Virus record (IMG/VR): IMGVR_UViG_3300002835_000041
Coordinates: 1 to 64,000 of that record
Strand: one strand, 5' to 3'
DNA: 64,000 bases
Source: a virus
How positions within the stretch are numbered: position 1 is the first letter of the stretch; the number at the start of each line of letters is the position of its first letter. Shown here one piece after another: positions 1 through 64,000 of the stretch. The notes under the pieces were generated by a model. The model was not told the DNA's origin and did not search any database. It was given only the letters and a program-made list of their open reading frames with translations. The position numbers and the translations under genes are program-made.

Positions 1-861
1 TTAGCAAAGGATGGCCGTCGTGTAACAATGAAGGCTAATTCTATGGAACTTGAGAAGGTAAACGTCGGTGAGCGTGTAATTCGTGCAGCAGCGCAAGCAG
101 TTGGTAACTACACAAACACAGGTGCAACATTCTCTAAGGTCGAACTTACTACCAAGAAGATTCGTCTTGATTGGGAAGTAACAGCAGAATCATTGGAAGA
201 TGGTGTAGAAGGTGACGCTCTAGAAGATCACTTGGTACGCTTGATGACCAACGCATTCGCAAACGATATCGAAGATCTCGCTATCAATGGTGATGGTGCA
301 ACAGGAGCATTCTTGTCAATCATGCCAGGCTTTATCAACAAGGTAAAGACAAACGGAGATGCACATGAGTCAGTAGTAACCGTAGCAGATAATGCTTGGA
401 CACCTGATGTAATGCAGGGCATCATCAATGCAATGCCACGTAAGTACCGTGCACTTAAGAACAATCTTAAGTTCTACGCAGGTACAGATGCATTCGGTGG
501 AATCGTTAAGAACAACGGTACACTTGCTGATGCAGTAGCAGAAGCATTTGCTGGACAGGTCCCAGGATCAACCCAAGCAAACCGCCAGTCATACCTTGAT
601 GGTATCGGACAGACATTCGGTGGAGCACGTACAACTCGTGTTCTCGGAATCGAAGTTCAGGAAGTTCCTTACTACCCAGCAGGCTATATCGATTTGACAT
701 TCCCTGCAAACCGTGTATGGGGATTCCAAAGAGACATCACTGTAAACCGTGAGTACGTAGCGAAGAAGGATACAATTGAATACACTGTATTCGTTCGCTT
801 CGGTATCAACTGGGAAGAAGAGGATGCAATCGCATTCGCTGACGCTGCAGCAGACGCATAG
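1..861 (+). CDS. Major capsid protein, HK97 fold (5' end cut off)
   Basis: This is the shell subunit of the phage head. The reading frame is open from base 1, so the N-terminus lies outside the window; the ATG at 28 is internal. The visible 287 residues contain the stretch TAESLEDGVEGDALEDHLV followed by AFANDIEDLAINGDGAT, which is the spine-helix and NGDG signature of the phage_capsid (HK97 gp5-like) family. Arg is written almost only as CGT/CGC and Lys as AAG, unlike the AGA/AAA-rich genes that follow, as expected for a very highly expressed gene. A strong hairpin terminator follows. Portal, protease and scaffold genes would be expected just beyond the left edge. Confidence 0.9.
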   Translation, partial: LAKDGRRVTMKANSMELEKVNVGERVIRAAAQAVGNYTNTGATFSKVELTTKKIRLDWEVTAESLEDGVEGDALEDHLVRLMTNAFANDIEDLAINGDGATGAFLSIMPGFINKVKTNGDAHESVVTVADNAWTPDVMQGIINAMPRKYRALKNNLKFYAGTDAFGGIVKNNGTLADAVAEAFAGQVPGSTQANRQSYLDGIGQTFGGARTTRVLGIEVQEVPYYPAGYIDLTFPANRVWGFQRDITVNREYVAKKDTIEYTVFVRFGINWEEEDAIAFADAAADA

Positions 862-882
862 TCTGTAAACAGTACCTTTAAT

Positions 883-916
883 GGGGGGCGGGAGTTCACT
901 CTCCTGTCCCCCTTAA
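883..916 (+). terminator. Intrinsic terminator after the capsid gene
   Basis: A G-run and its C-run partner (about 883-893 with 900-912) form a GC-rich hairpin around a short TTCA-containing loop, followed by TTAAT. It separates the capsid transcript from the next promoter. Confidence 0.75.
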
Positions 917-924
917 TACTTTAA

Positions 925-933
925 TGATATAAT
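925..933 (+). promoter_or_regulatory. Extended -10 promoter for the 952 gene
   Basis: TGATATAAT lies between the capsid terminator and the next gene. The predicted mRNA has a short leader carrying AAGGAGG 8 nt before the ATG at 952. Confidence 0.65.
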
Positions 934-951
934 ACAAACAAGGAGGATACA

Positions 952-1419
952 ATGGAAAATAATAAAACATTAGCAGAGCAATTAGCGGAGAAGCAAGAGT
1001 CTGCAGTTGGATACTGGTCAACACCAGAGCAAGTTAAAGAAGCAGCAGAAGCCAAGTTAGCAGAAGCAGCAGTTGTAGAAGCACCAGTTTCCGAGCCAGT
1101 TGTTGAAGCAGTTGCTGAAGAAGCACCAGCAGCAGTTGTAGAAGCACCAGCAGCAGAAGATCCAGTTCAATCACTAGGATTTACAAAGACAGGTGCTATT
1201 GGATCAATGGCAGCCGATGGCCCAAAGAAAGATGTTAAGCCATCAACAGACCTTACAGAAAAGGTAGCGATCCACTCAACAAAGAGTGTTCGTTGGGAAG
1301 AAGTTGGCTCAATTACTAAGGGTTACAATATTGTCACAAAGGCGCAAGCAGATAAGTGGCTAACCCGTGGACACGTTCGCATTGCAACACCTGAAGAAGT
1401 CCAGAAGGCTTTTGGGTAA
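952..1419 (+). CDS. Head-associated protein, Ala/Glu/Val-rich
   Basis: A 155-residue protein coded straight after the capsid gene. Residues about 25-70 are a low-complexity Ala/Val/Glu/Pro linker. The C-terminal 45 residues look like a compact folded module (WEEVGSITKGYNIVTKAQA, then KWLTRGHVRIATPEEV) that I associate with proteins next to the capsid gene in actinophages. A role in the head (decoration, or a fibre anchored by the C-terminal module) is inferred from position. It has a strong Shine-Dalgarno site (AAGGAGG) and its own extended -10 promoter. No enzymatic motif is visible. Confidence 0.6.
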   Translation: MENNKTLAEQLAEKQESAVGYWSTPEQVKEAAEAKLAEAAVVEAPVSEPVVEAVAEEAPAAVVEAPAAEDPVQSLGFTKTGAIGSMAADGPKKDVKPSTDLTEKVAIHSTKSVRWEEVGSITKGYNIVTKAQADKWLTRGHVRIATPEEVQKAFG

Positions 1420-1425
1420 TTAGAT

Positions 1426-2322
1426 ATGGAAATATTGAGAGTTTCGCCATATGCAGATATATCTGTTGATTTTGTAGTTCCTGCGGGAATAGCATCATCA
1501 CCTATAACTGTTACCATAACGGATATGGCGGATCTTTCAGTATCATCATTAACATTTTTAAATAAATCAGCAGGAAACATTCTTGACATATCTTTACCAG
1601 GAAAGTATGACTCTTCTTATAGAGTTGAGATTGTTAAAAGTCCTGGAACAATAAACGAAGTTTTTTTGCAAGATGAAACATACGAAATAGTTAGACCGTA
1701 TGTAGATCCATCAACAAAAGCAAGCACAGCATCTGACATAGCGACATACGCCATAAATGAAGAAATTGCAAGAGCAGTTATTGATTCAATAATAACAGAA
1801 GGATTTTACTACAAGAAAAAGGTTTTAAATTTTACAGGAACTGGATCAGACTACCTACCTATCTGGGATGATGTAAAAAAGGTATTAGAGGTATACGAAA
1901 ATAACAAGTTGGTAGAAGATAGACAGTACGAAGTTACATCAGATAAGACAGCAATTGTTGAGAAGTCTCTAGACAATATTAATCGTGCAGAGTCTGCCCC
2001 ACTGGTATTGCCAGCAGCAGCATCAGATTCTCTTGATCCACAGTTCGTATACAGAGGGTTTGGCAAGACTTGGGACTATCGGATTACAGTAGAGCATGGA
2101 TATACAGCCGTTCCATCAGACATTGTTCGAGCAACAGAGATGCTAGTTCATGACATTGAGTGTGGTAAGTTAGACTATTACAAGAGATTCATTTCTTCTT
2201 ACAATACAGATCAGTTTAGAATTCAGTTTGACAAGGGTCTTTTCGAAGGAACAGGAAATATAATCGTAGATAAGATACTTTCTAAGTATGCTAAGTCTAT
2301 TACAAAAATTGGTGTGTTGTAA
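1426..2322 (+). CDS. Head-to-tail adaptor-like protein
   Basis: 298 residues. The N-terminal about 100 residues are beta-rich; the C-terminal half is helical, with YTAVPSDIVRATEMLVHDIE followed by a long basic/aromatic helix, resembling head-tail connector (gp6/gp15-like) proteins. It is first in a run of four overlapping neck genes between capsid and tail tube, the expected place for the adaptor that docks on the portal. Its stop overlaps the next start (TAATG). Assignment rests on gene order and helical pattern and is not certain. Confidence 0.55.
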   Translation: MEILRVSPYADISVDFVVPAGIASSPITVTITDMADLSVSSLTFLNKSAGNILDISLPGKYDSSYRVEIVKSPGTINEVFLQDETYEIVRPYVDPSTKASTASDIATYAINEEIARAVIDSIITEGFYYKKKVLNFTGTGSDYLPIWDDVKKVLEVYENNKLVEDRQYEVTSDKTAIVEKSLDNINRAESAPLVLPAAASDSLDPQFVYRGFGKTWDYRITVEHGYTAVPSDIVRATEMLVHDIECGKLDYYKRFISSYNTDQFRIQFDKGLFEGTGNIIVDKILSKYAKSITKIGVL

Positions 2323-2771
2323 TGACAGTTTGTGAGACACCAGATTTTATGTTTCCAATGCAGGCATCTGTATATCATCCAATAGTAAAACAAGGAGACT
2401 TTGGTTCAATCAAAAAGCACTGGGTTTTAGATAGAGTTTTTGCATGTAGTTTTAGTACTGGAGGTTCTGCATTTAAAGAAGAAGTAAAGCCAAATGTCAA
2501 CATTACACAAAATTCAATTCTTGTCGGAAGATCAAAGTCTGACATCAGAATCTCTTCTCTTGATAGTAAGAATGCTTTAACCAATATCTTGATATCTGAC
2601 ATTAAAGATCAAGAAGGTAACCTTATCTACATGGAGACATCTGGTCCTAGATCTGGTAAAGGCACACTTTTTGAAATAGCAACCTTTGAGCCTTTTACTG
2701 GACCGTTTGGAACTGTAGAGTCCTACAAGTTAGTAATAAGAAGATCAGAGAATCAGTCAGGTGATGTATGA
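2322..2771 (+). CDS. Head closure (stopper)-like neck protein
   Basis: 149 residues, mostly predicted beta strands, in the second neck position between adaptor and tail completion genes. It starts within the stop codon of the previous gene and overlaps the next by 4 nt, so it is probably made by coupled translation. No catalytic motif is seen. The head-stopper role is inferred from synteny with lambda/HK97-like phages. Confidence 0.45.
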   Translation: MTVCETPDFMFPMQASVYHPIVKQGDFGSIKKHWVLDRVFACSFSTGGSAFKEEVKPNVNITQNSILVGRSKSDIRISSLDSKNALTNILISDIKDQEGNLIYMETSGPRSGKGTLFEIATFEPFTGPFGTVESYKLVIRRSENQSGDV

Positions 2772-3442
2772 TAACAACATTTAACTCAAAGCAGTTTAAA
2801 AAAGATATGAATAATATAGTTAACTACTCTATTGGATTTTTAGACGGTGTGCAAAAAGGAAAGACAGTATTTTTAAAGACCATGGGAATGGAAACAGTCG
2901 AGGTAATGAAAGAGTTTATAGACTCAAACGCAAGGGTAAATCCTCAGATGCTTCATCACATATATGAGTGGAATCTAACTGGAAGCCCAGACGCAAGACT
3001 TTACGACATATCGTATACAGTAAGTAACTTGGGTCTATCTTTTAAATCATCTTTTAGTCAGTCAAGATCAATCAAGGATGGATCACGAACTCCTTTTTAT
3101 GATAAAGCAAGGATTATGGAAAACGGTATTCCAGTTACAATCAGGCCTAGGTCTGCACAGGTTTTGGCATTTGAGGACAATGGGGAGACAGTATTTACTC
3201 GTGGTCCAGTTGAGATTTTAAATCCTGGAGGAACGGAAGTAGAAGGTGGTTTTGAAAAGGTATTTGATATGTTCTTTAATAAGTTTTTCTCACAAGCATT
3301 TTTAAGAACAAGCGGGATTGCAAAATATCTTGAGAATCCCCAAGTATATAAAAAAGATATGCCAGCAGGAAAGAAATTAGGAAGATCTAAGGGCATATCG
3401 ACGGGGTATCGCTGGATCGCTAACGCAGGGTTAGGTGCATAA
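2768..3442 (+). CDS. Neck / tail-completion protein (HK97 gp10-like position)
   Basis: 224 residues. A helical N-terminus (residues 1-60) is followed by a mixed region with SRSIKDGSRTPFYDKARIME and a basic C-terminal tail (KKDMPAGKKLGRSKG). Overlaps both neighbours by a few bases. In comparable phages this slot holds the tail-completion protein that joins neck and tube; there is no independent sequence proof here. Confidence 0.45.
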   Translation: MITTFNSKQFKKDMNNIVNYSIGFLDGVQKGKTVFLKTMGMETVEVMKEFIDSNARVNPQMLHHIYEWNLTGSPDARLYDISYTVSNLGLSFKSSFSQSRSIKDGSRTPFYDKARIMENGIPVTIRPRSAQVLAFEDNGETVFTRGPVEILNPGGTEVEGGFEKVFDMFFNKFFSQAFLRTSGIAKYLENPQVYKKDMPAGKKLGRSKGISTGYRWIANAGLGA

Positions 3443-4005
3443 TGGATGCAATAATTCATCACCCACCTACGATTATTAATGCCTACCTAGCATCAAAGAT
3501 AAACCCTGACTTTGAGTTAGACATGGAAAGCCTAACTCTTTCTGATCCACCAGTATCAGGATCAAGATCAATTGGTACTACATATTTTTTCCCAACTCTC
3601 CCAACAGAAATTGATGCCTTGACTGAAACATTTCCACAAAGCAACGGAGTCTTTGGTGTTTACGATAGAATGTTTAAAATGAGAAGAATGCCATTTCCCC
3701 ATATTAAGTGCGAACAACTTCTTTATTATTTTTACTCAGTAGGAGACAATGCACAAAGAAACATGGTTATAACTCAGCAGCAGGTAAGCGATCTTCTTGA
3801 CAGGGGGGACGATTCGGCACAAGACCTAAATGCTTGGGCAGCAGCAAATCCAGGATCCTGGAACACAGAGTCTAAGCCACTATTCTTTCACAACTTTAAG
3901 ATCTATCAACTAGAAGAAACAAGAGACATCGTTGATTTTGGCACAGCCCGTACTTATGCGGGGAATAAGATAATTATCGACTACGACTGGCATCCAAACC
4001 CTTAA
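3442..4005 (+). CDS. Tail terminator-like protein
   Basis: 187 residues, immediately before the tail-tube gene, which is where siphoviruses encode the protein that caps the tail tube. The sequence is alpha/beta (strand TYFFPTLPTEI, helix around HIKCEQLLYYFYSV, late strand NKIIIDYDWHP). The start overlaps the preceding stop. A short inverted repeat (CCCTT/AAGGG, about 3999-4012) follows the stop. Function is inferred from order only. Confidence 0.5.
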   Translation: MDAIIHHPPTIINAYLASKINPDFELDMESLTLSDPPVSGSRSIGTTYFFPTLPTEIDALTETFPQSNGVFGVYDRMFKMRRMPFPHIKCEQLLYYFYSVGDNAQRNMVITQQQVSDLLDRGDDSAQDLNAWAAANPGSWNTESKPLFFHNFKIYQLEETRDIVDFGTARTYAGNKIIIDYDWHPNP

Positions 4006-4012
4006 TAAAGGG

Positions 4013-4021
4013 TGTTATAAT
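4013..4021 (+). promoter_or_regulatory. Extended -10 promoter for the tail-tube gene
   Basis: TGTTATAAT lies right after the tail-terminator gene. The implied transcript has a leader of about 43 nt before the tail-tube ATG at 4071. Confidence 0.6.
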
Positions 4022-4070
4022 TGTACTGAGGAAACAACCCCCTTTTAATAAAATGAAAGAGGTGAAATAT

Positions 4071-4730
4071 ATGGCATACAGCCGTGGTTCAAGTAGTAAC
4101 ATCATCGTAGGTGCAGCAGCACTATTTACTCATGATGGCCCAATCGGATATGTAGACGCAACAGGAAACATCACTGACGCACAAGCGAACACTGATCTTC
4201 CAGCAATGACAGCATCAACAACATCCTATAAGGAAACTTTGTCAAACGACAATGATTTCACAAACATCGGTTACACATCAAACGGTTTGGAACTCGCATT
4301 CCAGCCAGACTTTGGTGATGTAGCAGTAGATCAACTTCTAGACGTTGCTCGTTTATTCAAGCAAGGTATGACAGTTAATCTAAATACATCTTTTGCAGAA
4401 GCAACACTAGAAAATCTTCTAGTAGCAATTGCATCAAATGAGGAAATCGCAACAGGATCTAACCTATCGACACTAAGAATGTCAGCAGGAGATATCGGCG
4501 ACGTTCCACTAGAGCGTGGTATTGTAGCAGTAGGACCAGGATCTGGTTCTGCAGCAGTTGCAAAGGAAAGAATCTATGTAGCATACCGTGCACTCTCAAT
4601 TGAGAATGTAACAGTATCTGCAAAGCGTGACGAGGCTTCAATGTTTGAAGTTTCATTCCGTCTTCTTCCAAACGACAATGCGTCATACGGTAAGATCGTA
4701 GACCGCACACTTGCAGCACCATCAGCATAA
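4071..4730 (+). CDS. Major tail tube protein
   Basis: 219 residues from the preferred start MAYSRGSSSN; a further ATG 18 nt upstream is in frame, but GAAAGAGGTG sits at the right distance only for 4071. The protein is rich in Ala, Thr and Asp with beta-strand pattern throughout, typical of siphovirus tube subunits, and ends in a strand-rich region (SMFEVSFRLLPNDNASYGK). Its own promoter, a strong Shine-Dalgarno site, AAG/CGT codon preference and a downstream terminator all fit a highly expressed structural subunit. It sits between neck genes and tail chaperones, as expected. Confidence 0.8.
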   Translation: MAYSRGSSSNIIVGAAALFTHDGPIGYVDATGNITDAQANTDLPAMTASTTSYKETLSNDNDFTNIGYTSNGLELAFQPDFGDVAVDQLLDVARLFKQGMTVNLNTSFAEATLENLLVAIASNEEIATGSNLSTLRMSAGDIGDVPLERGIVAVGPGSGSAAVAKERIYVAYRALSIENVTVSAKRDEASMFEVSFRLLPNDNASYGKIVDRTLAAPSA

Positions 4731-4742
4731 TACAACTTAATA

Positions 4743-4778
4743 TGAGAGGCTCAATCCTTCGGGGTTGGGCCTTTCTGT
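4743..4778 (+). terminator. Intrinsic terminator with UUCG loop after the tail-tube gene
   Basis: AGGCTCAATCC and GGGTTGGGCCT pair around a TTCG tetraloop and are followed by TTTCTGTTT. The next promoter begins within 5 nt, so read-through is cut before the chaperone gene. Confidence 0.85.
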
Positions 4779-4779
4779 T

Positions 4780-4788
4780 TGGTATACT
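4780..4788 (+). promoter_or_regulatory. Promoter giving a leaderless mRNA for the 4795 gene
   Basis: TGGTATACT lies exactly 6 nt before the ATG at 4795, so transcription should begin at or next to the start codon. There is no Shine-Dalgarno site. Confidence 0.65.
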
Positions 4789-4794
4789 TATACA

Positions 4795-5475
4795 ATGGCA
4801 ACAAAAATATATGACACAAAAAAAATATCATTAGTGGATGATAGGGTCATTATTGCTGCACCTTTAAAAATAAAATATTTAAGACAATTTTTAGAAACCT
4901 TTGAAACTATTAAGCAGGCAAAAACTGATGATGAGTCTATATCTGTGTTAGCCGAATGCGCTCTCATTGCAATGCAACAGTACTGCCCTTCAATCAAAAC
5001 AATAGAAGAGTTAGAGGACAGTTTGGATCTACCAACCATTTATGAAGTTATAGATATTGCAGCGGGAATTAAAATTAATGAGAAGTCAGAAGATACTGTT
5101 AAAAACCAGGCAGTAGATAGCGGATCAACCTGGGATACATTAGATTTGGCAAAACTAGAATCAGAGGTTTTTTTATTGGGGATCTGGAAAGACTATGATG
5201 AGTTAGAGTCGTCCATATCTATGCAAGAGTTAACTGCAACCTTAAAAATAAAAAGAGAGTTAGACTATAGTGATAAAAAGTTTTCTGCTGCAATGCAAGG
5301 AGTAGATTTAGACAAAAACTCTGGCAGTGGAAATGAATGGGAAGAGATGAAGGCCAGAGTCTTTAGCAAAGGGGCAACTGAAAATGCAAATGACATTCTT
5401 GCTTTGCAGGGCGTAAATGCTGAAAAGGCTGGTTTTGGAATAGGGCAAGGCCTTGATTACGAAGTTTATGAATAG
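4795..5475 (+). CDS. Tail assembly chaperone, long form
   Basis: 226 residues. An in-frame ATG at 4765 lies inside the terminator and is rejected; the leaderless start MATKIYDTKK is used. Residues 1-100 match the 5531 protein along their length: both have PLKI, LR.F...FE.I, a Cys followed by IAM.QY.P, and LDLPT.Y....I. .GIK. Residues 105-226 are an extra acidic domain that the short protein lacks. In lambda-like phages the tail chaperones are G and a frameshifted G-T fusion made from one locus; here long and short versions are separate genes. The protein would hold tape measure and tube subunits during tail assembly. Assignment is from position and paralogy. Confidence 0.65.
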   Translation: MATKIYDTKKISLVDDRVIIAAPLKIKYLRQFLETFETIKQAKTDDESISVLAECALIAMQQYCPSIKTIEELEDSLDLPTIYEVIDIAAGIKINEKSEDTVKNQAVDSGSTWDTLDLAKLESEVFLLGIWKDYDELESSISMQELTATLKIKRELDYSDKKFSAAMQGVDLDKNSGSGNEWEEMKARVFSKGATENANDILALQGVNAEKAGFGIGQGLDYEVYE

Positions 5476-5495
5476 TAAAAAATAAGCCTGCGCTA

Positions 5496-5504
5496 TGGTA
5501 TAAT
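5496..5504 (+). promoter_or_regulatory. Extended -10 promoter for the short chaperone
   Basis: TGGTATAAT is followed by a leader of about 20 nt. The leader holds the palindrome CCTTATAAGG, which overlaps the start of the AAGGAGG ribosome site and could partly fold it. Confidence 0.65.
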
Positions 5505-5530
5505 TGACTAAACCTTATAAGGAGGAATAA

Positions 5531-5857
5531 ATGGCAACTGCCACAACAGAAGAAAAGACAGTAACACTGATCGACGGTACAAAGATCAAAGTAAGACCAC
5601 TTAAAATCTCATTGCTTCGTCCATTTATGAAGAAGTTTGAGGATATTGCAAAGGTCGCAGAAGATAACGAAAAGTCTATGGATTTGCTAATGGACTGTGT
5701 TCAAATCGCAATGAAGCAATACAAGCCAGAATTGGCAGAAGACAAGGAAGCCCTAGAAGAAAACCTAGACCTTCCAACAGTATACAAGATTGTCGAAGAG
5801 GCATCAGGAATTAAACTTTCTGACGCATCACTACTTGGCAGCCTTGCAAATAACTAA
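5531..5857 (+). CDS. Tail assembly chaperone, short form
   Basis: 108 residues, a paralogue of the first half of the 4795 protein (shared blocks around residues 20-100, ending LDLPTVYKIVEEASGIK). It matches the G-like chaperone and lacks the T-like extension. Unlike the long form it has a leader, an AAGGAGG site and AAG-rich codons, so it should be made in larger amounts. That would recreate the excess of short over long chaperone that other phages obtain by ribosomal frameshifting. It lies directly before the tape-measure gene, the standard place. Confidence 0.7.
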   Translation: MATATTEEKTVTLIDGTKIKVRPLKISLLRPFMKKFEDIAKVAEDNEKSMDLLMDCVQIAMKQYKPELAEDKEALEENLDLPTVYKIVEEASGIKLSDASLLGSLANN

Positions 5858-5875
5858 ATAAAGAGGTGTTAATGG

Positions 5876-8800
5876 ATGGCTGATGTAGAATCCAATATTC
5901 ATGTAAATATTGATACGTCTGATGCTTTAGCAAGTCTAAAACTTCTGCAACGTCAAATATCAGCCTTCCATACACAAATGGCCAAGTCTGGCACTGCTGC
6001 AGCAGCGGTGGCAGCAAATCAAGCCCAGAACTTGATAAACAGCATAAATGCTACTGGACAATTCCAAGCATCAATGCGATCAGTAACATCAAGCACAGAG
6101 CAGTTTACTGACTCTTTAGAAAGAAATAAACTAACATCAAGAGAGTATTTTAGATACACTGGCGCTGCAACAAAAACATTTGGTAGATTATTTAGAACCG
6201 AATTTGACACAATCAACAAGGTTGCACGAGAGCGTGTAAAGGATATCCAGACCCAGTATATTAAACTAGGTCGTGGTGCAAATGGATCCTTGCAGGCAAT
6301 TGCAGTAAGACCTCTAACTCTAGATATGAAAAATCTTGGCACACAGACTGCCATTGCTGCACAAAGACAGCAACTGCTTAATCAACTTTTAAAGCAAGGC
6401 TCAACAAACCTCCTAAACTTTGGTAAGAATACTCAGTGGGCTGGTCGTCAGTTGATGGTTGGTTTTACAGTTCCTCTAGCAATGCTTGGAACAACCGCTT
6501 CAAAAACCTTCATGAAACTTGAAGAGCAGGCCATTAGATTTAAGCGTGTGTATGGAGAACTCTTTACAACACAAGAAGAAACTGAGCAAATGGTTAAGCA
6601 GATTCAACTGCTTGCAAAAGAATATACTAAGTATGGCGTAGCCGTAGAAGATACGATGAAGATGGCTGCAGATGCAGCAGCAATGGGTAAGATGGGTGCA
6701 GACCTAACTGCACAGGTTGCACAAGCAACTCGTCTTGCAGTTCTTGGCGGGGTAGAACAGACTCAGGCTTTAGAAACAACAATCTCGGTAACAAATGCGT
6801 TTGGTGTTGCAACAGAGGATCTTGCTAAAAAGATTGACTTTCTTAACGCAGTTGAAAACCAAACTGTTGTATCTATTGAGGATTTGACAATAGCAATGCC
6901 AAAGGCTGGCCCTGTTGTTCAGCAACTTGGTGGACAGGTTGAGGACCTAGCATTCTTCCTTACTGCTATGAAAGAAGGTGGAATTAATGCATCAGAAGGC
7001 GCTAACGCACTTAAGTCTGGCCTTGCTTCGTTAATTAATCCATCTGAAAAAGCATCAAAGTTTTTAGCAAGTCTTGGCGTAAATATAAAAGGAATTGTAG
7101 AAGGCAACAAAGGCGACGTTAAAAGCACCGTTATTGATTTTGCAAACGCACTAGACACTTTAGATCCTCTTAATCGTGCTCGTGCTATTGAGCAATTGTT
7201 TGGCAAGTTTCAGTTTTCAAGACTTTCAACATTATTTCAAAACGTAATAGGTGAGGGCACCCAGGCAGCAAGAGTTCTTAAACTAACAAATGCAACAACA
7301 GAAGAACTAGCAATTTTATCTGAGCGAGAATTAAGCAAGATTCAAAATACAACAACATATAAGTTTAAAAAGTCTATGGAAGATCTAAAGGTTGCAATTG
7401 CTCCTGTGGGAGAGCAGTTCTTAAAAGCACTTACACCCATTGTTGAATTTGTTGGAAAAATACTTGACAAGTTCAATAATCTTGGAGATGGTAGTAAAAA
7501 GTTTTTGACTATATTTACAGTTGCTGTAGCAGGAGTTGGTCCAATTCTTCTTATGACATTTGGTTTGATTGCAAATGCTGTTGCTAACATAATTAAATTA
7601 TTTGCAGGAATGAAGTCTATGTACAACAAGACTGGATCAGCAAGCAAGGTTTTGGGGGATCAAACAAACTATCTAACTAAAGAACAGTTAGAAGCCTCAG
7701 CAGTAGCAGCATCTCTTGATCAAGTACACACTAAACTTAAGCAAACTTTTACATCTGAAGCATCAGCAGTTAACATGCTGGCCAATGCATATAGAAGAGC
7801 CATTGCAGCACAGTTAGGATTTACAGGAGTTCCTGCTGGTAAGAGCATGCCCAAACTTAAATATTCTAAAGGAACAACAAGCGTTCCAGGACTTGGCAAT
7901 AAAGATACTGTGTCTGCAGACTTAACTCCTGGAGAAGCAGTAATTCCTCAAAAATCAGCACAAGATCCAGCGAACAGACCCTATATCGCACATATGGTTG
8001 CAGGTGGAAGAATTCCAGGATTATCAAATGCCCCTGAACTAACAGAAACAAAAGACAAAAAGCAAGTACAGATGAGCGAAACCCACGTAGGTGGTAAAAG
8101 CGAACCAAGACTAATATCAGATATAATAGCGGCTCATCCAGAGATGACCGATAACCAAAGATTAAAACTTATAACTATGCAACAGGTTCTTTTGTCACAG
8201 GGATTACCACCAGTGACAACAACCAAACACGGATTAATGTTTGACTTCCCTCTAGAGATTAATAAAAGAATGTATGGAGATGGAATACCAAAGGGAGAGT
8301 TTATAAATGAATGGTTAAAAGATGGAGCAGGAAAGTGGCACCCATCTGGACTAACTCCAGTTCAAGCACAAGCATTAGATGATGCTTTTTTAAATGCTGT
8401 AAAAGAATCTAGTGCAAAAAATGTTAATGATGATTTATTGAAAAAAATATTTGAAGAAGAGATTCCTAAAAAAATAAGTCCAAATGATCCAGGGTATCAA
8501 AGAGCAAAAACACTATACGTAACAGATTTTAGATTTAATATGGGTCAAGGATTAGGAACTACCCCAGAAACTAGCGCAGCAATACTAGAAAAAGCAAAGA
8601 CAACAATAGACCCAGCAACTGGTAAGCCTTACATTGCAGATTACGATATTAGAACTAGGTTCTCAGAAAGTCAGGGCAAGGTAGTAACATCTTCTGGAAC
8701 CGTAACACTTAATCCAGGAATATACAACGGGTTTGAAATTAAAGAGCCAACAACTGTAAACATGAACAGACTTGGAGCAGGAACAACACCAACCTTCTCT

Positions 8801-11800
8801 AAGAAAAAAGATTCTCAAAGTACAAAATCATCAGCAAAAACAAAAACACCAGTCCCCCTAGAGGTCCCAAAATTAGTTGATCTTGAAAAGGCAATGGAGC
8901 ACAAAGAAAAACTAAGAGCCGTTGCCATTGAAGCATCTCAAACTACCTATGGTGCAAAGAAGCCAACAAACTTTGGTGTTCAAGAAACACAAAGTTCTGG
9001 CCGAAGCAACTTTATGTCTACTATTGGTGGAGTGTATACAAAGCCAGATGGTTCAAAGGTATTTGTAAAACCAATGCTAAGCGAGTTAGATGCAATAGCA
9101 GAACAAAGAGCCACAAGGATTGCAAGAGATGTTCATGGACTGGTAGCACCAAAACAAAAAATCACAACAATGATTGACCCTACAGACATCGACGAGCCAG
9201 ATGTTAATAAGAAGAGAAAAGTTATTGTATTGGAATCTCCATTTGATCCAAGGTTTGATCCAGACACAATGCCAAAGACATTTACTCCAAGAGAATACGT
9301 AAAGCAACTAGTTGCTTCAAGTCTTCGTGCAGATAAAGATCTAAAGAAGGGCAACCTTGGAGGCAAAGTATTAGCCGATGTAGGAGCAGCAGGTGTATTT
9401 GATAAGGCATCTGGAACAAGATCTTATTCAGCAGGACTGCCATCGATGGAAGATATAGCAATGCACAACCTAAAGGGTGTTCCAGGACCAAATGCTAATG
9501 CATCACCTTTCTGGTTTGGAAATGCTACAGCAGATATTCCTCAAGGGATTAAGTCTGCAGATCAGTATGAAAAAGCAATAACAGATGAGATTAAAAAAAC
9601 GCTTCCAAAATTAAGAAAGACTATAGACAGTTTTAAACTTGCCGATGATGATCCAGCCAAAAAGGTTTATGAGGACATGTACAAGAGACTTGAGGCTGGC
9701 CTAAATGCAAACTGGAAGAAGGTTTATCATTTCCATCGATCAATCTTGGTAAAACCAGACGAAGTACTTCAAGATAAAACTGGCAACATTAAGCCAATCC
9801 CTACTGAACCAAATACTGTAAACTTAAAATCAACTTCTGGGAAAATAGACGATAGCAGGCTTGCTCCAAAAAGCGTAGCCAGCGCAGTTCGTCAAGGACC
9901 TAAAGGAAGAATTGTTGGAAAAGCAGATGCTCCACATATTAATATTTCAGAACAAGATCTTGCTCGCAACCATCCAAGAGGTATAAAGAGACTTGCAGAT
10001 CCAGCAGGGGCAGTTGTTGCTGGAGCAAAAGCATCTATTGCAGAAGCAAAAGCAGTTGGAAGTACAATTGGAACAACATTGTCTCAGTCTGCTGCAGCAG
10101 CATCTAGAACTCTTCTTTATGGAACTGGTCCTATAGATGCAGAAGCAAAGTCAATTCGTCGTAGACTAGAAAAAGAAGCAACCCCTAGATTCCAAAAAGA
10201 AAAGAAATTAAAAGAATCACAAGCAAAAGCAGCAGTTTCAAGAACCACTCTTTACGGATCTGGACCTATCGATGCAGATGCCAAGTCTTTGCGTAGACAA
10301 ATGGAAAAAAGAAGTAGGCTTGCTGAGCGAGTAGCCTACGAACAAAGAGTCATTAGTGAAAAAGCAGCCAAAGCAGCACAGGCACAAATGCCTATGCTTG
10401 GACCAAACAGACCAACACTTTATGATAAAACAGTAGGCACCGCTGCTGCAAAAGTTAGAACTAGCAAGGTTGCCGAAAACCTTAGAGGGTTTAAGGGTGC
10501 AGAAAGTAAGACAGGATATTTACGTGATAAGGTTGCAGGAAGAACACCAGGAGCAGGTATGGGCGGAGCGATGGGTGTCGCTTCTGGTGTAGCAATGATT
10601 GGATCTATGGCCCCAGGAAAAGTTGGAGAAATTTCACAAAAGATAATGATGCCACTTATGGGTATGGCAATGATTATGCCAATGCTTCAAAACAAGTTCT
10701 CAGCACTTGCAGTAGGAGTTGGATTAGTTGTAGCAGCATATGCTTATCAGAGAATGGTATTTGATAAAGCACAAGATGCAGCAATGGAACTTACAGAGGC
10801 TATGGGCTCTGGAACAAAGGCAATTAAGTCACTCTCTGAGTTTTCAACAAAAGTTGGTGCTGGAGAGATTATGGACAGAAGAAGAAAAGAGGCATTCTCT
10901 CCTTTCCAAATTAAAACAGGAAAAACGACATTTGGTCAATCTTTCGTCGCAAGCGAAGGTGGAAAAGCCATGGCAAAAAATGTTACAGAAACTATTAAGG
11001 CTGGCGGAGAAAATGGAAAGGCTATTGCTAAAGATCAGGTTGCTAATCAACTAATGACGGCAGTTGCGTCAGGAGCACTAGATCCAGCCCAAGCAAGATC
11101 TATCGCAGCAAACCTTGGAGAGCAACTTGGAGACTATTCTTTTGGAATCGAAATAAACTCAAAACTTATTTCAATGCTTGGCCCAAATGGAGAAAATATT
11201 CTTAAGGATGGGGTAGAACTTGAGGTAAAACTTTTACAAGACACAAGAGCCAAAATGAATCTTGCATCTACTGCAGCAAGAGATGCTGGAGGCTGGACTG
11301 GTAAGGATGTTGGAAAGAGTGCTGGGTATAGCATTGGAGGAGCAGCAGCAGGAGCAGGCGCAGGTTTTGTTGCTGCAGGTATCGGTGCAGCAGGTGCAGC
11401 AGCAGCAGGTGCAGCCGTAGGCTCTGCGGTACCAGTTGTAGGAACTATTATTGGAGCAGCACTAGGTGCAGGCGTTGGCTACTTCTTGGCAAAGAAAGAT
11501 AGAAATAAAAGAATAGGTGAGGCATCTGGTGCATCTATTGCTATGCAGAAAATTGCTTTACAGCAACAACAAGAATTAAATGACTCTGTAGAACTACGTT
11601 ATCAAAAAGAACTTGAAATTGCTAAGGCTAAAGGTGACCAGGTTGCAATTGATAAACTTACAGAACAATATGAAGAAGATCAACTTTCTTTGCTTGCTGA
11701 AAATGCAGCATTAGTTACTGATATTCAAAATAGTTATGCTAATGCTGAGGGTGCAACCAAGAGTGCATTAATGACAGGAGCAGATAAAGCAATAACAAAG

Positions 11801-14800
11801 CAGTATGCTGGTACTGCATTAGAAGACGTGGCTGTATTAGCAAAATCAAATATAGATAGTTCTGGCGTTTCAAAAGAAATGCAGTATACATTAAAAATGC
11901 AAATGGCAAGTGGACAGATAGATCCAATGCAAATGATTGAAATATTTGATAAATTTGGCAATGACAAGGCTTCAATGGAAGGTGTTGTTTCTATTATTGG
12001 TAAGTTTGGTGGAGCATTTGCAAATGATGTAATGGGAATTGTTAGCATGTTTAAAGATGAAAAACAAGCAGCAGATTTTGTTGCTAGAATTAAAACTAAG
12101 ACTCCTGATGAAGCAAAGAAAGAACTAGAACTATTCCAAAGAATTAGTCAATCTGCAACAGTGGTAGACAAAGATATTTTATTAAACTATTATAACAAAA
12201 ATCCTGATGCAGCAGATGAACTTAAAACAGCCTTTGCAGCAATTGACGATATTAAGGGAAAGGCCACAATTGATATAGTAGCAAAGACAGAGGTTTTTGG
12301 TGCTGAAGAAATGGCATTGCTAAAAGCAGACCAGGAGTACTTTGACAAACTGCCAGCAGAACAACAAAAGGTTTATTTGCAAAACATGAAGGTAATGATG
12401 AGTATGGAAGGCGATCCAGCAATGAAACTAGCCTACCAAAACTGGTTGGCAGAAAAGGGTGCAGATGGAAAAACACCAAATGCTGGAAAGAGTTTTTCAG
12501 ATTACGTTACTTCTAAAACTCAGCAAGTCACAGAAACTTCTACCGACACTTCAAAAACACCACCTGGCGGAGGCGGAGGCGGAGGAAGCAAAGTTCAGTC
12601 TTCACCATTAGACGATCTGGTAAAGAAACTTAGGGATGTAAGAAAGAACCAGATTAAGGTCACAGAGGGCTGGAGTGCCTCTCGTAAGGCTTTAGACGGC
12701 CTATTTGGGGGTAAGAAGACACTTGATGCTTTTAGCGGTATAGAAAATGATTTAAGAAAAATAGGAGGAAGTGAAGATCTTATTTCTCTTATAGTTGGCA
12801 TGGATCCCAAAGAGTATGAGAAGAAGAAGAACTCCTTGTTTAAGTTTGATAATAAGGGTAACATTATTGGATTAAAGAAAGATGCCAAAAATATCCAAGA
12901 GGCTCTAAACTCAGTAGCCATGGGAGACTTTAATTCAAAAACAGAAGCAGAAACTGAGGTCATTAAAGATCAAGCAGTAGCCTTTGCCAAGTTATCTTCC
13001 ATAGGAATTCCAGTTGCAGATGCTTACGCAATGGTTGAAGACGCTGGACTTGCACAGGCGATTGCTATGGAAAAAAATTCAAAATCAGTTGCTACTTTAG
13101 CAAAGAATTATAAGGTATTAACTAAAGCACAACTTGAGGCTGCAGCAGTCAAGGGAGTCAAGACAGATATAGATCAATTTAAAAAAGACAGAATTCAAGA
13201 AAGCAGAATTAGAAACAAATACAGTTCAGCAACTGCCTTTGCAATTGGATCAGATGAAAATCTTAGAGCCCTAGAAGATGCAATAGCAACCAAAGAAAAA
13301 GAAGTAAGTGATCTACGATCAAGAGGCAAATACGATGCAGCCTATGACGCTCAACAATCATTAAATAAGTTAACCAATGACTTTAACACAAGGCTTTCTC
13401 AGTTAAAGAGCACTATTGGTTTTATGCAGGATATGTTTGATAAAGGTTTTAGCAACGCAATGGAGGCTTTTGATGTTCAAGAGACTGCTCTTAATATAAA
13501 GTTTAAATTAGATACAAAGTCACAAGATGATGTAATGAAAAAGGCACAAGAAGAGATTGCATTAATTCAGTATAAGGTTGATGATAAAGAGGCAGCGCTT
13601 AAGGCTATCGAAGATCAAGAACAAAAGATTAACGATAAATATGATGAAAGAATTAAGGCTCTTGATGAAGTTGAAAAAGCAAATGCTGCTATTTCTAATC
13701 AGCAAAGAGGTCAACTAACTCTTGCAGAGGCTTTAACATCTGGAGACATTGCTGCAGCAGCAAGAGCAGCACAAGATATGAGAGCACAGCAGGCTGCTGA
13801 TGCTGTAACAAAACAAAAAGACGCTATAGAGCAATCTAGAGAGTACGAGTTGATGGGTGTAACTGGTCTTGATAAGACTGATGGTAAACTTAAAACTAGA
13901 AAACAACTTGAAAAAGAAATTAAAAATTTGCAAGACGAAATATTTAAAATTGAAGAAGACAGAATTGAACCAGCACAAGAGTTTGTTCGACTGAAACAAC
14001 TGCAGTTAGACAAAGATATTCAAAACCTTACCGTACTTGGAAAGACAAGAGATGCTTGGGAATCAATAAAGAATCAAGTAGACCTTGCTATGATTAATAG
14101 CAAAAAGTTTATAGAATCAATGCAACTTGCTATAGCAACTGTTCCTGATTTAAAGGCAGCATACGCTGCCGAAACAGCAAGTGGAAATGACCCAATTGTA
14201 GGTGCTGCTTATGAACCTACACCAACACCTTCAGCAACCCCAACACCTTCAGCAACCCCAACACCATCGGCGACACCAACTCCTACTCCAACACCTTCTT
14301 CAACACCTAAAGCATCCGCAACACCAACACCAGCACCAAGTGTAAAGCCAAGTGTAAAGCCAAGTGCAACACCAACACCAACAGTAAAGCCAAGTGTAAA
14401 GCCAAGTGCAACACCAACACCAACACCAACAAAAGTTCCTGGATTTGTCTATAACCCAGACCCAAATGGTTTTAAACGTAATGTAACACCAACACCAACG
14501 CCAACTCCAAAACCAAGTTTCTTGGATGCAGATAAAAATGGAATACCAGATCTTATTCAGGCTCCACCAAAGGCAGTAGTTAAACCTATTTTGCCACCAC
14601 TTTTGCCACCTGTAGCCCCTAAGAAAACTCTTGTTCCAGGAACTGGTACCTATGTTGGAAGCATGTTTATTCCTCCACAGTATAAGTCTATGGGAGGACT
14701 AATTAAGTATTTTGCAGGTGGTGGCTTTGCTAAGGGTACAGACACAGTTCCAGCAATGCTTACCCCTGGTGAGTTTGTCATGAGTAAATATGCTGTTGAT

Positions 14801-14995
14801 TCTTACGGGGTAGACAATCTTAAGAAGATAAATAATGGTGATGTAACTAGCGGGACAGTGTATAATAATACATATACATTAACAGTTAATGCTAAGACAG
14901 ATGCTAATCCAAATGAAATTGCACAGGCAGTAATGTCAACAATCAAGCAGGTAGACGACAGAAGAATTAGGGGGATTGGAATAAATGGCAGATAG
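5876..14995 (+). CDS. Tape measure protein
   Basis: 3039 residues; such a protein sets tail length, implying a tail of very roughly 0.45 micrometre at 1.5 angstrom per residue. The first about 500 residues are long amphipathic helices typical of the phage tape-measure core. DTV..DLTPGEAVIP (about residue 675) and DTVPAMLTPGEFVM (about 2955) are two copies of a motif usual near actinophage tape-measure C-termini. A Gly/Ala-rich hydrophobic segment lies near 1815-1875 and may insert in membrane. About 1010-1300 looks globular. A short motif TLYG.GPIDA.AKS.RR..EK is repeated near 1410 and 1455. Residues 2780-2870 are Pro/Thr/Ser/Lys repeats. The start 5876 follows AAGAGGTG; the ATG at 5872 is in a frame that stops at once. 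Confidence 0.9.
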   Translation: MADVESNIHVNIDTSDALASLKLLQRQISAFHTQMAKSGTAAAAVAANQAQNLINSINATGQFQASMRSVTSSTEQFTDSLERNKLTSREYFRYTGAATKTFGRLFRTEFDTINKVARERVKDIQTQYIKLGRGANGSLQAIAVRPLTLDMKNLGTQTAIAAQRQQLLNQLLKQGSTNLLNFGKNTQWAGRQLMVGFTVPLAMLGTTASKTFMKLEEQAIRFKRVYGELFTTQEETEQMVKQIQLLAKEYTKYGVAVEDTMKMAADAAAMGKMGADLTAQVAQATRLAVLGGVEQTQALETTISVTNAFGVATEDLAKKIDFLNAVENQTVVSIEDLTIAMPKAGPVVQQLGGQVEDLAFFLTAMKEGGINASEGANALKSGLASLINPSEKASKFLASLGVNIKGIVEGNKGDVKSTVIDFANALDTLDPLNRARAIEQLFGKFQFSRLSTLFQNVIGEGTQAARVLKLTNATTEELAILSERELSKIQNTTTYKFKKSMEDLKVAIAPVGEQFLKALTPIVEFVGKILDKFNNLGDGSKKFLTIFTVAVAGVGPILLMTFGLIANAVANIIKLFAGMKSMYNKTGSASKVLGDQTNYLTKEQLEASAVAASLDQVHTKLKQTFTSEASAVNMLANAYRRAIAAQLGFTGVPAGKSMPKLKYSKGTTSVPGLGNKDTVSADLTPGEAVIPQKSAQDPANRPYIAHMVAGGRIPGLSNAPELTETKDKKQVQMSETHVGGKSEPRLISDIIAAHPEMTDNQRLKLITMQQVLLSQGLPPVTTTKHGLMFDFPLEINKRMYGDGIPKGEFINEWLKDGAGKWHPSGLTPVQAQALDDAFLNAVKESSAKNVNDDLLKKIFEEEIPKKISPNDPGYQRAKTLYVTDFRFNMGQGLGTTPETSAAILEKAKTTIDPATGKPYIADYDIRTRFSESQGKVVTSSGTVTLNPGIYNGFEIKEPTTVNMNRLGAGTTPTFSKKKDSQSTKSSAKTKTPVPLEVPKLVDLEKAMEHKEKLRAVAIEASQTTYGAKKPTNFGVQETQSSGRSNFMSTIGGVYTKPDGSKVFVKPMLSELDAIAEQRATRIARDVHGLVAPKQKITTMIDPTDIDEPDVNKKRKVIVLESPFDPRFDPDTMPKTFTPREYVKQLVASSLRADKDLKKGNLGGKVLADVGAAGVFDKASGTRSYSAGLPSMEDIAMHNLKGVPGPNANASPFWFGNATADIPQGIKSADQYEKAITDEIKKTLPKLRKTIDSFKLADDDPAKKVYEDMYKRLEAGLNANWKKVYHFHRSILVKPDEVLQDKTGNIKPIPTEPNTVNLKSTSGKIDDSRLAPKSVASAVRQGPKGRIVGKADAPHINISEQDLARNHPRGIKRLADPAGAVVAGAKASIAEAKAVGSTIGTTLSQSAAAASRTLLYGTGPIDAEAKSIRRRLEKEATPRFQKEKKLKESQAKAAVSRTTLYGSGPIDADAKSLRRQMEKRSRLAERVAYEQRVISEKAAKAAQAQMPMLGPNRPTLYDKTVGTAAAKVRTSKVAENLRGFKGAESKTGYLRDKVAGRTPGAGMGGAMGVASGVAMIGSMAPGKVGEISQKIMMPLMGMAMIMPMLQNKFSALAVGVGLVVAAYAYQRMVFDKAQDAAMELTEAMGSGTKAIKSLSEFSTKVGAGEIMDRRRKEAFSPFQIKTGKTTFGQSFVASEGGKAMAKNVTETIKAGGENGKAIAKDQVANQLMTAVASGALDPAQARSIAANLGEQLGDYSFGIEINSKLISMLGPNGENILKDGVELEVKLLQDTRAKMNLASTAARDAGGWTGKDVGKSAGYSIGGAAAGAGAGFVAAGIGAAGAAAAGAAVGSAVPVVGTIIGAALGAGVGYFLAKKDRNKRIGEASGASIAMQKIALQQQQELNDSVELRYQKELEIAKAKGDQVAIDKLTEQYEEDQLSLLAENAALVTDIQNSYANAEGATKSALMTGADKAITKQYAGTALEDVAVLAKSNIDSSGVSKEMQYTLKMQMASGQIDPMQMIEIFDKFGNDKASMEGVVSIIGKFGGAFANDVMGIVSMFKDEKQAADFVARIKTKTPDEAKKELELFQRISQSATVVDKDILLNYYNKNPDAADELKTAFAAIDDIKGKATIDIVAKTEVFGAEEMALLKADQEYFDKLPAEQQKVYLQNMKVMMSMEGDPAMKLAYQNWLAEKGADGKTPNAGKSFSDYVTSKTQQVTETSTDTSKTPPGGGGGGGSKVQSSPLDDLVKKLRDVRKNQIKVTEGWSASRKALDGLFGGKKTLDAFSGIENDLRKIGGSEDLISLIVGMDPKEYEKKKNSLFKFDNKGNIIGLKKDAKNIQEALNSVAMGDFNSKTEAETEVIKDQAVAFAKLSSIGIPVADAYAMVEDAGLAQAIAMEKNSKSVATLAKNYKVLTKAQLEAAAVKGVKTDIDQFKKDRIQESRIRNKYSSATAFAIGSDENLRALEDAIATKEKEVSDLRSRGKYDAAYDAQQSLNKLTNDFNTRLSQLKSTIGFMQDMFDKGFSNAMEAFDVQETALNIKFKLDTKSQDDVMKKAQEEIALIQYKVDDKEAALKAIEDQEQKINDKYDERIKALDEVEKANAAISNQQRGQLTLAEALTSGDIAAAARAAQDMRAQQAADAVTKQKDAIEQSREYELMGVTGLDKTDGKLKTRKQLEKEIKNLQDEIFKIEEDRIEPAQEFVRLKQLQLDKDIQNLTVLGKTRDAWESIKNQVDLAMINSKKFIESMQLAIATVPDLKAAYAAETASGNDPIVGAAYEPTPTPSATPTPSATPTPSATPTPTPTPSSTPKASATPTPAPSVKPSVKPSATPTPTVKPSVKPSATPTPTPTKVPGFVYNPDPNGFKRNVTPTPTPTPKPSFLDADKNGIPDLIQAPPKAVVKPILPPLLPPVAPKKTLVPGTGTYVGSMFIPPQYKSMGGLIKYFAGGGFAKGTDTVPAMLTPGEFVMSKYAVDSYGVDNLKKINNGDVTSGTVYNNTYTLTVNAKTDANPNEIAQAVMSTIKQVDDRRIRGIGINGR
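14212..14520 (+). repeat. Coding Pro-Thr/Ser-Ala/Lys repeat tract in the tape measure
   Basis: Short degenerate units such as CCAACACC(T/A)TCAGCAA and GTAAAGCCAAGTG recur in tandem. They keep the reading frame and encode an extended proline-rich linker, so length change by slippage would be tolerated. Confidence 0.75.
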
Positions 14996-15620
14996 TCCTA
15001 ACCAAAGATTTACCTATATGCAAAGTCGTAAAAAGTATAATAGGCCTAGCGGTATGCTCTGGTCTGAAAATTCTGGAACTATTATAAATAGTTTGCACAT
15101 ACCATACGGGCTAGAGGTCGGTGCTAATCCAACAGATGCAGACCCAAACCTTTTAGATCAGTTTTTAATCTTAACAGACGACAATAGGTCTCCTCTAGAT
15201 TTTTCAGATGAGCGCATTGAAAAGCGGGAAAGAATGATAAATGGCCGAATGAGGTCTTACCACATTGCAGATAAGATGAGATTAAGCACTAGTTGGAGTA
15301 TGATTCCTTCAAGGTCCCATTCTGATCTTCCTAATTTTGATACAACCAATGGAAAATCTTTGGCAAAATCATACACTACAGATGGCGGTGCAGGTGGAGC
15401 AGATATGCTTGAGTGGTACGATGCACACAAGGGTTCTTTTTGGGTGTTCCTTGCATATGATAGAAAAGGAATATACAAAGGTCAAGAAGATCCATATGAT
15501 CACTTACAGCAATACAATCAAATTATAGAAATGTTTATTTCTAGTTTTACTTATTCTGTAGAAAAAAGAGGCCCTAATTTTGATTATTGGAATGTCTCAG
15601 TAACTTTGGACGAAGTATAA
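14985..15620 (+). CDS. Distal tail-like / minor tail protein
   Basis: 211 residues, overlapping the tape-measure stop by 11 nt. The gene directly after a siphovirus tape measure normally encodes the distal tail protein that caps the tube and anchors the tip. The sequence has mixed strands and an aromatic C-terminal half (YDAHKGSFWVFLAY, FTYSVEKRGPNFDYWNVSV). Its stop overlaps the next start. Role is from synteny. Confidence 0.55.
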   Translation: MADSPNQRFTYMQSRKKYNRPSGMLWSENSGTIINSLHIPYGLEVGANPTDADPNLLDQFLILTDDNRSPLDFSDERIEKRERMINGRMRSYHIADKMRLSTSWSMIPSRSHSDLPNFDTTNGKSLAKSYTTDGGAGGADMLEWYDAHKGSFWVFLAYDRKGIYKGQEDPYDHLQQYNQIIEMFISSFTYSVEKRGPNFDYWNVSVTLDEV

Positions 15621-18600
15621 TGTTTGAAGATAAAGACTTACAAAATTTCTTAGAGACATCTCAGACTATAAGAAATAAATCAGTTATAACTGCAGAATGG
15701 AACATGAATATTCCTACCAATATTAAGCATATTGGAAACTACAGGTATCGTCCTACACAGACAGGGTCTGTTTATGCTTCTCTGCCAACAAACTTTGACA
15801 TTAATGATGCTGGTAATTTTTATACTGGTGCAACAGATGCAGATGTTATAGTAGATGGAATGTTTTCCAATAACAATGAACCCACAACTTTTTTAAACAA
15901 AAAAGAAAAATTGCAGACTCTTTATTCTTTAGAAGACTGCTTTAGTCAGTTCAGACCAAGGTCTGGAATTAATAAGGCGGTATTCTTTGAAAACAGAAAA
16001 TTTCATCACCCAAACTTGTTTATGGCTGACAGACCTAGATACTATATGCCAGACAAAAATGATAAATTTAAATACTGGACATCTTATAGAACTGAAGGAA
16101 GGTATAAGTATACATATAGCGATGCTTCCGTTTCTTATGGATTTGATAAAACCTTTATTGACAAAGACGGAAAAGAAAAAAACGGAATAGCAGAAAATCT
16201 TTCTGAATATGGTATTGCGTCCATTGTGCGTGGATCCCAATACTCAATAGAAGATGCTGCTCCTTTTGTTGTATATAAAGAAAAAGTTCCAACCAATAGG
16301 GTTGTAGTTAAAATGCAAACTCACGTAGGCACAGAAAATTTAGGACCGTTTTCATCACCCACTGGATCAATAGCAGATGCATTTTTTGGAGAACTAAATC
16401 AGCAAACCCCCAGTAAGTGGAAAATACAATTTCTTAGAGAAGGAAATTGGGAAACTGTAATATCATTTGATCCAGCGCTAAGAAGAAGAGATGGTTCACC
16501 AATAATTAAGAGTGATGGATACGTAGAAATTGCCTATGGGCTAATAATCCCCGATGAGTGGAGATCTACTTTTGTCTTTGCAGAAACATATTCAAGCATA
16601 GACTTGCGCCCAGAGAAATCTGTTGTTGGATATGCATATCTAATTAAGCCAAATGATAATGATTTGGGAACTTTTCATATTTGGAATGGTGATTCCTATA
16701 CAGTTTTAACACCAAAGTATGGTTGGTACATACAAGATGAAACAGTTGACAGGCTAACAAATTTTGTTACTGATGCTACTTCTCCAGATGCTTTTTTAAA
16801 AACTTTAGATAAAAAAATACAGTACAGAGAGTTTGAATATATTAATGGAATTAGAATTGTTGTGGACGCAATGAACAAAAAAGATTCAACCTTTGACCTT
16901 ATTGAAATTTCTCCAAGACTTGCTATGAATATTTCTGATAAAACTATAGACTATTCTATAAATAAAAGCGCATCAGACTTAGGAGTTTCTGGTTTGCCAG
17001 TTGGACAACTAATAGCGTCTAATGGAAATATAACTATTTTTGATCATGACCAGGCTTTTAACCCTAACAATAACAACAGCGTTATTTCTAAATATATTGC
17101 AAGACATATACAGTTTAAGTTTTATGAAGTAATTGTCGATGTCGACGGGTGGGACTACTATGTTCCAATTAAAACATTATATTCTGATGCTTTTCCAAAG
17201 CAAGACTTGATGACAAAGCGTGTATCTATAGGTTTGAGAGACCTTTACTGGTACCTTGAATCAATGGCTGCTCCAGAGATTTTAATGACAGAAGTTTCTG
17301 TTAGTTCAGCAGTGTCATTGCTTTTAGATAACATTGGGTTTTCAAATTATACATTTAAAAGAGTTGCAAATGAAAAAGAAATAATTATTCCATATTTTTT
17401 TGTTGCACCAGATACCAGTGTTGCCCAAGTACTTCAAGACTTGGCAGTATCAACACAGACAGCAATGTTCTTTGACGAGTATAACAATTTTGTAATGATG
17501 AGCAAAAACTATATAATGCCTACTGCAACAGAAAGACCAACAACCTTTGCTTTAAAGGGGACTAAAGATTTTATACAAGATGGAGAGATAAGAAATAAAA
17601 CAAATAAGCCAAAGTTAGCAAACGTAATTTCTGTTTCAACCCAGGAAAATTCGGTATATAATGATGGATCTATTAACTACAGCACAAGATACATACAAAG
17701 GTCTATAGGCTCACTAAGACAGGCAAGCCTTGTTGATGATGAAAGATATTATACATATAAGCCAGCACTCCTTTGGGAGGTTTCTGGAACTCAAAATACA
17801 AAATCTATTAACAATGAGGTTGGAACACAGTCTGCTTATGTACTTAGTGCAATACCACTTAACTCAGATCTAACAGCAGAAGTTCCAGTAGTTAAAAATA
17901 ATGTTGTAATAAATAACACCTTTAGTTTAGGAGAGGCAGCATATTGGATTACAAGATATAACGGATATTTTTATTCACAAGGCGAGATCATAAAGTATGA
18001 TGCTGTGCAGTATAATGTTGCTGGAGTAGGAAATGTGTGGATAACCTCTACAGAAGATTATCAAAACTATTTTTCAAAACTTCCTTTTAATGGAAAGATA
18101 TATCCTACTGGTCTTGTAAGAATATACTCTGAGCCAAAGTATTTTGAAAAAGACGGAGTTGTTAAATTACAAAATGGAGATGTTAAAAAGCATGGTCGTG
18201 GTCAATTTGGTACCACTATTGTTGCTCATAGTTCTGGCATAGCAGATTACTGGAAACTAGATGACAATGTTAAAGGTTGTTATATGTTATCTGAGTATTT
18301 ATTTCAAAAAGACTTGACGCTACCAACCACTACTGTCGCTACATCTGGTAAGTTAACTGATGCTGGAGTGTCCTCTGACGCTCTTTCAAGAACTTCGTCT
18401 AGAAGTGGTATTATTAAAAACTTTATGTCAACATCTTTCCTTGGAGAGATAAGCACAGCAACAACTGTTCAAAAGGGAACTCTACAGTCATCAGCCCTTT
18501 CACTTACTGGTCCAAATTTTACTACCAAAGAAAAACCAAGAAACTTTATATCATATGTTCACAAATCTTTAGAAGATAGTAAATACAAACACTTTGGAAC

Positions 18601-20008
18601 AAGAATGAGAATTGTTGGTAAAATAGAAAACAGTTCATCCAGAGGACAGACTTCAAATGGTTCTGCAACCTACTATGTTGTCAATGGAAGCACACCAGAT
18701 AAAAATATAAATATATCTGGTGGATCTGGGGGTCTTGCGTTTATGCTAAACTCTACAACAAATGTCGGATATTATTTTGAAATTGCAGCGTTAGGAATAG
18801 GAAACCTTTCTAAAGATGAAAGAGAAAGCGTTAGCAATGTTTTCTTTTATAAAATCAAGTCTGATAATGGAAAAGCAATTCCAGTAAAGTTGTGGGAAGG
18901 TCTTGGAGAAATAACTGTAGACGATGGAAAGTTTACAGGTCAAGCAAGAATTGTTGCAGAAGAAAATCCAACAGTCTATGACCTTGCAGTTGAGTACCAA
19001 GATATAGGAAAAACAAGAAGATTTTATTTGTATCTAAATGGCAGACTGATAAAGACAGTTGATGACGCAGATCCTCTACCGATTTATTCTGGCATTGCTT
19101 TATTTTCAAGAGGTTCTTCAAGGGTTATGTTTGAAAATGTTTACGCTTTATGTAATAACTATTCGCAGAATACAACCTTTTCTCTTGGCGCTCCCATCAA
19201 CTCAGTATTTGGAGATTCCGATATTGATGCAAATGAATCCTTTAGAAAGTATGCGCTAAGCGGTTTAATTCAAAATACATACCTTTCTGGAATAGGAACA
19301 TCAGAAGCACCAAAATACAGCATCTTCTTTGAAGAGTTTGGAAGCATAATGCGAGAAGCAGCGACATTTAATTTTAAGTATGACAAGGCATATCCAGCAT
19401 TAACTGCAAAAATATCCCCAACATTTAATAAAATTAAGGGGTATGTCGTTTCAGGATTTAGGGCGGGATCCTATGGTGCTGAGTTTATGATTTTTAACGC
19501 AACAGATACAGCAATAAGTTTAGATGAAACTACTGGAAATTATTTGAGAGTTCAGGGAGTAACTTTTACACAGCAGTCAGATAATCGTTTAACTGTAGAT
19601 GATTATTTTAATAAAAATAGTTTAGCATCAAATCCAGAATTTGTTGCTGATAAACTAATTTCAAACCCTTATAAATTTAAGCAAGACTATCAAGACATAA
19701 AACTAAGCAGAATGACCTACGGTAAAAAAGATTTTTCTTTAACTACGCCATACATTCAGTCTTATGATGAGGCAACTAGTTTGATGAAATGGCTTGTTGA
19801 AAAAATAACAAAGCCAAGAAAATCTATAGGTGTTCAAATATTTGCAATACCAACGCTGCAATTGGGTGATATTGTAACTTTAGAATATGAAGAAAATGAA
19901 ATTAACATGGCAGCATCTCCTTCAAGTAGATTTGTGATATATAATATAGATTATTCAAGAAGTTCAGATGGGCCATCGATGACAGTATTTTTAAGTGAGG
20001 TAGTGTAA
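15620..20008 (+). CDS. Tail tip / baseplate minor tail protein with LamG-like domain
   Basis: 1462 residues from ATG 15620 (TAATG overlap with the previous stop); upstream in-frame starts are inside the preceding gene. The N-terminal and central parts fit a tail hub/tail-associated protein. Around residues 990-1180 there is a jelly-roll-like stretch (GGLAFMLNS, GYYFEIAALG, YLYLNGRLIKTVDD, GIALFSRGSSRVMFENVYAL) resembling laminin-G/concanavalin-type carbohydrate-binding domains. It probably forms the tip that contacts the cell surface. It heads a chain of overlapping minor-tail genes. Confidence 0.65.
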   Translation: MFEDKDLQNFLETSQTIRNKSVITAEWNMNIPTNIKHIGNYRYRPTQTGSVYASLPTNFDINDAGNFYTGATDADVIVDGMFSNNNEPTTFLNKKEKLQTLYSLEDCFSQFRPRSGINKAVFFENRKFHHPNLFMADRPRYYMPDKNDKFKYWTSYRTEGRYKYTYSDASVSYGFDKTFIDKDGKEKNGIAENLSEYGIASIVRGSQYSIEDAAPFVVYKEKVPTNRVVVKMQTHVGTENLGPFSSPTGSIADAFFGELNQQTPSKWKIQFLREGNWETVISFDPALRRRDGSPIIKSDGYVEIAYGLIIPDEWRSTFVFAETYSSIDLRPEKSVVGYAYLIKPNDNDLGTFHIWNGDSYTVLTPKYGWYIQDETVDRLTNFVTDATSPDAFLKTLDKKIQYREFEYINGIRIVVDAMNKKDSTFDLIEISPRLAMNISDKTIDYSINKSASDLGVSGLPVGQLIASNGNITIFDHDQAFNPNNNNSVISKYIARHIQFKFYEVIVDVDGWDYYVPIKTLYSDAFPKQDLMTKRVSIGLRDLYWYLESMAAPEILMTEVSVSSAVSLLLDNIGFSNYTFKRVANEKEIIIPYFFVAPDTSVAQVLQDLAVSTQTAMFFDEYNNFVMMSKNYIMPTATERPTTFALKGTKDFIQDGEIRNKTNKPKLANVISVSTQENSVYNDGSINYSTRYIQRSIGSLRQASLVDDERYYTYKPALLWEVSGTQNTKSINNEVGTQSAYVLSAIPLNSDLTAEVPVVKNNVVINNTFSLGEAAYWITRYNGYFYSQGEIIKYDAVQYNVAGVGNVWITSTEDYQNYFSKLPFNGKIYPTGLVRIYSEPKYFEKDGVVKLQNGDVKKHGRGQFGTTIVAHSSGIADYWKLDDNVKGCYMLSEYLFQKDLTLPTTTVATSGKLTDAGVSSDALSRTSSRSGIIKNFMSTSFLGEISTATTVQKGTLQSSALSLTGPNFTTKEKPRNFISYVHKSLEDSKYKHFGTRMRIVGKIENSSSRGQTSNGSATYYVVNGSTPDKNINISGGSGGLAFMLNSTTNVGYYFEIAALGIGNLSKDERESVSNVFFYKIKSDNGKAIPVKLWEGLGEITVDDGKFTGQARIVAEENPTVYDLAVEYQDIGKTRRFYLYLNGRLIKTVDDADPLPIYSGIALFSRGSSRVMFENVYALCNNYSQNTTFSLGAPINSVFGDSDIDANESFRKYALSGLIQNTYLSGIGTSEAPKYSIFFEEFGSIMREAATFNFKYDKAYPALTAKISPTFNKIKGYVVSGFRAGSYGAEFMIFNATDTAISLDETTGNYLRVQGVTFTQQSDNRLTVDDYFNKNSLASNPEFVADKLISNPYKFKQDYQDIKLSRMTYGKKDFSLTTPYIQSYDEATSLMKWLVEKITKPRKSIGVQIFAIPTLQLGDIVTLEYEENEINMAASPSSRFVIYNIDYSRSSDGPSMTVFLSEVV

Positions 20009-20577
20009 TGACAACAGGAGCAACTCCAAATCTTCCAGATCCAAAAATAACAGTAGATGATGATTCAATAAAGATTGCCACACCTGATCTAATTATAAAA
20101 GATGATGAGGCTATGTCTATTGAAGTAATGACAGATCTAATATTTGAAGATATTGGCGGACAAGAACTTTCAACAATTTCTAGACACGATCTTGTTAATG
20201 GTCAAAAAATATTGTACACTCCAATCAAAAATTTAACAGATCTTTATCTGCAGTACAACCCAAACAATATACTAAGGCTTCAATCATCAGACTCATACTT
20301 TAAGTCTCTTTCTCTTTCTATCTTAGACCATTTGCCAAAATGTGGCACAGGATACACCATATCACCGCCACCACCCCCAGTAAGCGATCCAGGGTATGTT
20401 GAAAAAGATTTAACTAAATGGATAAAAACTCCAAACTGTAAATCAATATATATAGACCCTATAACTGGAGATCTAATAATTAACCTAATTAATCTAAAAG
20501 ATGGCGAGCAGGCAGAGGTTCAGGTATTGACAAGTGGAGCAACCTTTAATGATACAATATATACTGGAGGAAATTAA
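20008..20577 (+). CDS. Minor tail protein, unknown
   Basis: 189 residues, acidic, with a poly-proline hinge (PPPPPVSDPG) near residue 121 that divides an N-terminal domain from a C-terminal strand-rich part (IYIDPITGDLIINLINL). Start and stop overlap both neighbours (TAATG). Placement in the tail-tip operon is the only clue to function. Confidence 0.5.
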   Translation: MTTGATPNLPDPKITVDDDSIKIATPDLIIKDDEAMSIEVMTDLIFEDIGGQELSTISRHDLVNGQKILYTPIKNLTDLYLQYNPNNILRLQSSDSYFKSLSLSILDHLPKCGTGYTISPPPPPVSDPGYVEKDLTKWIKTPNCKSIYIDPITGDLIINLINLKDGEQAEVQVLTSGATFNDTIYTGGN

Positions 20578-21950
20578 TGATAACTAATATAGGTAAAAAT
20601 ATTTTAGCAAAGTACCTTGTGGGACAGACACCATCATATGCTTCACATATAGCGGTTGGGTGCGGGACTAAGCCATTGGTTGCTGACAACACTGTTACAA
20701 TGCCAGACTACTCAGACAAGTCCTCTCTCGAATTTGAAATGTTTCGTGTGCCAATCATTTCTCGTGGGTTTGTAGATGAGGGCGGAGTTTCAAAAGTTGT
20801 GCTAACAGCAGAACTCCCAACTCAAGAAAGATATGAAATCACAGAGGTAGGCATATTCTCTGCAGCATCTAATCCTGATGCTGGCTCTTTTGACAGTAAG
20901 ACTGTTTATTCTTTTTCTGAACTAGAGGCCTGGAAGTATTCTTCTCAGGGTACAGCAATACCCTCAATCTATGAACCACTAGATGATCGTGTTGTTAAGA
21001 TTATTGGCGCAACAATTGCTGCAAGAACCCCTTCAGGATCTACCTTGACCTATACTACAGACGCAGAGCATGGACTTTCTATGGGAACAGAAATATCTAT
21101 ATCTGGAATCTCTCCAGTTGTATTTAACTTGTCAAAGGTTGTTATTGCCACTGTTCCAACTCCAACTTCTTTTACAGTTGTTTCTACTACCAGCCTAACA
21201 GGAACATTCGTTTCATCTGGTTATTTGATTAACGATGTTGATACAAATATAATCAATCAAGTCTATCCAGTATTTCAAACAAATGCAGATAATAAAATAT
21301 TTACAAACTCAAACAGAGTTAGCAGATACGAAAGGTGTAGATTTTTAAATAATATTTTTGCAATATCTGGAAACAATGCAAACATTTCAATAAATTCAAG
21401 TGGTAACTTGATAGCAGAAACAGGATCAAATTTTATACAATTATCAAATGCATCTGTTGACTTTAGCAAAAACTCACCAACTGATGAGTTAAGGCTTGCA
21501 TTTTCTGTTGTCAACAAAGTTGGTGCATCCCTCACTCTCCCAAAATCTGCAAGAGTTATAGTTGAGTTTTCATCTACAGGTAGTTTTAAAACTGGAAAGT
21601 GGGCAATCTTTGAAGCAGTTGTAGATGATACTAATAATAACTTCGCAACCAATAGATATTTTGTTGTAAAGAAACAACTTCAGCAGTTACAAAAGAGTCC
21701 TGAATTTTCCTGGGCAGAAGTAAAGAATGTTAGAGTATATGCCTCAGTTATGAAAGACAATAGCGGAGTGCCAACTTCAGACTTTTATGTTTGTTTAGAT
21801 GGACTTAGACTTGAAAATGTTACATCTAACAACTCTGTATATGGGTTGACTGGATACTCAGTTATAAAAACACCAGAAGCAAAAACAATTATTAAGTCAG
21901 CAAACACAACAAACTATATTGAATTTAGATTTGGATTGGATGTATTGTAG
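20577..21950 (+). CDS. Minor tail / receptor-binding candidate
   Basis: 457 residues. The N-terminus (IGKNILAKYLVGQTPSYASH, then IAVGCGT) resembles the attachment domains of tail-fibre and baseplate proteins. The middle (residues 140-230) has a strand-rich module with G.EISISGISPVVFN, and the C-terminal 200 residues look like another beta-sandwich (IEFRFGLDVL end). It overlaps the next gene by one base. A receptor-binding role is inferred from position and modular beta structure. Confidence 0.5.
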   Translation: MITNIGKNILAKYLVGQTPSYASHIAVGCGTKPLVADNTVTMPDYSDKSSLEFEMFRVPIISRGFVDEGGVSKVVLTAELPTQERYEITEVGIFSAASNPDAGSFDSKTVYSFSELEAWKYSSQGTAIPSIYEPLDDRVVKIIGATIAARTPSGSTLTYTTDAEHGLSMGTEISISGISPVVFNLSKVVIATVPTPTSFTVVSTTSLTGTFVSSGYLINDVDTNIINQVYPVFQTNADNKIFTNSNRVSRYERCRFLNNIFAISGNNANISINSSGNLIAETGSNFIQLSNASVDFSKNSPTDELRLAFSVVNKVGASLTLPKSARVIVEFSSTGSFKTGKWAIFEAVVDDTNNNFATNRYFVVKKQLQQLQKSPEFSWAEVKNVRVYASVMKDNSGVPTSDFYVCLDGLRLENVTSNNSVYGLTGYSVIKTPEAKTIIKSANTTNYIEFRFGLDVL

Positions 21951-22381
21951 TGGCAGACTCAGGAATAAAAAATATTGTTGTAAAGAAAGAATTACTAGGG
22001 AAAATAACAACAGAGAATGGAAGAATTGCAAGATTTAGGTTAGTGTCAGAAGACAAAAACAGAAAATCTGCATGGTCTCAAATATTTTCAGTAAATTCTG
22101 AATTAATCCAAGTTCTCCCAGGAGATATAAATGTTGTTGGCAATACAGTGCTTGTTAACTGGTCAAAAGGATCTAGAACTTCTACCCAAGAGATGTATGA
22201 TGTTTTTGCTTCATTTGATGGTGGTGCCTATCTAAATGTTGGTGTTGCAGTTGGCACAAGTTATTCATTTTTAAAAACTGGAACTACGTCTGTAAAGGTT
22301 TTGGTCCAGTTGGCATCTATAAACCCAACAGTAAAGACCTCTCTTAAGGTTTATGAATCTCCAGTCAAGTCTCTGGTATAA
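21950..22381 (+). CDS. Minor tail protein, fibronectin-like
   Basis: 143 residues; starts at a GTG that overlaps the preceding TAG. The pattern of short strands (RIARFRLVSEDKNRKSAWS, QEMYDVFASFDGGAY, SYSFLKTGTTSVKVLVQLA) suggests a fibronectin-III/Ig-like beta sandwich, common in tail-tip proteins where it may bind carbohydrate. It is the last gene of this overlapping run. Confidence 0.5.
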   Translation: MADSGIKNIVVKKELLGKITTENGRIARFRLVSEDKNRKSAWSQIFSVNSELIQVLPGDINVVGNTVLVNWSKGSRTSTQEMYDVFASFDGGAYLNVGVAVGTSYSFLKTGTTSVKVLVQLASINPTVKTSLKVYESPVKSLV

Positions 22382-22382
22382 T
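22374..22382 (+). promoter_or_regulatory. Promoter giving a leaderless mRNA for the 22389 gene
   Basis: TGGTATAAT ends 6 nt before the ATG at 22389 and overlaps the stop region of the previous gene. Confidence 0.65.
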
Positions 22383-22388
22383 TAGAGT

Positions 22389-22832
22389 ATGTCAAAATTG
22401 CCTACGCCCGAAAGAGGGCAACCTCTAGATGTTACACTTATGTATCAGATTATTCAAACTATTAATGATTTGTCTGCTCAAGTAACTCCATCAATTAATA
22501 AATATGTTACAGTAGATACCAAGGACTCTGGAAAGCAAAGCGCAAAGATTTCAGAAGCCCGTATAATCGGTGGCTATGTTCAAGTAACGCAGGGCACAAC
22601 AAAGACTGCAGGAACTTCTGAGCCATTTTCTTATCCATTTGGAACAGACTTTAAATTTGCACCAGTAGTCACAGTAACCCCTATAAATGTCGGAGGTACA
22701 GATGCTGGTAAGGATGTCACGGTAACAATCAGTAGCATCTCAACTTCACGAGTAGAAGGAATAGTTAAATTTAATACTGGTGGAGATACAACTATTGGTA
22801 TCAACTTAATCATAGTTGGAATACCTAACTAA
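22389..22832 (+). CDS. Tail-associated protein, putative
   Basis: 147 residues. A helical start (LDVTLMYQIIQTINDLSAQV) is followed by a beta-rich domain ending in GINLIIVGIPN, which looks like the short trimeric tail or fibre proteins found after phage tip genes. It has its own leaderless promoter although it lies at the end of the tail operon. Function unproven. Confidence 0.5.
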   Translation: MSKLPTPERGQPLDVTLMYQIIQTINDLSAQVTPSINKYVTVDTKDSGKQSAKISEARIIGGYVQVTQGTTKTAGTSEPFSYPFGTDFKFAPVVTVTPINVGGTDAGKDVTVTISSISTSRVEGIVKFNTGGDTTIGINLIIVGIPN

Positions 22833-23023
22833 TGATGTCTTGCAAAAAATGCAAAGGTAGAATGTTTATAGATAGACAATATACTGAGATCAACCATCTA
22901 GAAGTATACTGTATGAGTTGCGGAGTGAGAGTATTTTTTCATCCACCTAGCCACACTTTGGAGGGACAATGGTTACTAAAAAGGGAACTATTGAGAGCGA
23001 AAAATACAATGAGTCACCTGTAA
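22832..23023 (+). CDS. Small zinc-ribbon protein
   Basis: 63 residues with CKKC at residues 4-7 and CMSC near 27-30, a typical four-cysteine zinc ribbon. The start overlaps the previous stop; ATG 22835 directly after is also possible. The 3' end overlaps the regulator gene by 55 nt in another frame. Function unknown; probably nucleic-acid or protein binding. Confidence 0.6.
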   Translation: MMSCKKCKGRMFIDRQYTEINHLEVYCMSCGVRVFFHPPSHTLEGQWLLKRELLRAKNTMSHL

Positions 23024-23511
23024 TACCAGGAAACAAAAGGGTTTGGTTTCTTAACGGAGACCTTGTTAGAATCCATCATTTAAATAAGTCTAATGGGATA
23101 ATGTCTGTTTATAACATTACTAAAGATCAAATCGAAAGTTGTTTAATTAGTGACTTTAAAAATAAAAGAGAACGAGCATACACCGTAGGACAGACTGCTG
23201 ATTTAGTTAATCGTCATAAAAAATATCTTCCAGACTTAATGAAGCGAGGAGTTATCCCATTTCCAACGGGATCTCAAAAAGGCGGAGCCAGAGGGTTCCA
23301 AGTAAGATCATATTATTCAGAATCGCAGGTAAGAGCAATACGTGATATACTTGCTTCATACCATATTGGCAGACCAAGAAAAGACAAATTAATAACAAAC
23401 GATATTACGCCCAGCAAGCAAGAGTTGACACGCAGAATGGGCGATGGTATACTTACTTATAGGAAAACAGAAGATGGTCGATTTGTTCCAATTTGGAACG
23501 AGTCTATTTAA
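22969..23511 (+). CDS. DNA-binding protein with MerR-like helix-turn-helix
   Basis: 180 residues. AYTVGQTADLVNRHKKYLPD followed by LMKRGVIPFPTGSQKGGARG and the segment RSYYSESQVRAIRDI match the layout of winged-helix MerR/excisionase-type domains (helix-turn-helix, wing, then Y-x-E-x-V). It stands at the head of the replication block and may regulate it, which is inference. GGAGGGAC before the ATG supports the start despite the overlap with the preceding zinc-ribbon gene. Confidence 0.6.
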   Translation: MVTKKGTIESEKYNESPVIPGNKRVWFLNGDLVRIHHLNKSNGIMSVYNITKDQIESCLISDFKNKRERAYTVGQTADLVNRHKKYLPDLMKRGVIPFPTGSQKGGARGFQVRSYYSESQVRAIRDILASYHIGRPRKDKLITNDITPSKQELTRRMGDGILTYRKTEDGRFVPIWNESI

Positions 23512-23524
23512 CGAAGGGTATAAA

Positions 23525-23755
23525 ATGTCAGACAGCAATTATGTAGTAACGAATGAACCAACAAAGGTATCTGTAACTCTTGGATACACATTAAATCTAG
23601 GAAATTTTCAATCACTAAGACTTGATCTTGGCGTTGTTGACAGTTCACGCAATGGAGAGACAGTCGATCAGTCTTTTGAGCGTGTTTATAAGTTTGTTGA
23701 AGACAAACTAACCGCAAAGATTTTAGAGGCCCAATCGGAGGCTGCTGAAGGATAA
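23525..23755 (+). CDS. Conserved phage protein, unknown
   Basis: 76 residues from ATG 23525, preceded by GAAGGG. The chain VSVTLGYTLNLGNFQSLRLD followed by FERVYKFVEDKL resembles small proteins coded beside helicase genes in other actinophages. I cannot name a function. The stop overlaps the next start. Confidence 0.5.
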   Translation: MSDSNYVVTNEPTKVSVTLGYTLNLGNFQSLRLDLGVVDSSRNGETVDQSFERVYKFVEDKLTAKILEAQSEAAEG

Positions 23756-24063
23756 TGGCAGAACGCAAAGACCGCATGGCTTTGCTTTCAAGATACAGTA
23801 AGTATCATACCGCAAGGTACGAATCAAAGCCATCTCTTAATCTAAATGTAGAGCAGTGGGCTTCTGATGCCCTTGTAGAATCATACACACTGCCAGGATG
23901 CTACGATATACTTGAGTATTACTTTTCGGTTGCAGAGAATCCATCTTGGAATTACTTTGCATACAATGCAGAAAAAATATTACAGGCACAAAAAGATAAA
24001 ATTAAAGATATAGCAGAGCGCAATGAGCGCAGACGATTAGCAAAGGAGTGGTTAAGTGAATAA
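23755..24063 (+). CDS. Small protein before the helicase, possible loader
   Basis: 102 residues, mainly helical and charged, with an aromatic centre (LPGCYDILEYYFSVAENPSW) and a basic C-terminus. It overlaps the DnaB-type helicase gene by 8 nt. Position next to a replicative helicase makes a loader or accessory factor plausible, but no motif shows this. Confidence 0.4.
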   Translation: MAERKDRMALLSRYSKYHTARYESKPSLNLNVEQWASDALVESYTLPGCYDILEYYFSVAENPSWNYFAYNAEKILQAQKDKIKDIAERNERRRLAKEWLSE

Positions 24064-25276
24064 CACAGAGGCAAAACTACTTACGGCTGTCTTAAAAGAT
24101 AAACAAATCCATGTTCTGCTCCAAGCCAATGTCGACAACCTTCTTAGAACACACGGAGATATCTGGAATTTCGTTAGACTATATTTTGAAAACAATTCAG
24201 TCCTACCACCAGTAGAGTTGGTTACTGAAAAGTTTAGAGACTTTGATCCAGTGTCAGGTGTGGGCGCAACAAAGCATCATCTTGAAGAGTTGCAGGGCGA
24301 GTACCTAACAGATAGCCTAAAGGATATAATTAGATCCGCAGCATCTGAAATCCAAAATAACAATGGGAATGGTGCCCTTAATGAATTAATTACAAAGACT
24401 TCAGAACTAAAAAAGAATACTGCTGCAATTCGTGATATTGATGTTACTGATCTTGAGTCTGCTATTGCTTACTTTGAAAATGTTAAAAAGCAGCAGGCAC
24501 TAGGTTTATCTGGAATTAAGACAGGTCTTCCAGGATTTGATAACTACCTACCTTCTGGAATTATGCCAGGACAACTTGGAGTATTCCTTGCTTATCCAGG
24601 AATTGGAAAGTCGTGGCTTGCACTTTACTTTGCTGTTCAAGCATGGAAGCAGGGTAAGTCCCCAATGGTAATCTCTCTTGAAATGTCTGAGACCGAAGTT
24701 CGTAATCGTGTATTTACTATTATGGGTGAGGGTCGTTGGTCACACAGAAAGATCAGCAATGGCGAGATTGAAATTGATATGCTAAAGGATTGGCATGCAA
24801 AGAATCTTGCAGGCAAGCCAGAGTTTCATATCATTTCAAATGATAGCGGTGGAGAGATTAACCCTTCAGTTCTTCGTGGAAAGATTGACCAGTACAAGCC
24901 AGACTTTGTAATCGTTGACTACCTTCAGTTGATGGCTCCTAATCAGAAGTCAGATAACGAAACGGTACGAATGAAGAACCTTTCAAGAGAACTTAAACTA
25001 ATGGCTATCGGTGAAGAAGTTCCTATTATTGCTATCTCGTCTGCTACACCAGATGATGTTAATGACCTCTCTACGGTCCCTACGCTGGGTCAAACGGCAT
25101 GGTCTAGACAGATTGCTTATGATGCTGACTGGGTGCTTGCATTAGGCCGTGGGACAAACAGTGATATCATTGAATGTGCATTCCGTAAAAACCGTAATGG
25201 ATTTATGGGAGACTTCCTAGTCCAGTGTGACTTTGACAAGGGATACTATAGATATAAAGACTTTGAAGATAAGTAG
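24056..25276 (+). CDS. Replicative DNA helicase, DnaB/RecA-fold
   Basis: 406 residues. Residues 1-115 are a helical N-domain; the C-domain has the P-loop AYPGIGKSW (about residue 181), Walker B FVIVDYLQLM and the later QIAYDADWVLALGRG block typical of DnaB-family SF4 helicases. It would unwind DNA ahead of the phage polymerase, working with the primase coded two genes on. Start is GTG at 24056 with AAAGGAG upstream; the gene overlaps its predecessor. At about 406 residues it is slightly shorter than bacterial DnaB (about 460). Confidence 0.9.
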   Translation: MNNTEAKLLTAVLKDKQIHVLLQANVDNLLRTHGDIWNFVRLYFENNSVLPPVELVTEKFRDFDPVSGVGATKHHLEELQGEYLTDSLKDIIRSAASEIQNNNGNGALNELITKTSELKKNTAAIRDIDVTDLESAIAYFENVKKQQALGLSGIKTGLPGFDNYLPSGIMPGQLGVFLAYPGIGKSWLALYFAVQAWKQGKSPMVISLEMSETEVRNRVFTIMGEGRWSHRKISNGEIEIDMLKDWHAKNLAGKPEFHIISNDSGGEINPSVLRGKIDQYKPDFVIVDYLQLMAPNQKSDNETVRMKNLSRELKLMAIGEEVPIIAISSATPDDVNDLSTVPTLGQTAWSRQIAYDADWVLALGRGTNSDIIECAFRKNRNGFMGDFLVQCDFDKGYYRYKDFEDK

Positions 25277-25288
25277 TTATAATATGGT

Positions 25289-25645
25289 ATGTCAAAAAAG
25301 AATGATATACCGTATGAATCATACCATCATAAGCCTATCAAAAGGTTTTACCTTGATGGAATAATTCACGATGATTCTATGATCGGAAGGCTCAAAGAAG
25401 AGTATATACGATTATTGACTTCAGAAATGAAACTAAGTGGGTATGTTCCAAGAATTGATCTTGACCCAGACTTCACAATAGGGTATAATGATATAAAGAA
25501 CTTTTTTGAATTTGAATTATCAATACAGGCAGTCTACGCAGGGAAAAGGAAAAGCGAATGGATAGCAGGAATAGACGGAACCAAACCCATCTTTATTCCG
25601 CAGAGCAAGTCAAGCGAGTCCTTACAGGATCGGGTATTACCGTAG
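25289..25645 (+). CDS. Protein between helicase and primase genes, unknown
   Basis: 118 residues; overlaps the primase gene by 88 nt in another frame. Contains MIGRLKEEYIRLLTSEMKLS and YVPRIDLDPDFTIGYN; no recognised motif. TATAAT lies 5 nt before its ATG, so it may be transcribed nearly leaderless. The long overlap with primase suggests coordinated expression. Confidence 0.5.
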   Translation: MSKKNDIPYESYHHKPIKRFYLDGIIHDDSMIGRLKEEYIRLLTSEMKLSGYVPRIDLDPDFTIGYNDIKNFFEFELSIQAVYAGKRKSEWIAGIDGTKPIFIPQSKSSESLQDRVLP

Positions 25646-26502
25646 AGTCTGAACTTGATGCAGACTTTATGATCTTTTGTCCATTTCACAATAATCACAG
25701 AACCCCAGCAGGAGAAGTACAAAAAGGTAGCGGAATGTTCTTTTGTTTTTCTTGCCAAAAATCTGCAGACCTTATAGAACTAGTTATGCATACCTCTGGC
25801 AGAACATATTTTGAGTCTGCAAGGTTTATAAAGAGCAAAGAAAAGTTAAGTAACATTGCTACAGAGATTGAAAAGGTTCTTGTAAAAGAAGAAGTCTACA
25901 AAACTTTTGATGAACTTATTATTAAAAGACTACACAATGGTTTAGTTGCTTCAGAAAGAGCAAGAAATTATTTTACATACAGAAAAATTGAAAAGTCATC
26001 TTGCATAAAGTTTGCGTTGGGCTATTCAGAAAAGCAAGATATGGTAACTGTTCCAGTCCATAGCCCAGATGGTATTCCGCTTGGGTTCGTTGGTAGATCT
26101 ATTGAAGGAAAAGATTTTAAGAATACTCCAGGACTTCCAAAAAGCAAAACACTCTTTAATTTGCACAGAGTCAAGAAGTCTGATAGAGTTTATGTAGTGG
26201 AGTCTTCATTTGATGCCATTAGGCTTGATCAAGTAGGGCTACCAGCAGTAGCAACACTTGGTGCAAATGTATCAAGCACACAAATAGAATTGCTTCAGAA
26301 GTATTTCAATAACATTATTGTTATTGCTGATAACGATGAGGCGGGAGGAAACATGAAAGATAGAATAGTTGAAAAACTTTCTACTCGTGTTTCTGTTATT
26401 AAACTAAACAATCAGTATAAGGATATTGGAGATATGCCAGACGAAGAACTTCGGAATTTAGAGTTTCAGTTTGACAAATCAATATCTCTTATGCTAAACT
26501 AA
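25558..26502 (+). CDS. DNA primase, DnaG-like
   Basis: 314 residues. The N-terminus has a CHC2-type zinc motif (CPFH and CFSC, about residues 41 and 64). The centre has a Toprim domain: VYVVESSFDAIRLDQ with the catalytic Glu, and VIADNDEAGG with the D-x-D. It synthesises RNA primers for the helicase/polymerase III system coded nearby. It lacks the bacterial C-terminal helicase-binding domain. AAAAGGAAAAG before the ATG fits a Shine-Dalgarno site. Confidence 0.9.
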   Translation: MDSRNRRNQTHLYSAEQVKRVLTGSGITVESELDADFMIFCPFHNNHRTPAGEVQKGSGMFFCFSCQKSADLIELVMHTSGRTYFESARFIKSKEKLSNIATEIEKVLVKEEVYKTFDELIIKRLHNGLVASERARNYFTYRKIEKSSCIKFALGYSEKQDMVTVPVHSPDGIPLGFVGRSIEGKDFKNTPGLPKSKTLFNLHRVKKSDRVYVVESSFDAIRLDQVGLPAVATLGANVSSTQIELLQKYFNNIIVIADNDEAGGNMKDRIVEKLSTRVSVIKLNNQYKDIGDMPDEELRNLEFQFDKSISLMLN

Positions 26503-26525
26503 TATAACAAACAAAGGAGAAATAT

Positions 26526-27182
26526 ATGAGCGTAGTAAAGGGACTCAAGAACATTAATGCCCTGCTCGACAAGCCAAAGTATGAAAACGACGGGCCAAAG
26601 TTAAAGTGGCTAAAACTTGCTGATGGACAATCGGTTAAGATTCGATTTATCGAAGAACTTGATGAAGACTCAGCAAACTATAGTGAAAGTCGTGGACTAG
26701 CACTAGTTGTTAAGGAACACGTAAATCCAAAGGACTACAAGCGCAAGGCTGTAGACACTATGGAATCAGAAGGTCGTGACTGGGCAGAAGAAATGCACCG
26801 CAAGGATCCAAAGGCAGGATGGCGTGGCCGTCTTCGCTTCTACTGCAACGTACTAGTTGACGATGGAATCGAAGCACCATATGTTGCTATCTGGTCAATG
26901 GGTATCAGCAAGCAGTCATCATTTAATACAATTCGTGAGTATGCACTTGAAACAGGAAGCATATCAAACGTACTATGGAAGTTAAAGCGTAATGGTCAGG
27001 GAACTGAAACCAATTACACACTTATTCCATCAGCACCAGACAAGGAACCATTTGATTGGAAGGCTGTAGAGCCTTATCCTCTTGAGTCAGCACTTAAGAA
27101 GATTCCTTATGCCGAGCAAGAAGCATACTACTTGGGCTTTGATGGCCCATCTGTAACTTCATCTACCAACGCTGATTGGTAA
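26526..27182 (+). CDS. Single-stranded DNA-binding protein-like
   Basis: 218 residues with GQSVKIRFIEELDED and aromatic strands around residues 95-130 (GWRGRLRFYCNVLVDDG) fitting an OB-type fold, as in phage SSBs of the gp32/gp2.5 functional type. It ends in a short acidic/aromatic tip (NADW), like the SSB tails that dock replication proteins. It lies between primase and polymerase and has a strong AAAGGAG site with a weak TATAAC -10. Codons are AAG/CGT-rich, suggesting high expression. Confidence 0.6.
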   Translation: MSVVKGLKNINALLDKPKYENDGPKLKWLKLADGQSVKIRFIEELDEDSANYSESRGLALVVKEHVNPKDYKRKAVDTMESEGRDWAEEMHRKDPKAGWRGRLRFYCNVLVDDGIEAPYVAIWSMGISKQSSFNTIREYALETGSISNVLWKLKRNGQGTETNYTLIPSAPDKEPFDWKAVEPYPLESALKKIPYAEQEAYYLGFDGPSVTSSTNADW

Positions 27183-27183
27183 T

Positions 27184-30100
27184 ATGAACTACGTCGGCTT
27201 ACATGTCCACACCCATTTCAGTTTATTTGATGGGATTGCTACTCCAGAAGAATACGTGAACCGTGCAGTTGAGTTAGGGATGCCAGCAATTGCCATCACT
27301 GACCACGGTACTTTATCTGGGCATAGGGAACTGCACCGTATTGCAAAAGCAAAGGGCATTAAGCCAATTCTAGGTCTAGAAGGATACATGTGTGCAGACA
27401 TATCTGATACACGAGATAAGTCTGAAAGAGAAGGTCAACAAGATCTTGTCTACAATCACATTATCCTTCTAGCCAAGAATCAAATTGGTTTGGAAAACCT
27501 TAACAAGATTAGTGAACTATCTTGGACAGATGGTTTCTTTAAGAAGCCAAGATTTGATTTTAGTATATTAGAAAAATATAAAGAAGGAATTATTGTTTCT
27601 TCTGCTTGCCCAAGTAGCGTTTTAGTTAAAGCACTTGAGGAAGAAGAGTTTGCTCTCGCAAAGAAATATATCTCTTGGTTCAAAGAGCGCTTCGCTGATG
27701 ACTACTATATTGAGGTTATGCCTCACAATGAAGCACACATAAATAAGTATTTAATAGAACTTGCGGATGAGTTTGATATTAAAGTTATTGTTACACCAGA
27801 CTGCCACCATGTTGATCCATCACAAAAAGAAGTTCAAGAGTTTAAGTTGCTTATGAACACACATGGTAAGTTTGTAAAAGATGCAACATATGAGAAGTCA
27901 AAGAAAAAGGGCAACATGATGGAGCGCCTTGATTATCTTTATGGCGCAGATCGTCAAATGTCATTTAATAAGTTTGATATCCATCTTCTATCTTATGAAG
28001 AGATCAAAGCAGCCATGGAAGCGCAGGGTATTGATAGACCTGACATCTACTCAAACACAATCCTATTAGCAGAGACAGTAGGAGACTATGGAATTCAAGA
28101 AGGATTAAACCTACTACCAGTACAGTACAAGAGTCCTGACAAGGAACTTGCAAAGGTTGCTTTGGAAGGTTTGGCAGAGCGAGGTTTGTCAGAGAACAAA
28201 GAGTATCTTGATAGACTTGAAGAAGAGTTGCAAATTATTAAGGATAAGAAGTTTGCTCCATACTTCCTTGTTGTGAGTAACATGATCAACTGGGCGAAGA
28301 AAGAAGAGATAATGGTTGGCCCTGGTCGTGGTTCCTCTGCTGGATCTCTTGTTTGCTATGCACTAAAGATTACAGACATTGATCCTATTGAGCATAACCT
28401 TTTGTTCTTCCGCTTCATTAACCCAGAACGTAATGACTTTCCAGATATTGATACAGATATTCAGGACACTCGTCGTGAAGAAGTTAAAGATTATCTTGTT
28501 AGACAGTATCGACATGTTGCATCTATTGCAACCTTCCTTGAGTTTACAGGCAAGGGAATTGTAAGAGATGTTGCACGAGTATTAAACATTCCTTTGTCAG
28601 ATGTTAACAAGGTTTTAAAGACTGTAGACACATGGGATGACTTCTGCACATCTAAATCGACAAGAGAGTTCCGTGAAAAATATCCAGAGGTAGAGATCTA
28701 TGGAGAGCAACTTCGTGGTCGTATTCGTGGCACAGGTATTCACGCTGCAGGTGTTGTAACTGCAAAGGAACCAATCTTTAGATATGCACCGCTTGAGACA
28801 AGATCTTCTACTGGGTCTGATGAAAGAATTCCTGTTGTAGGTGTTGACATGGAAGAGGCAGAGAGAATTGGTTTAATTAAAATTGATGCGTTGGGACTTA
28901 AGACCTTGTCTGTTCTTAAGAATACAATCGATATTATCAAAGAGCGTGATGGGAAAAAGATTGATCTTCTTAAGATTAAGATGGACGACGCTAATGTTTA
29001 TCAGATGCTTTCGGATGGATATACAAAGGGTGTGTTCCAGTGTGAAGCAGCACCCTATACTAATCTTCTAGTTAAGATGGGTGTCAAGAATCTGAATGAA
29101 CTTGCAGCATCTAATGCTTTGGTTCGACCAGGTGCTATGAATACTATTGGAAAGGACTATGTTGATCGTAAGCATGGTCGTCAGAATATTTCTTATACTC
29201 ACCAAGTACTAAAACAATTTACGGAGGACACCTATGGCTGTATTCTTTACCAGGAACAAGTTATGCAAGCATGCGTACACCTTGGCGGTATGTCCATGTC
29301 GGAAGCAGATAAGGTTAGAAAGATCATTGGCAAGAAAAAAGATGCTAAAGAATTTGATCAGTTTAAAGAGAAGTTCGTAGAGGGCGCATCAAAGTTTATT
29401 GCTCCCAATCTTGCTCGTGATCTGTGGCATGACTTTGAGGCTCACGCAGGGTACTCATTCAACAAGTCTCACGCAGTAGCATACTCAACTCTATCATACT
29501 GGACAGCATGGCTAAAGTATTATTACCCACTTGAGTTTATGTACTCAGTGTTAAAGAATGAAAAGGATAAAGATGCGAGAACTGAATACCTTATTGAAGC
29601 AAAAAGAATGGGCATTAGCATTAAGTTACCTCACATTAACGATTCGGATATCGATTTTAAAATTGAGGGTAAAGGCATTCGGTTTGGACTCAGTGCTATC
29701 AAGTTCATATCTGACAAGATTGGTGAACGATACATATCAGCACGACCATTCCGTTCGTACAAAGAACTTGAAGAATTTACCTTTACCAAAGGCAACGGAG
29801 TAAACTCTCGTGCACTCCAAGCACTTAGAGTAATTGGAGCAGCAACATTTAATGATAATCCTAGAAATGATCAGGAGATTAAAGAAAACCTATATGAATA
29901 TTTAAACCTTCCAGAGTTTAATATTACAATACCTTCTCACTACTATGCTTTCATTCAGGATATTGTTGACTTTGAAGAAAAAGGATCATACATCTTTATG
30001 GGTATGGTAAAATCAATTAAAAGAGGAACAGGATGGTCACGAGTTGAAATTTTGGACAAAACTGGCAGCGTCGGTATATTTGATGATGAGAATACAACTA

Positions 30101-30459
30101 TTGAGACGGGTCGTTCTTACTTGGTTCTTTGTAATGATAACAGGATTGTATCTTTCATACCATCTGACGAAATAAAAGAGTCATCCAATGCTCTTGTAAA
30201 ATTCTTAAGTTACAAGCAACTTCCATACAAGGATGATGAAATGTTTGTAGTCTCATTTAAGCCAAGGATTACAAAGACAGGGAAGAAGATGGCATCTCTT
30301 ACTCTTGCTGATACAAGTAGAGATCTTCATTCAATCACAGTATTTCCTACATCTTTTGCAAAGGCGTACATGAGTATTGAAGAAGGAAAATCTTATAAGT
30401 TTGATTTTGGAAAAACAAAAGACGGAACAGTAACATTGGAGGATGTACATGTCGGTTAG
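27184..30459 (+). CDS. dnaE: DNA polymerase III alpha subunit, DnaE-like
   Basis: 1091 residues; replicates the phage genome. An N-terminal PHP domain begins with HVHTHFSLFDG and has AITDHGTLSGH. The palm has GPGRGSSAGS (about residue 379) and the catalytic D-x-D in PDIDTDI (about 420). The fingers and helix-hairpin-helix region include AHAGYSFNKSHAVAYS, and an OB domain occupies about residues 930-1000. Length is close to bacterial DnaE. Use of a C-family polymerase rather than Pol A or Pol B is known in a minority of actinophages. No separate beta clamp or epsilon gene was seen. Confidence 0.95.
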   Translation: MNYVGLHVHTHFSLFDGIATPEEYVNRAVELGMPAIAITDHGTLSGHRELHRIAKAKGIKPILGLEGYMCADISDTRDKSEREGQQDLVYNHIILLAKNQIGLENLNKISELSWTDGFFKKPRFDFSILEKYKEGIIVSSACPSSVLVKALEEEEFALAKKYISWFKERFADDYYIEVMPHNEAHINKYLIELADEFDIKVIVTPDCHHVDPSQKEVQEFKLLMNTHGKFVKDATYEKSKKKGNMMERLDYLYGADRQMSFNKFDIHLLSYEEIKAAMEAQGIDRPDIYSNTILLAETVGDYGIQEGLNLLPVQYKSPDKELAKVALEGLAERGLSENKEYLDRLEEELQIIKDKKFAPYFLVVSNMINWAKKEEIMVGPGRGSSAGSLVCYALKITDIDPIEHNLLFFRFINPERNDFPDIDTDIQDTRREEVKDYLVRQYRHVASIATFLEFTGKGIVRDVARVLNIPLSDVNKVLKTVDTWDDFCTSKSTREFREKYPEVEIYGEQLRGRIRGTGIHAAGVVTAKEPIFRYAPLETRSSTGSDERIPVVGVDMEEAERIGLIKIDALGLKTLSVLKNTIDIIKERDGKKIDLLKIKMDDANVYQMLSDGYTKGVFQCEAAPYTNLLVKMGVKNLNELAASNALVRPGAMNTIGKDYVDRKHGRQNISYTHQVLKQFTEDTYGCILYQEQVMQACVHLGGMSMSEADKVRKIIGKKKDAKEFDQFKEKFVEGASKFIAPNLARDLWHDFEAHAGYSFNKSHAVAYSTLSYWTAWLKYYYPLEFMYSVLKNEKDKDARTEYLIEAKRMGISIKLPHINDSDIDFKIEGKGIRFGLSAIKFISDKIGERYISARPFRSYKELEEFTFTKGNGVNSRALQALRVIGAATFNDNPRNDQEIKENLYEYLNLPEFNITIPSHYYAFIQDIVDFEEKGSYIFMGMVKSIKRGTGWSRVEILDKTGSVGIFDDENTTIETGRSYLVLCNDNRIVSFIPSDEIKESSNALVKFLSYKQLPYKDDEMFVVSFKPRITKTGKKMASLTLADTSRDLHSITVFPTSFAKAYMSIEEGKSYKFDFGKTKDGTVTLEDVHVG

Positions 30460-31459
30460 TATAGAAGAAGCATTAGCACAACTTGATCCCAAGTTGAGGA
30501 AAAGATTAGGTAGTGGAGTCGGAGTTAACTACGAGTATCAACCTACCCCTAGTTTTGGTTTAAACCGTGCTCTGGGTGGCGGACTCCCATATGGCAGACA
30601 AGTTCTTATTTGGGGGTCAAAGTCTTCTGCAAAGTCCTCTATGTGCCTTCAGATGATTGCCCTAGCACAAGCAGAAGGAAAACTTTGTGCATGGATTGAC
30701 TCTGAGATGTCTTACTCTGAAGACTGGGCTAGACAACTTGGGGTAGACCCAGAAAAACTAATTTACTCACAAGCAAGAACTATTAGTGATATGGTAGATG
30801 TTGGCGTTGGACTAATGAACGCTGGCGTTGACTTAATTGTGGTAGACTCTATTACATCAATGCTTCCAGCAATCTATTTTGAAAAAGATACTGACGAGAT
30901 GAAGGCATTAGAAAACACTAAACAGATTGGAGCCGAATCCCGTGACTTTAGTAACGCATGGAAAATGCTTAACTATGCAAACAATAAAGTTAAGCCAACT
31001 TTGCTTGTTCTTATTTCTCAGTCTCGTAACAATATCAATGCTATGTATACTAGCCAGCAGCCTTCTGGTGGTCAGGCTACTAAGTTTTATTCCTCATGTA
31101 TTGTTAAACTCTTTTCTTCAGAGTCAGACAATCAAGCGATTAAGGGCAAGATCAAGGTAGGAGATAAATTAATTGAAGAAAAAATTGGTAGAACTATTAA
31201 GTGGGAACTCCAGTTCTCCAAAACCTCTCCAGGGTTCCAGTCTGGTGAGTATGATTTTTATTTTAGAGGTGACGATATTGGTCTTGATACCATTGGTGAT
31301 TTGGTTACTACCGCAGAACTAAATGGTATTGTAGAGCGCACAGGTGCTTGGTATATACTTCCTGATGGTACAAAGGTTCAGGGCAAGGAAGCATTCGTTA
31401 ATCGTGTAAGAGAGGATCTTGACTTGCAAGAATCAATTAAGTCAAAACTCAATGCCTAG
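30449..31459 (+). CDS. recA: RecA recombinase
   Basis: 336 residues from the second ATG (30449), 6 nt after the GGAGG site; 30443 is too close. RecA core features: Walker A at residues 56-63, Walker B LIVVDSITSMLP, and the L2 region with SGGQATKFYSS. It forms filaments on single-stranded DNA for strand exchange and repair. The Walker A reads GSKSSAKS, with Ala in place of the usual Gly before the Lys and Ser for Thr. Overlaps the end of the polymerase gene. Confidence 0.9.
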   Translation: MSVSIEEALAQLDPKLRKRLGSGVGVNYEYQPTPSFGLNRALGGGLPYGRQVLIWGSKSSAKSSMCLQMIALAQAEGKLCAWIDSEMSYSEDWARQLGVDPEKLIYSQARTISDMVDVGVGLMNAGVDLIVVDSITSMLPAIYFEKDTDEMKALENTKQIGAESRDFSNAWKMLNYANNKVKPTLLVLISQSRNNINAMYTSQQPSGGQATKFYSSCIVKLFSSESDNQAIKGKIKVGDKLIEEKIGRTIKWELQFSKTSPGFQSGEYDFYFRGDDIGLDTIGDLVTTAELNGIVERTGAWYILPDGTKVQGKEAFVNRVREDLDLQESIKSKLNA

Positions 31460-31628
31460 TTTCACGGTTTATCAGGGTACCTTTTTGTGCCATACATGTA
31501 AAGCAGAGGTAAAGACTCTCAGGCTTTATGCCGAAACAAAAGAAATGACTTGGATGTGTAAGGATAAACATCTAAGCAAGGTTAGCCTTGGTAAAAGAAA
31601 GAAGAGCGACTTTGACGGAGAAGAGTGA
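31452..31628 (+). CDS. Small zinc-binding protein
   Basis: 58 residues from ATG 31452, overlapping the recA stop. CHTC near the N-terminus and a later Cys and His (WMCKDKHLSK) give a plausible CCCH zinc site. Similar tiny proteins accompany recA in actinophages. Function unknown. Confidence 0.55.
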   Translation: MPSFTVYQGTFLCHTCKAEVKTLRLYAETKEMTWMCKDKHLSKVSLGKRKKSDFDGEE

Positions 31629-31899
31629 GTCCAAAAGAATAGGTGCCAAACAGCACAAGAACTCTGGTCGTAATACCCAAAAAGGTGATGCTTCCTGGAA
31701 AAATTTTGTTGTAGATTTTAAAGAGGTAGGCAAATCATTTACGCTAAATAAAGAAGTCTGGGCTAAGGCTACAACTGATGCTATGAAAAATGGCAAAGAT
31801 CCAGCAATCGTTGTTGTGATGGGAGAGGCTAATTCTAAGGTCAGACTTGCTATAATTGAGATGAGTATTTTAGAACAACTTTTAGAGGATGGTGTATAA
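31612..31899 (+). CDS. Holliday-junction-resolvase-like PD-(D/E)XK nuclease
   Basis: 95 residues from a TTG codon preceded by AAAGAAGAG; an upstream TTG at 31588 is less well placed. IGAKQHKNSGRNTQKGDASW followed by FVVDFKE fits a compact PD-(D/E)XK core in which the acidic residue of the E-x-K is Asp, and the next block ends in AIVVVMGE. It sits after recA, with RuvC-like and Cas4-like genes close by, which supports recombination. The family call is by eye. Confidence 0.5.
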   Translation: MTEKSESKRIGAKQHKNSGRNTQKGDASWKNFVVDFKEVGKSFTLNKEVWAKATTDAMKNGKDPAIVVVMGEANSKVRLAIIEMSILEQLLEDGV

Positions 31900-31900
31900 T
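31895..31900 (+). promoter_or_regulatory. Promoter giving a leaderless mRNA for the 31907 gene
   Basis: GTG-TATAAT with 6 nt to the ATG at 31907. It overlaps the end of the upstream nuclease gene. Confidence 0.6.
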
Positions 31901-31906
31901 AGTATT

Positions 31907-32584
31907 ATGAATACAGGATATGAGCCAAAAAATAAGATAGTTCCACATATCGTACGAGATTTCTTTACTGAAGAAGAGGTAGAAGTTCTCCTTGCAATAA
32001 TTAACTACCAAAAAAAGGCTAAGGATTTGGATGCATTTTATGCTCCTCTAGTTCTTCCTGACATGGCAAGAATGCAAATTGAAGTAATGTACCCAGAACA
32101 TATACGCAGAAAACTTGAAAAGTTTGCTTCAGATATGGTTGGAGAAGAAGTCTTTATGTACCACAATAGTTATTTAAGTTATAACAAAGAACACAATTCC
32201 GATGCAAATCCAAAGTTGCCAGTTCACTATGATTCAGATAATTACTTTACTAAACTTACAATGGACTACCAACTTGGCGCTAATATTGATTGGCCAATAG
32301 TAATTGAGAATGAAAGTTTTAATCTTCAATATGGAGATCTTCTTATTTTCTGGGGTGCAGGACAAGCCCATTGGAGAGAGCCAGTATTATTTAAAGAAGG
32401 AGATAACACAGAAGTTTTGACTATGCATTTTTCAACATTTAAAGATTTTCATGAGTTAAACCTTCCTGCTAGGGCACCAGAAGAAAGAAAGAAAAGACTT
32501 CAAAAATGGAATCAAGATCCAGTATTTGCAAAATATAAAGAAGATTTTAACAAAAAAGAAGAATCTCTAATAGAATCAAAATAA
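31907..32584 (+). CDS. 2-oxoglutarate/Fe(II) oxygenase-like protein
   Basis: 225 residues. The H-x-D iron triad start is seen in VHYDSD (about residue 104), with a distal His in AHWREP (about 160), and a jelly-roll strand pattern between. Enzymes of this fold hydroxylate proteins, small molecules or bases using 2-oxoglutarate; the substrate here is unknown. It diverges clearly from the four-member paralogue set elsewhere in the window. The leaderless start at 31907 is chosen over 31889. Confidence 0.55.
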   Translation: MNTGYEPKNKIVPHIVRDFFTEEEVEVLLAIINYQKKAKDLDAFYAPLVLPDMARMQIEVMYPEHIRRKLEKFASDMVGEEVFMYHNSYLSYNKEHNSDANPKLPVHYDSDNYFTKLTMDYQLGANIDWPIVIENESFNLQYGDLLIFWGAGQAHWREPVLFKEGDNTEVLTMHFSTFKDFHELNLPARAPEERKKRLQKWNQDPVFAKYKEDFNKKEESLIESK

Positions 32585-32615
32585 ATAACTAAAGCAACTA
32601 CTAGATCGGATAAAA

Positions 32616-32921
32616 ATGCAAAACGAAAACACGACAATTAATATGGTAAATGGTCTTGCAGAAATTGCGGACTATATGCAAGATGAAGAACTTACTACAG
32701 CGCTTACTTTTATTGCCAAGATTATTATTAAGCCAGACATTCCCTTGAATGTGGCACATATTGAAATCGTAAGGCTTCAAGCAATCGCAGCAAAGATGGC
32801 TTTTAAGGCAACCTGGATGGCAAATGTTGACAAGTCAGATCGAGGAAAGAAGAATCTTTATTATACGGCAGCAGAGTCTTTAAATAGTTTGGTATCTGCA
32901 CTAAAATACATAACAAGATAG
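32616..32921 (+). CDS. Conserved helical protein, unknown
   Basis: 101 residues, nearly all helix, with IEIVRLQAIAAKMAFKATWM and a Tyr-rich C-terminal helix. No Shine-Dalgarno site is evident. Proteins of this look occur next to Cas4-like nuclease genes in phages. No function can be assigned. Confidence 0.5.
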   Translation: MQNENTTINMVNGLAEIADYMQDEELTTALTFIAKIIIKPDIPLNVAHIEIVRLQAIAAKMAFKATWMANVDKSDRGKKNLYYTAAESLNSLVSALKYITR

Positions 32922-32923
32922 TC

Positions 32924-32932
32924 TGCTATACT
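32924..32932 (+). promoter_or_regulatory. Extended -10 promoter for the nuclease genes
   Basis: TGCTATACT precedes the 32957 gene, leaving a leader of about 18 nt with a weak purine-rich ribosome site (GAAACGAGAAACG). Confidence 0.55.
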
Positions 32933-32956
32933 TATAACTAATAGAAACGAGAAACG

Positions 32957-33772
32957 ATGACGAAGAATTTGTTGCATACAGTAATGATAAAGCCAGAAGA
33001 AAAGCCAATCCACTCAATGGATATAGCAGGACTTGAGGCAAAGATTAAAGAAGGATACACGATTACTCGTGTAGATAAGCATACAACCAAGAAAACTTTT
33101 GCTCCATCTACTATTGCCTATGGGCACGGAGAATGTGCCAGATACTGGTACCTTGCTTTTGATGGTCAAATGTTTGAGGATAATGCAGATGCCTACAGCG
33201 CAGCAAATATGACTGCTGGAACTTTGTCGCATGCAAGAATTCAGAATGCAATGATGAACGCTGGTATAGTTAAGGTTTATCGTGATGACGATAATGAGGC
33301 TACAACAGAATTTAAGATTAGACATGACGATCCACCTATCTTTGGTTATGGAGATGTTATGTTTGATTGGCAAGGCCAAGAACTTATTGGTGAAATTAAA
33401 ACAATGATGAACGAAGGGTTCGAATATAGAAAGGCATCAGGCAAGGCCAAGACTGGTCACTTGATGCAATTACTTATTTATATGAAGATCTTAAAGAAAC
33501 CAACAGGTGTCATGATTTATGAAAATAAAAATAATCATGAACTTCTTTTGATACCTGTAGATGTAAACGATCATTACCGTCGGTGGGTAGACCAGGCATT
33601 TGATTGGATGAGACTAGTTAGAAAGACATGGGAAGACAGAACCCTGCCAAACAAAAACTATAGATCAAATTCCAAGATATGCAAGTCATGCCCAATTAAA
33701 AAAGCATGTGAGTCTGCAGGTCCAGGCGTAATAAAAATAGCGCCCTTGGAGATTCTCGGTGAACAATTGTAA
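32957..33772 (+). CDS. Cas4/RecB-like exonuclease
   Basis: 271 residues. The PD-(D/E)XK core is seen in GYGDVMFDWQGQELIGEIKT (about residues 129-148), with the following QLLIYM helix supplying the usual Gln. A Cys in ECARYWY (about 57) and the C-terminal CKSCPIKKAC form the four-cysteine iron-sulfur set typical of Cas4-type nucleases. No CRISPR genes are near, so a role in phage recombination or DNA end processing is more likely. The 3' end overlaps the next gene by 14 nt. Confidence 0.8.
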   Translation: MTKNLLHTVMIKPEEKPIHSMDIAGLEAKIKEGYTITRVDKHTTKKTFAPSTIAYGHGECARYWYLAFDGQMFEDNADAYSAANMTAGTLSHARIQNAMMNAGIVKVYRDDDNEATTEFKIRHDDPPIFGYGDVMFDWQGQELIGEIKTMMNEGFEYRKASGKAKTGHLMQLLIYMKILKKPTGVMIYENKNNHELLLIPVDVNDHYRRWVDQAFDWMRLVRKTWEDRTLPNKNYRSNSKICKSCPIKKACESAGPGVIKIAPLEILGEQL

Positions 33773-34043
33773 ATGTTGCGATAATAGTTTTATGCCTGCA
33801 GTATCATATCAAATATATTGCTCGCAAAACTGTAGAGATATTGCAACAAAAGAAAAGATTGCAGCAAGATATCTGCAATCAAAAAGGCAAAAAAGAAAAG
33901 GAAAGACAAGGCTTTGCAAGTCTTGCTCTTTACCTCTTTCTATATACAACGACGATCCAATATGTTCTTCTTGTGCAGTAAATCCAGACGCAGTTAGTAA
34001 AGCAATTAAAGAGATAAAGGGTAGGGGTAATGGTAAAAAATAG
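33759..34043 (+). CDS. Zinc-finger protein with two CxxC pairs
   Basis: 94 residues from a GTG start with GGAG at the proper distance. CKCC, a second pair in YCSQNC, then a basic helix (QSKRQKRKGKTR) followed by CKSC and CSSC make two zinc ribbons joined by a DNA-binding-like basic linker. It overlaps both the Cas4-like and RuvC-like genes and is likely part of the same recombination operon. Confidence 0.6.
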   Translation: MNNCKCCDNSFMPAVSYQIYCSQNCRDIATKEKIAARYLQSKRQKRKGKTRLCKSCSLPLSIYNDDPICSSCAVNPDAVSKAIKEIKGRGNGKK

Positions 34044-34620
34044 ATGGGGCCTAGAGATAAAACCGCACAAGATTTGCGCCATTGACGCTAGTACAAACAG
34101 TCTTGCCTTTGCATTATTCTCTGGCGATGATCTTGAGTCTGTAGGAAAAATATATTTTGAAGGAAATAATGTATACGAAAAGGTTATGGATGCTGGTAAA
34201 AAAGTAAAAGCATTCTTTGATATTTACGGTGGGTTTGAAGCAATTGTAATTGAGCATACTGTTTTTATGAATAGCCCAAAAACTGCAGCAGATCTTGCTT
34301 TGGTTCAGGGAGCAATACTTGGATCAGCAGGACAGACTGGGACAAAGGTTATAGGAAAAGTTTCTCCTATTACTTGGCAAAATTTTATAGGTAATAAAAA
34401 AATATCTAAGGATGAACAGTTGTTTATTCGTTCACAAATACCTGGAAAGTCTGAGTCCTACTATAAGGCGCATGAGCGTATGCTTAGAAAAGAAAGAACT
34501 ATAAAGTTTATTAATACAATTTATGATAGGACAATTACAGATAACGATGTCGCAGACGCTTGTGGTATCGGTCACTGGGCACTAAAGAATTGGGGAAAAG
34601 CAATTGGAGTTGACAACTAG
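34030..34620 (+). CDS. RuvC-like Holliday junction resolvase
   Basis: 196 residues with an RNase H-fold acidic set: Asp19 in CAIDASTNSLAFA, Glu75 in AIVIEHTVF and a C-terminal DNDVADACGIGHWA Asp cluster. Such enzymes cut branched DNA before packaging. It lies in the nuclease operon after recA. Length fits RuvC-type proteins (about 170-200). Confidence 0.75.
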   Translation: MVKNRWGLEIKPHKICAIDASTNSLAFALFSGDDLESVGKIYFEGNNVYEKVMDAGKKVKAFFDIYGGFEAIVIEHTVFMNSPKTAADLALVQGAILGSAGQTGTKVIGKVSPITWQNFIGNKKISKDEQLFIRSQIPGKSESYYKAHERMLRKERTIKFINTIYDRTITDNDVADACGIGHWALKNWGKAIGVDN

Positions 34621-34624
34621 TATC

Positions 34625-34780
34625 ATGGCTGCTAAACTATATACAAGTGAAACCTTTATGCGTAAGAGATACCTTATGGATAAAAAAACACCAGAAGATA
34701 TTGCAAAGGAATGTGGATGCTCACTAGAGACGATCTATGTTTACCTTGCTAAGTTTGGATTAAGGAAATCAAAACGATGA
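34625..34780 (+). CDS. Small helix-turn-helix protein
   Basis: 51 residues; TPEDIAKECGCSLETIYVYL is a clear helix-turn-helix (resolvase/sigma region 4-like). Begins 5 nt after the RuvC-like stop and overlaps the next start by 4 nt. Could be a minimal regulator or an accessory to the terminase genes downstream; unproven. Confidence 0.6.
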   Translation: MAAKLYTSETFMRKRYLMDKKTPEDIAKECGCSLETIYVYLAKFGLRKSKR

Positions 34781-34911
34781 ATAAAGTTGAAAAAGCATTG
34801 GTAGCACTTGCTGTTGCAGGTAGCGTTGGTTTTGCTTTTGCGTTTGCTGTGCTAAAGGGTATTCCAGAAACATTTGATTGGGAGTCTGACGAGGAGGAAT
34901 CTTATGAGTGA
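34777..34911 (+). CDS. Small membrane protein
   Basis: 44 residues: MNKVEK, then one hydrophobic helix rich in Ala/Val/Phe (residues 7-25) and an acidic C-terminus (SDEEESYE). Overlaps the next gene by 8 nt, and its last codons carry the GAGGAGG ribosome site of that gene. Confidence 0.5.
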   Translation: MNKVEKALVALAVAGSVGFAFAFAVLKGIPETFDWESDEEESYE

Positions 34912-35146
34912 TAATCTAAACATAACCGTTGACCAAGTAAACAATCCATTACACTACACATCAGATCCATCTGGCATTGAGTGTATTCAGATAACTCGTC
35001 ATCGTAACTTTAATATTGGAAATGCATTCAAGTATCTTTGGAGAGCAGGACTTAAGGATGAAGCAAAGACTATACAGGATTTAGAGAAGGCAATTTTCTA
35101 TATTAAAGATGAGATAAACAGATTAGAAGGCAAGCATGTCAACTGA
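34904..35146 (+). CDS. DUF3310-type phage protein
   Basis: 80 residues from ATG 34904, with GGAGG upstream; an in-frame ATG at 34874 is rejected. VNNPLHYTSDPSGIECIQIT, then FNIGNAFKYLWRAGLKDEAK and a final helix KAIFYIKDEINRL is the DUF3310 signature found across phages, sometimes labelled nucleotide kinase-like. Biochemical role unknown. Confidence 0.8.
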   Translation: MSDNLNITVDQVNNPLHYTSDPSGIECIQITRHRNFNIGNAFKYLWRAGLKDEAKTIQDLEKAIFYIKDEINRLEGKHVN

Positions 35147-35672
35147 AGATGATCTGGTTAAACATTTAGACCAAGTAAATCAAGTTGTAGAAGAATACCT
35201 AAAGGGTAATGACCCCACAGTAATTTCAAAACAACTTTCCATCCCAAGGCAAAGAGTTGTAACCCTTATCAATGAGTGGAAAGTTATGGCATCTGCTAAT
35301 GATGCTATCCGTGCTCGTGCTAAAGAAGCACTTGCAGCAGCAGATACACACTACAGCAAGTTGGTATCTCGCACATACGAAGTTATTGATGAAGCATCTA
35401 TGACTAATAACCTTAGTGCAAAGACTGCTGCCATCAAACTTGTTATGGACATTGAATCAAAGCGTATTGATATGCTTCAAAAGGCTGGTCTTCTTGAAAA
35501 TAAAGAACTTGCTGAAGAGATGATGGAAATTGAAAAGCGTCAAGACATACTTGTTCTTATCTTAAAAGACATTGCATCTGAATATCCCCAGGTTCGTGAT
35601 GAGATTATGCGTAGACTTTCTTCATTTGCAAAAGACAATGAGGTGATTACAGTTGTCCACGACATTCAATGA
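35136..35672 (+). CDS. Terminase small subunit-like
   Basis: 178 residues directly before the large terminase, overlapping it by 20 nt. The N-terminal helix-turn-helix (DPTVISKQLSIPRQRVVTLI) would read the packaging site; the rest is helical (TNNLSAKTAAIKLVMDIESK) and suited to ring formation. Assignment is from position plus helix-turn-helix. Confidence 0.6.
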   Translation: MSTEDDLVKHLDQVNQVVEEYLKGNDPTVISKQLSIPRQRVVTLINEWKVMASANDAIRARAKEALAAADTHYSKLVSRTYEVIDEASMTNNLSAKTAAIKLVMDIESKRIDMLQKAGLLENKELAEEMMEIEKRQDILVLILKDIASEYPQVRDEIMRRLSSFAKDNEVITVVHDIQ

Positions 35673-37449
35673 TTTTTTTGAAGTTCTTAAGGATAACAGT
35701 TTTCAAGAAAATCCAGTCGATGCAAAGACATTTGTTGAAGGAGAAGCATACCTAGGTCAGCCTGGGCTATCTGATATTCAATATGACATTGTAGAAGCAA
35801 TGAGTCAGATATATCGTAAAGAAGATCTTGTAGACCTTATGGGAGAAGAAGAAGGCACAAGATACTTTGAAAAATATACTAAGAACGAAATCATCCTGCA
35901 ACTTGGCAAGGGATCTGGAAAAGACTTCGTATCTACAGTAGCATGTGCATATATCGTATATAAACTTTTATGCTTAAAAGACCCAGCCAAGTATTTTGGT
36001 AAGCCATCTGGAGATGCCATTGACCTAATTAATGTGGCTATCAACGCACAGCAGGCTAAGAATGTTTTCTTTAAAGGTTTTAAATCAAAGATTGAAAGAT
36101 CACCGTGGTTTGCTGGAAAGTATTATGCAAAAGCAGACTCAGTTGAGTTTGACAAGTCTATAACAGTCTACTCTGGCCACTCAGAAAGAGAATCACATGA
36201 GGGATTAAACCTTCTTCTTGCAGTGCTTGATGAGATCTCTGGATTTGCATCTGAAGTTGGAACTGGTAATGAACAAGGAAAGACTGCTGAGAATATCTAT
36301 AAGGCTTTCCGTGGATCAGTAGACTCTCGTTTCCCAGACCTTGGAAAAGTTGTTTTACTTTCATTCCCAAGATACCCAGGAGACTACATCTCAGAAAAGT
36401 ATGATGCGGTTGTGGCAGAAAAAGAAGTAGTTGAAAGAACCCACGAGTTTATTATTAATCCATTGCTACCAGATACAGACCCAAACAATAAGTTTGAAAT
36501 TTCGTGGGATGAAGATCATATTATTTCATACAAATATCCAGGAGTATTTGCATTAAAAAGACCCACATGGGAAGTAAATCCAACAAGACAGATTGATGAC
36601 TTTAAGATTGCTTTTATGACTGACCTTGGAGATGCAATGATGCGCTTTACATGCGTACCAACATTTGCTTCTGATGCATTCTTTAAGCAGCACGAAAAGG
36701 TCAGAGCCTGTATGACACTTAGAAACCCTGTAGATAACTTTAGAAGGTTTGACGAATCATTTAAACCAGATCCAACCAAGAAGTATTATGTACACGCTGA
36801 CCTTGCCCAGAAGCACGATAAGTGTGCAGTTGCTATTGCACATGTAGAAAAATGGGTAAGCATCCAGGTAATTAATAATTACGAACAAGTAGCACCAATT
36901 GTAGTAGTAGATGCAGTAGCATGGTGGGAACCAAAGATCGAAGGTCCTGTAAATCTATCTGAAGTTAAGCAGTGGATCCAAAACCTCAGAAGACTTGGTT
37001 TTGATATTGGTATGGTTTCCTTTGATCGTTGGCAGTCATTTGATATTCAAAATGAACTAAAGCAGGTTGGAATGAATACTGATACTGTTTCTGTTGCTAA
37101 AAAGCACTATGAAGATATGGCAATGCTTGTGTATGAGGAAAGACTTGCTATGCCAGCAATTGATTTATTGTTTGATGAACTAACACAGTTAAAGATTATG
37201 AAAAATGATAGAGTTGACCACCCACGCAAAAAGTCAAAAGACTTGGCTGATGCCGTATGTGGTGCAATTTTTGGAGCAATATCACATACTCCAAAAAATA
37301 TGGACACTGAAGTAGAGGTTCACACCTTTAGAGACAGACCAAAGACTCCAGAAGAGCAATTTGACCTGGAAAGTCGCAATGTGATACAATATAAACCTAG
37401 CCAAATAGAAGAGATAAAAGACTATTTGGACAGACTAAAAACACTATAA
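35653..37449 (+). CDS. terL: Terminase large subunit
   Basis: 598 residues from a TTG codon with AGGTGAT upstream. The ATPase domain has Walker A GKGSGKD (about residues 85-91) and Walker B LLLAVLDEISGF (about 187-197). The C-terminal nuclease is RNase H-like, beginning KYYVHADLAQKHDKCAVAIA with the first metal Asp, and with later acidic residues near SFDRW and KDLADAVCGA. It pumps and cuts DNA into proheads. It is unusually far (about 35 kb) from the capsid gene in this window. Confidence 0.93.
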   Translation: MSTTFNDFFEVLKDNSFQENPVDAKTFVEGEAYLGQPGLSDIQYDIVEAMSQIYRKEDLVDLMGEEEGTRYFEKYTKNEIILQLGKGSGKDFVSTVACAYIVYKLLCLKDPAKYFGKPSGDAIDLINVAINAQQAKNVFFKGFKSKIERSPWFAGKYYAKADSVEFDKSITVYSGHSERESHEGLNLLLAVLDEISGFASEVGTGNEQGKTAENIYKAFRGSVDSRFPDLGKVVLLSFPRYPGDYISEKYDAVVAEKEVVERTHEFIINPLLPDTDPNNKFEISWDEDHIISYKYPGVFALKRPTWEVNPTRQIDDFKIAFMTDLGDAMMRFTCVPTFASDAFFKQHEKVRACMTLRNPVDNFRRFDESFKPDPTKKYYVHADLAQKHDKCAVAIAHVEKWVSIQVINNYEQVAPIVVVDAVAWWEPKIEGPVNLSEVKQWIQNLRRLGFDIGMVSFDRWQSFDIQNELKQVGMNTDTVSVAKKHYEDMAMLVYEERLAMPAIDLLFDELTQLKIMKNDRVDHPRKKSKDLADAVCGAIFGAISHTPKNMDTEVEVHTFRDRPKTPEEQFDLESRNVIQYKPSQIEEIKDYLDRLKTL

Positions 37450-37469
37450 AAAGAAAAGGAATAAATTAA

Positions 37470-38609
37470 ATGAACTCATTTAAGAAAATCGCACTAGCCA
37501 TGGTTGCAGCCATGACTTTGGGCACAATGGTAGCAACACCTGCAAGTGCTGCTGTAATGACAGTCGCTGTAGATCTTGCTGGAACGGCTAACACAACCGC
37601 TTCATCAATCTCAACGCCTGCTTCATTGCCAGTCCCTGCAGACAACTCAGTTGACGCTGCTGACGCACTTAAGTTCGTCGCAACAGTTGACACAGGAACA
37701 ACTGTTTCTGTAGTAGCAACAAACGCAACAATCGTGTCTGCACTACACACATCTGCTGCACCAGTAGGAGCATCTTCAGGTTCTTCAACCTTGACAATTG
37801 CAACTGGTACAGGAACAACTGCAACATTCTGGGTCTATACAAAGACTACAGCGATTGGTACAGTAACTGTTACTAATCAAGGAACAACTTTCACATACTA
37901 TGTTCAGGGTACTGCTGGTAAGATTAATAACCTTACACTTTCAGCACCTGCAACTGGTGCTGCTGGAACAAAGCAGGACATTACAGTAACTGCAACAGAT
38001 GCATTTGGTAACAAGGTATCTGGCAAGTCAATTACTGCAACAGTATTTGCTGCAACAGCAGTACTAGATACAGCAACAGCAACCACTGGCGCTACACTAT
38101 CAGATTTTGGAGTTGCTACATTTAAGGCAACACTTCCAACAACTGGTACACGCTCACTTATTACATTTGCTCCAACAACATCTTCAGATGCTGTGGCTGC
38201 TGCTGTAACAGGTTTGACTGCTCCAACACTTGCACCATTCGCAGAGATTACGGTTCGTGATCTAGCATCAGAACTTTCTGCACAGGTTGCAGCAAAGGAT
38301 GCAGCACTTGCTGCAAAGGCTGCTTCAGATGCTGCACTAGTCAGAGCAACTGCAGAACATGTCGCTCTAATTGCTGCTGAAAAGGCTGCTTCTGCTAAGG
38401 CACTTGCCGATGCAAAGGTTGCTTCAGATAAGGCTCTTGCTGATGCAAAGGCTGCTTCTGACAAGGTTATCCTTGATAAGGATGCACAGATTGCTAAGTT
38501 AAATGCAGACAATGCTGCAGCACTTAAGGCACTTAAGGCATCATTTAATTCACTTGCTAAGAAGTGGAATGCAAAAAATCCAAAGGCTAAGGTTACTTTA
38601 GTCAAGTAG
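37470..38609 (+). CDS. Secreted Ig-like/coiled-coil protein
   Basis: 379 residues. A Sec signal peptide (MNSFKKIALAMVAAMTLG, cleavage near ATPASA-A, residue 27) is followed by a Thr/Ala/Ser-rich beta region with a bacterial Ig-like module (TKQDITVTATDAFGNKVSGK, about 168-187), then a coiled coil (about 265-360) of Ala/Lys/Asp heptads and a basic tail. Codons are AAG/GCT-rich as in the capsid gene, so high output is likely. It resembles host surface-layer or envelope proteins. Possibly coats the infected cell or is virion-attached; unknown. Strong AAAAGGA site. Confidence 0.65.
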   Translation: MNSFKKIALAMVAAMTLGTMVATPASAAVMTVAVDLAGTANTTASSISTPASLPVPADNSVDAADALKFVATVDTGTTVSVVATNATIVSALHTSAAPVGASSGSSTLTIATGTGTTATFWVYTKTTAIGTVTVTNQGTTFTYYVQGTAGKINNLTLSAPATGAAGTKQDITVTATDAFGNKVSGKSITATVFAATAVLDTATATTGATLSDFGVATFKATLPTTGTRSLITFAPTTSSDAVAAAVTGLTAPTLAPFAEITVRDLASELSAQVAAKDAALAAKAASDAALVRATAEHVALIAAEKAASAKALADAKVASDKALADAKAASDKVILDKDAQIAKLNADNAAALKALKASFNSLAKKWNAKNPKAKVTLVK

Positions 38610-38616
38610 TTTGAGT

Positions 38617-38645
38617 CCTGGTGGGCGAAAGCCCACCAGGGTTTA
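38617..38645 (+). terminator. Strong intrinsic terminator after the secreted-protein gene
   Basis: CCTGGTGGGC and GCCCACCAGG form a perfect 10-bp stem closed by a GAAA tetraloop, followed by GTTTA. Confidence 0.9.
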
Positions 38646-38647
38646 CT

Positions 38648-39409
38648 ATGAAATCAATTTATTTTAATCATATACCAAGAACTGGTGGCACTACCATTGC
38701 TAGAATGTTACAAAATTCTGGGCTAAATAAGTGTGATTTAAATATTCTTAGTCCGCAAGAATCTATTGCTAAAAACAAAGAATTTAACAAGACCACTATC
38801 TCTCAAAGTGAATTAATTATGGGTCACTATGGAGTTGCTCCTTCAATACTTAATTCAGATATTGACACAATCACTATATTAAGAAATCCAGTAAATCAGG
38901 TAGTTAGTATGTTTTCCAAATTAAATTATGAAAGCAAAGAGTCAAAAAGCAAAGCACTGGTTCTTGATATATTTAGATCAAGCAAATTTAAAAATGATCT
39001 GCCGAGCCTTTTTATAGAATGGCTTTATGATGAAAGGTCAGTAGATTACACCAATAATGGACAAATACATAACCTAATAAATACAAGGTATCCATATCTG
39101 TATGATCCCAAAACAGGAGAGGATGCAGATAAAGAAACACAAATCCCCGTAACGATTAAGAATGCTAAAGAAAAAATAGACTCTCTTTTGTTTTTAGGAA
39201 CTACAGAAAATATTTATAGTAGTTATATTCAAATATTGGATATTGTAAATACCAGGTTTAATGTTAGCCTAAAACAACTTAGTAGGCCAGGAATCTATAA
39301 CAGCCTAAAGGAAACAGATCAAGTACTAAAAACATTAAAAAACTCAGAGATAGAATATATCCTAGAAAAAAGCAGTATAGACAATTACTATTGGGAGCAG
39401 GCTCTTTAA
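38648..39409 (+). CDS. Sulfotransferase family protein
   Basis: 253 residues from ATG 38648; the upstream in-frame start lies in the terminator. FNHIPRTGGTTIARML (residues 6-21) is the 5'-phosphosulfate loop of PAPS-dependent sulfotransferases, and TILRNPVNQVVSMF the 3'-phosphate site. It would transfer sulfate from PAPS to a hydroxyl or amine acceptor. Another sulfotransferase-like gene (60938) and an APS-kinase-like fusion (50392) are in the window. Acceptor unknown. No clear promoter; only 3 nt follow the terminator. Confidence 0.75.
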   Translation: MKSIYFNHIPRTGGTTIARMLQNSGLNKCDLNILSPQESIAKNKEFNKTTISQSELIMGHYGVAPSILNSDIDTITILRNPVNQVVSMFSKLNYESKESKSKALVLDIFRSSKFKNDLPSLFIEWLYDERSVDYTNNGQIHNLINTRYPYLYDPKTGEDADKETQIPVTIKNAKEKIDSLLFLGTTENIYSSYIQILDIVNTRFNVSLKQLSRPGIYNSLKETDQVLKTLKNSEIEYILEKSSIDNYYWEQAL

Positions 39410-39443
39410 ATAAATACTGGCACTATTTTTTTGTGCAATAAAA

Positions 39444-39452
39444 TGGTATAAT
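39444..39452 (+). promoter_or_regulatory. Extended -10 promoter for the PA14-like gene and membrane genes
   Basis: TGGTATAAT followed by a leader of about 30 nt that contains a 9-codon mini-ORF (39466-39495) and the G-rich ribosome site. Confidence 0.6.
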
Positions 39453-39490
39453 CATCCTATCAGACATGTCGTCTGTAAGGGGGAAAGGGA

Positions 39491-41632
39491 ATTAAACGAC
39501 TACTAAGAATAGTAACAGCCACAGTTTTAGCCTTTGGCTGGCTACTTATAGCCCCCCAGGAAGCCCACTCTGATGATCCACTCACAGTAGCATACCAAGA
39601 AATACAGGAACTTAACGATAGCGTAGATGACCTTGGCTATCAAGATGATTTTATAGATCTTATAGAGATAGCAGAAAATAAGTTTGCCTCAGCCACAAAT
39701 GCGAAGGAACTTAAAGATGATGCCCATGATGCCCACGAAGATGCAGTAGAAGCAGAAGCCACAGCCTTAGAAGCAAAGAACCTTGCCCAGTCAAATGTGG
39801 ATGGGCAAACAGCCACGGTAGCCTTGGCCCTTGAACATAAAGACAACGCCCTTGAAGAAAAGAATGATGCTCAAGATGCACTCAGCATAGCCAATATTAA
39901 TGTTCAAACTACTCAATCAAGTATGCAGGCTGCTGGAGAAACAGGTTTGGCATACACTGTTTATACTCTTGTTAGACAGGGTAATGTTGCTACCCCAGGA
40001 TCTGTGCTTTGTTCTGGTACCTGGAACTCAAGTAGCATGCAACTTCCAGTTTGCGGTAATAGATACGAAAACTTTATAGTTAAGTTCACTGGTCAAATAA
40101 CAGTACCGTCTTGGTTCACATCAACATATTTTGCAGGATATACAGATGATGGATTTAGAATGTATGTAGACGGAAATCTTGCAATAGATCAATGGATAGA
40201 GCAAGGAACTACCTGGAGCGATTATTCACCAGTATATGATGTTAGCGAAGACAAAACATTGAGTGTAGAGATTTGGTGGTACAACGGTGGTGGGCCAGGA
40301 TCTTATCATCTTGGATGGGCAATTCCTGGAGGATGGACTGGAGCAGGTTGTGACTATGCGGGAAATCCAAGAGTATGGGGACAAAACTTTAGTTGTAATC
40401 TTAATACATTTTCTTCTGGCTCAGGACCAACACAGGAACAGATCAATGCTTACAATGATGCTGTTGCAGCACAGGCTATAGCACAAACAAACTATAACAA
40501 TAAATTGGCAGTATACAATGACAAACTAAGCGTATACAACTCTGAGAATACAACACTGTCATCAATGAATCAGGTTTTGCAAACCAAAACACAGGAACAT
40601 CTTGATGCCATTGCAGATACAGAAGATGCTTTAGAATTGAAAAATAGCAAAATACAAATATATAATCAATCAATAACTGATTTAAATAATGCTATTGATA
40701 ACGCATGGCGTTACTATGATGAGCAACTACAAAGAGAAATTCAGTCTGCCATTGCTCAAGCAGCAGCCAATGCTGCAGCCAATCAGCCTACCCCAGAACC
40801 CACCCCAGAACCTTCTCCAGAACCAACTGAAGAGCCAACTGAAGAACCCACACCAGAGCCATCCCCAGACCCAACAGATGAGCCAACTGAAGAACCTACA
40901 CCAGAGCCATCTCCAGAGCCTACAGTAGACCCTACAGATGAGCCTACACCTGAACCTACCCCAGAGGTTACCCCAGATCCAGAACCAACTGAAGAGCCAG
41001 TTGTAGAACCTACTGTAGAACCTACACCAGAACCTTCACCAGAACCTGGACCAGGTCCAGAGCCAGAAGATAATCCTTGGACTGAACCAGATGTAGAAAT
41101 TACTGATAAGGTATTAGCATCACTCGTTCCTGAAAAAGGAACGGGAACAGAAGAAGATCTATCTAATGTTATTGCCAACCTTACAAGTAAGGATAATAAG
41201 TTAGTCACTCTTTCCCCTGAACAAATCACAGCAGTTAGCCAGACACTGAGAGCCTTGACTCAAGAAGCAAAGGCTGAGGTTGCAGAAGACCTTGGTATTA
41301 AGCCTTCAGAAGTTGCACAGGTTGCTGAGCAGATGAAATCTAACCCAGCACTTGCAGAAGCGTTTGTTGAGTTCGCAGATAGAGCAGGGAACGCAGGAGA
41401 AACCCCAATGCCCTTTACATTAGCAGATGCAGTAACAGAAGTACAAACAGAAGCATTCTTGGCAGACCCACTTGGAGCAGTATTTGAAGTGGATGTTACA
41501 GAACTCCTATCTAATTTCTCTGAGTTGGGTATGGATATGACAGACGATCAGAGAGAAAAGGCCCAAGAAGTCATTATCCCAGTAATCATTGTTTCACAGA
41601 TTGCAAATGTAATGATTGGGATGAGGAGGTAA
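39491..41632 (+). CDS. Exported PA14-like, coiled-coil and Pro/Glu-repeat protein (ATT start)
   Basis: About 713 residues. The frame is open from a TAA at 39476 and has no ATG, GTG or TTG until 39797. Yet the codons from ATT 39491 give a perfect signal peptide (KRLLRIVTATVLAFGWLLIA, cut near EAHS) and a coiled coil, so ATT is taken as start. A PA14-like carbohydrate-binding domain follows (YTDDGFRMYVDGNLAIDQW, near residue 220), then a second coiled coil (320-430), about 85 residues of Pro-Glu-Pro-(T/S) repeats, and a helical C-terminal domain. Likely a wall-spanning adhesin or lysis-related surface protein. A one-base change in the G-run upstream would instead join it to an ATG at 39466. Confidence 0.65.
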   Translation: MKRLLRIVTATVLAFGWLLIAPQEAHSDDPLTVAYQEIQELNDSVDDLGYQDDFIDLIEIAENKFASATNAKELKDDAHDAHEDAVEAEATALEAKNLAQSNVDGQTATVALALEHKDNALEEKNDAQDALSIANINVQTTQSSMQAAGETGLAYTVYTLVRQGNVATPGSVLCSGTWNSSSMQLPVCGNRYENFIVKFTGQITVPSWFTSTYFAGYTDDGFRMYVDGNLAIDQWIEQGTTWSDYSPVYDVSEDKTLSVEIWWYNGGGPGSYHLGWAIPGGWTGAGCDYAGNPRVWGQNFSCNLNTFSSGSGPTQEQINAYNDAVAAQAIAQTNYNNKLAVYNDKLSVYNSENTTLSSMNQVLQTKTQEHLDAIADTEDALELKNSKIQIYNQSITDLNNAIDNAWRYYDEQLQREIQSAIAQAAANAAANQPTPEPTPEPSPEPTEEPTEEPTPEPSPDPTDEPTEEPTPEPSPEPTVDPTDEPTPEPTPEVTPDPEPTEEPVVEPTVEPTPEPSPEPGPGPEPEDNPWTEPDVEITDKVLASLVPEKGTGTEEDLSNVIANLTSKDNKLVTLSPEQITAVSQTLRALTQEAKAEVAEDLGIKPSEVAQVAEQMKSNPALAEAFVEFADRAGNAGETPMPFTLADAVTEVQTEAFLADPLGAVFEVDVTELLSNFSELGMDMTDDQREKAQEVIIPVIIVSQIANVMIGMRR
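40788..41070 (+). repeat. Coding Pro-Glu-Pro-Thr/Ser repeat tract
   Basis: Twelve-base units near CCAGAACCTACN recur tandemly and encode the proline-glutamate linker of the PA14-like protein, probably a rigid stalk through the cell wall. Confidence 0.8.
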
Positions 41633-41633
41633 T

Positions 41634-41840
41634 ATGAAAATAATAACAAAGGTTGTGAAGGGATTCTTCACATGGCTAAAAGATGCAGGGGTGGAGATAA
41701 TCGCACAAGCCTTTACCCTCCTTGGCTTCTTCATAGCGTGGCTAACTTTGACGGGATCAGCAAGAGACATTGTTGGTATTGCAGTACTTGCAACCACAAT
41801 CATCTGGCTAATCACAATCCCGCTAAGAAAGGAGGACTAA
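41634..41840 (+). CDS. Small membrane protein, holin-like
   Basis: 68 residues with two hydrophobic segments (about 22-40 and 44-62) and a charged C-terminus (PLRKED). It starts 2 nt after the PA14-like gene and is followed closely by another membrane protein. Tandem small membrane genes are common in lysis cassettes, but the endolysin is 7 kb away, so holin function is tentative. Confidence 0.5.
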   Translation: MKIITKVVKGFFTWLKDAGVEIIAQAFTLLGFFIAWLTLTGSARDIVGIAVLATTIIWLITIPLRKED

Positions 41841-41842
41841 AT

Positions 41843-42127
41843 ATGGCAACTAAAAAGGTAGTAGAGCCTCCCAAGAAGGAGCACCCACAAAAGGCAATCA
41901 CTAATATTTTAATGAGAATCCTAGCAGTCTTTGCAGCATCTGGTCTATCAGTACTTGGTGCTGGAGCAGTGGTTGGAATTGACACAATGCAGGCAGTATT
42001 CTTAGCAGGACTATTAGGCGTAGCAACAGTCATTGAAAGGCTGGCAAGGGCTTTTTTGGACGATGGAAAACTCACATTGGCAGAAATCAATGATGCGTTT
42101 AAGACGGTAGACAAAAAGGCTAATTAG
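41843..42127 (+). CDS. Small membrane protein, holin candidate
   Basis: 94 residues from ATG 41843 with AAAGGAGG upstream. A Lys/Pro-rich start is followed by two hydrophobic helices (about 18-40 and 46-62) and a charged tail (FLDDGKLTLAEINDAFKTVD). The layout fits phage holins. Another holin-like gene is at 55574; which one acts is unclear. Confidence 0.5.
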   Translation: MATKKVVEPPKKEHPQKAITNILMRILAVFAASGLSVLGAGAVVGIDTMQAVFLAGLLGVATVIERLARAFLDDGKLTLAEINDAFKTVDKKAN

Positions 42128-42148
42128 TCATTATTGGCCCTAATTGAC

Positions 42149-42201
42149 AGCCCTCTCTGGGTAGTGGTATACTTGATTATATCTATCTGGAGAGGGCTTT
42201 T
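42149..42201 (+). promoter_or_regulatory. Hairpin terminator with an embedded promoter
   Basis: AGCCCTCTC (42149-42157) pairs with GAGAGGGCT (42190-42198), followed by TTTT. The loop holds an extended -10 promoter, TGGTATACT (42165-42173), while the 3' arm is also the ribosome site of the 42205 gene. Read-through RNA would terminate or hide the ribosome site; RNA begun at the internal promoter lacks the 5' arm and leaves the site open. Confidence 0.6.
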
Positions 42202-42204
42202 GCC

Positions 42205-42729
42205 ATGACTTGTATTGCTGTAGTAAAACATGAGGATAAAATCTACATGGCTGGAGATCGTGGCGCATCAGATGATGGAACTATTCTAGCCCTTGACGCT
42301 CCAAAAGTTTGGAAGATAGGTCCCTATCTTATTGGATATGCTGGATCAATGGACGGAGAAAGAATCCGATTTAACTTTAAACCAACACATCCAAACATTA
42401 AAGATACAGACAAGTTTATGCAAACCAGATTTATCAAAGAACTAAAAGAATTCTATAATGAGTTCTGGGTTGACACATCAAAAGATGGAGATCTTGGTCT
42501 AATCATTGCAGTTCGTGGAAATATTTACGAGCATAGTTCTGCAGATATGTCTTTATCTAAGTATACACTACCTTATCTGGCTATGGGTTCTGGAGCAGAG
42601 TACGCCTATGGGGTTTTATATGCAACAGATAAACAAAAAAATGCTAGAAATAGAGTTATGCAAGCAGTAAATGCTGCCATAAAATTTAACCCATCTTGCA
42701 TGGGTCCAGTTGACATCATTAGTCTTTAA
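42205..42729 (+). CDS. HslV/proteasome-beta-like Ntn hydrolase
   Basis: 174 residues. The opening M-TCIAVVKHEDKIYMAGDRG is the Ntn-hydrolase pattern in which the residue after Met (Thr2) becomes the catalytic nucleophile. KVWKIGPYLIGYAGS and LAMGSGAEYAYGVLYA match conserved strands of HslV/20S beta subunits. It may form a peptidase ring or act on a phage or host protein. No HslU-like ATPase was seen. Expression is controlled by the hairpin/promoter just upstream. Confidence 0.65.
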   Translation: MTCIAVVKHEDKIYMAGDRGASDDGTILALDAPKVWKIGPYLIGYAGSMDGERIRFNFKPTHPNIKDTDKFMQTRFIKELKEFYNEFWVDTSKDGDLGLIIAVRGNIYEHSSADMSLSKYTLPYLAMGSGAEYAYGVLYATDKQKNARNRVMQAVNAAIKFNPSCMGPVDIISL

Positions 42730-42732
42730 GGG

Positions 42733-42738
42733 TATACT
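42733..42738 (+). promoter_or_regulatory. Promoter giving a leaderless mRNA for the 42745 gene
   Basis: GGG-TATACT with 6 nt to the ATG at 42745. Confidence 0.6.
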
Positions 42739-42744
42739 TATTAT

Positions 42745-42948
42745 ATGAATCATTCACACGATGACCTATCGCCTGAAGAGCAAGAGTTTGGTATCTGGCT
42801 TGAAAACGGTATAGAAAGAGGCTGGGTTACACCTCCTTATTGCAATACTCACGACGGCGGATACGAATATATGGATGAAGAAGAAATTGAAGAATGGGAC
42901 GCAGGTGGCGACCCATGTTGTCATGTCATCAGATTGATGATATCGTAA
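42745..42948 (+). CDS. Small acidic Cys/His protein of actinobacterial type
   Basis: 67 residues with YCNTHDGGYEYMDEEEIEEW and a final GGDPCCHVIRLM. This CNTHDG...GGDPC pattern resembles short proteins common in actinobacteria and their phages; the Cys and His residues could bind a metal. Function unknown. Confidence 0.6.
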   Translation: MNHSHDDLSPEEQEFGIWLENGIERGWVTPPYCNTHDGGYEYMDEEEIEEWDAGGDPCCHVIRLMIS

Positions 42949-42965
42949 AAATGAAAAGGAATAAA

Positions 42966-43871
42966 ATGAAGAAAGTACTACTATCAGTTCTAGCAGCAAC
43001 ACTTATGCTAACAGTAACAAGTCCAGCGCAAGCACAAGATCAAAAAGTTCTTGCCATTATTGATTCGGCTATTAATTCTAATAACTTCCCAGCAATTATT
43101 CACGAAGTTTGTTTCACTGCCAAGTCTGTCCTCAATCAAAATCATGAGGCATCATGTCCAAACATGCAACACTTTATGGAAGGCAAAGGCGCTGCATCTG
43201 CAACATGGCCTAAGAGCATAAATGATCCTACATATCACGGAGACTCTATGGTAAAGGCAGCGCTTGCAACAGATCCTAACCTTAAGATTGTTTTTGTCCG
43301 CTTTAACAATGTGAATCGTGTTACTGGATCAAATGCTTTAGGTGGAACTCCTGAAGCGCTTATCTCAGCAATTGATTGGGTATCAAAGAATGCAGAAAAG
43401 TATAGTATTGATGCGCTATCTATTAGTCAATCGGGAGTATCTATGGACCTAAAAACAGGTACAAAGATTTTGCATCCCGCTTGCACAAATACAGCAGTTG
43501 CTAGTTCAGTTTCACAGTTAAGTGAAAAAAATATCCCATCCTTTGCAGCAACAGGCAATGATGGACTTTCTAACCTTGTTGGATTCCCAGCATGCGTTCC
43601 TGGAGTCATTGGCGTAGGAGCCATGGGTTCACCAACTCAGTTTGAAAAGGCAACTAACAGAGGTCCTGGGCTTGATATGGTTGCTTTTGGAAAAGTAAAA
43701 ATTACCAAGTATAACGGTTCGGTTACAGATATTGCTGGAAGTTCTGGAGCAACTGTAGTTACCTCAGCATCATATGTTAGTAAGAATACTGGTAAGGCAT
43801 TTACAGAATATATTAACTCATTAGTTAAGGTTGTTCTGTCTGGTGTGTCTTATCCTTATTCATCTAAGTAA
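42966..43871 (+). CDS. Secreted subtilisin-like serine protease
   Basis: 301 residues from ATG 42966 with AAAAGGA upstream. The signal peptide MKKVLLSVLAATLMLTVTSP is cut near AQA-QD. The S8 triad is visible: Asp33 in AIIDSAIN, His91 in YHGDSMVKAAL, and Ser about 260 in IAGSSGATVV, with the oxyanion Asn198 in AATGNDG. Compact (about 275 mature residues) and without a prodomain, unlike typical subtilases. A phage-coded exported protease could trim envelope proteins, aid release or process the secreted partners. An in-frame start at 42894 overlaps the preceding gene and is rejected. Confidence 0.75.
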   Translation: MKKVLLSVLAATLMLTVTSPAQAQDQKVLAIIDSAINSNNFPAIIHEVCFTAKSVLNQNHEASCPNMQHFMEGKGAASATWPKSINDPTYHGDSMVKAALATDPNLKIVFVRFNNVNRVTGSNALGGTPEALISAIDWVSKNAEKYSIDALSISQSGVSMDLKTGTKILHPACTNTAVASSVSQLSEKNIPSFAATGNDGLSNLVGFPACVPGVIGVGAMGSPTQFEKATNRGPGLDMVAFGKVKITKYNGSVTDIAGSSGATVVTSASYVSKNTGKAFTEYINSLVKVVLSGVSYPYSSK

Positions 43872-43907
43872 ATTAAAAGTCCTGGGTATGACTTTAAACT
43901 ACCCCAT

Positions 43908-43980
43908 TGCCCTATAACTCAGTTGGTAGAGTGCCGAACTGTTAATTCGGATGTCCCTGGATCGAGGCCAGGTGGGGCAG
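43908..43980 (+). tRNA. tRNA-Asn (GTT)
   Basis: Full cloverleaf: acceptor TGCCCTA/TGGGGCA, D arm ACTC/GAGT, anticodon stem CCGAA/TTCGG with loop CTGTTAA, and T stem CCTGG/CCAGG. The 3' CCA is not encoded. It stands between the protease gene and the tailoring operon. Confidence 0.93.
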
Positions 43981-43990
43981 CAGTTTAGTG

Positions 43991-43996
43991 TATAAT
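43991..43996 (+). promoter_or_regulatory. Promoter of the tailoring operon (44029-48982)
   Basis: GTG-TATAAT just after tRNA-Asn, then a leader of about 25 nt with AAGATAAAGG before the ATG at 44029. No other obvious promoter or terminator interrupts the next six genes. Confidence 0.6.
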
Positions 43997-44028
43997 TGTT
44001 ATACCAAAACATTTAAGATAAAGGTAAA

Positions 44029-44688
44029 ATGATAACTAAAAAAAATAACATTTCAGGATCCCAATGGTGGATAAACTCTGAAAACTTATCATTGCCTCAA
44101 ATTTTAATGGAGTCTGGACTACCAGACAAATGGTCTAAGTATAACTCAAAAGAAATTTTAAACATAAAAAGCATACTTAAACCAATAAATAACTATGTCC
44201 TTAATCTATATCCAAAGCCAGAAATTATAAACATAACAAATAACATAGTTACTTTTAGGCAAAGAACTCACGCCGAGATTTGGGTTGAAGAAAGAAAAGA
44301 TGGCACACTGTATGCTTTAGATAAGTGTCATCAAAGACAGTTCTATCCATCTTTAAACAATCTAGAAAATAAAGAGTGTTTTGATCCAACCTATAAGTTT
44401 TATATACCCTGGTTTATAAATAAAAATGTTAGCATTAAGATAGCCAGAGTAGAGGATGAGCCTACACCATTCTACATAGGTGAAAAAAATATTATTGGAA
44501 AGCCCCTGCCACATCTATCAGACTATGCCTATTCAGAGTTTGTTGATTTTAAAATTAAGAATACTGGGGAATACTACTTAAAAGAAAAGTATGCTATTAT
44601 TAGTAAGAGCACGGCAATGTACGATATGTCTGTTGTCTTAAGTGACGAAGAGATATCACAAATAAAGGATTACTATGGACAGCAATGA
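44029..44688 (+). CDS. Unknown protein, first gene of the tailoring operon
   Basis: 219 residues, Asn/Lys/Tyr-rich, with RTHAEIWVEERKDGTLYALD and KNTGEYYLKEKYAIISKS. No signal peptide, membrane helix or catalytic motif is recognised. It overlaps the next gene by 14 nt. Both first operon genes look beta-rich and may be a substrate-binding pair; that is speculation. Confidence 0.5.
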   Translation: MITKKNNISGSQWWINSENLSLPQILMESGLPDKWSKYNSKEILNIKSILKPINNYVLNLYPKPEIINITNNIVTFRQRTHAEIWVEERKDGTLYALDKCHQRQFYPSLNNLENKECFDPTYKFYIPWFINKNVSIKIARVEDEPTPFYIGEKNIIGKPLPHLSDYAYSEFVDFKIKNTGEYYLKEKYAIISKSTAMYDMSVVLSDEEISQIKDYYGQQ

Positions 44689-45439
44689 GTTAGAATTAAC
44701 TTTCATTCCACACGATACGACCACAGGTCTATTGTCTCCAGAGCCATCCTATAAAAAAATACCACAGTGGTATAGAGATTTGGCAAAACATTTTACAACT
44801 AATGACCTAAAGTCTTTGTGTCCAGTAAACGATAGGGGCGGGGATGGGTCAAATGTTTCTACAAAACTATGCTTGCCATTTCAAGATGCAATGTCTCTTG
44901 GGTATATGTATTTACTGGAAGATGACCTAGAAGTAAAACTTGATATAGATGGAAAGCCATCTCTGTCCTGGAAAAAGAATTTTATGATGATGGACAAAAG
45001 ACCTAATGTTGATATGGCAATACCAAAAGATGTTCACCCAATACATTTTGGGGTTAAGATGCAATGGTATTACGAAACACCAAAAGACTATTCTCTATTG
45101 ATGACTATGCCAATAAACAGACCAGACCTACCGTTCTGGATTCCTTCTGGCATTGTTGATTCTGATATATGGGGACTGCCTGCGTTTATACCATTTTTTA
45201 TAAAAAGAGATTTTGAAGGAGTCATTCCAATGGGAACACCAGTGTTTCAGATGATTCCAATTAAAAGAGAGCCTTGGAATTTAGTAGTTGATGATTCTTT
45301 TGAGGCTATAGAAAAACACCAACTAAGATCAGAAAACAGAAGGTCTGACATAACGGCACACTACAGAAAATTTGCATGGAGAAAAAAAGAATATGCAAAG
45401 TATAACAAAGAACAAGCAAACAACAAGGGAGATGAATAA
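44675..45439 (+). CDS. Unknown protein of the tailoring operon
   Basis: 254 residues. Distinctive blocks are PSYKKIPQWYRDLAKHF, YSLLMTMPINRPDLPFWIPS, FIKRDFEGVIPMGTPVFQMI and PIKREPWNLVV. Proteins with these blocks occur, to my recollection, in other aquatic phages next to oxygenase genes. A double-psi or jelly-roll fold is possible. Its stop and the next start overlap. Confidence 0.5.
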   Translation: MDSNELELTFIPHDTTTGLLSPEPSYKKIPQWYRDLAKHFTTNDLKSLCPVNDRGGDGSNVSTKLCLPFQDAMSLGYMYLLEDDLEVKLDIDGKPSLSWKKNFMMMDKRPNVDMAIPKDVHPIHFGVKMQWYYETPKDYSLLMTMPINRPDLPFWIPSGIVDSDIWGLPAFIPFFIKRDFEGVIPMGTPVFQMIPIKREPWNLVVDDSFEAIEKHQLRSENRRSDITAHYRKFAWRKKEYAKYNKEQANNKGDE

Positions 45440-46080
45440 TGTTAAGTAACAGAGAACATAAGTTTTTTGAAAAATATTTAGACAACGATTTAGATCAGTT
45501 GGCTAAATTTTTAGAACAAAAATACGAACTAATTCAAAGCGCTAAACTTCGTGGCGTTGAAACAATGGAAAATGATCCAGGGTATTGGCTAGAGTCTGGA
45601 AGTTTGTCAACTGTAAAGTGGAGAGAGTATAATGTATTTCAACTTTATCATCCATCTCTTCATAAACTATACTCCGAACTATCAAAAACTGTTAAAGAAG
45701 CCTGTGAATATTATGGCGTAGACTTTGAAAAGCAGCAATATTATGTTCAGGGTTGGTTTAATATTAATACCACAGGAAATGGAAAGTTAAACTGGCACGA
45801 TCACGGTGCACCTGGCGCTCCTAATTTTCATGGGTATTACTGTGTAAAGGCTGAGCCATCAACGACATACTATAGACTCTTTGGAGATCCAAATAGAGAA
45901 GTGGCAAATCACAACATAAACAATAGAATGATTGTTTCAGAAATGGGACACCCTCATGCAATGGGAGACTGGGACTGGGAAGGTTCAAGAATAACAGTTG
46001 CGTATGATATTCAACCTCTGCAGTCTTTGCTTATGGGTGGAGAACATACAATTGAACAGCACTGGATTCCATTGTTATAA
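45439..46080 (+). CDS. 2-oxoglutarate/Fe(II) oxygenase-like protein
   Basis: 213 residues. WHDHGAPGAPNFHGYYCVKA supplies His and Asp ligands, SEMGHPHAMGDWDWEGSRIT the distal His and the Arg that would bind 2-oxoglutarate, and VAYDI the closing strand of the jelly roll. The layout follows cyanophage-type putative hydroxylases. Located between the unknown pair and the glycosyltransferase, it may create the hydroxyl used by later steps. Substrate unknown. Confidence 0.6.
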   Translation: MLSNREHKFFEKYLDNDLDQLAKFLEQKYELIQSAKLRGVETMENDPGYWLESGSLSTVKWREYNVFQLYHPSLHKLYSELSKTVKEACEYYGVDFEKQQYYVQGWFNINTTGNGKLNWHDHGAPGAPNFHGYYCVKAEPSTTYYRLFGDPNREVANHNINNRMIVSEMGHPHAMGDWDWEGSRITVAYDIQPLQSLLMGGEHTIEQHWIPLL

Positions 46081-46081
46081 A

Positions 46082-46915
46082 ATGAAAAAAATATTAGTTT
46101 ATTTTTATGGGTACAAAAGCAAGTTGCTACCACAAGCAGTAGAGCAACTCATAAAAAATCAAAGTGGTCAAAATGATATACATGTTGTCGTATACGACCA
46201 AACAAATATATCAAGGCCAGAAAAGTTTTTAGGAATAGAATACAATCATATCTACTGGGATAGATTAATATCTAGATTTAAATGCTTTTATCTTCTAAAA
46301 AAAAGAAAAGATTTTGATTTTTTTATGTATGTTGATGGTGCCAAAATGTTTGAAAAGGATTGGGATGCTGAACTATTAAGATACCAGGACGAATCAGATA
46401 TTATACTTTCAGGCAATCACGACATTGTTTTTAATAAAAATAACTATAAGTTTTATCCAGACTGGAATAAAACAAGCATTGCAATGGCAACAAAAAACAA
46501 CTGGTTTGTTAAAGATTTTTTCTTTATGAAATTTAGTTTGTTTGAACTATTTCCTGATATTTCAATATTTAAATATTATGGAGTTGAGGAATATGTTTCC
46601 ATGTATGCAGCGCACAAAGGTATTTCTATAGTTGCTCTTCCAACTAATTTTGTTATTGATCAAGAGCCTAGAATAGAAGAAAATGATTTTGTTCCATTTT
46701 CTCTATATCACAACTATTCAAAAGTTATAGATTCTTTTAAATCAAAAGATGAATCTATGCCTGGAGTAAAAGAACTTATGGATCTTGTAGACTATGATTT
46801 CCGTAGTTTAGAATACTTCCCATATAATACAAACGATGTAGAGTATACATTTTTTTCAAATCTAGATAAAATTTCTGAGCAAAGATTTCATGTAGTGCAG
46901 AATGAGGTATATTGA
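46082..46915 (+). CDS. Glycosyltransferase-like protein (GT-A)
   Basis: 277 residues from ATG 46082, one base after the previous stop. MKKILVYFYGYKSKLLPQA starts a Rossmann-like strand. FMYVDGAKMFEKDWDAELL carries an acidic D-x-x/D motif like the metal-binding DXD of GT-A enzymes, followed by a probable acceptor loop (SGNHDIVF). It would attach a sugar to a hydroxylated acceptor, in keeping with hydroxylases on both sides. Sugar and target unknown. Confidence 0.5.
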   Translation: MKKILVYFYGYKSKLLPQAVEQLIKNQSGQNDIHVVVYDQTNISRPEKFLGIEYNHIYWDRLISRFKCFYLLKKRKDFDFFMYVDGAKMFEKDWDAELLRYQDESDIILSGNHDIVFNKNNYKFYPDWNKTSIAMATKNNWFVKDFFFMKFSLFELFPDISIFKYYGVEEYVSMYAAHKGISIVALPTNFVIDQEPRIEENDFVPFSLYHNYSKVIDSFKSKDESMPGVKELMDLVDYDFRSLEYFPYNTNDVEYTFFSNLDKISEQRFHVVQNEVY

Positions 46916-47478
46916 TGATAACATTGCCTGTAGTAATTAAAAATTTTATTGCTGCTGAAGATGCACAGACACTAATAAATGAGATTAACAGTCCATCAGA
47001 AGTTAATCCTTACCCAGAATATTACAAGACTAGGTATGGAGGAACTGCTTATCCATACAACAAGGTAGTTTTAGATATTCAAAAAAAATATTCTTTACTA
47101 TCTAACGAGACACACCAAAGACTTAATCCAGAAGAAACAAAGCAAATAAAAACATTTAAATCTTTTGGTTCAGTTTGGACAAAAGGTAGTTCAGCAAACG
47201 CACACGCTGACGATCAGCCACCAGAAGAATTCATTGAATATAGTACGGTAATATATCTTGACGATAATTTTACTGGAGGAGAATTATATTTCCCAAATCT
47301 TAACTTTACATATAAGCCAGAAAAATATGATGGGATATTTTTTGTTAGTGACGGAGAATTATGGAGTCATGGAATATCCGAAATAGAAAGTGGACATAGG
47401 TCAACCCTACTCTACATGCACACAACACAAACAGAACATTCAGGGGGGTATACAATTGTTGATCCAGACCTTAATTAA
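46915..47478 (+). CDS. Prolyl-4-hydroxylase-like 2OG/Fe(II) oxygenase
   Basis: 187 residues; ATG 46915 is preferred to TTG 46912 by distance from GAGG. HADDQ gives the H-x-D, LWSHGISEIESGHRSTLLYM the distal His and the Arg, and STVIYLDDNFTGGELYFPNL the P4H-type core. Starts against the stop of the glycosyltransferase. Likely hydroxylates an amino-acid side chain or similar group; the target is unknown. Confidence 0.75.
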   Translation: MITLPVVIKNFIAAEDAQTLINEINSPSEVNPYPEYYKTRYGGTAYPYNKVVLDIQKKYSLLSNETHQRLNPEETKQIKTFKSFGSVWTKGSSANAHADDQPPEEFIEYSTVIYLDDNFTGGELYFPNLNFTYKPEKYDGIFFVSDGELWSHGISEIESGHRSTLLYMHTTQTEHSGGYTIVDPDLN

Positions 47479-47557
47479 AAAAATTAAGACATACTTAATA
47501 CTAAGAGAAATAAAGAAAAATGATAAAAAAAACAGATACCTGTATTAAGGATAATAT

Positions 47558-48982
47558 ATGATAATTCTTGGAGTAAACGAAACATCTCATGACGCATCAG
47601 TATCTCTAATCAAAGATGGAGAAATTCTTTTTGCAGGGCATGCAGAAAGATATAGCAAACAAAAAAATGACTGGTATATCAATGATAGTTTAATAAAAGA
47701 TGCTTTGCAGTATGGGGCACCAGATCATATTGCCTACTATGAAAAGCCCCTTCTGAAGGCCTCTAGGCTGGCTCTAAGGGGTGGATCTGGAGACTGGAAA
47801 CCAAGGTTTGATATTCCTGGTATACCAAGGAAACATTTTAGTCATCACTATTCTCACGCTGCAGCGGGATACTACACTAGTTCTTTTAGTGATTCCGTAA
47901 TAGTTGTGCTTGATGCTATTGGAGAATACAACACATCTACAATATGGGTTGGTGAAGGAGATAAGATTAGGCTAAAGTATAAGCAAAACTATCCAGTTAG
48001 TTTTGGATTATTTTATTCTGCTTTCACAAAACTAATAGGTCTAATGCCAAATCAAGAAGAATATATCATGATGGGAATGGCAGCATACGGAGACTGGACA
48101 AAATACTATAGAAAAGTAGATGAGTATTTTCCTTCATATACAAAACAAAAATATAATTTTCATCAGGGAATAAATGATTGGGGAGTAAAGATCACTGAGC
48201 AAGATAGGTTTGATATTGCTGCAGCAGTTCAGGTTGTCTATGAGCAAAGACTAAATGATTTTATGCACATGGCATACTCTATTACTGGAAAAAAGAATTT
48301 AGTATTTATGGGTGGTTGTGCACTTAACTCATCAGCAAACACTATGCTTTGGAACATATTTGATATGATCTGGATTATGCCAAACCCTGGAGATGCTGGC
48401 AGTTCTTTGGGTGCTGCTGCTGCACTTTATGGAAAACATCTTGAATGGAAAGACCCATACCTTGGTTATGATCTGGGTGGAAAATATCCTATTCAGAAAA
48501 TTATTGAGGGGATATTAAAAGACGGTATAGTAGCAGTAGCATCAGGAAGAGCAGAATATGGTCCAAGAGCATTAGGAAATAGATCAATTCTTGCAGACCC
48601 AAGAGATCCACTAATCAAAGACAAAGTAAATAGAATTAAACAGAGAGAATTATTTAGGCCATTTGCTCCTGTAGTTTTAGCAGATCACGCATATAGATGG
48701 TTTGATATGGATTTTGAAAGCCCATATATGCAGTACACAGTCAAGTGCTTACAGCCAGACAAGATACCTTCTGTGGTTCATGAAGATGGTACTTCTAGAG
48801 TTCAGACAGTTACAAGAGAACAACATCCAGGATTGTACAGGGTTATAAATAAATTTTATCTACAAACTGGAGTTCCAATACTCTTGAATACTAGTCTTAA
48901 CATAAAGGGTCAACCGCTCCTAAATGATGAAAACGATATACTTAAATGGGAAAAAGAATACAACTTTACAATATGTAGGTAA
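47558..48982 (+). CDS. Carbamoyltransferase (NodU/CmcH/TobZ family)
   Basis: 474 residues. It begins MIILGVNETSHDASVSLIKD, the family opening; has HHYSHAAAGYYTS (metal/substrate His set), FMGGCALNSSANTMLW, PNPGDAGSSLGAAAALYG and the C-terminal YrdC-like-interface block GRAEYGPRALGNRSILADP. These enzymes carbamoylate hydroxyls using carbamoyl phosphate and ATP. About 100 residues shorter than typical NodU. In this operon it would cap a hydroxyl on a sugar or other acceptor. AAGGATA precedes the ATG. Confidence 0.88.
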   Translation: MIILGVNETSHDASVSLIKDGEILFAGHAERYSKQKNDWYINDSLIKDALQYGAPDHIAYYEKPLLKASRLALRGGSGDWKPRFDIPGIPRKHFSHHYSHAAAGYYTSSFSDSVIVVLDAIGEYNTSTIWVGEGDKIRLKYKQNYPVSFGLFYSAFTKLIGLMPNQEEYIMMGMAAYGDWTKYYRKVDEYFPSYTKQKYNFHQGINDWGVKITEQDRFDIAAAVQVVYEQRLNDFMHMAYSITGKKNLVFMGGCALNSSANTMLWNIFDMIWIMPNPGDAGSSLGAAAALYGKHLEWKDPYLGYDLGGKYPIQKIIEGILKDGIVAVASGRAEYGPRALGNRSILADPRDPLIKDKVNRIKQRELFRPFAPVVLADHAYRWFDMDFESPYMQYTVKCLQPDKIPSVVHEDGTSRVQTVTREQHPGLYRVINKFYLQTGVPILLNTSLNIKGQPLLNDENDILKWEKEYNFTICR

Positions 48983-48984
48983 AC

Positions 48985-48993
48985 TGGTATAAT
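48985..48993 (+). promoter_or_regulatory. Extended -10 promoter for the endolysin
   Basis: TGGTATAAT at the end of the carbamoyltransferase gene, then a leader of about 20 nt containing AAAGGAGG before the ATG at 49020. Confidence 0.7.
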
Positions 48994-49019
48994 AGATATG
49001 TCCTTAAAGGAGGAATAAA

Positions 49020-49634
49020 ATGGCAGCAAAAGGTAGTCTAGAAGCAATCATTGAGATTGCAAAAAAGGAAGTGGGCACAATTGAAGGCCCTAAAGATAAT
49101 GAAACAAAATATGGCAAGTGGACTGGGATGAATTTTCAGCCATGGTGCCAGTCATTTGTTTCTTGGTGTGCATTTACATCGGGATTAGATCCAAAGAAGT
49201 ATCCAAAGTCTGCATCAACAGTAGCAGCGTCAGATTGGTTCAAGAAGAATGGGCGTTGGTCAGATGCTCGTAATGATGATCCACAAGCAGGAGACTGGAT
49301 TTATTTTGATTTTCCAGAAGATGGTGTAAATCGTATTTCACATGTTGGAATCTGTATCAAGAACAACGGAGATGGAACAATCCAAGTTATTGAGGGAAAC
49401 ACTTCAGGAACTGCAAAGGGAGATCAGCGCAATGGCGGAATGTGCGTAGAGAAGACTCGTGGTTATGTAAAAAACAACAAGAAGAAGTTGCTTAATGGAG
49501 TTGTCGGTTGGGGTCGTCCAGTTTATACTGGTGAAGAAAATGCTCCGCTTCTCAATAAGGTGGTAGCACCAGTTGTAGCAAAGCCTGCAGTAAAGCCAGT
49601 AGTTAAGAAACCAGTAGCAAAGAAGGCTAAGTAA
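49020..49634 (+). CDS. Endolysin with CHAP-type amidase/peptidase domain
   Basis: 204 residues. PWCQSFVSWC contains the catalytic Cys (Cys43), and RISHVGICI the His (His108), followed by VIEGNT; this is the CHAP/NlpC-P60-like cysteine hydrolase layout that cuts peptidoglycan. The last 35 residues are an Ala/Pro/Val/Lys tail with Lys pairs that may bind the wall. Strong AAAGGAGG site and AAG/CGT codons fit late, high expression. No signal peptide, so a holin is needed for export. Confidence 0.85.
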   Translation: MAAKGSLEAIIEIAKKEVGTIEGPKDNETKYGKWTGMNFQPWCQSFVSWCAFTSGLDPKKYPKSASTVAASDWFKKNGRWSDARNDDPQAGDWIYFDFPEDGVNRISHVGICIKNNGDGTIQVIEGNTSGTAKGDQRNGGMCVEKTRGYVKNNKKKLLNGVVGWGRPVYTGEENAPLLNKVVAPVVAKPAVKPVVKKPVAKKAK

Positions 49635-49835
49635 ATGGAATCAACAAAAAGAACTCTACTAAAAACAGCAAGTTGGGAAACATTTCATCTTGTTGGTGTT
49701 GCTGGTGTAATTTATTTATTTACTGGTGAGTGGGAGTATGCAAGTCTTGGTGCTCTTATTTACATTGGTTGGGAAGCACTCGGATATTTCTTACACGAAA
49801 GAGTTTGGGCTAAGTTTGGAAACAAGGTAAAGTAA
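49635..49835 (+). CDS. DUF2061-like small membrane protein
   Basis: 66 residues, begins directly after the endolysin stop. LLKTASWETFHLVGVAGVIY and EALGYFLHERVWAKFG match the two-helix DUF2061 pattern (ending LHERVW). A second copy is at 51202. Being next to the endolysin, a lysis role is possible; unknown. Confidence 0.7.
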   Translation: MESTKRTLLKTASWETFHLVGVAGVIYLFTGEWEYASLGALIYIGWEALGYFLHERVWAKFGNKVK

Positions 49836-49942
49836 TGCGTATTAAGATAATTAAGTTTGTCGTAAAGGCATTAGGCTATGAGTGGGGTGGGGATTCGCTT
49901 AAGGCACCAATCTGGACAGTAAAAGAAAAGAAAAAGAAATAG
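49835..49942 (+). CDS. Microprotein, basic C-terminus
   Basis: 35 residues (MRIKIIKFVVKALGYEWGGD, then SLKAPIWTVKEKKKK). Start and stop overlap both neighbours (TAATG and TAGTG), which supports coding. Function unknown. Confidence 0.55.
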   Translation: MRIKIIKFVVKALGYEWGGDSLKAPIWTVKEKKKK

Positions 49943-50127
49943 TGCCAGCCTACGAATATGTTTGTGAGTCCTGTAATAAGAACTACACAAAGGTTCGTAG
50001 TATAAAAGAAGACGATCCAGGGTATGGTTGTGAAACTTGCAATCTGCCTCTGGTTCGTGTATACTCGAATATAGGAGCAGTTTTCAACGGTAGTGGATTT
50101 TATTCCACTGATAACAGAAAGAAATAG
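49942..50127 (+). CDS. FmdB-type zinc-ribbon protein
   Basis: 61 residues from a GTG overlapping the previous TAG. MPAYEYVCESCNKNYTKV with CESC and the later CETC is the FmdB/zinc-ribbon-8 regulatory family signature. Exact role unknown. Confidence 0.75.
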   Translation: MPAYEYVCESCNKNYTKVRSIKEDDPGYGCETCNLPLVRVYSNIGAVFNGSGFYSTDNRKK

Positions 50128-50131
50128 GCAG

Positions 50132-50137
50132 TATACT
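50132..50137 (+). promoter_or_regulatory. Promoter-like TATACT before the 50147 gene
   Basis: TATACT directly abuts an ATG (50138) and lies 9 nt before a second ATG (50147). By the usual spacing the transcript would start near 50144, favouring the second ATG. Confidence 0.45.
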
Positions 50138-50146
50138 ATGAAGACA

Positions 50147-50392
50147 ATGATTGATGAATCAGTAGAAGTAAAGCAGTGGACACTATCTCCATTGGATAGG
50201 TGTGATTCTTGTGCTGCTGAAGCGTTAGTTCAAGTTACTGGAATCTCTGGAGATTTAATGTTTTGTGGACATCACTACAATAAGATTATGGATAATCCTG
50301 AAGGTTATAAAAAAATGATGTCTTTTGCTCTTACCATCCTTGATGAAAGAGAAAAACTTGTTGAGAATAAGTCAAAGGGTAAGGATTACTAA
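50147..50392 (+). CDS. DUF7455-like actinobacterial zinc protein
   Basis: 81 residues. LSPLDRCDSCAAEALVQVTG followed by LMFCGHHYNKI is the pattern of short actinobacterial proteins with a CxxC...CxHH metal site, which ties the phage to that phylum. The start may be 50138 instead. Overlaps the next ATG by one base. Function unknown. Confidence 0.65.
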   Translation: MIDESVEVKQWTLSPLDRCDSCAAEALVQVTGISGDLMFCGHHYNKIMDNPEGYKKMMSFALTILDEREKLVENKSKGKDY

Positions 50393-51153
50393 TGATCATT
50401 CAGATTATTGGACTACCTGGTTCTGGTAAAACAGAACTTGCAAAGGCTTTAAAAGAAAGAATTAATGCTATACATCTTAATGCAGATGAAGTTCGTGCAA
50501 CAGTAAATTCTGATCTTGGATTTACTCCTGAAGACAGGCTTGAACAAGCACGACGAATGGGAGAGATGGCAAGGCTAATTGCAAAACAAGGTGTTGCTCC
50601 AGTCATTGTAGATTTTGTATGCCCAACAGAATTAACTCGTAAAGCATTTGGAAAGCCAGATATTTTAATCTACATGGAAACAATTGAAGAAAGCAGATTT
50701 GAAGATACTAATAAAATGTTTGAAGTACCCAGCAATTTTGACATGGCTTTTATTAGTCATGAGTGGAACGCAAACGAAAAAGCAACAGAAATTATTAAGC
50801 AGTTCAGACTACATGACTGGTCTGCACCCACAACACTTATGCTAGGTAGGTACCAGCCTTGGCACGAAGGCCACCACGCCCTTTACAAGGAGGCTGGCAA
50901 GAGAACTGAGCAGGTACTTCTGGGAGTCCGTAATACCTATAATACAAGTGAAAAGGATCCACTTAAGTTTGATCAGGTAAAAGAATATATTGCCAAAGAT
51001 GAATTTATGGATGGTGCATTAGTATTAAGATTGCCTAACATTACTAACATTGTGTATGGTCGTGATGTAGGGTATAAGATTGAGCAAGTAGATTTGGGGG
51101 CAGACATTCATGCTATATCGGCTACGCAAAAGCGCAAAGAAATGGGCATCTAA
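50392..51153 (+). CDS. APS-kinase-like / nucleotidyltransferase fusion
   Basis: 253 residues. The N-half is a P-loop kinase (GLPGSGKTELAKAL, residues 7-20; LNADEVR like APS kinase DGDNVR). The C-half (from about 142) is an HxGH nucleotidyltransferase (LGRYQPWHEGHHALYKEA; YGRDVGYKIE; ISATQKRKEMGI). One reading is a PAPS-synthase-like enzyme that activates sulfate for the two sulfotransferases. ATP sulfurylases usually show other signatures, so an NAD- or nucleotide-sugar-type activity for the C-half is also possible. Confidence 0.65.
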   Translation: MIIQIIGLPGSGKTELAKALKERINAIHLNADEVRATVNSDLGFTPEDRLEQARRMGEMARLIAKQGVAPVIVDFVCPTELTRKAFGKPDILIYMETIEESRFEDTNKMFEVPSNFDMAFISHEWNANEKATEIIKQFRLHDWSAPTTLMLGRYQPWHEGHHALYKEAGKRTEQVLLGVRNTYNTSEKDPLKFDQVKEYIAKDEFMDGALVLRLPNITNIVYGRDVGYKIEQVDLGADIHAISATQKRKEMGI

Positions 51154-51201
51154 GGTTTGGAACTTAATAACTAAAGGCCCTAAAAATATGGAGTGGCCAG
51201 C

Positions 51202-51405
51202 ATGAATGTATCTAAACAAAGATCAGCACTAAAGGCTATTACATGGCGTATAATTGGAACAGCAGATACATTTGCTATTGCTTGGCTTATAACCAAAGAG
51301 CCAGTTACAGCAGGTGCAATCGCAAGTTTCGAGGTAGTTACAAAAACAATCCTTTATTACTTCCATGAGCGTGGTTGGAATAAAGTTAAATGGGGGAGAA
51401 AATAA
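51202..51405 (+). CDS. DUF2061 membrane protein
   Basis: 67 residues from ATG 51202 (GGAG 8 nt before; GTG 51193 rejected). SALKAITWRIIGTADTFAIA, then ASFEVVTKTILYYFHERGW is the textbook DUF2061 signature with two membrane helices. Paralogue of 49635. Role unknown; start and stop overlap the nuclease gene. Confidence 0.8.
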   Translation: MNVSKQRSALKAITWRIIGTADTFAIAWLITKEPVTAGAIASFEVVTKTILYYFHERGWNKVKWGRK

Positions 51406-51812
51406 TGTTTGAATATTATGTAAAGAAAGTAACAAAGGTAGTTGATGGAGATACCATTGATGTCGATATTGATTTAGGGTTTGACATCTCTTTTAGTTCA
51501 AGAGTCAGGCTGGCTGGTATTGATACACCTGAGTCTCGTACAACAGACAAGGCTGAAAAGGCTTTAGGACTGGAAGCAAAGGCTTATTTAAAGGCTGCTA
51601 TTGACAGTGCTAAGTCTGTAGTGATCAAGACAGAGAAGATGGACTCATCAGAAAAGTATGGTCGCATCCTTGGTTGGGTATACCTTGATGGGGATACCGT
51701 TTCAATCAATGACAAGATGATCAATGATGGCCATGCCTGGGGCTATATGGGAGAGACAAAGGTCAAAGATTTCGCTGCACTTGCAAAGGCCAGAAAGAAG
51801 TCTGGCAAGTGA
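51405..51812 (+). CDS. Staphylococcal-nuclease-like thermonuclease
   Basis: 135 residues from ATG 51405 with GGGGGAGA. KVVDGDTIDVDIDLGF and SSRVRLAGIDTPES are the SNase motif with Ca-binding Asp and catalytic Arg; SEKYGRILGWVYLD holds the second catalytic Arg. No signal peptide, so it would act inside the cell or be released at lysis, perhaps degrading host DNA. It overlaps the next gene by 4 nt. Confidence 0.88.
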   Translation: MFEYYVKKVTKVVDGDTIDVDIDLGFDISFSSRVRLAGIDTPESRTTDKAEKALGLEAKAYLKAAIDSAKSVVIKTEKMDSSEKYGRILGWVYLDGDTVSINDKMINDGHAWGYMGETKVKDFAALAKARKKSGK

Positions 51813-52141
51813 GTGATGACTTTGATATTGTTGACAACCTAGTTTTAAATGGTGGCCTAGAGTTTGCAGGTAAAGACTCTGAGACTGGAGAGCCATTGTA
51901 TAAGCCTACAGAGAGGCTTAAAGATATTGATGCTAGGCTTAGCGAGGACTTGTCTGCATATTTTTCAGAGGTAACTTTAAAACTTTGGGAAAAAGGTTTC
52001 CTTGACATGAATATAACAGAGAAAGATCCTTTGGTAAAGTTAGGACCAAAAGGCTTTGATGCTTTAGCCATAAAGTCTTTACCAAAAGATGAGAGAGTAG
52101 TCATTGAAGAAATAGTGAAGGCTCTTTTTAACAAAAACTGA
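51809..52141 (+). CDS. Unknown acidic protein
   Basis: 110 residues from a GTG overlapping the nuclease stop. Helical, acidic, with KPTERLKDIDARLSEDL and KLGPKGFDALAIKSLPKDER that could be a small winged-helix-like fold. No recognised family. Confidence 0.5.
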   Translation: MSDDFDIVDNLVLNGGLEFAGKDSETGEPLYKPTERLKDIDARLSEDLSAYFSEVTLKLWEKGFLDMNITEKDPLVKLGPKGFDALAIKSLPKDERVVIEEIVKALFNKN

Positions 52142-52147
52142 TATACT
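52139..52147 (+). promoter_or_regulatory. Extended -10 promoter for the 52166 gene
   Basis: TGATATACT overlaps the stop of the 51809 gene; CTAGGAG follows 18 nt before the ATG region at 52166. Confidence 0.55.
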
Positions 52148-52165
52148 GGGTGTCTAGGAGTATTT

Positions 52166-52582
52166 ATGAATAATTTTTATGGTGCTATTGGGACAACTCT
52201 AACTATCATTTTGCTATTATACATATACATCCTGAGAAATAATATAAGGAATAATCGGCAGCCTATAATTAGTCAGTCAATGTTGCAGCACCGATATAGC
52301 AATAGAAAAAATAATGCAAGAAGAATAAAGGTTAAAACTCAGGCAAACCTTCATTATGATAAAACAAACATAAAGGTTATTATTTTTGATAATGATGCGT
52401 ACTGGATCAAGGACAATATTTTTTATAAAGCACCACTAGTTGATGAACTTATCGATAAGGAAGCAGCAGAACAAGTTGACACGATACACATGGATAAGGT
52501 ACAATTAGACAAGATGTTATTCATAATGGATAAATTAAGAGAAGGGATTGGCAATGATAGTAGGAGTTCAGGGGACCAGTAG
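52166..52582 (+). CDS. Membrane-anchored protein, unknown
   Basis: 138 residues: one N-terminal membrane helix (residues 8-24), then a basic linker and a soluble acidic domain. Topology suggests the C-terminus is in the cytoplasm. It overlaps the next gene by 29 nt. Function unknown. Confidence 0.5.
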   Translation: MNNFYGAIGTTLTIILLLYIYILRNNIRNNRQPIISQSMLQHRYSNRKNNARRIKVKTQANLHYDKTNIKVIIFDNDAYWIKDNIFYKAPLVDELIDKEAAEQVDTIHMDKVQLDKMLFIMDKLREGIGNDSRSSGDQ

Positions 52583-52904
52583 TTTTGATGACTACCAGAT
52601 CTTCCTTAGATCTATGGCTGTTGCCTTATCTGAATTAACAGAAGAAGATAAAGAATTTTATCTATATTCTGCAGGACCAGAAAACATTAATATGATGGCC
52701 ATGGAGTTTGTTAACTTATCAGAAAGAGGCTTAAAGTCTCGTGGTAAAAGTATTAAGTATAAGCCTGTCCCACATTGGTGGATTGAAACAAATATTTCAG
52801 AGTTAAATCATTTTGCTTTTTTATGTAAACCAAAAGAGCCAATGTCTAAACTTGTTCATTTTTCAAAACTAAACAACATCAATACAAATGTATATAATTT
52901 TTAA
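52554..52904 (+). CDS. SLOG/Rossmann-like protein, putative
   Basis: 116 residues from ATG 52554 with AAGGG upstream. MIVGVQGTSSFDDYQIFLRS resembles the opening of the SLOG superfamily (DprA/YspA type, G-x-R/T-S-F-x-D), which bind nucleotide-like ligands; later strands HFAFLCKPKEP fit. Family call is tentative. Confidence 0.4.
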   Translation: MIVGVQGTSSFDDYQIFLRSMAVALSELTEEDKEFYLYSAGPENINMMAMEFVNLSERGLKSRGKSIKYKPVPHWWIETNISELNHFAFLCKPKEPMSKLVHFSKLNNINTNVYNF

Positions 52905-52954
52905 ATAGAATATACATAAGCCAGTGCTTTGCACACAAACAGAACGGAAACACT

Positions 52955-53167
52955 ATGAAGTTAATTAATTCTTTAGAGACTATGGAATCAATAGTCAACA
53001 AGAACAGACAACTGTCTTGGGATGGATGGACAGTAGTGGAAACATTTCCATCAGAGAAGGCATACTTTTCAAAGTTTGGCATTTATAAAAACAACAAATG
53101 GCAAATGAAAAAAGAGTTTGTTCCTTCTAATCTAGGTTGGGAAATTCCTGATAAGTATGTGATCTAA
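52955..53167 (+). CDS. Conserved small phage protein, unknown
   Basis: 70 residues with SWDGWTVVETFPSEKAYFSK, NNKWQMKKEFVPSNLGWEIP. The leader contains GTGC-TTT-GCAC, a tiny hairpin, and a TATACA -10-like element. It lies directly before whiB (no gap) and may be co-expressed. Confidence 0.5.
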   Translation: MKLINSLETMESIVNKNRQLSWDGWTVVETFPSEKAYFSKFGIYKNNKWQMKKEFVPSNLGWEIPDKYVI

Positions 53168-53449
53168 TTGAATAAATTTAAATGGAAAGACAACGCTGTT
53201 TGTTTAGATTATGACACAAATTTATTCTTTGACAAATATGAAGATGATGAAATACTAAGGCCAGCAATAGATGCTTTATGCTTTTCCTGCCCAGTAAGAA
53301 AAGAATGTTTTTCTGTTGGAATTTCAGGTAAAGAGTGGGGTGTTTGGGGCGGGGTATACTTAGAAAATGGAGAGATATCAAAAGAATTCTCTAGCCACAA
53401 GAGTAAAAATGACTGGGGAATGACATGGCAATCATTAACAATGGAGTAA
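53168..53449 (+). CDS. WhiB-family iron-sulfur transcription regulator
   Basis: 93 residues from a TTG codon. Four cysteines (12, 38, 41, 47; CFSCPVRKEC) ligate the [4Fe-4S] cluster and GVWGG (58-62) is the sigma-factor contact turn. WhiB proteins exist only in actinobacteria and their phages, where they bind SigA region 4 and alter promoter choice. The basic tail is short and weak here. Probably redirects host RNA polymerase, perhaps toward the TG-extended phage promoters; that is inference. Confidence 0.9.
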   Translation: MNKFKWKDNAVCLDYDTNLFFDKYEDDEILRPAIDALCFSCPVRKECFSVGISGKEWGVWGGVYLENGEISKEFSSHKSKNDWGMTWQSLTME

Positions 53450-53450
53450 T

Positions 53451-53690
53451 ATGTACACAGACGCAATGAGAAGAGCATTTAGATCACTTCATGCTCCTAA
53501 TAATTTTTCTTTACAGATTATAGATAATGATGACTTTATAACAGTAAAAGCAAAAGAAAAAGACTTTATGTCTTTAGAGACTGTGGAGTTAAAAAAGCAG
53601 GCTATTGAATATATGATTCGTGTAAAGAAGGCACTAGAGGATAACGGAGCAATTGTTCTTCTAGTTAGAGAGGGTGGCAAAGAACTATGA
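53451..53690 (+). CDS. Small protein after WhiB, unknown
   Basis: 79 residues, alpha/beta, with NFSLQIIDNDDFITVKAKEK and a C-terminal strand AIVLLVREGGKEL. Overlaps the next ATG by 4 nt. No recognised family. Confidence 0.5.
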   Translation: MYTDAMRRAFRSLHAPNNFSLQIIDNDDFITVKAKEKDFMSLETVELKKQAIEYMIRVKKALEDNGAIVLLVREGGKEL

Positions 53691-54094
53691 TCCAGCCGAT
53701 ATTGTTAGTTATTTTATCAGTCACATCTACGGTATTAGGTTTTCTTTTTTACATTCAAAGAAAAAAGACTATACAGATAGTTGCCAATATGCTAGATTTT
53801 ATGATGATCCAGGAAGCACAAAAACAAGAAACAAAAACAGAGCAAGAACAGTCTAATGAAGACTTTTTAAAATTTATTTCAGATTCTCGTGACTGGGCAT
53901 ACACCTATATAGACGAAGTGCAAGCATCTTTAAATAAGTTTATTAGTGATATTGAGCCAGAGATTAGTTATTTTAAAGAGTATGGGGATGTCGGATCTAT
54001 GGCTCCCAACTACTACTCTATGAAAAAAATCACTGGAGCATATGAAGAACTAAAGAAACTGCTACCAGAAGACTATGGTAAAATAGATACATGA
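53687..54094 (+). CDS. Membrane-anchored helical protein, unknown
   Basis: 135 residues: N-terminal membrane helix (about 4-22), then long helices rich in Glu/Gln and an acidic C-terminus. Topology resembles small anchored proteins and inner-membrane spanins, but the outer partner is not expected in actinobacteria. The 3' end carries the -10 of the next gene. Confidence 0.5.
   Translation: MIQPILLVILSVTSTVLGFLFYIQRKKTIQIVANMLDFMMIQEAQKQETKTEQEQSNEDFLKFISDSRDWAYTYIDEVQASLNKFISDIEPEISYFKEYGDVGSMAPNYYSMKKITGAYEELKKLLPEDYGKIDT
54076..54084 (+). promoter_or_regulatory. Promoter giving a leaderless mRNA for the 54091 gene
   Basis: TGGTAAAAT with 6 nt to the ATG at 54091; one mismatch from TATAAT, inside the upstream coding region. 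Confidence 0.45.
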
Positions 54095-54693
54095 TTAATG
54101 ATCCATCAAACAAAGATGAAGTCTATTTAAAAAATGTTGAAAAAATAGGAAGTTCTTCAGAAAACATTCGATATATAGAAAATATCTTGTCTGAAGAAGA
54201 GCACACAGTTTTACTTGAGTATGTAAAGGCCCGTAAAGAATGGGTTCACGAGCCATGGGATGCCGAGACTGTTGGTCCAGACCAGATGCCACAAGACATT
54301 TTAAATATGTTAGAAAAAATATTTGTATTTGTTCAAAATACTGCCACAGATTTTTATGATGTAAAGATTAATGATTTTAAAAGGGACAACCTTGTTTTAA
54401 TTAAGTTTCCACGGGGTCTTGTTTTATATCCACATATAGATACAGATTCAGTAGAATCAAATCACATTGCATCGATATACTATATTAATGACGACTATGT
54501 TGGCGGAGAGATAAACTTTCCAGATTACAATGTAAAGATTCATCCAAAGCCTAACAGTGTTGTTTTCTTTCCTGGCAATGAAAATTACTTACATGAAGTC
54601 CTTACGATTCGAAGTGGAGACCGATATAGCACATCTATGTGGTTTCAGTTTACTGGTTCTACTTTTAACAAAAATGCAGAATGGTATAAATAA
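54091..54693 (+). CDS. 2OG/Fe(II) oxygenase, tandem paralogue A
   Basis: 200 residues. N-terminal KIGSSSENIRYIENILSEEE is shared in form with three other proteins in the window. The P4H-like core has PHIDTD (H-x-D), YYINDDYVGGEINFPDYNV, FFPGNENYLHEV (distal His) and RYSTSMWF (2OG-binding Arg). It hydroxylates an unknown target and lies 2 nt before its paralogue. Confidence 0.8.
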   Translation: MINDPSNKDEVYLKNVEKIGSSSENIRYIENILSEEEHTVLLEYVKARKEWVHEPWDAETVGPDQMPQDILNMLEKIFVFVQNTATDFYDVKINDFKRDNLVLIKFPRGLVLYPHIDTDSVESNHIASIYYINDDYVGGEINFPDYNVKIHPKPNSVVFFPGNENYLHEVLTIRSGDRYSTSMWFQFTGSTFNKNAEWYK

Positions 54694-54695
54694 AA

Positions 54696-55247
54696 ATGAC
54701 AATATCTGAATTAGGAAATTCTGTAGACAATATACAAATTACAGAAAATGTTTTATCTATAGAAGAGCATAGACAACTTCTTTATTATACAACCAATCTT
54801 GATTCTTGGGTTACTCAGCCTTGGGGTGTTAAATTTTTTAAAGATGGACTGCCAGAACAAATCATCAGTATATTAGAAAAAGTTTTTAGGATTGCCGATA
54901 AAAAATGCAGAGAAACCTACAATGTAAGTCTTAATGTTTTTGAAAGAAAAGAAGTACACCTGATTAAGTTTGAAAAAGGCTACAAGATGAATGAGCATGC
55001 AGATACTACGGGGGATTTTGCAGCAATATACTATATTAACGATGACTATGAAGGAGGAGAAATAAACTTTACAGATCATAATCTTAAGATTAAGCCAAAG
55101 TCTAATAGTCTTATTACATTTCCCAGCAATGAAAACTACTGGCACGAAGTTCTTGAAAATACTGTAAAAGAAAGATACTCCTCTACTCTATGGTTTACAA
55201 TTGAAGGATCTAGCCGTGTAAGACCCGAAAGTGGACTGGTCAGATGA
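54696..55247 (+). CDS. 2OG/Fe(II) oxygenase, tandem paralogue B
   Basis: 183 residues, aligned over its length with the 54091 protein: ELGNSVDNIQITENVLSIEE, EHADTT (H-x-D), YYINDDYEGGEINFTDHNLK, FPSNENYWHEV and RYSSTLWF. All metal and 2-oxoglutarate residues are kept in both, so both may be active on related targets. TATAAA lies 5 nt before the ATG. A local gene duplication is likely. Confidence 0.8.
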   Translation: MTISELGNSVDNIQITENVLSIEEHRQLLYYTTNLDSWVTQPWGVKFFKDGLPEQIISILEKVFRIADKKCRETYNVSLNVFERKEVHLIKFEKGYKMNEHADTTGDFAAIYYINDDYEGGEINFTDHNLKIKPKSNSLITFPSNENYWHEVLENTVKERYSSTLWFTIEGSSRVRPESGLVR

Positions 55248-55408
55248 TAAAATTCAAGCCATATGAGGATCGTGCATTTGATGCGTTCTATTCATGCAAT
55301 GTATCTGAGTGTGAACTTGAAGCAGAAAAAATATACGGAACAGAGACATCGATTGTTGATGTTTGTTTAAATCATTATAAAGAATTATCAGAAAAAGGTT
55401 ATCGATGA
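55244..55408 (+). CDS. Small Cys-containing protein
   Basis: 54 residues with CNVSECELEAEK and a later Cys and His (VCLNHYKEL), a possible C-C-C-H zinc site similar in plan to the 61477 microprotein. Overlaps both neighbours by 4 nt, which supports translation. Confidence 0.55.
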   Translation: MIKFKPYEDRAFDAFYSCNVSECELEAEKIYGTETSIVDVCLNHYKELSEKGYR

Positions 55409-55563
55409 AAGATGTTATCTTGTCAACACTAACAGGTTTTGGATGTGGCGTAGTATTTGCCGCATTCAAATTACCAGTCCCAGCACCACCAGTTTTTGCG
55501 GGAGTCGCAGGAATTATTGGTCTATGGATTGGATTCACAGCACTAACAAAAATAATATCCTAG
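55405..55563 (+). CDS. XapX-domain small membrane protein
   Basis: 52 residues. GFGCGVVFAAFKLPVPAPPV followed by GIIGLWIGF is the XapX (DUF1427) two-helix pattern with its Pro-rich turn. Function of the family is unknown; position before a holin-like gene suggests a membrane or lysis context. Confidence 0.75.
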   Translation: MKDVILSTLTGFGCGVVFAAFKLPVPAPPVFAGVAGIIGLWIGFTALTKIIS

Positions 55564-55573
55564 GAGGAAAATT

Positions 55574-55843
55574 ATGAATGAACAAATTAAAAGAGCACTA
55601 GCGTCATATGGAAGATCAGTTCTTGGAGCAGCAACAGCAATGTATGCCTCTGGAGTGACAGATCCACAGACACTAGCATACTCACTACTTGGAGCACTTG
55701 TCCCCGTAGTATTGAGAGCAGCCAACCCTAATGACTTGGCATTTGGCAAGATGCCAGATGTTAAAGAGGTTGAGGTAGCACTAAAGACTGCTAAGGTAGT
55801 TAAGAAGGCACCAGCAAAGAAAACAGCAGTAAAAAAGAAGTAG
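55574..55843 (+). CDS. Holin-like membrane protein with basic tail
   Basis: 89 residues from an ATG preceded by TAGGAGG. RALASYGRSVLGAATAMYAS and a second hydrophobic stretch (YSLLGALVPVVLRAANP) are followed by a Lys/Ala/Pro tail. This layout is seen in proteins labelled holin in aquatic phages. It is one of three holin candidates in the window. Confidence 0.5.
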   Translation: MNEQIKRALASYGRSVLGAATAMYASGVTDPQTLAYSLLGALVPVVLRAANPNDLAFGKMPDVKEVEVALKTAKVVKKAPAKKTAVKKK

Positions 55844-55849
55844 TATAAT
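55844..55849 (+). promoter_or_regulatory. Promoter for candidate RNA 1
   Basis: TATAAT right after the stop of the holin-like gene. Using the spacing common in this genome, RNA would begin near 55856. Confidence 0.55.
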
Positions 55850-55855
55850 AGATAC

Positions 55856-55976
55856 TATTCCGCTATGAGACTTTAAAAGGTTTTACAACGGATGTTCCCT
55901 TGATGGGAAAGTTAGCAGGAGTTGAATCTTCGTGGCTAATAGACCTGAGCAGTCGTCTATAAACTGCTCATTTCTT
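55856..55976 (+). ncRNA. Candidate structured RNA 1
   Basis: No ORF of note lies here. TTCCG/CGGA, ACTTT/AAGGT, TTCCC-TTGAT-GGGAA and TTAGC/GCTAA can pair, and TGAGCAG/CTGCTCA (55946-55970) followed by TTTCTT looks like a terminator. With the promoter just upstream this is a self-contained unit of about 120 nt. It does not match any RNA family I know by eye. It could be a trans-acting RNA or a leader of the Hsp20 gene, although that gene has its own promoter at 55978. Confidence 0.5.
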
Positions 55977-55977
55977 A

Positions 55978-55986
55978 TGCTATAAT
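55978..55986 (+). promoter_or_regulatory. Extended -10 promoter for the Hsp20 gene
   Basis: TGCTATAAT, then a leader of about 50 nt that has a small hairpin-prone CCC/GGGG pair and ends in GAAAGGGGAA before the ATG at 56044. Confidence 0.6.
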
Positions 55987-56043
55987 ATTAATACCTGCCC
56001 AAATGGGGGGTAAATTAACTTATTCGCTTGAAAGGGGAATAAA

Positions 56044-56448
56044 ATGGTAAAAACAGCATTGGATCTTTTTAATGATCCATTTTTCAATACCTTCTCAAAT
56101 CTACAGAAGGTAACAACAACAACAAACTATCCACCTTATAACCAAATCAAACTAAATGATACAGAGTATATTCTTTCATTTGCTTTGGCTGGATTTTCTA
56201 AGGATGATGTCTCAGTATCGCTAGACAATCGCAAACTTACAATCAAGGGCGAAAAGCAGGATGCTGAGTTACCAGAGGGTGCAGAGTATCTACATAAGGG
56301 CATTGCTGCTCGTAAGTTTACTGATATCTTTACCCTTCCTGAGTTTGTTGAGGTGGTTGGGGCTGAGTTTAAGGATGGTATCTTAGATATCAAACTTGAG
56401 AAGCAGATCCCAGAAGACAAACTACCAAAAACAATCGCAATTAAGTAG
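56044..56448 (+). CDS. Small heat-shock protein, Hsp20/alpha-crystallin
   Basis: 134 residues. LSFALAGFSKDDVSVSLDNR, KLTIKGEKQD and GIAARKFTDIFTLPEFVEVV make up the alpha-crystallin beta sandwich, with GILDIKLEKQIPE as the closing strands. ATP-independent chaperone that holds unfolding proteins; T4-like cyanophages also carry Hsp20. The C-terminal I-x-I is seen as KTIAIK. Strong GAAAGGGG site. Confidence 0.92.
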   Translation: MVKTALDLFNDPFFNTFSNLQKVTTTTNYPPYNQIKLNDTEYILSFALAGFSKDDVSVSLDNRKLTIKGEKQDAELPEGAEYLHKGIAARKFTDIFTLPEFVEVVGAEFKDGILDIKLEKQIPEDKLPKTIAIK

Positions 56449-56454
56449 TACAAT
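56449..56454 (+). promoter_or_regulatory. Promoter for candidate RNA 2
   Basis: TACAAT followed by exactly 6 nt and then the 5' base of the RNA 2 terminal stem at 56461, the same spacing seen between promoters and leaderless start codons. Confidence 0.5.
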
Positions 56455-56460
56455 ATAAAT

Positions 56461-56550
56461 GTCCCCACACAGGACCTTAGTGATGGATTAGTTACCCATT
56501 GGATAGAGACCGTGGCGCAAGTCAGGTGAATTGCCTGTGTGGGGCTTAAT
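56461..56550 (+). ncRNA. Candidate structured RNA 2, multibranched
   Basis: CCCCACACAGG (56463-56473) pairs perfectly with CCTGTGTGGGG (56534-56544), enclosing 60 nt. Inside, ACCT/AGGT continues the stem, ATGG/CCAT forms one hairpin and GAC/GTC another, so the RNA looks like a small cloverleaf but is no tRNA. No ORF explains it. The simple terminator reading is poor because the loop is long and only CTTAATATTT follows. Unknown small RNA or regulatory element is my reading. Confidence 0.55.
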
Positions 56551-56559
56551 ATTTCACGG

Positions 56560-56565
56560 TATAAT
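56560..56565 (+). promoter_or_regulatory. Promoter giving a leaderless mRNA for the HNH gene
   Basis: CGG-TATAAT with 7 nt to the ATG at 56573. Confidence 0.55.
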
Positions 56566-56572
56566 ATAAGCA

Positions 56573-56845
56573 ATGACTGACAAAGAGTTAGACCATTATA
56601 ACAAGCAAGAGTTTAAGAGGATGCTTGCCAAAATAAAGGAAGATTCTGGCTGTGTAGACTGTGGTGTTGGTAACCATATAATTCTAGACTTTGATCATAT
56701 AAGAGACAAGAAATATAATATATCTAGAATGATCCATGATGGTTTTTCATGGAAGGCTATCAAGAAAGAGATTGAAAAGTGTGAGGTGGTTTGTGCTAAC
56801 TGCCACAGGATCAGGACACACAACAGGCTTAACGGTATGATATAA
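56573..56845 (+). CDS. HNH endonuclease
   Basis: 90 residues. CVDCG and CEVVCANCHRIRTHNR supply the zinc cysteines and the final His/Asn; ILDFDHIRDKKYNIS contains the catalytic D-H. It cuts DNA as a free-standing nuclease, possibly a homing enzyme or packaging helper. Compact length is usual. Its end carries the -10 of the next microgene. Confidence 0.85.
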   Translation: MTDKELDHYNKQEFKRMLAKIKEDSGCVDCGVGNHIILDFDHIRDKKYNISRMIHDGFSWKAIKKEIEKCEVVCANCHRIRTHNRLNGMI

Positions 56846-56846
56846 T
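56838..56846 (+). promoter_or_regulatory. Promoter giving a leaderless mRNA for the 56853 gene
   Basis: TGATATAAT with 6 nt to the ATG at 56853; overlaps the stop of the HNH gene. Confidence 0.6.
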
Positions 56847-56852
56847 TATATA

Positions 56853-56981
56853 ATGCCAAAGAAAAAAGCAACAGCGTTTAATCCTATTCAGATTAAAGAT
56901 GGATGGATTGTTAGACTATACAAAGATGGTCGTATTAAATCTAAGATTGAACCCTACGAACCAAAGCATCCTAAAAAATAA
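56853..56981 (+). CDS. Microprotein, basic
   Basis: 42 residues (MPKKKATAFNPIQIKDGWIV, then a strand pair RLYKDGRIKSKIEPY). Probably a tiny beta hairpin protein. Supported by the exact leaderless promoter; function unknown. It converges on the minus-strand gene with 2 nt between. Confidence 0.6.
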   Translation: MPKKKATAFNPIQIKDGWIVRLYKDGRIKSKIEPYEPKHPKK

Positions 56982-56983
56982 AT

Positions 56984-57379
56984 TTATTTTGTAAGTTTGT
57001 ATGAATAACGGAAACCAATTTTTCCTATATACTTTGACAATCCAGGATAGTATCCATCGAAAAACATTATGTATCTTGGGTGAGTAGAGCATATAAAAGC
57101 AAGTTTTTCAGCATTATTTTTATCTATAGTAAAAAACCAATCATAAAAATGTTTTATTAAAGCATCAAAACCATTTTCTGCAAGTTTACTTTCTACTGGA
57201 ACATTGTATTTAACTAACTCACCAAGCATTATTGTTAGATCAGTTGCTTCTTTAGCCATTACAGACCAATCATCTTTAGAATATGTAGATAGTCTTTCTT
57301 TGCATGCCACAACATTCTGACTGTCTGGCTCTCCCACCATCAATTCTTTCCATAGATCCTTGCATGTTATTGTTTCCAT
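56984..57379 (-). CDS. Helical protein with weak TipAS-like pattern
   Basis: 131 residues from the leaderless ATG 57379; the longer frame to 57439 would run into tRNA-Arg and is rejected. All-helical, with YDWFFTIDKNNAEKLAFICS followed by MFFDGYYPGLSKYI, vaguely like the ligand-binding TipAS helical domain of actinobacterial regulators. That likeness is weak and no DNA-binding part is present. Confidence 0.45.
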   Translation of the reverse strand: METITCKDLWKELMVGEPDSQNVVACKERLSTYSKDDWSVMAKEATDLTIMLGELVKYNVPVESKLAENGFDALIKHFYDWFFTIDKNNAEKLAFICSTHPRYIMFFDGYYPGLSKYIGKIGFRYSYKLTK

Positions 57380-57385
57380 GCAGTA

Positions 57386-57391
57386 ATTATA
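57386..57391 (-). promoter_or_regulatory. Promoter giving a leaderless mRNA for the 57379 gene
   Basis: On the minus strand GTG-TATAAT with 6 nt to the ATG, placed between tRNA-Arg and the gene. Confidence 0.6.
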
Positions 57392-57407
57392 CACCACAAA
57401 TGATTTG

Positions 57408-57480
57408 TACCCCTGGCAAGAATCGAACTTGCGACGCATGGCTTAGAAGTCCATCGTTCTGTCCACTGAACTACAGAGGT
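57408..57480 (-). tRNA. tRNA-Arg (TCT)
   Basis: Acceptor ACCTCTG/CAGGGGT, D stem GTTC/GAAC, anticodon loop CTTCTAA (one A-G mismatch at the base of the loop), T stem GCAAG/CTTGC. It reads AGA/AGG, which the phage non-structural genes use heavily. No encoded CCA. Confidence 0.92.
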
Positions 57481-57484
57481 ATTG

Positions 57485-57557
57485 TATCTCCAACGGAATT
57501 CGAATCCGTGTTGCTGCCGTGAAAGGGCAGAGTCCTAGGCCACTAGACGATGAAGAC
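57485..57557 (-). tRNA. tRNA-Glu (TTC)
   Basis: Acceptor GTCTTCA/TGGAGAT (two G-U pairs), anticodon stem CTGCC/GGCAG with loop CTTTCAC, T stem ACGGA/TCCGT. Only 4 nt separate it from tRNA-Arg, so the three tRNAs are likely one transcript. Confidence 0.92.
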
Positions 57558-57561
57558 AGAG

Positions 57562-57635
57562 TACACCAGGTAGGACTTGAACCTACGATAACCGAATTAT
57601 GAGTTCGGGGCCTTAACCAACTTGGCTACTGGTGC
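57562..57635 (-). tRNA. tRNA with CAT anticodon (Met, or Ile2 if modified)
   Basis: Acceptor GCACCAG/CTGGTGT, D stem GCC/GGC, anticodon stem CCGAA/TTCGG with loop CTCATAA, T stem GTAGG/CCTAC. First tRNA of the cluster. CAT could be elongator Met or lysidine-modified Ile; the sequence alone does not settle it. Confidence 0.88.
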
Positions 57636-57641
57636 TAGACC

Positions 57642-57785
57642 TTATTTAATTAGTAAGCCAAAAAATGTACCAAGCAAAAAACATAGGATTCCGAAAGTCG
57701 AATAGTAATATGTTTTCATATGTTGATTAATAATGTAACGCTTTAGTTCTTTTGATATGTTATTTAATTCATCTTGATCTACCAA
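57642..57785 (-). CDS. Small membrane protein (TTG start)
   Basis: 47 residues. TTG at 57785 has AGGAG 8 nt upstream and no ATG is available in frame before residue 23. A charged N-half (VDQDELNNISKELKRYIINQ) precedes one C-terminal membrane helix (STFGILCFLLGTFFGLLIK). Tail-anchored topology. Function unknown. Confidence 0.5.
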   Translation of the reverse strand: MVDQDELNNISKELKRYIINQHMKTYYYSTFGILCFLLGTFFGLLIK

Positions 57786-57796
57786 TTATATATCTC

Positions 57797-57964
57797 CTAA
57801 ATATTTTGAGATGCTTGGAACATAGACTGACCAATAATTTCTGATCTCAGAGCAGCCTGTTGTCTTTCAAATTTAGATAAGTGTGGCTTGGCCTGAACTC
57901 TTTTTTTATTTTTGTTTGCTCTTTTAATCTTATGCTGAGAAACTTTATTGTTTGATTTTTTCAT
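57797..57964 (-). CDS. Highly basic microprotein
   Basis: 55 residues with 14 Lys/Arg in the first 35 (MKKSNNKVSQHKIKRANKNK, then KKRVQAKPHLSKFERQQAAL). Likely nucleic-acid binding. It follows the 57969 gene by 4 nt, in one small operon. Confidence 0.5.
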   Translation of the reverse strand: MKKSNNKVSQHKIKRANKNKKRVQAKPHLSKFERQQAALRSEIIGQSMFQASQNI

Positions 57965-57968
57965 TAGA

Positions 57969-58097
57969 TCACTGGCTTTCTGCTACTTTGTCACAAGGAC
58001 AAATTATGGACTCTGGGAGTTCGTGAACCTTGGTTACAATAGTAATCATGGTTTCACACTCAACACACTTATATACTTTCTTAATTCGTTTGCTCAT
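57969..58097 (-). CDS. Zinc-ribbon microprotein
   Basis: 42 residues with CVEC near residue 11 and CPC near 33, a small cysteine-rich ribbon. The minus-strand ATG at 58097 stands 6 nt after a TATGAT hexamer, supporting a leaderless start. Function unknown. Confidence 0.55.
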   Translation of the reverse strand: MSKRIKKVYKCVECETMITIVTKVHELPESIICPCDKVAESQ

Positions 58098-58103
58098 AAA
58101 CTA

Positions 58104-58112
58104 ATCATACCA
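58104..58112 (-). promoter_or_regulatory. Promoter giving a leaderless mRNA for the 58097 gene
   Basis: Minus strand TGGTATGAT with 6 nt to the ATG. Confidence 0.5.
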
Positions 58113-58128
58113 TACTGAGGTATGTGTG

Positions 58129-58596
58129 TCAAGATTTGTTTCCATCCCAAGTCCCAATCTTTGTGGTAGGGATTCCGTGCTCTTCCCAAAGCCTAATAAC
58201 ATTTGGATTGTCATCTACGGCATGAAGAATATTCCAATGTTTCTTAATCTGAGTTAAGATATCTTTTTTTACTTCATAGTCTGGCCTATTGTCATCATCT
58301 TTACGCATGTACAGTGCGTGATGGCCGATGTCGTTTTTAGCAAGCCAGCGAGAGGTTAGTCCACGCCAATTTTCTTTTCTTGATGTGACAATTATAATGT
58401 GTCTTTGATCAAAGAATGCCTCATTAAGCATTTGAACTACTTCAAAGTTTGGCAGGGCATCGATAGAAGCCTCATGAAAGGCATCGTAATCCCTATTAGG
58501 ACCACGAACAAGGTGAAGGTATGGATCTACATTGGCTAAGGTGCCATCTACATCAAAGATGACTCCTGGGGTTACAGGACTAGTTCTGATCAACAT
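58129..58596 (-). CDS. HAD-family phosphatase, Pnk 3'-phosphatase-like
   Basis: 155 residues. VIFDVDGTLANVD holds the nucleophile and acid Asp pair, IIIVTSRKENWRGLTSRWL the motif II Ser/Thr and adjacent Arg/Trp, and HAVDDNPNVIRLWEEHG the motif IV Asp pair. The arrangement follows the phosphatase half of T4 polynucleotide kinase. No kinase half is present. It may trim 3' phosphates in RNA or DNA repair. Confidence 0.82.
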   Translation of the reverse strand: MLIRTSPVTPGVIFDVDGTLANVDPYLHLVRGPNRDYDAFHEASIDALPNFEVVQMLNEAFFDQRHIIIVTSRKENWRGLTSRWLAKNDIGHHALYMRKDDDNRPDYEVKKDILTQIKKHWNILHAVDDNPNVIRLWEEHGIPTTKIGTWDGNKS

Positions 58597-58669
58597 GATA
58601 TGTCATAACAAAGTAGCATACGGCATAGCCCACTAGGAATGCTGGAATTAAAAAGAAAATGCTAATCAT
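58580..58669 (-). CDS. Tiny membrane protein, possible
   Basis: 29 residues, mostly one membrane helix (ISIFFLIPAFLVGYAVCYFV). Its ATG overlaps the stop of the 58839 gene (ATGA) and its end overlaps the HAD gene. Overlap pattern favours coding, but length makes it uncertain. Confidence 0.35.
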   Translation of the reverse strand: MISIFFLIPAFLVGYAVCYFVMTYHVDQN

Positions 58670-58839
58670 TCAAAGTCCACCTGTGTTTCAAAAATTTTAG
58701 TCATATAGTTATCCTCTCCTCTTGCAATTTTTGCAGCAGCAATACGCATACCTAAAGCATTTGTAACTGAAGAGTCAATTGGCAACGATTCTATTTCCCT
58801 TGCTATCTCTTCTCGTAATGTCATTTCATCTATACTCAT
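58666..58839 (-). CDS. Small helical protein
   Basis: 57 residues (MSIDEMTLREEIAREIESLP, then a helix NALGMRIAAAKIARGEDNY). Leaderless promoter 6 nt upstream on the minus strand. Function unknown; shares a divergent promoter region with 58896. Confidence 0.6.
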   Translation of the reverse strand: MSIDEMTLREEIAREIESLPIDSSVTNALGMRIAAAKIARGEDNYMTKIFETQVDFE

Positions 58840-58845
58840 ACTTCA

Positions 58846-58889
58846 ATTATACCCTACTTGGCAGGGTATGTCAAAACAAGTGATATAAT
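58846..58889. promoter_or_regulatory. Divergent leaderless promoter pair
   Basis: Minus-strand TATAAT at 58846-58851 and plus-strand TGATATAAT at 58881-58889 face away from each other, each exactly 6 nt from its ATG (58839 and 58896). The inverted repeat TACCCT/AGGGTA (58850-58868) lies between and could bind a regulator of both. Confidence 0.6.
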
Positions 58890-58895
58890 AATCTT

Positions 58896-59141
58896 ATGAC
58901 AACACCACCAAACTATCAAGGACTATATAACAATGGAGCACTTTATGCCATTGGAGACACAGTTATTACTGATGGAGATCCATACGGTATTGACGGAGCG
59001 TACTTCATTCGAATTAGCAACCCTGGTAATCCAGGATATCCACCTGCAGTGGGTGGAGGAAGTAACGATAACTGGGCACCGTATGGTGTCAAGTCAGTAA
59101 CTGGATCTGGATCTGTGACAGGATCAGGCGCAATAGCCTAA
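58896..59141 (+). CDS. Small carbohydrate-binding-module-like protein
   Basis: 81 residues. YNNGALYAIGDTVITDGDPY and a later WAPYG recall the CBM5/12 chitin-binding fold (W/Y-x-G-x-x-Y-x-x-G-D-x-V), then a Gly/Ser/Thr tail. No signal peptide. Could be a virion surface decoration or attach to other proteins; it is the only plus-strand gene in this arm and converges on the 59138 gene with 4 nt overlap. Confidence 0.5.
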   Translation: MTTPPNYQGLYNNGALYAIGDTVITDGDPYGIDGAYFIRISNPGNPGYPPAVGGGSNDNWAPYGVKSVTGSGSVTGSGAIA

Positions 59142-59392
59142 TCTTTATCCCAGTAGGCTTTACCAAACTCATCAAGGTCATCCCAGCCTGAATCAGACAT
59201 GTCAATCTTCATTTTTTCTAAACTTTTCTTCCACGCATCCATATCAATCATATAGTATGTTCCCCACCATTCGTAGGGTTTATTAAGATATTTCCACATA
59301 AAAGCATGGTACTTATATCTCCACCCATACTCTTCGTCTTCGTCCATATTCACACACTTAACAATATGGTTACCAGCAAACTCTCCACACAT
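59138..59392 (-). CDS. Trp/Tyr-rich small protein, unknown
   Basis: 84 residues from ATG 59392 (MCGEFAGNHIVKCVNMDEDE); starts at 59455 or 59506 would overlap the 59421 gene. Rich in Trp and Tyr (WRYKYHAFMWKYLNKPYEWW) and acidic at the end. No family recognised. Start choice is uncertain. Confidence 0.45.
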   Translation of the reverse strand: MCGEFAGNHIVKCVNMDEDEEYGWRYKYHAFMWKYLNKPYEWWGTYYMIDMDAWKKSLEKMKIDMSDSGWDDLDEFGKAYWDKD

Positions 59393-59420
59393 ATTGCCTA
59401 TCCATCGTAATGGCAGTATC

Positions 59421-59549
59421 TTAGTTCTTTGTGTCTTCGTTGAATGATTTATCATCTTTAGGTACCCAGACTTTCTTTCCATCTTTCCATACAGGCCAAT
59501 AGCCAAGACTACGCCAGTCCATGGTCATTATCTTAGGATCTTTTGGCAT
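59421..59549 (-). CDS. Microprotein, Trp-rich
   Basis: 42 residues (MPKDPKIMTMDWRSLGYWPV, WKDGKKVWVPKDDKS). Overlaps the end of the 59533 gene. Short repeated W-x-P/W-K pattern; function unknown. Confidence 0.4.
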   Translation of the reverse strand: MPKDPKIMTMDWRSLGYWPVWKDGKKVWVPKDDKSFNEDTKN

Positions 59550-59649
59550 TGACACACCAAATCTTTCCATCACTCATTGTTTGATGGGCATTCCAGAACC
59601 AATCGGATTCTTTGCTTAGGCTACATACTTCACATTGATCAACATTCAT
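59533..59649 (-). CDS. Cys-containing microprotein
   Basis: 38 residues with CEVC and a later WCVN, a possible metal site. Minus-strand TGATATAAT ends 6 nt before the ATG at 59649, the leaderless pattern. Its start overlaps the stop of the SGNH hydrolase gene. Confidence 0.5.
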   Translation of the reverse strand: MNVDQCEVCSLSKESDWFWNAHQTMSDGKIWCVNAKRS

Positions 59650-60671
59650 ATCTTAATTATATCAGTCGGTGTTCTATGTGTCAAATTATAAAATAGATCT
59701 GCAACATGATGTTGAAAATGAATTCCTGGATGAGCATAGCCAGTTGTCTTTTTGCTATCAATGATTGAGTAATCAGATCCAACTGACCAACAGAAATTAT
59801 CCTTAAACTCAGAGTTGTGATCTGACTTACAAATATCTTGCACAAAAGTATTGCAAGGCTTAATTGATTTGGCAGGAAAGAATGATGTGAAGTTTTTTAA
59901 TTTAAAATCTTTAATATTTAAAAGTTCTTCCATAAGCAAGTTAGTATTTATGTCCCAGGTTGTCCAATATAGTTTTATGCCACTTGTCAAGCAGAATGAT
60001 TCTAGTATGTAAATAGAGTTTATAGAATTTAAAATTAGTTGGTGTGGGGAAGTTGCGTCTTCTACATATTTTTTATCTTTTACTTCCATCAATAAAGAAC
60101 TTTTATACTCATCAATTTTTGGATTGCAGTAGGTCAATTCTAAATGATCCCAATCAGGAAAGTTTTTATCATTTTTTGATTTGTAAAATTCCTTATCAAT
60201 AACAACTACACTTCTAAAAAAGTCTGGAAACAAACAAAAGATTTCTTTTGGCATTTTGTTATTTAGGGAATACTGAATAATATTATTACAAATACTTTCT
60301 ACAGATGCTCCAGGACTGCCCAAATTAACAATGCTTTTATTAATCCTATTACCTAAAAAGTTTGTCCATCTAGCAGGTTCTGGAACTCCAACTCCAAAAG
60401 TTATAGAGCAACCAGATGCAATAACATCTGAATTGTCATCAATTTCTCCACGACAACCAAAACGATTAATCTCGTATGTATTGTGCTCATCAACTGTTCC
60501 AACAAAAGGATCTTTTTGGTTCCACTCTTTAAAGAAAGTATCTTTAGCATATGGTTTAAAGTAGCCAAACTCGCTGGTGTTGGTGAAGTTTTTTATTAGA
60601 TAGTCTTTTTCTTTATCACTTTTTTGATCAAACTTATAAAAACTTAAAATGTCTCTTGTCAGAAAAGTCAT
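59646..60671 (-). CDS. SGNH/GDSL-like hydrolase
   Basis: 341 residues. SDVIASGCSITFGVGVPEPA contains the block I nucleophile (Ser89), NLGSPGASVESICNN block II Gly/Ser, and GYAHPGIHFQHHVAD the C-terminal His. Esterases of this type remove acyl groups from sugars or lipids. An Asp-x-x-His is not perfectly clear. In this phage it might edit an acylated or sulfated surface polymer. GAGAAGA precedes the ATG; overlaps the 60668 gene. Confidence 0.65.
   Translation of the reverse strand: MTFLTRDILSFYKFDQKSDKEKDYLIKNFTNTSEFGYFKPYAKDTFFKEWNQKDPFVGTVDEHNTYEINRFGCRGEIDDNSDVIASGCSITFGVGVPEPARWTNFLGNRINKSIVNLGSPGASVESICNNIIQYSLNNKMPKEIFCLFPDFFRSVVVIDKEFYKSKNDKNFPDWDHLELTYCNPKIDEYKSSLLMEVKDKKYVEDATSPHQLILNSINSIYILESFCLTSGIKLYWTTWDINTNLLMEELLNIKDFKLKNFTSFFPAKSIKPCNTFVQDICKSDHNSEFKDNFCWSVGSDYSIIDSKKTTGYAHPGIHFQHHVADLFYNLTHRTPTDIIKI
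59656..59664 (-). promoter_or_regulatory. Promoter giving a leaderless mRNA for the 59649 gene
   Basis: Minus-strand TGATATAAT with 6 nt to the ATG; lies inside the end of the SGNH hydrolase gene. Confidence 0.55.
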
Positions 60672-60898
60672 TCTTCTCTTCTCCAGTGTATGTATGACTT
60701 TATATATACAAGTCCATACGCTACTGCACTAACAATAAATCCATACTGCTTAGTTACTAGACCATAAACAGTCCATAATGTTTCATTAAATAATAAAACA
60801 AACCAGCCCCAAATTGTTTTTCTTCCAACAAAATAAATTCCAGACACGCCGATAATAGCAAGCACCCAGTGGGCATAGTCGTTAATCCATTGTTCCAT
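60668..60898 (-). CDS. PnuC-like small membrane protein
   Basis: 76 residues with three hydrophobic stretches. The block GWFVLLFNETLWTVYGLVTK, ending YGLVYIKSYIHWR, resembles the last helices of PnuC nicotinamide-riboside transporters, but only about a third of a full transporter is present. May be a minimal paralogue or a different small channel. Leaderless start. Confidence 0.55.
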   Translation of the reverse strand: MEQWINDYAHWVLAIIGVSGIYFVGRKTIWGWFVLLFNETLWTVYGLVTKQYGFIVSAVAYGLVYIKSYIHWRREE

Positions 60899-60904
60899 AT
60901 ATAC

Positions 60905-60910
60905 AGTATA
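60905..60910 (-). promoter_or_regulatory. Promoter giving a leaderless mRNA for the 60898 gene
   Basis: Minus-strand GGG-TATACT with 6 nt to the ATG at 60898. Confidence 0.6.
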
Positions 60911-60937
60911 CCCTAAAGTAATAGTTTAGTCAAATCT

Positions 60938-61480
60938 TTATATTATTATCTTTTTTTCTAAAAGTTTGTTGTAATAATAATAGCACAAACCAATATTTAG
61001 ATCATCTGACAAATCTTTATTGTAGTCTGGCAAATCTTTGCTTGACTCAACAAAAAAGGGATCTGGCTGTCCGTAATCTCCATCAAAAAGATGATGCTCA
61101 TCTTCCTTAATATCTAATAGTTCTATTAACTTTTTAATTGTAGTGTCTGGGTATTTAACAAGATCATTAAAGTCTATAACATAGTCTGCATGCTCATATA
61201 AAAAACTATAAAGAAGTATGTATTCTGATACAATTTGATTAACTCTTTGCCATGTAACCTCATAAACACCACGATGTTCCGCTGCAATATATGAGGCAAT
61301 GCTGTCTCTAGGATCTCTTGCTATGGTAATTATTACCCTTTGCTTATTGTGATCCTTATCAAATGCCCAATTAATTGTATGAGTTTTTTCAATACGGAAT
61401 CCTGACTCTTTTTCAAAAAGTCTATCAAAATAGTGGGATCCGCTTCTTGGGTATGTGCTTAAATGCGGTTTGTATTTCAC
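60938..61480 (-). CDS. Sulfotransferase family protein
   Basis: 180 residues from GTG 61480, which overlaps the stop of the 61602 microgene; earlier in-frame ATG 61513 lies inside that gene. STYPRSGSHYFDRLF is the 5'-phosphosulfate loop and VIITIARDPRDSIASYIAAE the 3'-phosphate site of PAPS sulfotransferases. Shorter than most (about 250-300). Different subfamily from 38648, so a different acceptor is likely. Confidence 0.75.
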   Translation of the reverse strand: MKYKPHLSTYPRSGSHYFDRLFEKESGFRIEKTHTINWAFDKDHNKQRVIITIARDPRDSIASYIAAEHRGVYEVTWQRVNQIVSEYILLYSFLYEHADYVIDFNDLVKYPDTTIKKLIELLDIKEDEHHLFDGDYGQPDPFFVESSKDLPDYNKDLSDDLNIGLCYYYYNKLLEKKIII

Positions 61481-61602
61481 GACACTAAGCCCATAGATAG
61501 GTGACCAAGGCACACATCAGCAACAATATAGTCGGAATGATTAACGACAATATCAAAATGCGTTGCGTCTTTATCACAAAAAAAACATTTAGACTTCTTC
61601 AT
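61477..61602 (-). CDS. Zinc-binding microprotein
   Basis: 41 residues with CFFC near residue 6 and CLGH near 31, a CCCH metal set. Leaderless ATG at 61602. Its stop overlaps the sulfotransferase start, so the two are coupled. Function unknown. Confidence 0.6.
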   Translation of the reverse strand: MKKSKCFFCDKDATHFDIVVNHSDYIVADVCLGHLSMGLVS

Positions 61603-61608
61603 ATAATA

Positions 61609-61617
61609 ATTATACCA
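61609..61617 (-). promoter_or_regulatory. Promoter giving a leaderless mRNA for the 61602 gene
   Basis: Minus-strand TGGTATAAT with 6 nt to the ATG; overlaps the end of the oxygenase fusion gene region. Confidence 0.6.
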
Positions 61618-63045
61618 TTAAACAAAATCAAACCACAGTGGCATAATATATCTTGATCCATTTGCAGGAGCAACATGATACCAGTAGTGAATATTTCCAG
61701 GGAATAGAACTAAATCGCCAGCCTTGGGCTTAAATGATACACCTTGATGAATAAAAGACAACTCTCCACCATCGTAATCGTCATTAAGATATACCCATCC
61801 TGCTAAATGGTTTGAATCTTTATGTCCTAAGTCGTCTATTGGAATTACTGGACTATTATTATGCACCCATTCAGCAAAACGAGAGTTTCTTGGCTTTAGT
61901 TTAACACCATACTCTTCTTCCACCAAAGATTTTATTTGAGGTATATATCTTTCTGAATAGTCTAGTGAGTCGTAATAAAGTAAAGACAAGGTAGGCTTTC
62001 CAGCGCTATCAGGCTGTAGAGGACGATTATTGCTTGTCTCTGTACCCTTGATTAGTTCTATAATGTTGTTGCACTCTTCTTTACTTAGATAGTTACTAAA
62101 GATTTTTACATTATTAGGATTGTTTCCAATCTTAGTAAAGTTTTCTATAGTAAGTTCAGATATTACCACCTTCTTTTGTTCTGGGATAACTATGTTATTA
62201 AAATCTTTTACTAATTCTAGCAACTTGCTAATGTCTTCTTGATCGGTATGTATCATAAAATCATATATTCCAAATTGTTCAGACAACTGTCTTATTTGTC
62301 TAACAACATCAACCATAGGTCCTTTAACATGGTGATGCTGCTTTCTTACTGGTGCATTTTTATCGTATCTAACATTTTGCTCTTCGTCGGGATGATTTAT
62401 AATTAGAGGATCGATAATAACTATTGGCTTTACTCTACTAAGATCAATCTTTTTAAATTGATCTCTAAATAGTAAGTTATCATCTACATAAATATACTCA
62501 CAATGCTTGTTTGCTATTTCAATAGTAGTGTCTGAAGAACCAACAACAGCCATATGTGTCTTATGTTGGTGCGTTTTCATCAAATCCATAACCTTATCCA
62601 TCCAGACTGCAGAGATAGCAACTCTTTTTTCAAGAGTATCTATTAGTGATGGATCGTGCATATAGTGTTCTAGAACTATTCTTTCTGCAGGACCATTTCC
62701 TTCATCTCCCCATCTTCCAGCAACAAGGTTTACACCAATTCTTCCAGGAGCAAATCGGTTTAATGTTTCACAAATTTTAGCAGCATAGTCAGGGCTTGTT
62801 CCGTATGCTGGCAAAGCAATTGTCATAATTAGTTGGTTTGTTTTTTGTAGCGCTTCTTGTATAACTAAGGAAAAGTCTATGCCTCCTGGACCGTAAGGAA
62901 GCAAAACAGATTTTACATTAGCATCATCTAGTTCTGTGGCCATCTTAAGGATTCCATTAAGATCTAGGTTTTCAATACTGTCATTTATCTGCCAGTGCCT
63001 TCTCCACATCCAGTGAAATGTTATGGGCTTATTTATATTATCCAT
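61618..63045 (-). CDS. Fusion of luciferase-like flavin monooxygenase and 2OG/Fe(II) oxygenase
   Basis: 475 residues. Residues 1-290 look like a luciferase-like (LLM) TIM barrel: KMATELDDANVKSVLLPYGP, TIALPAYGTSPDYAAKICET, and GRIGVNLVAGRWGDEG, the flavin-binding region. Residues 297-475 are a 2OG/Fe(II) oxygenase: KIGNNPNNVKIFSNYLSKEE, GHKDSNH (H-x-D), YLNDDYDGGELSF, FPGNIHYWYHV (distal His) and SRYIMPLWF. Two different oxygen-activating enzymes in one chain suggest successive oxidation of one substrate. Overlaps the 63038 gene by 8 nt. Confidence 0.75.
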   Translation of the reverse strand: MDNINKPITFHWMWRRHWQINDSIENLDLNGILKMATELDDANVKSVLLPYGPGGIDFSLVIQEALQKTNQLIMTIALPAYGTSPDYAAKICETLNRFAPGRIGVNLVAGRWGDEGNGPAERIVLEHYMHDPSLIDTLEKRVAISAVWMDKVMDLMKTHQHKTHMAVVGSSDTTIEIANKHCEYIYVDDNLLFRDQFKKIDLSRVKPIVIIDPLIINHPDEEQNVRYDKNAPVRKQHHHVKGPMVDVVRQIRQLSEQFGIYDFMIHTDQEDISKLLELVKDFNNIVIPEQKKVVISELTIENFTKIGNNPNNVKIFSNYLSKEECNNIIELIKGTETSNNRPLQPDSAGKPTLSLLYYDSLDYSERYIPQIKSLVEEEYGVKLKPRNSRFAEWVHNNSPVIPIDDLGHKDSNHLAGWVYLNDDYDGGELSFIHQGVSFKPKAGDLVLFPGNIHYWYHVAPANGSRYIMPLWFDFV

Positions 63046-63301
63046 TTTTTATTACTCTTCCTTTTGTTTTAAACCAAGACCCTATCTTGGCCTTTGCTAC
63101 TTTGCTTCTTAAAAGTTCTCCAAATGTTTCATGTGATATATCTGATCCAAGATACTCCTGACCAGTTTCAAGGTCTATCAGTTTCCATTTGCCAGGTGCT
63201 TTTGTGTGCAAGATCAAATCGATTGGATGATCGTAATCATTTACCTCAGAGCCATCTAAAAGTTTTCTTTTCTTTTGATTTGGTTCTGAGTTATTTGTCA
63301 T
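63038..63301 (-). CDS. Small protein, unknown
   Basis: 87 residues, basic ends, with WKLIDLETGQEYLGSDISHE and KAKIGSWFKTKGRVIKNG. Looks like a beta-rich phage protein without a named family. Leaderless ATG at 63301; coupled by overlap to the oxygenase fusion, so it may be its partner. Confidence 0.55.
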   Translation of the reverse strand: MTNNSEPNQKKRKLLDGSEVNDYDHPIDLILHTKAPGKWKLIDLETGQEYLGSDISHETFGELLRSKVAKAKIGSWFKTKGRVIKNG

Positions 63302-63307
63302 TATTCA

Positions 63308-63313
63308 ATTATA
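63308..63313 (-). promoter_or_regulatory. Promoter giving a leaderless mRNA for the 63301 gene
   Basis: Minus-strand GTG-TATAAT with 6 nt to the ATG; immediately beyond the end of the 63316 gene. Confidence 0.6.
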
Positions 63314-63315
63314 CA

Positions 63316-63927
63316 CTATGGGATTGTAAACCAAATTGGCACGGTATATCTTACACCAGACAGGACTTCTTTTACTTCATGGGCATAGTACATATTTCCA
63401 GGGAACATAATGAGGTCACCAATCTTAGGCTTAATAGTAACATCGTGTGTTGCAAAACTTAGTTCCCCACCCTCATAGTCATCATTAAGATATATAAGTG
63501 TAGGTAGGTGGTTGTCCGTTACCCATCCGAGATCGTCAACATGTAGGGCTAGTTTGGTACCCTTGTCCCATCTTGCAATGTTAAGATAGTCAAGATCTTT
63601 CTTCTTTATATTTTCATGGTTATATGCTTTTTTAACTTCATCTAAAACTCTACCGAATATGTTATATTTATCTATAACGCCCTGATAGTTGTGAATCCAT
63701 GCAACAGGATTATCTTTGTCGTCTTTTTGAGAAACAAAACTAATTCTTCTAGTTTCTTGAATATGGCTAAGAAGATAGTCAATCTCTTCAGAAGAAAGAA
63801 AATTTGGTATAACTTTTATGTTGTCTGCAGAATTGCCGATTTTTTGAAAAAATTCAAGATACGCTGGGGTTCTTTCGATTTCTCCTGGGTGGTTTCCCAC
63901 TGCTTGATTGTTAACTATGTATGCCAT
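63316..63927 (-). CDS. 2OG/Fe(II) oxygenase, paralogue of the 54091 group
   Basis: 203 residues from the leaderless ATG 63927; the longer frame from 63942 includes the promoter and is rejected. KIGNSADNIKVIPNFLSSEE, ALHVDDLG (H-x-D), YLNDDYEGGELSFATHDVTI, FPGNMYYAHEV (distal His) and RYTVPIWF (2OG Arg) are all present. Closest in the window to the C-terminal half of the 61618 fusion. Target unknown. Confidence 0.82.
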   Translation of the reverse strand: MAYIVNNQAVGNHPGEIERTPAYLEFFQKIGNSADNIKVIPNFLSSEEIDYLLSHIQETRRISFVSQKDDKDNPVAWIHNYQGVIDKYNIFGRVLDEVKKAYNHENIKKKDLDYLNIARWDKGTKLALHVDDLGWVTDNHLPTLIYLNDDYEGGELSFATHDVTIKPKIGDLIMFPGNMYYAHEVKEVLSGVRYTVPIWFTIP

Positions 63928-63933
63928 ATAACC

Positions 63934-63939
63934 ATTATA
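63934..63939 (-). promoter_or_regulatory. Promoter giving a leaderless mRNA for the 63927 gene
   Basis: Minus-strand GTG-TATAAT with 6 nt to the ATG at 63927. The last 60 bases of the window beyond it hold nothing else I can name. Confidence 0.6.
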
Positions 63940-64000
63940 CACTACGAAAAAATCTTTAAAGTTCGGCGCAAAATAGAAGTTATAAACCTCTATATGCCCT

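Follow-up and report, generated by a model that had tools for sequence, protein, structure and literature searches.

The window analysed here is a stretch of 64,000 nucleotides, bases 1-64000 of the 118,981-bp IMG/VR virus record IMGVR_UViG_3300002835_000041. An earlier note on this DNA listed 18 places at which a hexamer resembling a bacterial -10 element directly precedes an ATG. All 18 pairs are present: 15 have exactly 6 nt between hexamer and start codon, one (56573) has 7 nt and two (25289 and 54696) have 5 nt (Table 1). The absence of Shine-Dalgarno sites described for these genes also holds throughout, as 0/18 have such a site at the usual distance. Four genes of the 2OG-Fe(II) oxygenase family are found within 10 kb of the window (54091-54693 and 54696-55247 on the plus strand, 61618-63045 and 63316-63927 on the minus strand), with a sulfotransferase-like gene (60938-61513) in their midst.

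Table 1. Start-codon-proximal -10 elements, leadered contrast cases and host marker gene in the window. Sites are named by the first base of the ATG; orthologue counts come from relatives that are often closely related.
Site	Elements and gene	Coordinates	Strand	Conservation or remark
4795	TGG-TATACT, 6 nt, ATG; 226-aa gene before tail tape-measure region	4783..4797	+	-10 at 5-7 nt in 22/24 distinct orthologous upstream regions
22389	TGG-TATAAT, 6 nt, ATG; 147-aa gene, tail region	22377..22391	+	-10 at 5-9 nt in almost every orthologue with aa identity of 39% or more
25289	TATAAT, 5 nt, ATG; 118-aa gene (phrog_17515)	25278..25291	+	kept in 39/40 orthologues; near end of previous gene, so conservation may be partly coding
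31907	TATAAT, 6 nt, ATG; 225-aa gene, weak ferrochelatase-family match (phrog_2954)	31895..31909	+	kept in 5/6 closest diverged orthologues
42745	TTGACA, 17 bp, TATACT, 6 nt, ATG; 67-aa gene	42710..42747	+	perfect -35; no orthologue found among IMG/VR relatives
54091	TAAAAT, doubtful; 2OG-Fe(II) oxygenase gene (Pfam), start overlaps previous stop	54079..54093	+	motif absent from L222 orthologue, 59% aa identity
54696	TATAAA, 5 nt, doubtful; abuts previous stop	54685..54698	+	motif absent from L222 orthologue, 71% aa identity
56573	TATAAT, 7 nt, ATG; 90-aa gene	56560..56575	+	kept in 3/3 orthologues
56853	TGA-TATAAT, 6 nt, ATG; 42-aa ORF	56841..56855	+	only in this genome; absent from orthologues 93-95% identical
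57379	TATAAT, 6 nt, ATG; 131-aa gene directly after tRNA array	57377..57391	-	kept in L214 orthologue
58097	TTGACA, 17 bp, TATGAT, 6 nt, ATG; 42-aa gene	58095..58132	-	-10 and spacing in 4/4 orthologues; diverged ones also have TTGAC
58839	TTGACA, 17 bp, TATAAT, 6 nt, ATG; 57-aa gene, divergent from 58896	58837..58874	-	4/5 orthologues
58896	TGA-TATAAT, 6 nt, ATG; 81-aa gene, divergent from 58839	58884..58898	+	kept in L214
59649	TTGACA, 17 bp, TATAAT, 6 nt, ATG; 38-aa ORF overlapping end of gene 59646-60671	59647..59684	-	-10 in 5/6 orthologues; TTGAC in three diverged
60898	TTGACT, 17 bp, TATACT, 6 nt, ATG; 76-aa gene	60896..60933	-	5/5 orthologues
61602	TGG-TATAAT, 6 nt, ATG; 41-aa ORF	61600..61614	-	8/8 orthologues
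63301	TATAAT, 6 nt, ATG; 87-aa gene	63299..63313	-	6/9 orthologues
63927	TATAAT, 6 nt, ATG; 203-aa 2OG-Fe(II) oxygenase gene	63925..63939	-	10/12 orthologues
	Leadered twin: same -10 type, 18 nt, AGGAGG, ATG	928..954	+	contrast case
	Leadered twin: TGG-TATAAT, 26 nt, AGGAGG, ATG	5499..5533	+	contrast case
	Leadered twin: TGG-TATAAT, 26 nt, AGGAGG, ATG	48988..49022	+	contrast case
	WhiB-family gene, actinobacterial host marker	53183..53356	+	PF02467, 44.5 bits, above cut-off

What kind of virus carries these sites? Its polymerase is ~55% identical to that of the Stanwilliamsviridae and its terminase up to 55%; the portal and capsid show 45% and 42% identity, the tail genes are homologous too, and gene-by-gene matches run largely in the order found in phage BillNye. 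The source is a freshwater actinophage related to the Stanwilliamsviridae; the kinship is drawn from homologous genes and gene order, hence the term "related" in place of a family assignment. The WhiB-family gene indicates that the host is an actinobacterium. No sigma-70 region 2 domain was found in the phage, which makes the host sigma factor its likely partner; in a search of the phage for a single-subunit RNA polymerase, the control itself matched nowhere. The sole polymerase match in the genome collection, at 86% identity, was a 3.7-kb contig (L092) of a Flavobacteriia MAG, which was rejected as host sequence and judged to be a phage fragment, probably mis-binned.

Both ends of the phage contig (1-3442 and 115247-118953) carry a capsid gene and the same four following genes. 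The two capsid copies are 96% identical, the copy at the start being truncated, whereas the four genes behind them share only 54-66% identity. Both capsid copies match one single locus in the relatives checked. The duplicated ends represent either a tandem duplication or a strain-chimeric end of the assembly.

How might genes that lack a Shine-Dalgarno site be translated? It is very probable, on the evidence set out below, that in about 30-36 genes the promoter lies at the start codon and gives rise to a leaderless mRNA, with initiation on the 5'-terminal AUG. Host RNA polymerase with the main sigma factor would probably recognise TGnTATAMT or TTGACA-N17-TATAMT, and the placement of this promoter would make the A of the start codon the first base transcribed. 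The mRNA would then have no 5' leader, and the host ribosome would start on the terminal AUG, as is normal in actinobacteria. The remaining genes would have the same promoter at least 18 nt upstream, mostly together with a Shine-Dalgarno site, or would be coupled to the previous gene. The claim of the earlier note that these mRNAs should begin at the start codon thus gains strong support from the spacing statistics, the make-up of the promoters, their conservation and the evidence of cultured relatives, all of them read from sequence.

Orthologous upstream regions were drawn from IMG/VR scans for relatives; they are often closely related and do not represent independent events, and in them most candidates keep a -10 at a distance of 5-7 nt. 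Outside the window it is kept in 12/12 orthologues of 85670, 8/8 of 95401, 11/11 of 96075 and 18/20 of 111879. At two control distances, the motif is found in few or none of the orthologues for most genes, and Shine-Dalgarno sites are rare in the same regions. Across twelve large relatives, there are 234 N6 sites versus 78 N13 sites. In a pool of 25 genes (some candidate promoters extend into the upstream coding region), the -10 reaches an identity of 0.79 and the ATG ~1.0, compared with 0.60 in the 6-nt spacer, 0.56 between the -35 and -10 elements and 0.49 further upstream. Orthologues of 58839, 59649 and 60898 retain the -35 and -10 elements as well as the ATG, while their 17-nt and 6-nt spacers vary.

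The distance between the -10 and the ATG bears on whether the leader is absent or simply very short. Among 283 sites with the motif in diverged orthologues, 156 have a distance of 6 nt, 38 of 7 nt, 34 of 5 nt and 27 of 9 nt, with few elsewhere. Promoters of this kind could be genuine and yet start transcription a few bases upstream or downstream of the expected position, leaving leaders of 1-5 nt. This explanation is favoured by the sites at 5 and 7 nt and, above all, by those at 9 nt; many of the 9-nt sites belong to the family of 22389, where they would give leaders reading ACT-ATG or ACC-ATG. However, the sharp mode at 6 nt is what is predicted if +1 falls on the A of ATG, and short leaders are therefore considered unlikely, though they are the most serious alternative to leaderless initiation. 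Within the 22389 family, a subclass (L064, L054, L089 and others) has exactly 9 nt from -10 to ATG, often with ACT or ACC before the ATG, which would mean a 3-nt leader if +1 is fixed. In another relative, L063, the orthologue of 22389 has changed to a leader with AAGGAGG.

Do the genes really begin at these codons? Since gene starts here are predicted, ordinary promoters might precede a true start codon further downstream that has its own Shine-Dalgarno site, in which case the nearby ATG would be incidental. Conservation of the ATG at ~100% argues against this, as does homology from residue 1 in most orthologues (372/595 matches). Moreover, an ORF of at least 50 codons begins at 17/26 TATAMT-N6-ATG sites as opposed to 886/4403 of all ATGs, so N6 ATGs are three times as likely as others to open a long ORF. 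A downstream start is accordingly very improbable as a general explanation.

The sequence around the hexamer resembles that of real sigma-70-type promoters. Among the 36 candidates on the whole contig, 75% have a G two bases before the hexamer and 69% have a G one base before it. An extended -10 (TGn before the hexamer) is present in 19/36 candidates versus 48/273 of all TATAMT sites, and an exact TTGACA within 15-19 bp in 5/36 versus 8/5000 random positions. These exact -35 boxes, all at 17 bp, are found at 58097, 58839, 59649 and 64649 in the minus-strand accessory block and at 42745. By contrast, most structural-gene candidates have TGG/TGA-TATAMT with no recognisable -35. There appear to be two promoter styles, TTGACA-N17-TATAMT and TGn-TATAMT, both of them leaderless. 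Shine-Dalgarno sites and close -10 elements are mutually exclusive. A/U-rich regions near starts can aid the translation of genes without Shine-Dalgarno sites, and the TATA element might be such an enhancer within a longer leader and not a promoter at all. This is less probable still than a downstream start, because TGn and TTGACA-N17 accompany the hexamer and genes with a Shine-Dalgarno site have this composite motif too, at a greater distance from the start.

The spacing was also examined independently of annotation, over the whole contig and on both strands, against 50 first-order Markov shuffles. TATAAT-N6-ATG was observed 17 times versus 2.7 expected, TATAAT-N7-ATG 7 times versus 2.6, and TATACT-N6-ATG 9 times versus 1.5. 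Other spacings were near expectation, and there was no excess of GTG in place of ATG after TATAAT or TATACT; all candidate leaderless starts are ATG. The earlier note had proposed tabulating TANNNT hexamers against shuffled sequence. The loose TANNNT shows no excess (119 versus 116), whereas TATAAT and TATACT at 6 nt do, which restricts the signal to strong -10 hexamers. The 6-nt peak was absent from both T4 and SPO1, the former being A+T-rich. The loose motif lacks an excess, and 54091 and 54696 resemble the coincidences to be expected in an A+T-rich genome. However, the about sixfold excess of TATAAT/TATACT, its conservation in relatives and its absence from T4 leave chance with next to no probability, and as an account of the whole set it has already been refuted by the shuffles and by conservation. 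At 54091 and 54696, leaderless initiation is unsupported because the start overlaps or abuts the stop codon of the gene before and the nearest orthologues lack the motif; translational coupling to the previous gene is more likely there.

How much of the genome follows this route? In a rough set of 140 genes there are 36 leaderless candidates, 58 Shine-Dalgarno-like genes, 17 genes coupled to an upstream stop and 29 that are neither. Strong intergenic promoters are positioned at 5-7 nt from the start (~20) or at 18-78 nt (~21, mostly with a Shine-Dalgarno site), and none lies at 8-17 nt, a gap that two distinct initiation routes predict. Candidate starts were partly picked by motif, so the class counts and the 5-7 nt peak are partly circular, whereas the shuffle test is not. 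Motif matches within coding sequence (3679, 15860, 27718, 30450 and others) were left out. All but one of the candidates (35/36) lack a Shine-Dalgarno site, the exception being 68681, outside the window. The best reading is that leaderless transcription serves about 30-36 of roughly 140 genes (about 21-26%). It is thus not the main rule that the earlier note had taken it to be, given the larger number of genes with Shine-Dalgarno sites and those that are coupled. Nor is it mostly a feature of accessory genes: tail-region and head-region genes use it too, with candidate starts at 4795 beside the tape-measure gene, at 84931 (tail-fibre-like), at 96075 (baseplate-like) and at 111879, just before the portal.

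The 6-nt peak is also found in cultured phages: Peebs, Karimac and BillNye, which infect Streptomyces, and Trina, which infects Rhodococcus. Like the contig, the first three (Stanwilliamsviridae) and Trina combine the peak with a homologous polymerase and/or terminase; they differ in having cultured soil hosts, 45-53% G+C and looser -10 hexamers. In BillNye, independently annotated starts fall on such sites at 13202, 21510, 35815, 55686, 72437 and 84630. BillNye 13202 and contig gene 111879 are orthologous, with the -10 at 6 and 7 nt before the ATG, respectively. Limpid, a cultured member of the family, has little or no 6-nt peak.

Other freshwater phage contigs (L222-L286), which share only the oxygenase domain, have a strong 6-nt peak, with 89 sites versus roughly 13 per spacing. 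Among the freshwater contigs, which are fragments, WhiB does not predict the peak: the N6/N13 ratio is ~2.2 in both WhiB-positive (74/34) and WhiB-negative contigs (100/45). With equal ratios in both groups, these contigs do not establish the peak as a host signature.

Leaderless genes are well known in the presumed host group. In Actinobacteria, they make up 19.2% of genes on average, with a range of 2.3-29.8%, when defined as genes that have a TA-like signal ~10 bp upstream of the start codon and lack a Shine-Dalgarno site (PMC3160421, Zheng et al. 2011). The contig candidates fit this definition, having a Pribnow-like hexamer at a fixed distance and no Shine-Dalgarno site, and their frequency is similar to that of the actinobacterial TA-led genes. 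The latter are bacterial and, in mycobacteria, begin with ATG or GTG, whereas the phage genes use ATG only and their 5' ends are predicted. Mycobacteria translate leaderless mRNAs well, the sole requirement being a 5'-terminal ATG or GTG (PMC4633059, Shell et al. 2015).

Phage precedents exist as well. Leaderless mRNAs have been predicted at about three promoters of Cluster O mycobacteriophages (PMC4351075), and one gene of Adephagia, gene 90, has a predicted leaderless promoter (PMC11373665). The actinophage setting and a predicted +1 at the very beginning of the start codon are shared with the contig, and the Cluster O promoters are SigA-like. The contig has about 30 or more such genes compared with about three or one, and conservation was tested here across a large family. 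Leaderless mRNAs of lambda and P2 are named as such in PMC4633059; they too are phage mRNAs translated from a 5'-terminal AUG (predicted in the present case), but only a few genes are involved, and E. coli translates leaderless mRNAs less robustly. The finding is therefore less notable than originally proposed, as leaderless genes are common in actinobacteria (PMC3160421) and have been predicted in actinophages (PMC4351075). Leaderless actinophage mRNAs are already known as predictions, and the contig adds a new, well-supported case in which the predicted leaderless genes are many, conserved and of both accessory and virion type.

Programs that predict genes from Shine-Dalgarno sites or codon usage will probably overlook leaderless genes or place their starts wrongly; a codon-based caller missed or shifted several of the candidates. 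With the conserved 6-nt rule, start codons are fixed in a large freshwater phage family that is known mainly from metagenomes, and very small genes (38-57 codons) are indicated. It is conceivable, though improbable, that the split between leaderless and Shine-Dalgarno genes is a regulatory device that uses the two initiation routes of the host to time or protect classes of genes. If so, translation of the leaderless genes, among them most of the accessory block at 56-69 kb, would continue when ribosomes or initiation factors are altered by infection or stress. With the same peak in cultured relatives that infect Streptomyces and Rhodococcus, the predicted reliance on leaderless mRNA for about a quarter of the genes is directly testable.

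What the first reader, a model, noticed from the sequence alone, without database searches (positions are those of the whole stretch)
43991..48982. Six-gene hydroxylation-glycosylation-carbamoylation operon
Two unknown proteins, an oxygenase, a glycosyltransferase, a P4H-like hydroxylase and a NodU-type carbamoyltransferase are packed with overlaps behind one promoter. The order suggests a pathway: hydroxylate, add sugar, carbamoylate. No phage pathway with this exact set is known to me. Targets could be a virion protein, a tail-bound glycan or a host polymer. The endolysin follows from its own promoter.
Basis: inference. Interest (0 to 1): 0.7.

Follow-up and report, generated by a model that had tools for sequence, protein, structure and literature searches.

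The report
Conserved phage hydroxylase-glycosyltransferase gene cassette
Viruses of water bacteria carry a tightly conserved row of five genes that probably adds hydroxyl groups and then sugars to one of the virus's own proteins, a pathway type known so far mainly from amoebae and parasites; its real target is still unknown.

Summary
The six genes are real and packed as described, but they are not one six-gene pathway. The conserved unit is a five-gene cassette: U1 (44029), U2 (44675), an oxygenase-fold protein OX (45439) or a second U2-type gene, a GT60-like glycosyltransferase (46082) and a prolyl-hydroxylase-like enzyme (46915). The order U1-U2-(OX or U2')-GT held in 83 of 83 dereplicated loci (one lacks the third gene), and in 43 of 43 loci from a U1-only retrieval. 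The NodU-type carbamoyltransferase (47558) is a mobile neighbour: before, after or absent, often present without the cassette, and diverging with the phage backbone, not with the cassette. U2 belongs to DUF6065, with a predicted dUTPase-like fold; U1 is partly its distant relative. A U2 paralog sits beside a tail-fibre gene in many relatives; in 26 of 83 cassettes its ortholog lies inside the cassette. The 5-hydroxymethylcytosine route is not supported: no thymidylate synthase or cytosine-5 methylase in 16 long records. Best reading (about 0.4): protein hydroxylation then glycosylation, most likely of a tail or other virion protein, resembling the Skp1 hydroxyproline pathway. No acceptor was found: three candidates failed co-variation tests. 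The function of U1 and U2 is unknown.

The parts
43908..43981 (+). tRNA-Asn (gtt) immediately upstream of the cassette
   Evidence: ARAGORN; nearly identical in six relatives
43991..43996 (+). TATAAT element, candidate -10 box, no convincing -35
   Evidence: conserved in six relatives; the consensus scan itself is at chance level
44029..44688 (+). U1, cassette signature gene of unknown function; C-terminal about 97 columns homologous to U2
   Evidence: no Pfam or PHROG hit; hhalign U1 vs U2 probability 93%, E 3e-7; no hit in 50,697 phage records, none confirmed in 84,980 genomes
44675..45439 (+). U2, DUF6065-family protein (phrog_7084) with a predicted dUTPase/dCTP-deaminase-like fold
   Evidence: phrog_7084 1.2e-30; 18 of 38 family members hit PF19541; model pLDDT 85; the top 50 PDB fold matches are dUTPases or a dCTP deaminase
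45439..46080 (+). OX, 2OG-Fe(II)-oxygenase-fold protein with no Pfam match
   Evidence: model pLDDT 86; PDB fold matches are 2OG oxygenases (2rg4 4.6e-5, proline hydroxylase H11 6.7e-4); invariant H120, H122, H131, H173, R184
46082..46915 (+). GT, divergent PF11397 (GT60-type) glycosyltransferase-like protein
   Evidence: 17 of 36 family members hit PF11397 (best 1.6e-8); hhalign to a clear PF11397 protein of the same genome 94.8%, E 5e-8; WD invariant, acidic residue variable
46915..47478 (+). P4H-like 2OG-Fe(II) oxygenase
   Evidence: PF13640 1.2e-5; profile best PDB hits prolyl 3-hydroxylase 1 2.3e-9 and bacterial P4H 5.7e-7; H97, D99, H152 invariant in 30
47558..48982 (+). NodU/TobZ-type O-carbamoyltransferase; neighbour, not part of the co-inherited unit
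   Evidence: PF16861 1.3e-53, PF02543 1.3e-34; phrog_1601; PDB NovN/GdmN/TobZ; mobility and divergence
49020..49634 (+). CHAP endolysin, downstream neighbour outside the cassette
   Evidence: PF05257 1.6e-11

Best explanation
The first five genes are a phage-borne cassette for making a modified protein inside the infected cell. The P4H-like enzyme, and in this phage probably OX, hydroxylate side chains, most likely proline, using oxygen and 2-oxoglutarate. The GT60-like enzyme then puts a HexNAc-type sugar on the hydroxyl, or on a nearby Ser/Thr. U1 and U2, which share a dUTPase-like (beta-clip) domain, are obligatory partners, either binding the acceptor or handling the nucleotide-sugar. The acceptor is most likely a tail-fibre or other virion protein, because the second DUF6065 protein (U2') lies either beside the tail-fibre gene or inside the cassette. 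The carbamoyltransferase next door acts separately and may decorate the same glycan in some phages. Shown: gene order, co-inheritance of U1/U2/OX/GT, fold and family assignments, conserved active sites of the oxygenases, U2' relocation. Inferred: substrate, order of steps, sugar, role of U1/U2, virion target.
For: Order U1-U2-(OX|U2')-GT in 83/83 loci and P4H next; 43/43 in a U1-only retrieval. U1, U2, OX and GT divergences correlate with each other (rho 0.37-0.63), GT and P4H (0.45), against 0.15-0.37 for U1 or GT versus backbone genes. GT belongs to PF11397, whose characterised members put GlcNAc on hydroxyproline of Skp1 (Gnt1, GT60, after the P4H PhyA; PMC6939170) or on protein Thr (T. cruzi; own knowledge). 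P4H profiles are closest in the PDB to protein prolyl hydroxylases, not TET enzymes (2.3e-9 vs 0.08). OX has the oxygenase fold. DUF6065 paralogs: the tail-fibre-adjacent copies (11) and the first DUF6065 of 26 double cassettes form one clade (support 0.993), the cassette U2s another (0.993). In one clade the whole cassette lies between the tail-fibre gene and a LamG-like protein gene. No ThyA or C5-methylase in 16 records.
Against: No acceptor found. Three candidate acceptors do not co-vary with the cassette: the tail-fibre repeat lacks proline in some cassette-positive phages (e.g. G006) and is richest in cassette-negative ones; the PT-repeat protein and the collagen-like protein occur with or without the cassette. 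The window GT itself has no significant Pfam hit and its family loses the acidic metal-binding position in several members. PF13640 enzymes hydroxylate many things besides proline. A dUTPase-like fold for U1/U2 is not explained by protein glycosylation. Cassette-negative phages also carry a tail-linked DUF6065. OX occurs next to the carbamoyltransferase without the other cassette genes in about a dozen groups.
Confidence: 0.4

Rival explanations
1. Nucleic-acid or nucleotide hypermodification. U1/U2 handle pyrimidine nucleotides, the oxygenases hydroxylate a base (for example the thymine methyl, as in base J synthesis), the GT glycosylates it and in some phages the carbamoyltransferase caps it, protecting phage DNA from host nucleases.
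For: U2 has a dUTPase/dCTP-deaminase-like fold and the DUF6065 paralog sits beside a B12-dependent ribonucleotide reductase in this phage, with an RNR gene close by in halovirus HF2 too; phage carbamoyltransferases can act on 5-hydroxymethylcytosine (PMC8670742). An oxygenase acting directly on thymine would need neither ThyA nor a methylase. No canonical dUTPase in 20 long records.
Against: No ThyA or C5-methylase in 16 records; in PMC8670742 carbamoyltransferase with thymidylate synthase occurred only on modified contigs. The P4H is closer to protein prolyl hydroxylases than to TET; only 1 of 30 members touches Tet_JBP. The carbamoyltransferase does not co-evolve with the cassette. The GT family is a polypeptide GlcNAc-transferase family.
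Confidence: 0.2
2. Host surface or glycan modification. The enzymes build or alter a small glycoconjugate or host polymer during infection, for example to exclude superinfecting phages.
For: Carbamoyltransferase, SGNH-type genes, sulfotransferase and sugar dehydratase genes are present in these phages; NodU/TobZ-type enzymes carbamoylate sugars on small molecules; glycosyltransferases of freshwater actinophages have been proposed to alter the host cell wall (PMC10202952).
Against: P4H and GT families act mostly on proteins in characterised cases; no membrane or polymerase-type partner lies in the cassette; the sugar genes are scattered and not linked to it.
Confidence: 0.2
3. U1/U2 are themselves the acceptors or are structural/assembly proteins of the tail fibre (a DUF6065 chaperone or adaptor), and the adjoining enzymes modify them.
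For: U1 and U2 are the most constant members; DUF6065 is tail-fibre-linked in 14 of the long records and lies near baseplate and VP1 genes in HF2.
Against: U2 has many invariant polar residues (K64, C66, D71, D84, D164, Q192, R198), which looks more like an active or binding site than a scaffold.
Confidence: 0.12
4. The six-gene pathway: hydroxylation, glycosylation and carbamoylation of one acceptor as an obligatory sequence.
For: The carbamoyltransferase lies within a few genes in 50 of 84 cassette loci of the first set and near most loci of the second.
Against: Absent near 31 cassettes, present in 41 loci without U1; divergence follows the phage backbone (rho 0.53-0.81) and not the cassette (0.13-0.26).
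Confidence: 0.08

Closest known systems
Skp1 hydroxyproline-glycosylation pathway (PhyA + Gnt1/GT60) of Dictyostelium and Toxoplasma
   Same: a P4H-type oxygenase paired with a PF11397/GT60-type polypeptide GlcNAc-transferase
   Different: phage genes in a fixed operon with U1 and U2 (DUF6065) and often a second oxygenase; no Skp1; acceptor and sugar unknown; GT very divergent
Phage 5-hydroxymethylcytosine carbamoyltransferase system (MetaGPA, PMC8670742)
   Same: a NodU-type carbamoyltransferase in a phage
   Different: no thymidylate synthase/hydroxymethylase partner here; the carbamoyltransferase is not tied to the cassette
Nol-like carbamoyltransferases of cyanophages and pelagiphages (phrog_1601)
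   Same: direct homologs, best hits 28-41% identity in marine viruses and cyanophages
   Different: the U1, OX and GT proteins have no match in the annotated phage collection
DUF6065 proteins of haloarchaeal tailed viruses (HF1, HF2, HRTV)
   Same: U2 homologs, about 30% identity over 90% of the length; baseplate and VP1 genes lie nearby
   Different: no hydroxylase or glycosyltransferase annotated next to them in HF2
dUTPase / dCTP deaminase superfamily
   Same: predicted fold of U2 and a GxVDxD motif resembling dUTPase motif 3 (motif comparison from own knowledge)
   Different: no sequence match to PF00692, extra N-terminal elements, activity untested

Membership tests
PF11397 / GT60 polypeptide GlcNAc-transferase (GT 46082) | profile membership | tested here: met
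   17 of 36 family members hit PF11397 at E<=0.1, best 1.6e-8; hhalign 94.8% to a full PF11397 protein; the window protein alone has no hit
PF11397 / GT60 polypeptide GlcNAc-transferase (GT 46082) | acidic metal-binding motif before the WD | tested here: inconclusive
   D present in the window protein (VDG..WD), shifted or absent in several relatives
PF11397 / GT60 polypeptide GlcNAc-transferase (GT 46082) | transfers GlcNAc to Hyp or Thr | not testable with these tools
   needs an enzyme assay
Prolyl 4-hydroxylase-type 2OG-Fe(II) oxygenase (46915) | HxD...H iron triad and basic 2OG-binding residue | tested here: met
   H97, D99, H152 invariant, R162 at least 90% in 30 sequences
Prolyl 4-hydroxylase-type 2OG-Fe(II) oxygenase (46915) | closest to protein prolyl hydroxylases rather than TET/JBP | tested here: met
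   P3H1 2.3e-9, bacterial P4H 5.7e-7, Tet-like 0.078
Prolyl 4-hydroxylase-type 2OG-Fe(II) oxygenase (46915) | hydroxylates proline in protein | not testable with these tools
   needs an assay or proteomics
2OG-Fe(II) oxygenase superfamily (OX 45439) | double-stranded beta-helix fold | tested here: met
   predicted-fold matches 2rg4 4.6e-5, 3bvc 1.3e-4, proline hydroxylase 6.7e-4
2OG-Fe(II) oxygenase superfamily (OX 45439) | canonical HxD/E...H triad | tested here: inconclusive
   invariant H120-(D/E)121-H122, H131, H173, R184; which of these bind iron is not resolved
NodU/TobZ O-carbamoyltransferase (47558) | both Carbam_trans domains | tested here: met
   PF02543 1.3e-34, PF16861 1.3e-53; NovN, GdmN and TobZ matches
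5-hydroxymethylcytosine carbamoylation system | partner thymidylate synthase-type hydroxymethylase | tested here: not met
   PF00303 in 0 of 16 records, positive controls found
Base J / TET-type DNA modification | TET/JBP oxygenase | tested here: not met
   1 of 30 P4H homologs touches Tet_JBP at 9.5e-4; otherwise PF13640
dUTPase (U2) | PF00692 sequence match | tested here: not met
   no hit in hmmscan and in 0 of 20 records
dUTPase (U2) | dUTPase-like fold | tested here: met
   top 50 PDB fold hits are dUTPases or dCTP deaminase, best E 5.1e-4; TM modest, about 0.2-0.35 by query and 0.4-0.6 by target
DUF6065 (U2) | PF19541 profile match | tested here: met
   18 of 38 members match at E<=0.1, best 3.3e-6; the window protein alone does not
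Skp1-type pathway | Skp1 or another identified protein acceptor | tested here: not met
   no acceptor identified; three candidates failed co-variation

The most novel reading that the evidence does not exclude
A phage-encoded hydroxyproline (or hydroxy-amino-acid) O-glycosylation pathway that decorates tail-fibre or other virion proteins, built on a P4H and a GT60-like enzyme as in eukaryotic Skp1 modification, with obligatory DUF6065 dUTPase-fold partners, one of which moves between the tail-fibre locus and the cassette.
Probability: 0.25. Interest if true: 0.78.

Novelty: new variant of a known kind. Interest (0 to 1): 0.56.

Why it matters
Phage oxygenases and carbamoyltransferases are usually filed as unexplained auxiliary genes. 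Here a fixed cassette, found in about 126 distinct virus loci and with three of its proteins unmatched in all annotated phage records searched, gives a testable hydroxylation-glycosylation unit. It gives the uncharacterised family DUF6065 a predicted fold and a genomic link to tail fibres, and offers a possible prokaryotic-virus counterpart of the Skp1 pathway. It also corrects the idea that the neighbouring carbamoyltransferase is part of the pathway.

Tried and rejected
Six-gene pathway: rejected, the carbamoyltransferase is independent. 5hmC carbamoylation: no ThyA or C5-methylase. Tail-fibre repeat protein (FN3 + repeat + Hint-like) as acceptor: repeats such as (FTPFG)n looked promising beside the cassette, but a cassette-positive phage has a proline-free repeat and cassette-negative phages have the most proline. 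PT-repeat PA14 protein (39797) and collagen-like protein as acceptors: no co-variation with the cassette. Whole-window DNA search in phages: no match. U1 in 84,980 genomes: none confirmed. PDB sequence search for U2, OX and GT: nothing useful, hence structure prediction. No held paper mentions DUF6065.
Full report
What the record is. The window is part of a 118,981-base virus record. It carries a WhiB gene (53168-53449; PF02467 2.1e-11), a marker used for actinophages (PMC10202952), and a DnaE-type polymerase. The host is therefore probably a low-GC actinobacterium (inference).

Observation. Six plus-strand genes lie at 44029-48982 after a tRNA-Asn. The first five overlap or nearly touch; the carbamoyltransferase follows a 79-nt gap. 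A TATAAT element at 43991-43996 is conserved in six relatives, while the promoter scan as a whole is at chance level. All six genes are under purifying selection (dN/dS 0.03-0.31).

Co-occurrence. About 300 loci were fetched with the six proteins as separate queries and reduced to 132 groups by shared sequence. Every U1 with a downstream neighbour is followed by U2 (83/83). Next comes OX (56), a second U2-type gene (26) or directly the GT (1); every GT with enough flank has U1 within four genes upstream (83/83); a P4H usually follows. A later retrieval using U1 alone, in a distant clade, gave 43 of 43 with U1-U2-U2-GT followed by a P4H; some of those contigs are shared with the first set. The cassette sits in several genomic places: after a protease gene and tRNA, after the carbamoyltransferase, or between a tail-fibre gene and a LamG-like protein gene.

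Unit of inheritance. Pairwise protein divergences correlate within U1/U2/OX/GT (rho 0.37-0.63) and between the two P4H genes (0.54), more than U1 or GT does with flanking genes (0.15-0.37). The carbamoyltransferase correlates with the flanking genes (0.53-0.81) and hardly with the cassette (0.13-0.26). These are rank correlations of raw distances with a bootstrap over loci, not a formal reconciliation, and some intervals overlap. With the position counts (34 downstream, 16 upstream, 31 absent, 41 carbamoyltransferase loci without U1) they show the carbamoyltransferase is not an obligatory member. In about a dozen groups OX stands next to the carbamoyltransferase without U1, U2 or GT.

Protein identities. 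The GT family reaches PF11397 in 17 of 36 members and aligns with a full PF11397 protein elsewhere in the same genome (82159-83127). The WD is invariant, but the acidic residue before it is missing in several relatives, so activity of all members is not assured. The P4H profile is closest in the PDB to prolyl 3-hydroxylase and bacterial P4H, with the iron triad invariant. OX has no Pfam match, but its model (pLDDT 86) matches 2OG oxygenases. U2 is a DUF6065 protein whose model (pLDDT 85) matches the dUTPase superfamily. The C-terminal part of U1 is distantly homologous to U2. The carbamoyltransferase aligns with NovN, GdmN and TobZ.

Link to the tail fibre. All 20 long records searched carry at least one DUF6065 gene. 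In 14 records a copy lies beside a fibronectin-III tail-fibre-like gene. In the three double-DUF6065 cassette records examined (G006, G007, G019) no such tail copy was found; instead the first DUF6065 gene of the cassette belongs to the tail clade (11 tail copies and 26 cassette copies, support 0.993), while all cassette U2s form another clade (0.993). In this genome the tail locus is 102492 (tail fibre) - 104276 - 104797 (distant relative of a paralog of OX that has lost its histidines) - 105242 (U2') - 106052 (ribonucleotide reductase) - 108111. This gene movement is the main reason to place the target on the virion side. It is indirect, and the ribonucleotide reductase next door would also suit a nucleotide role.

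Rivals tested. Thymidylate synthase and C5-methylase are absent from 16 records with working controls, against the known 5-hydroxymethylcytosine carbamoylation route. An oxygenase acting directly on thymine is not excluded. Candidate acceptors (tail-fibre repeats, PT-repeat protein, collagen-like protein) do not co-vary with the cassette.

Verdict. A real, apparently phage-restricted, strongly conserved five-gene cassette whose enzymes resemble a protein hydroxylation-glycosylation pathway. The carbamoyltransferase is a separate neighbour. Substrate and the role of U1/U2 are open.

Noticed in passing
G000 102492-104270 (outside the window; L308:3492-5267) and L309-L327: Tail-fibre-like proteins with fibronectin-III domains, a Hint-like C-terminus in many, and extreme tandem repeats that differ between relatives: (FTPFG)n, (FGA)n, (PFFPFFP)n, (FFSPPL)n, (YNYYNFYN)n.
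   Followed up: partly
G000 80555-81739 (L306:17555-18739): A cytochrome P450 gene (PF00067, 7.7e-57) in the same phage record.
   Followed up: no
window 54091, 54696, 61618, 63316 (PF13640); 31889 and G000 90390 suspected by eye: Several further 2OG-Fe(II) oxygenase genes scattered in the genome; four are confirmed by PF13640.
   Followed up: partly
window 28-3442 versus G000 115247-118953: A block of head-region genes appears twice in the record in diverged form.
   Followed up: no
L117:7239-7799, L129:7236-7796, L137:7256-7813, L144:7266-7823; G000 104797-105210: A paralog of OX that has lost the conserved histidines sits between the tail-fibre gene and the DUF6065 paralog.
   Followed up: partly
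window 60938-61513 and 38621-39409: Sulfotransferase (PF00685, 1e-5) and another possible sulfotransferase-like protein without a Pfam hit.
   Followed up: partly
L116:3651-4547, L330:12310-12999, L338:9966-11769: SGNH-hydrolase-like genes (by eye, no Pfam hit) repeatedly adjoin the carbamoyltransferase or lie between the cassette and it.
   Followed up: partly
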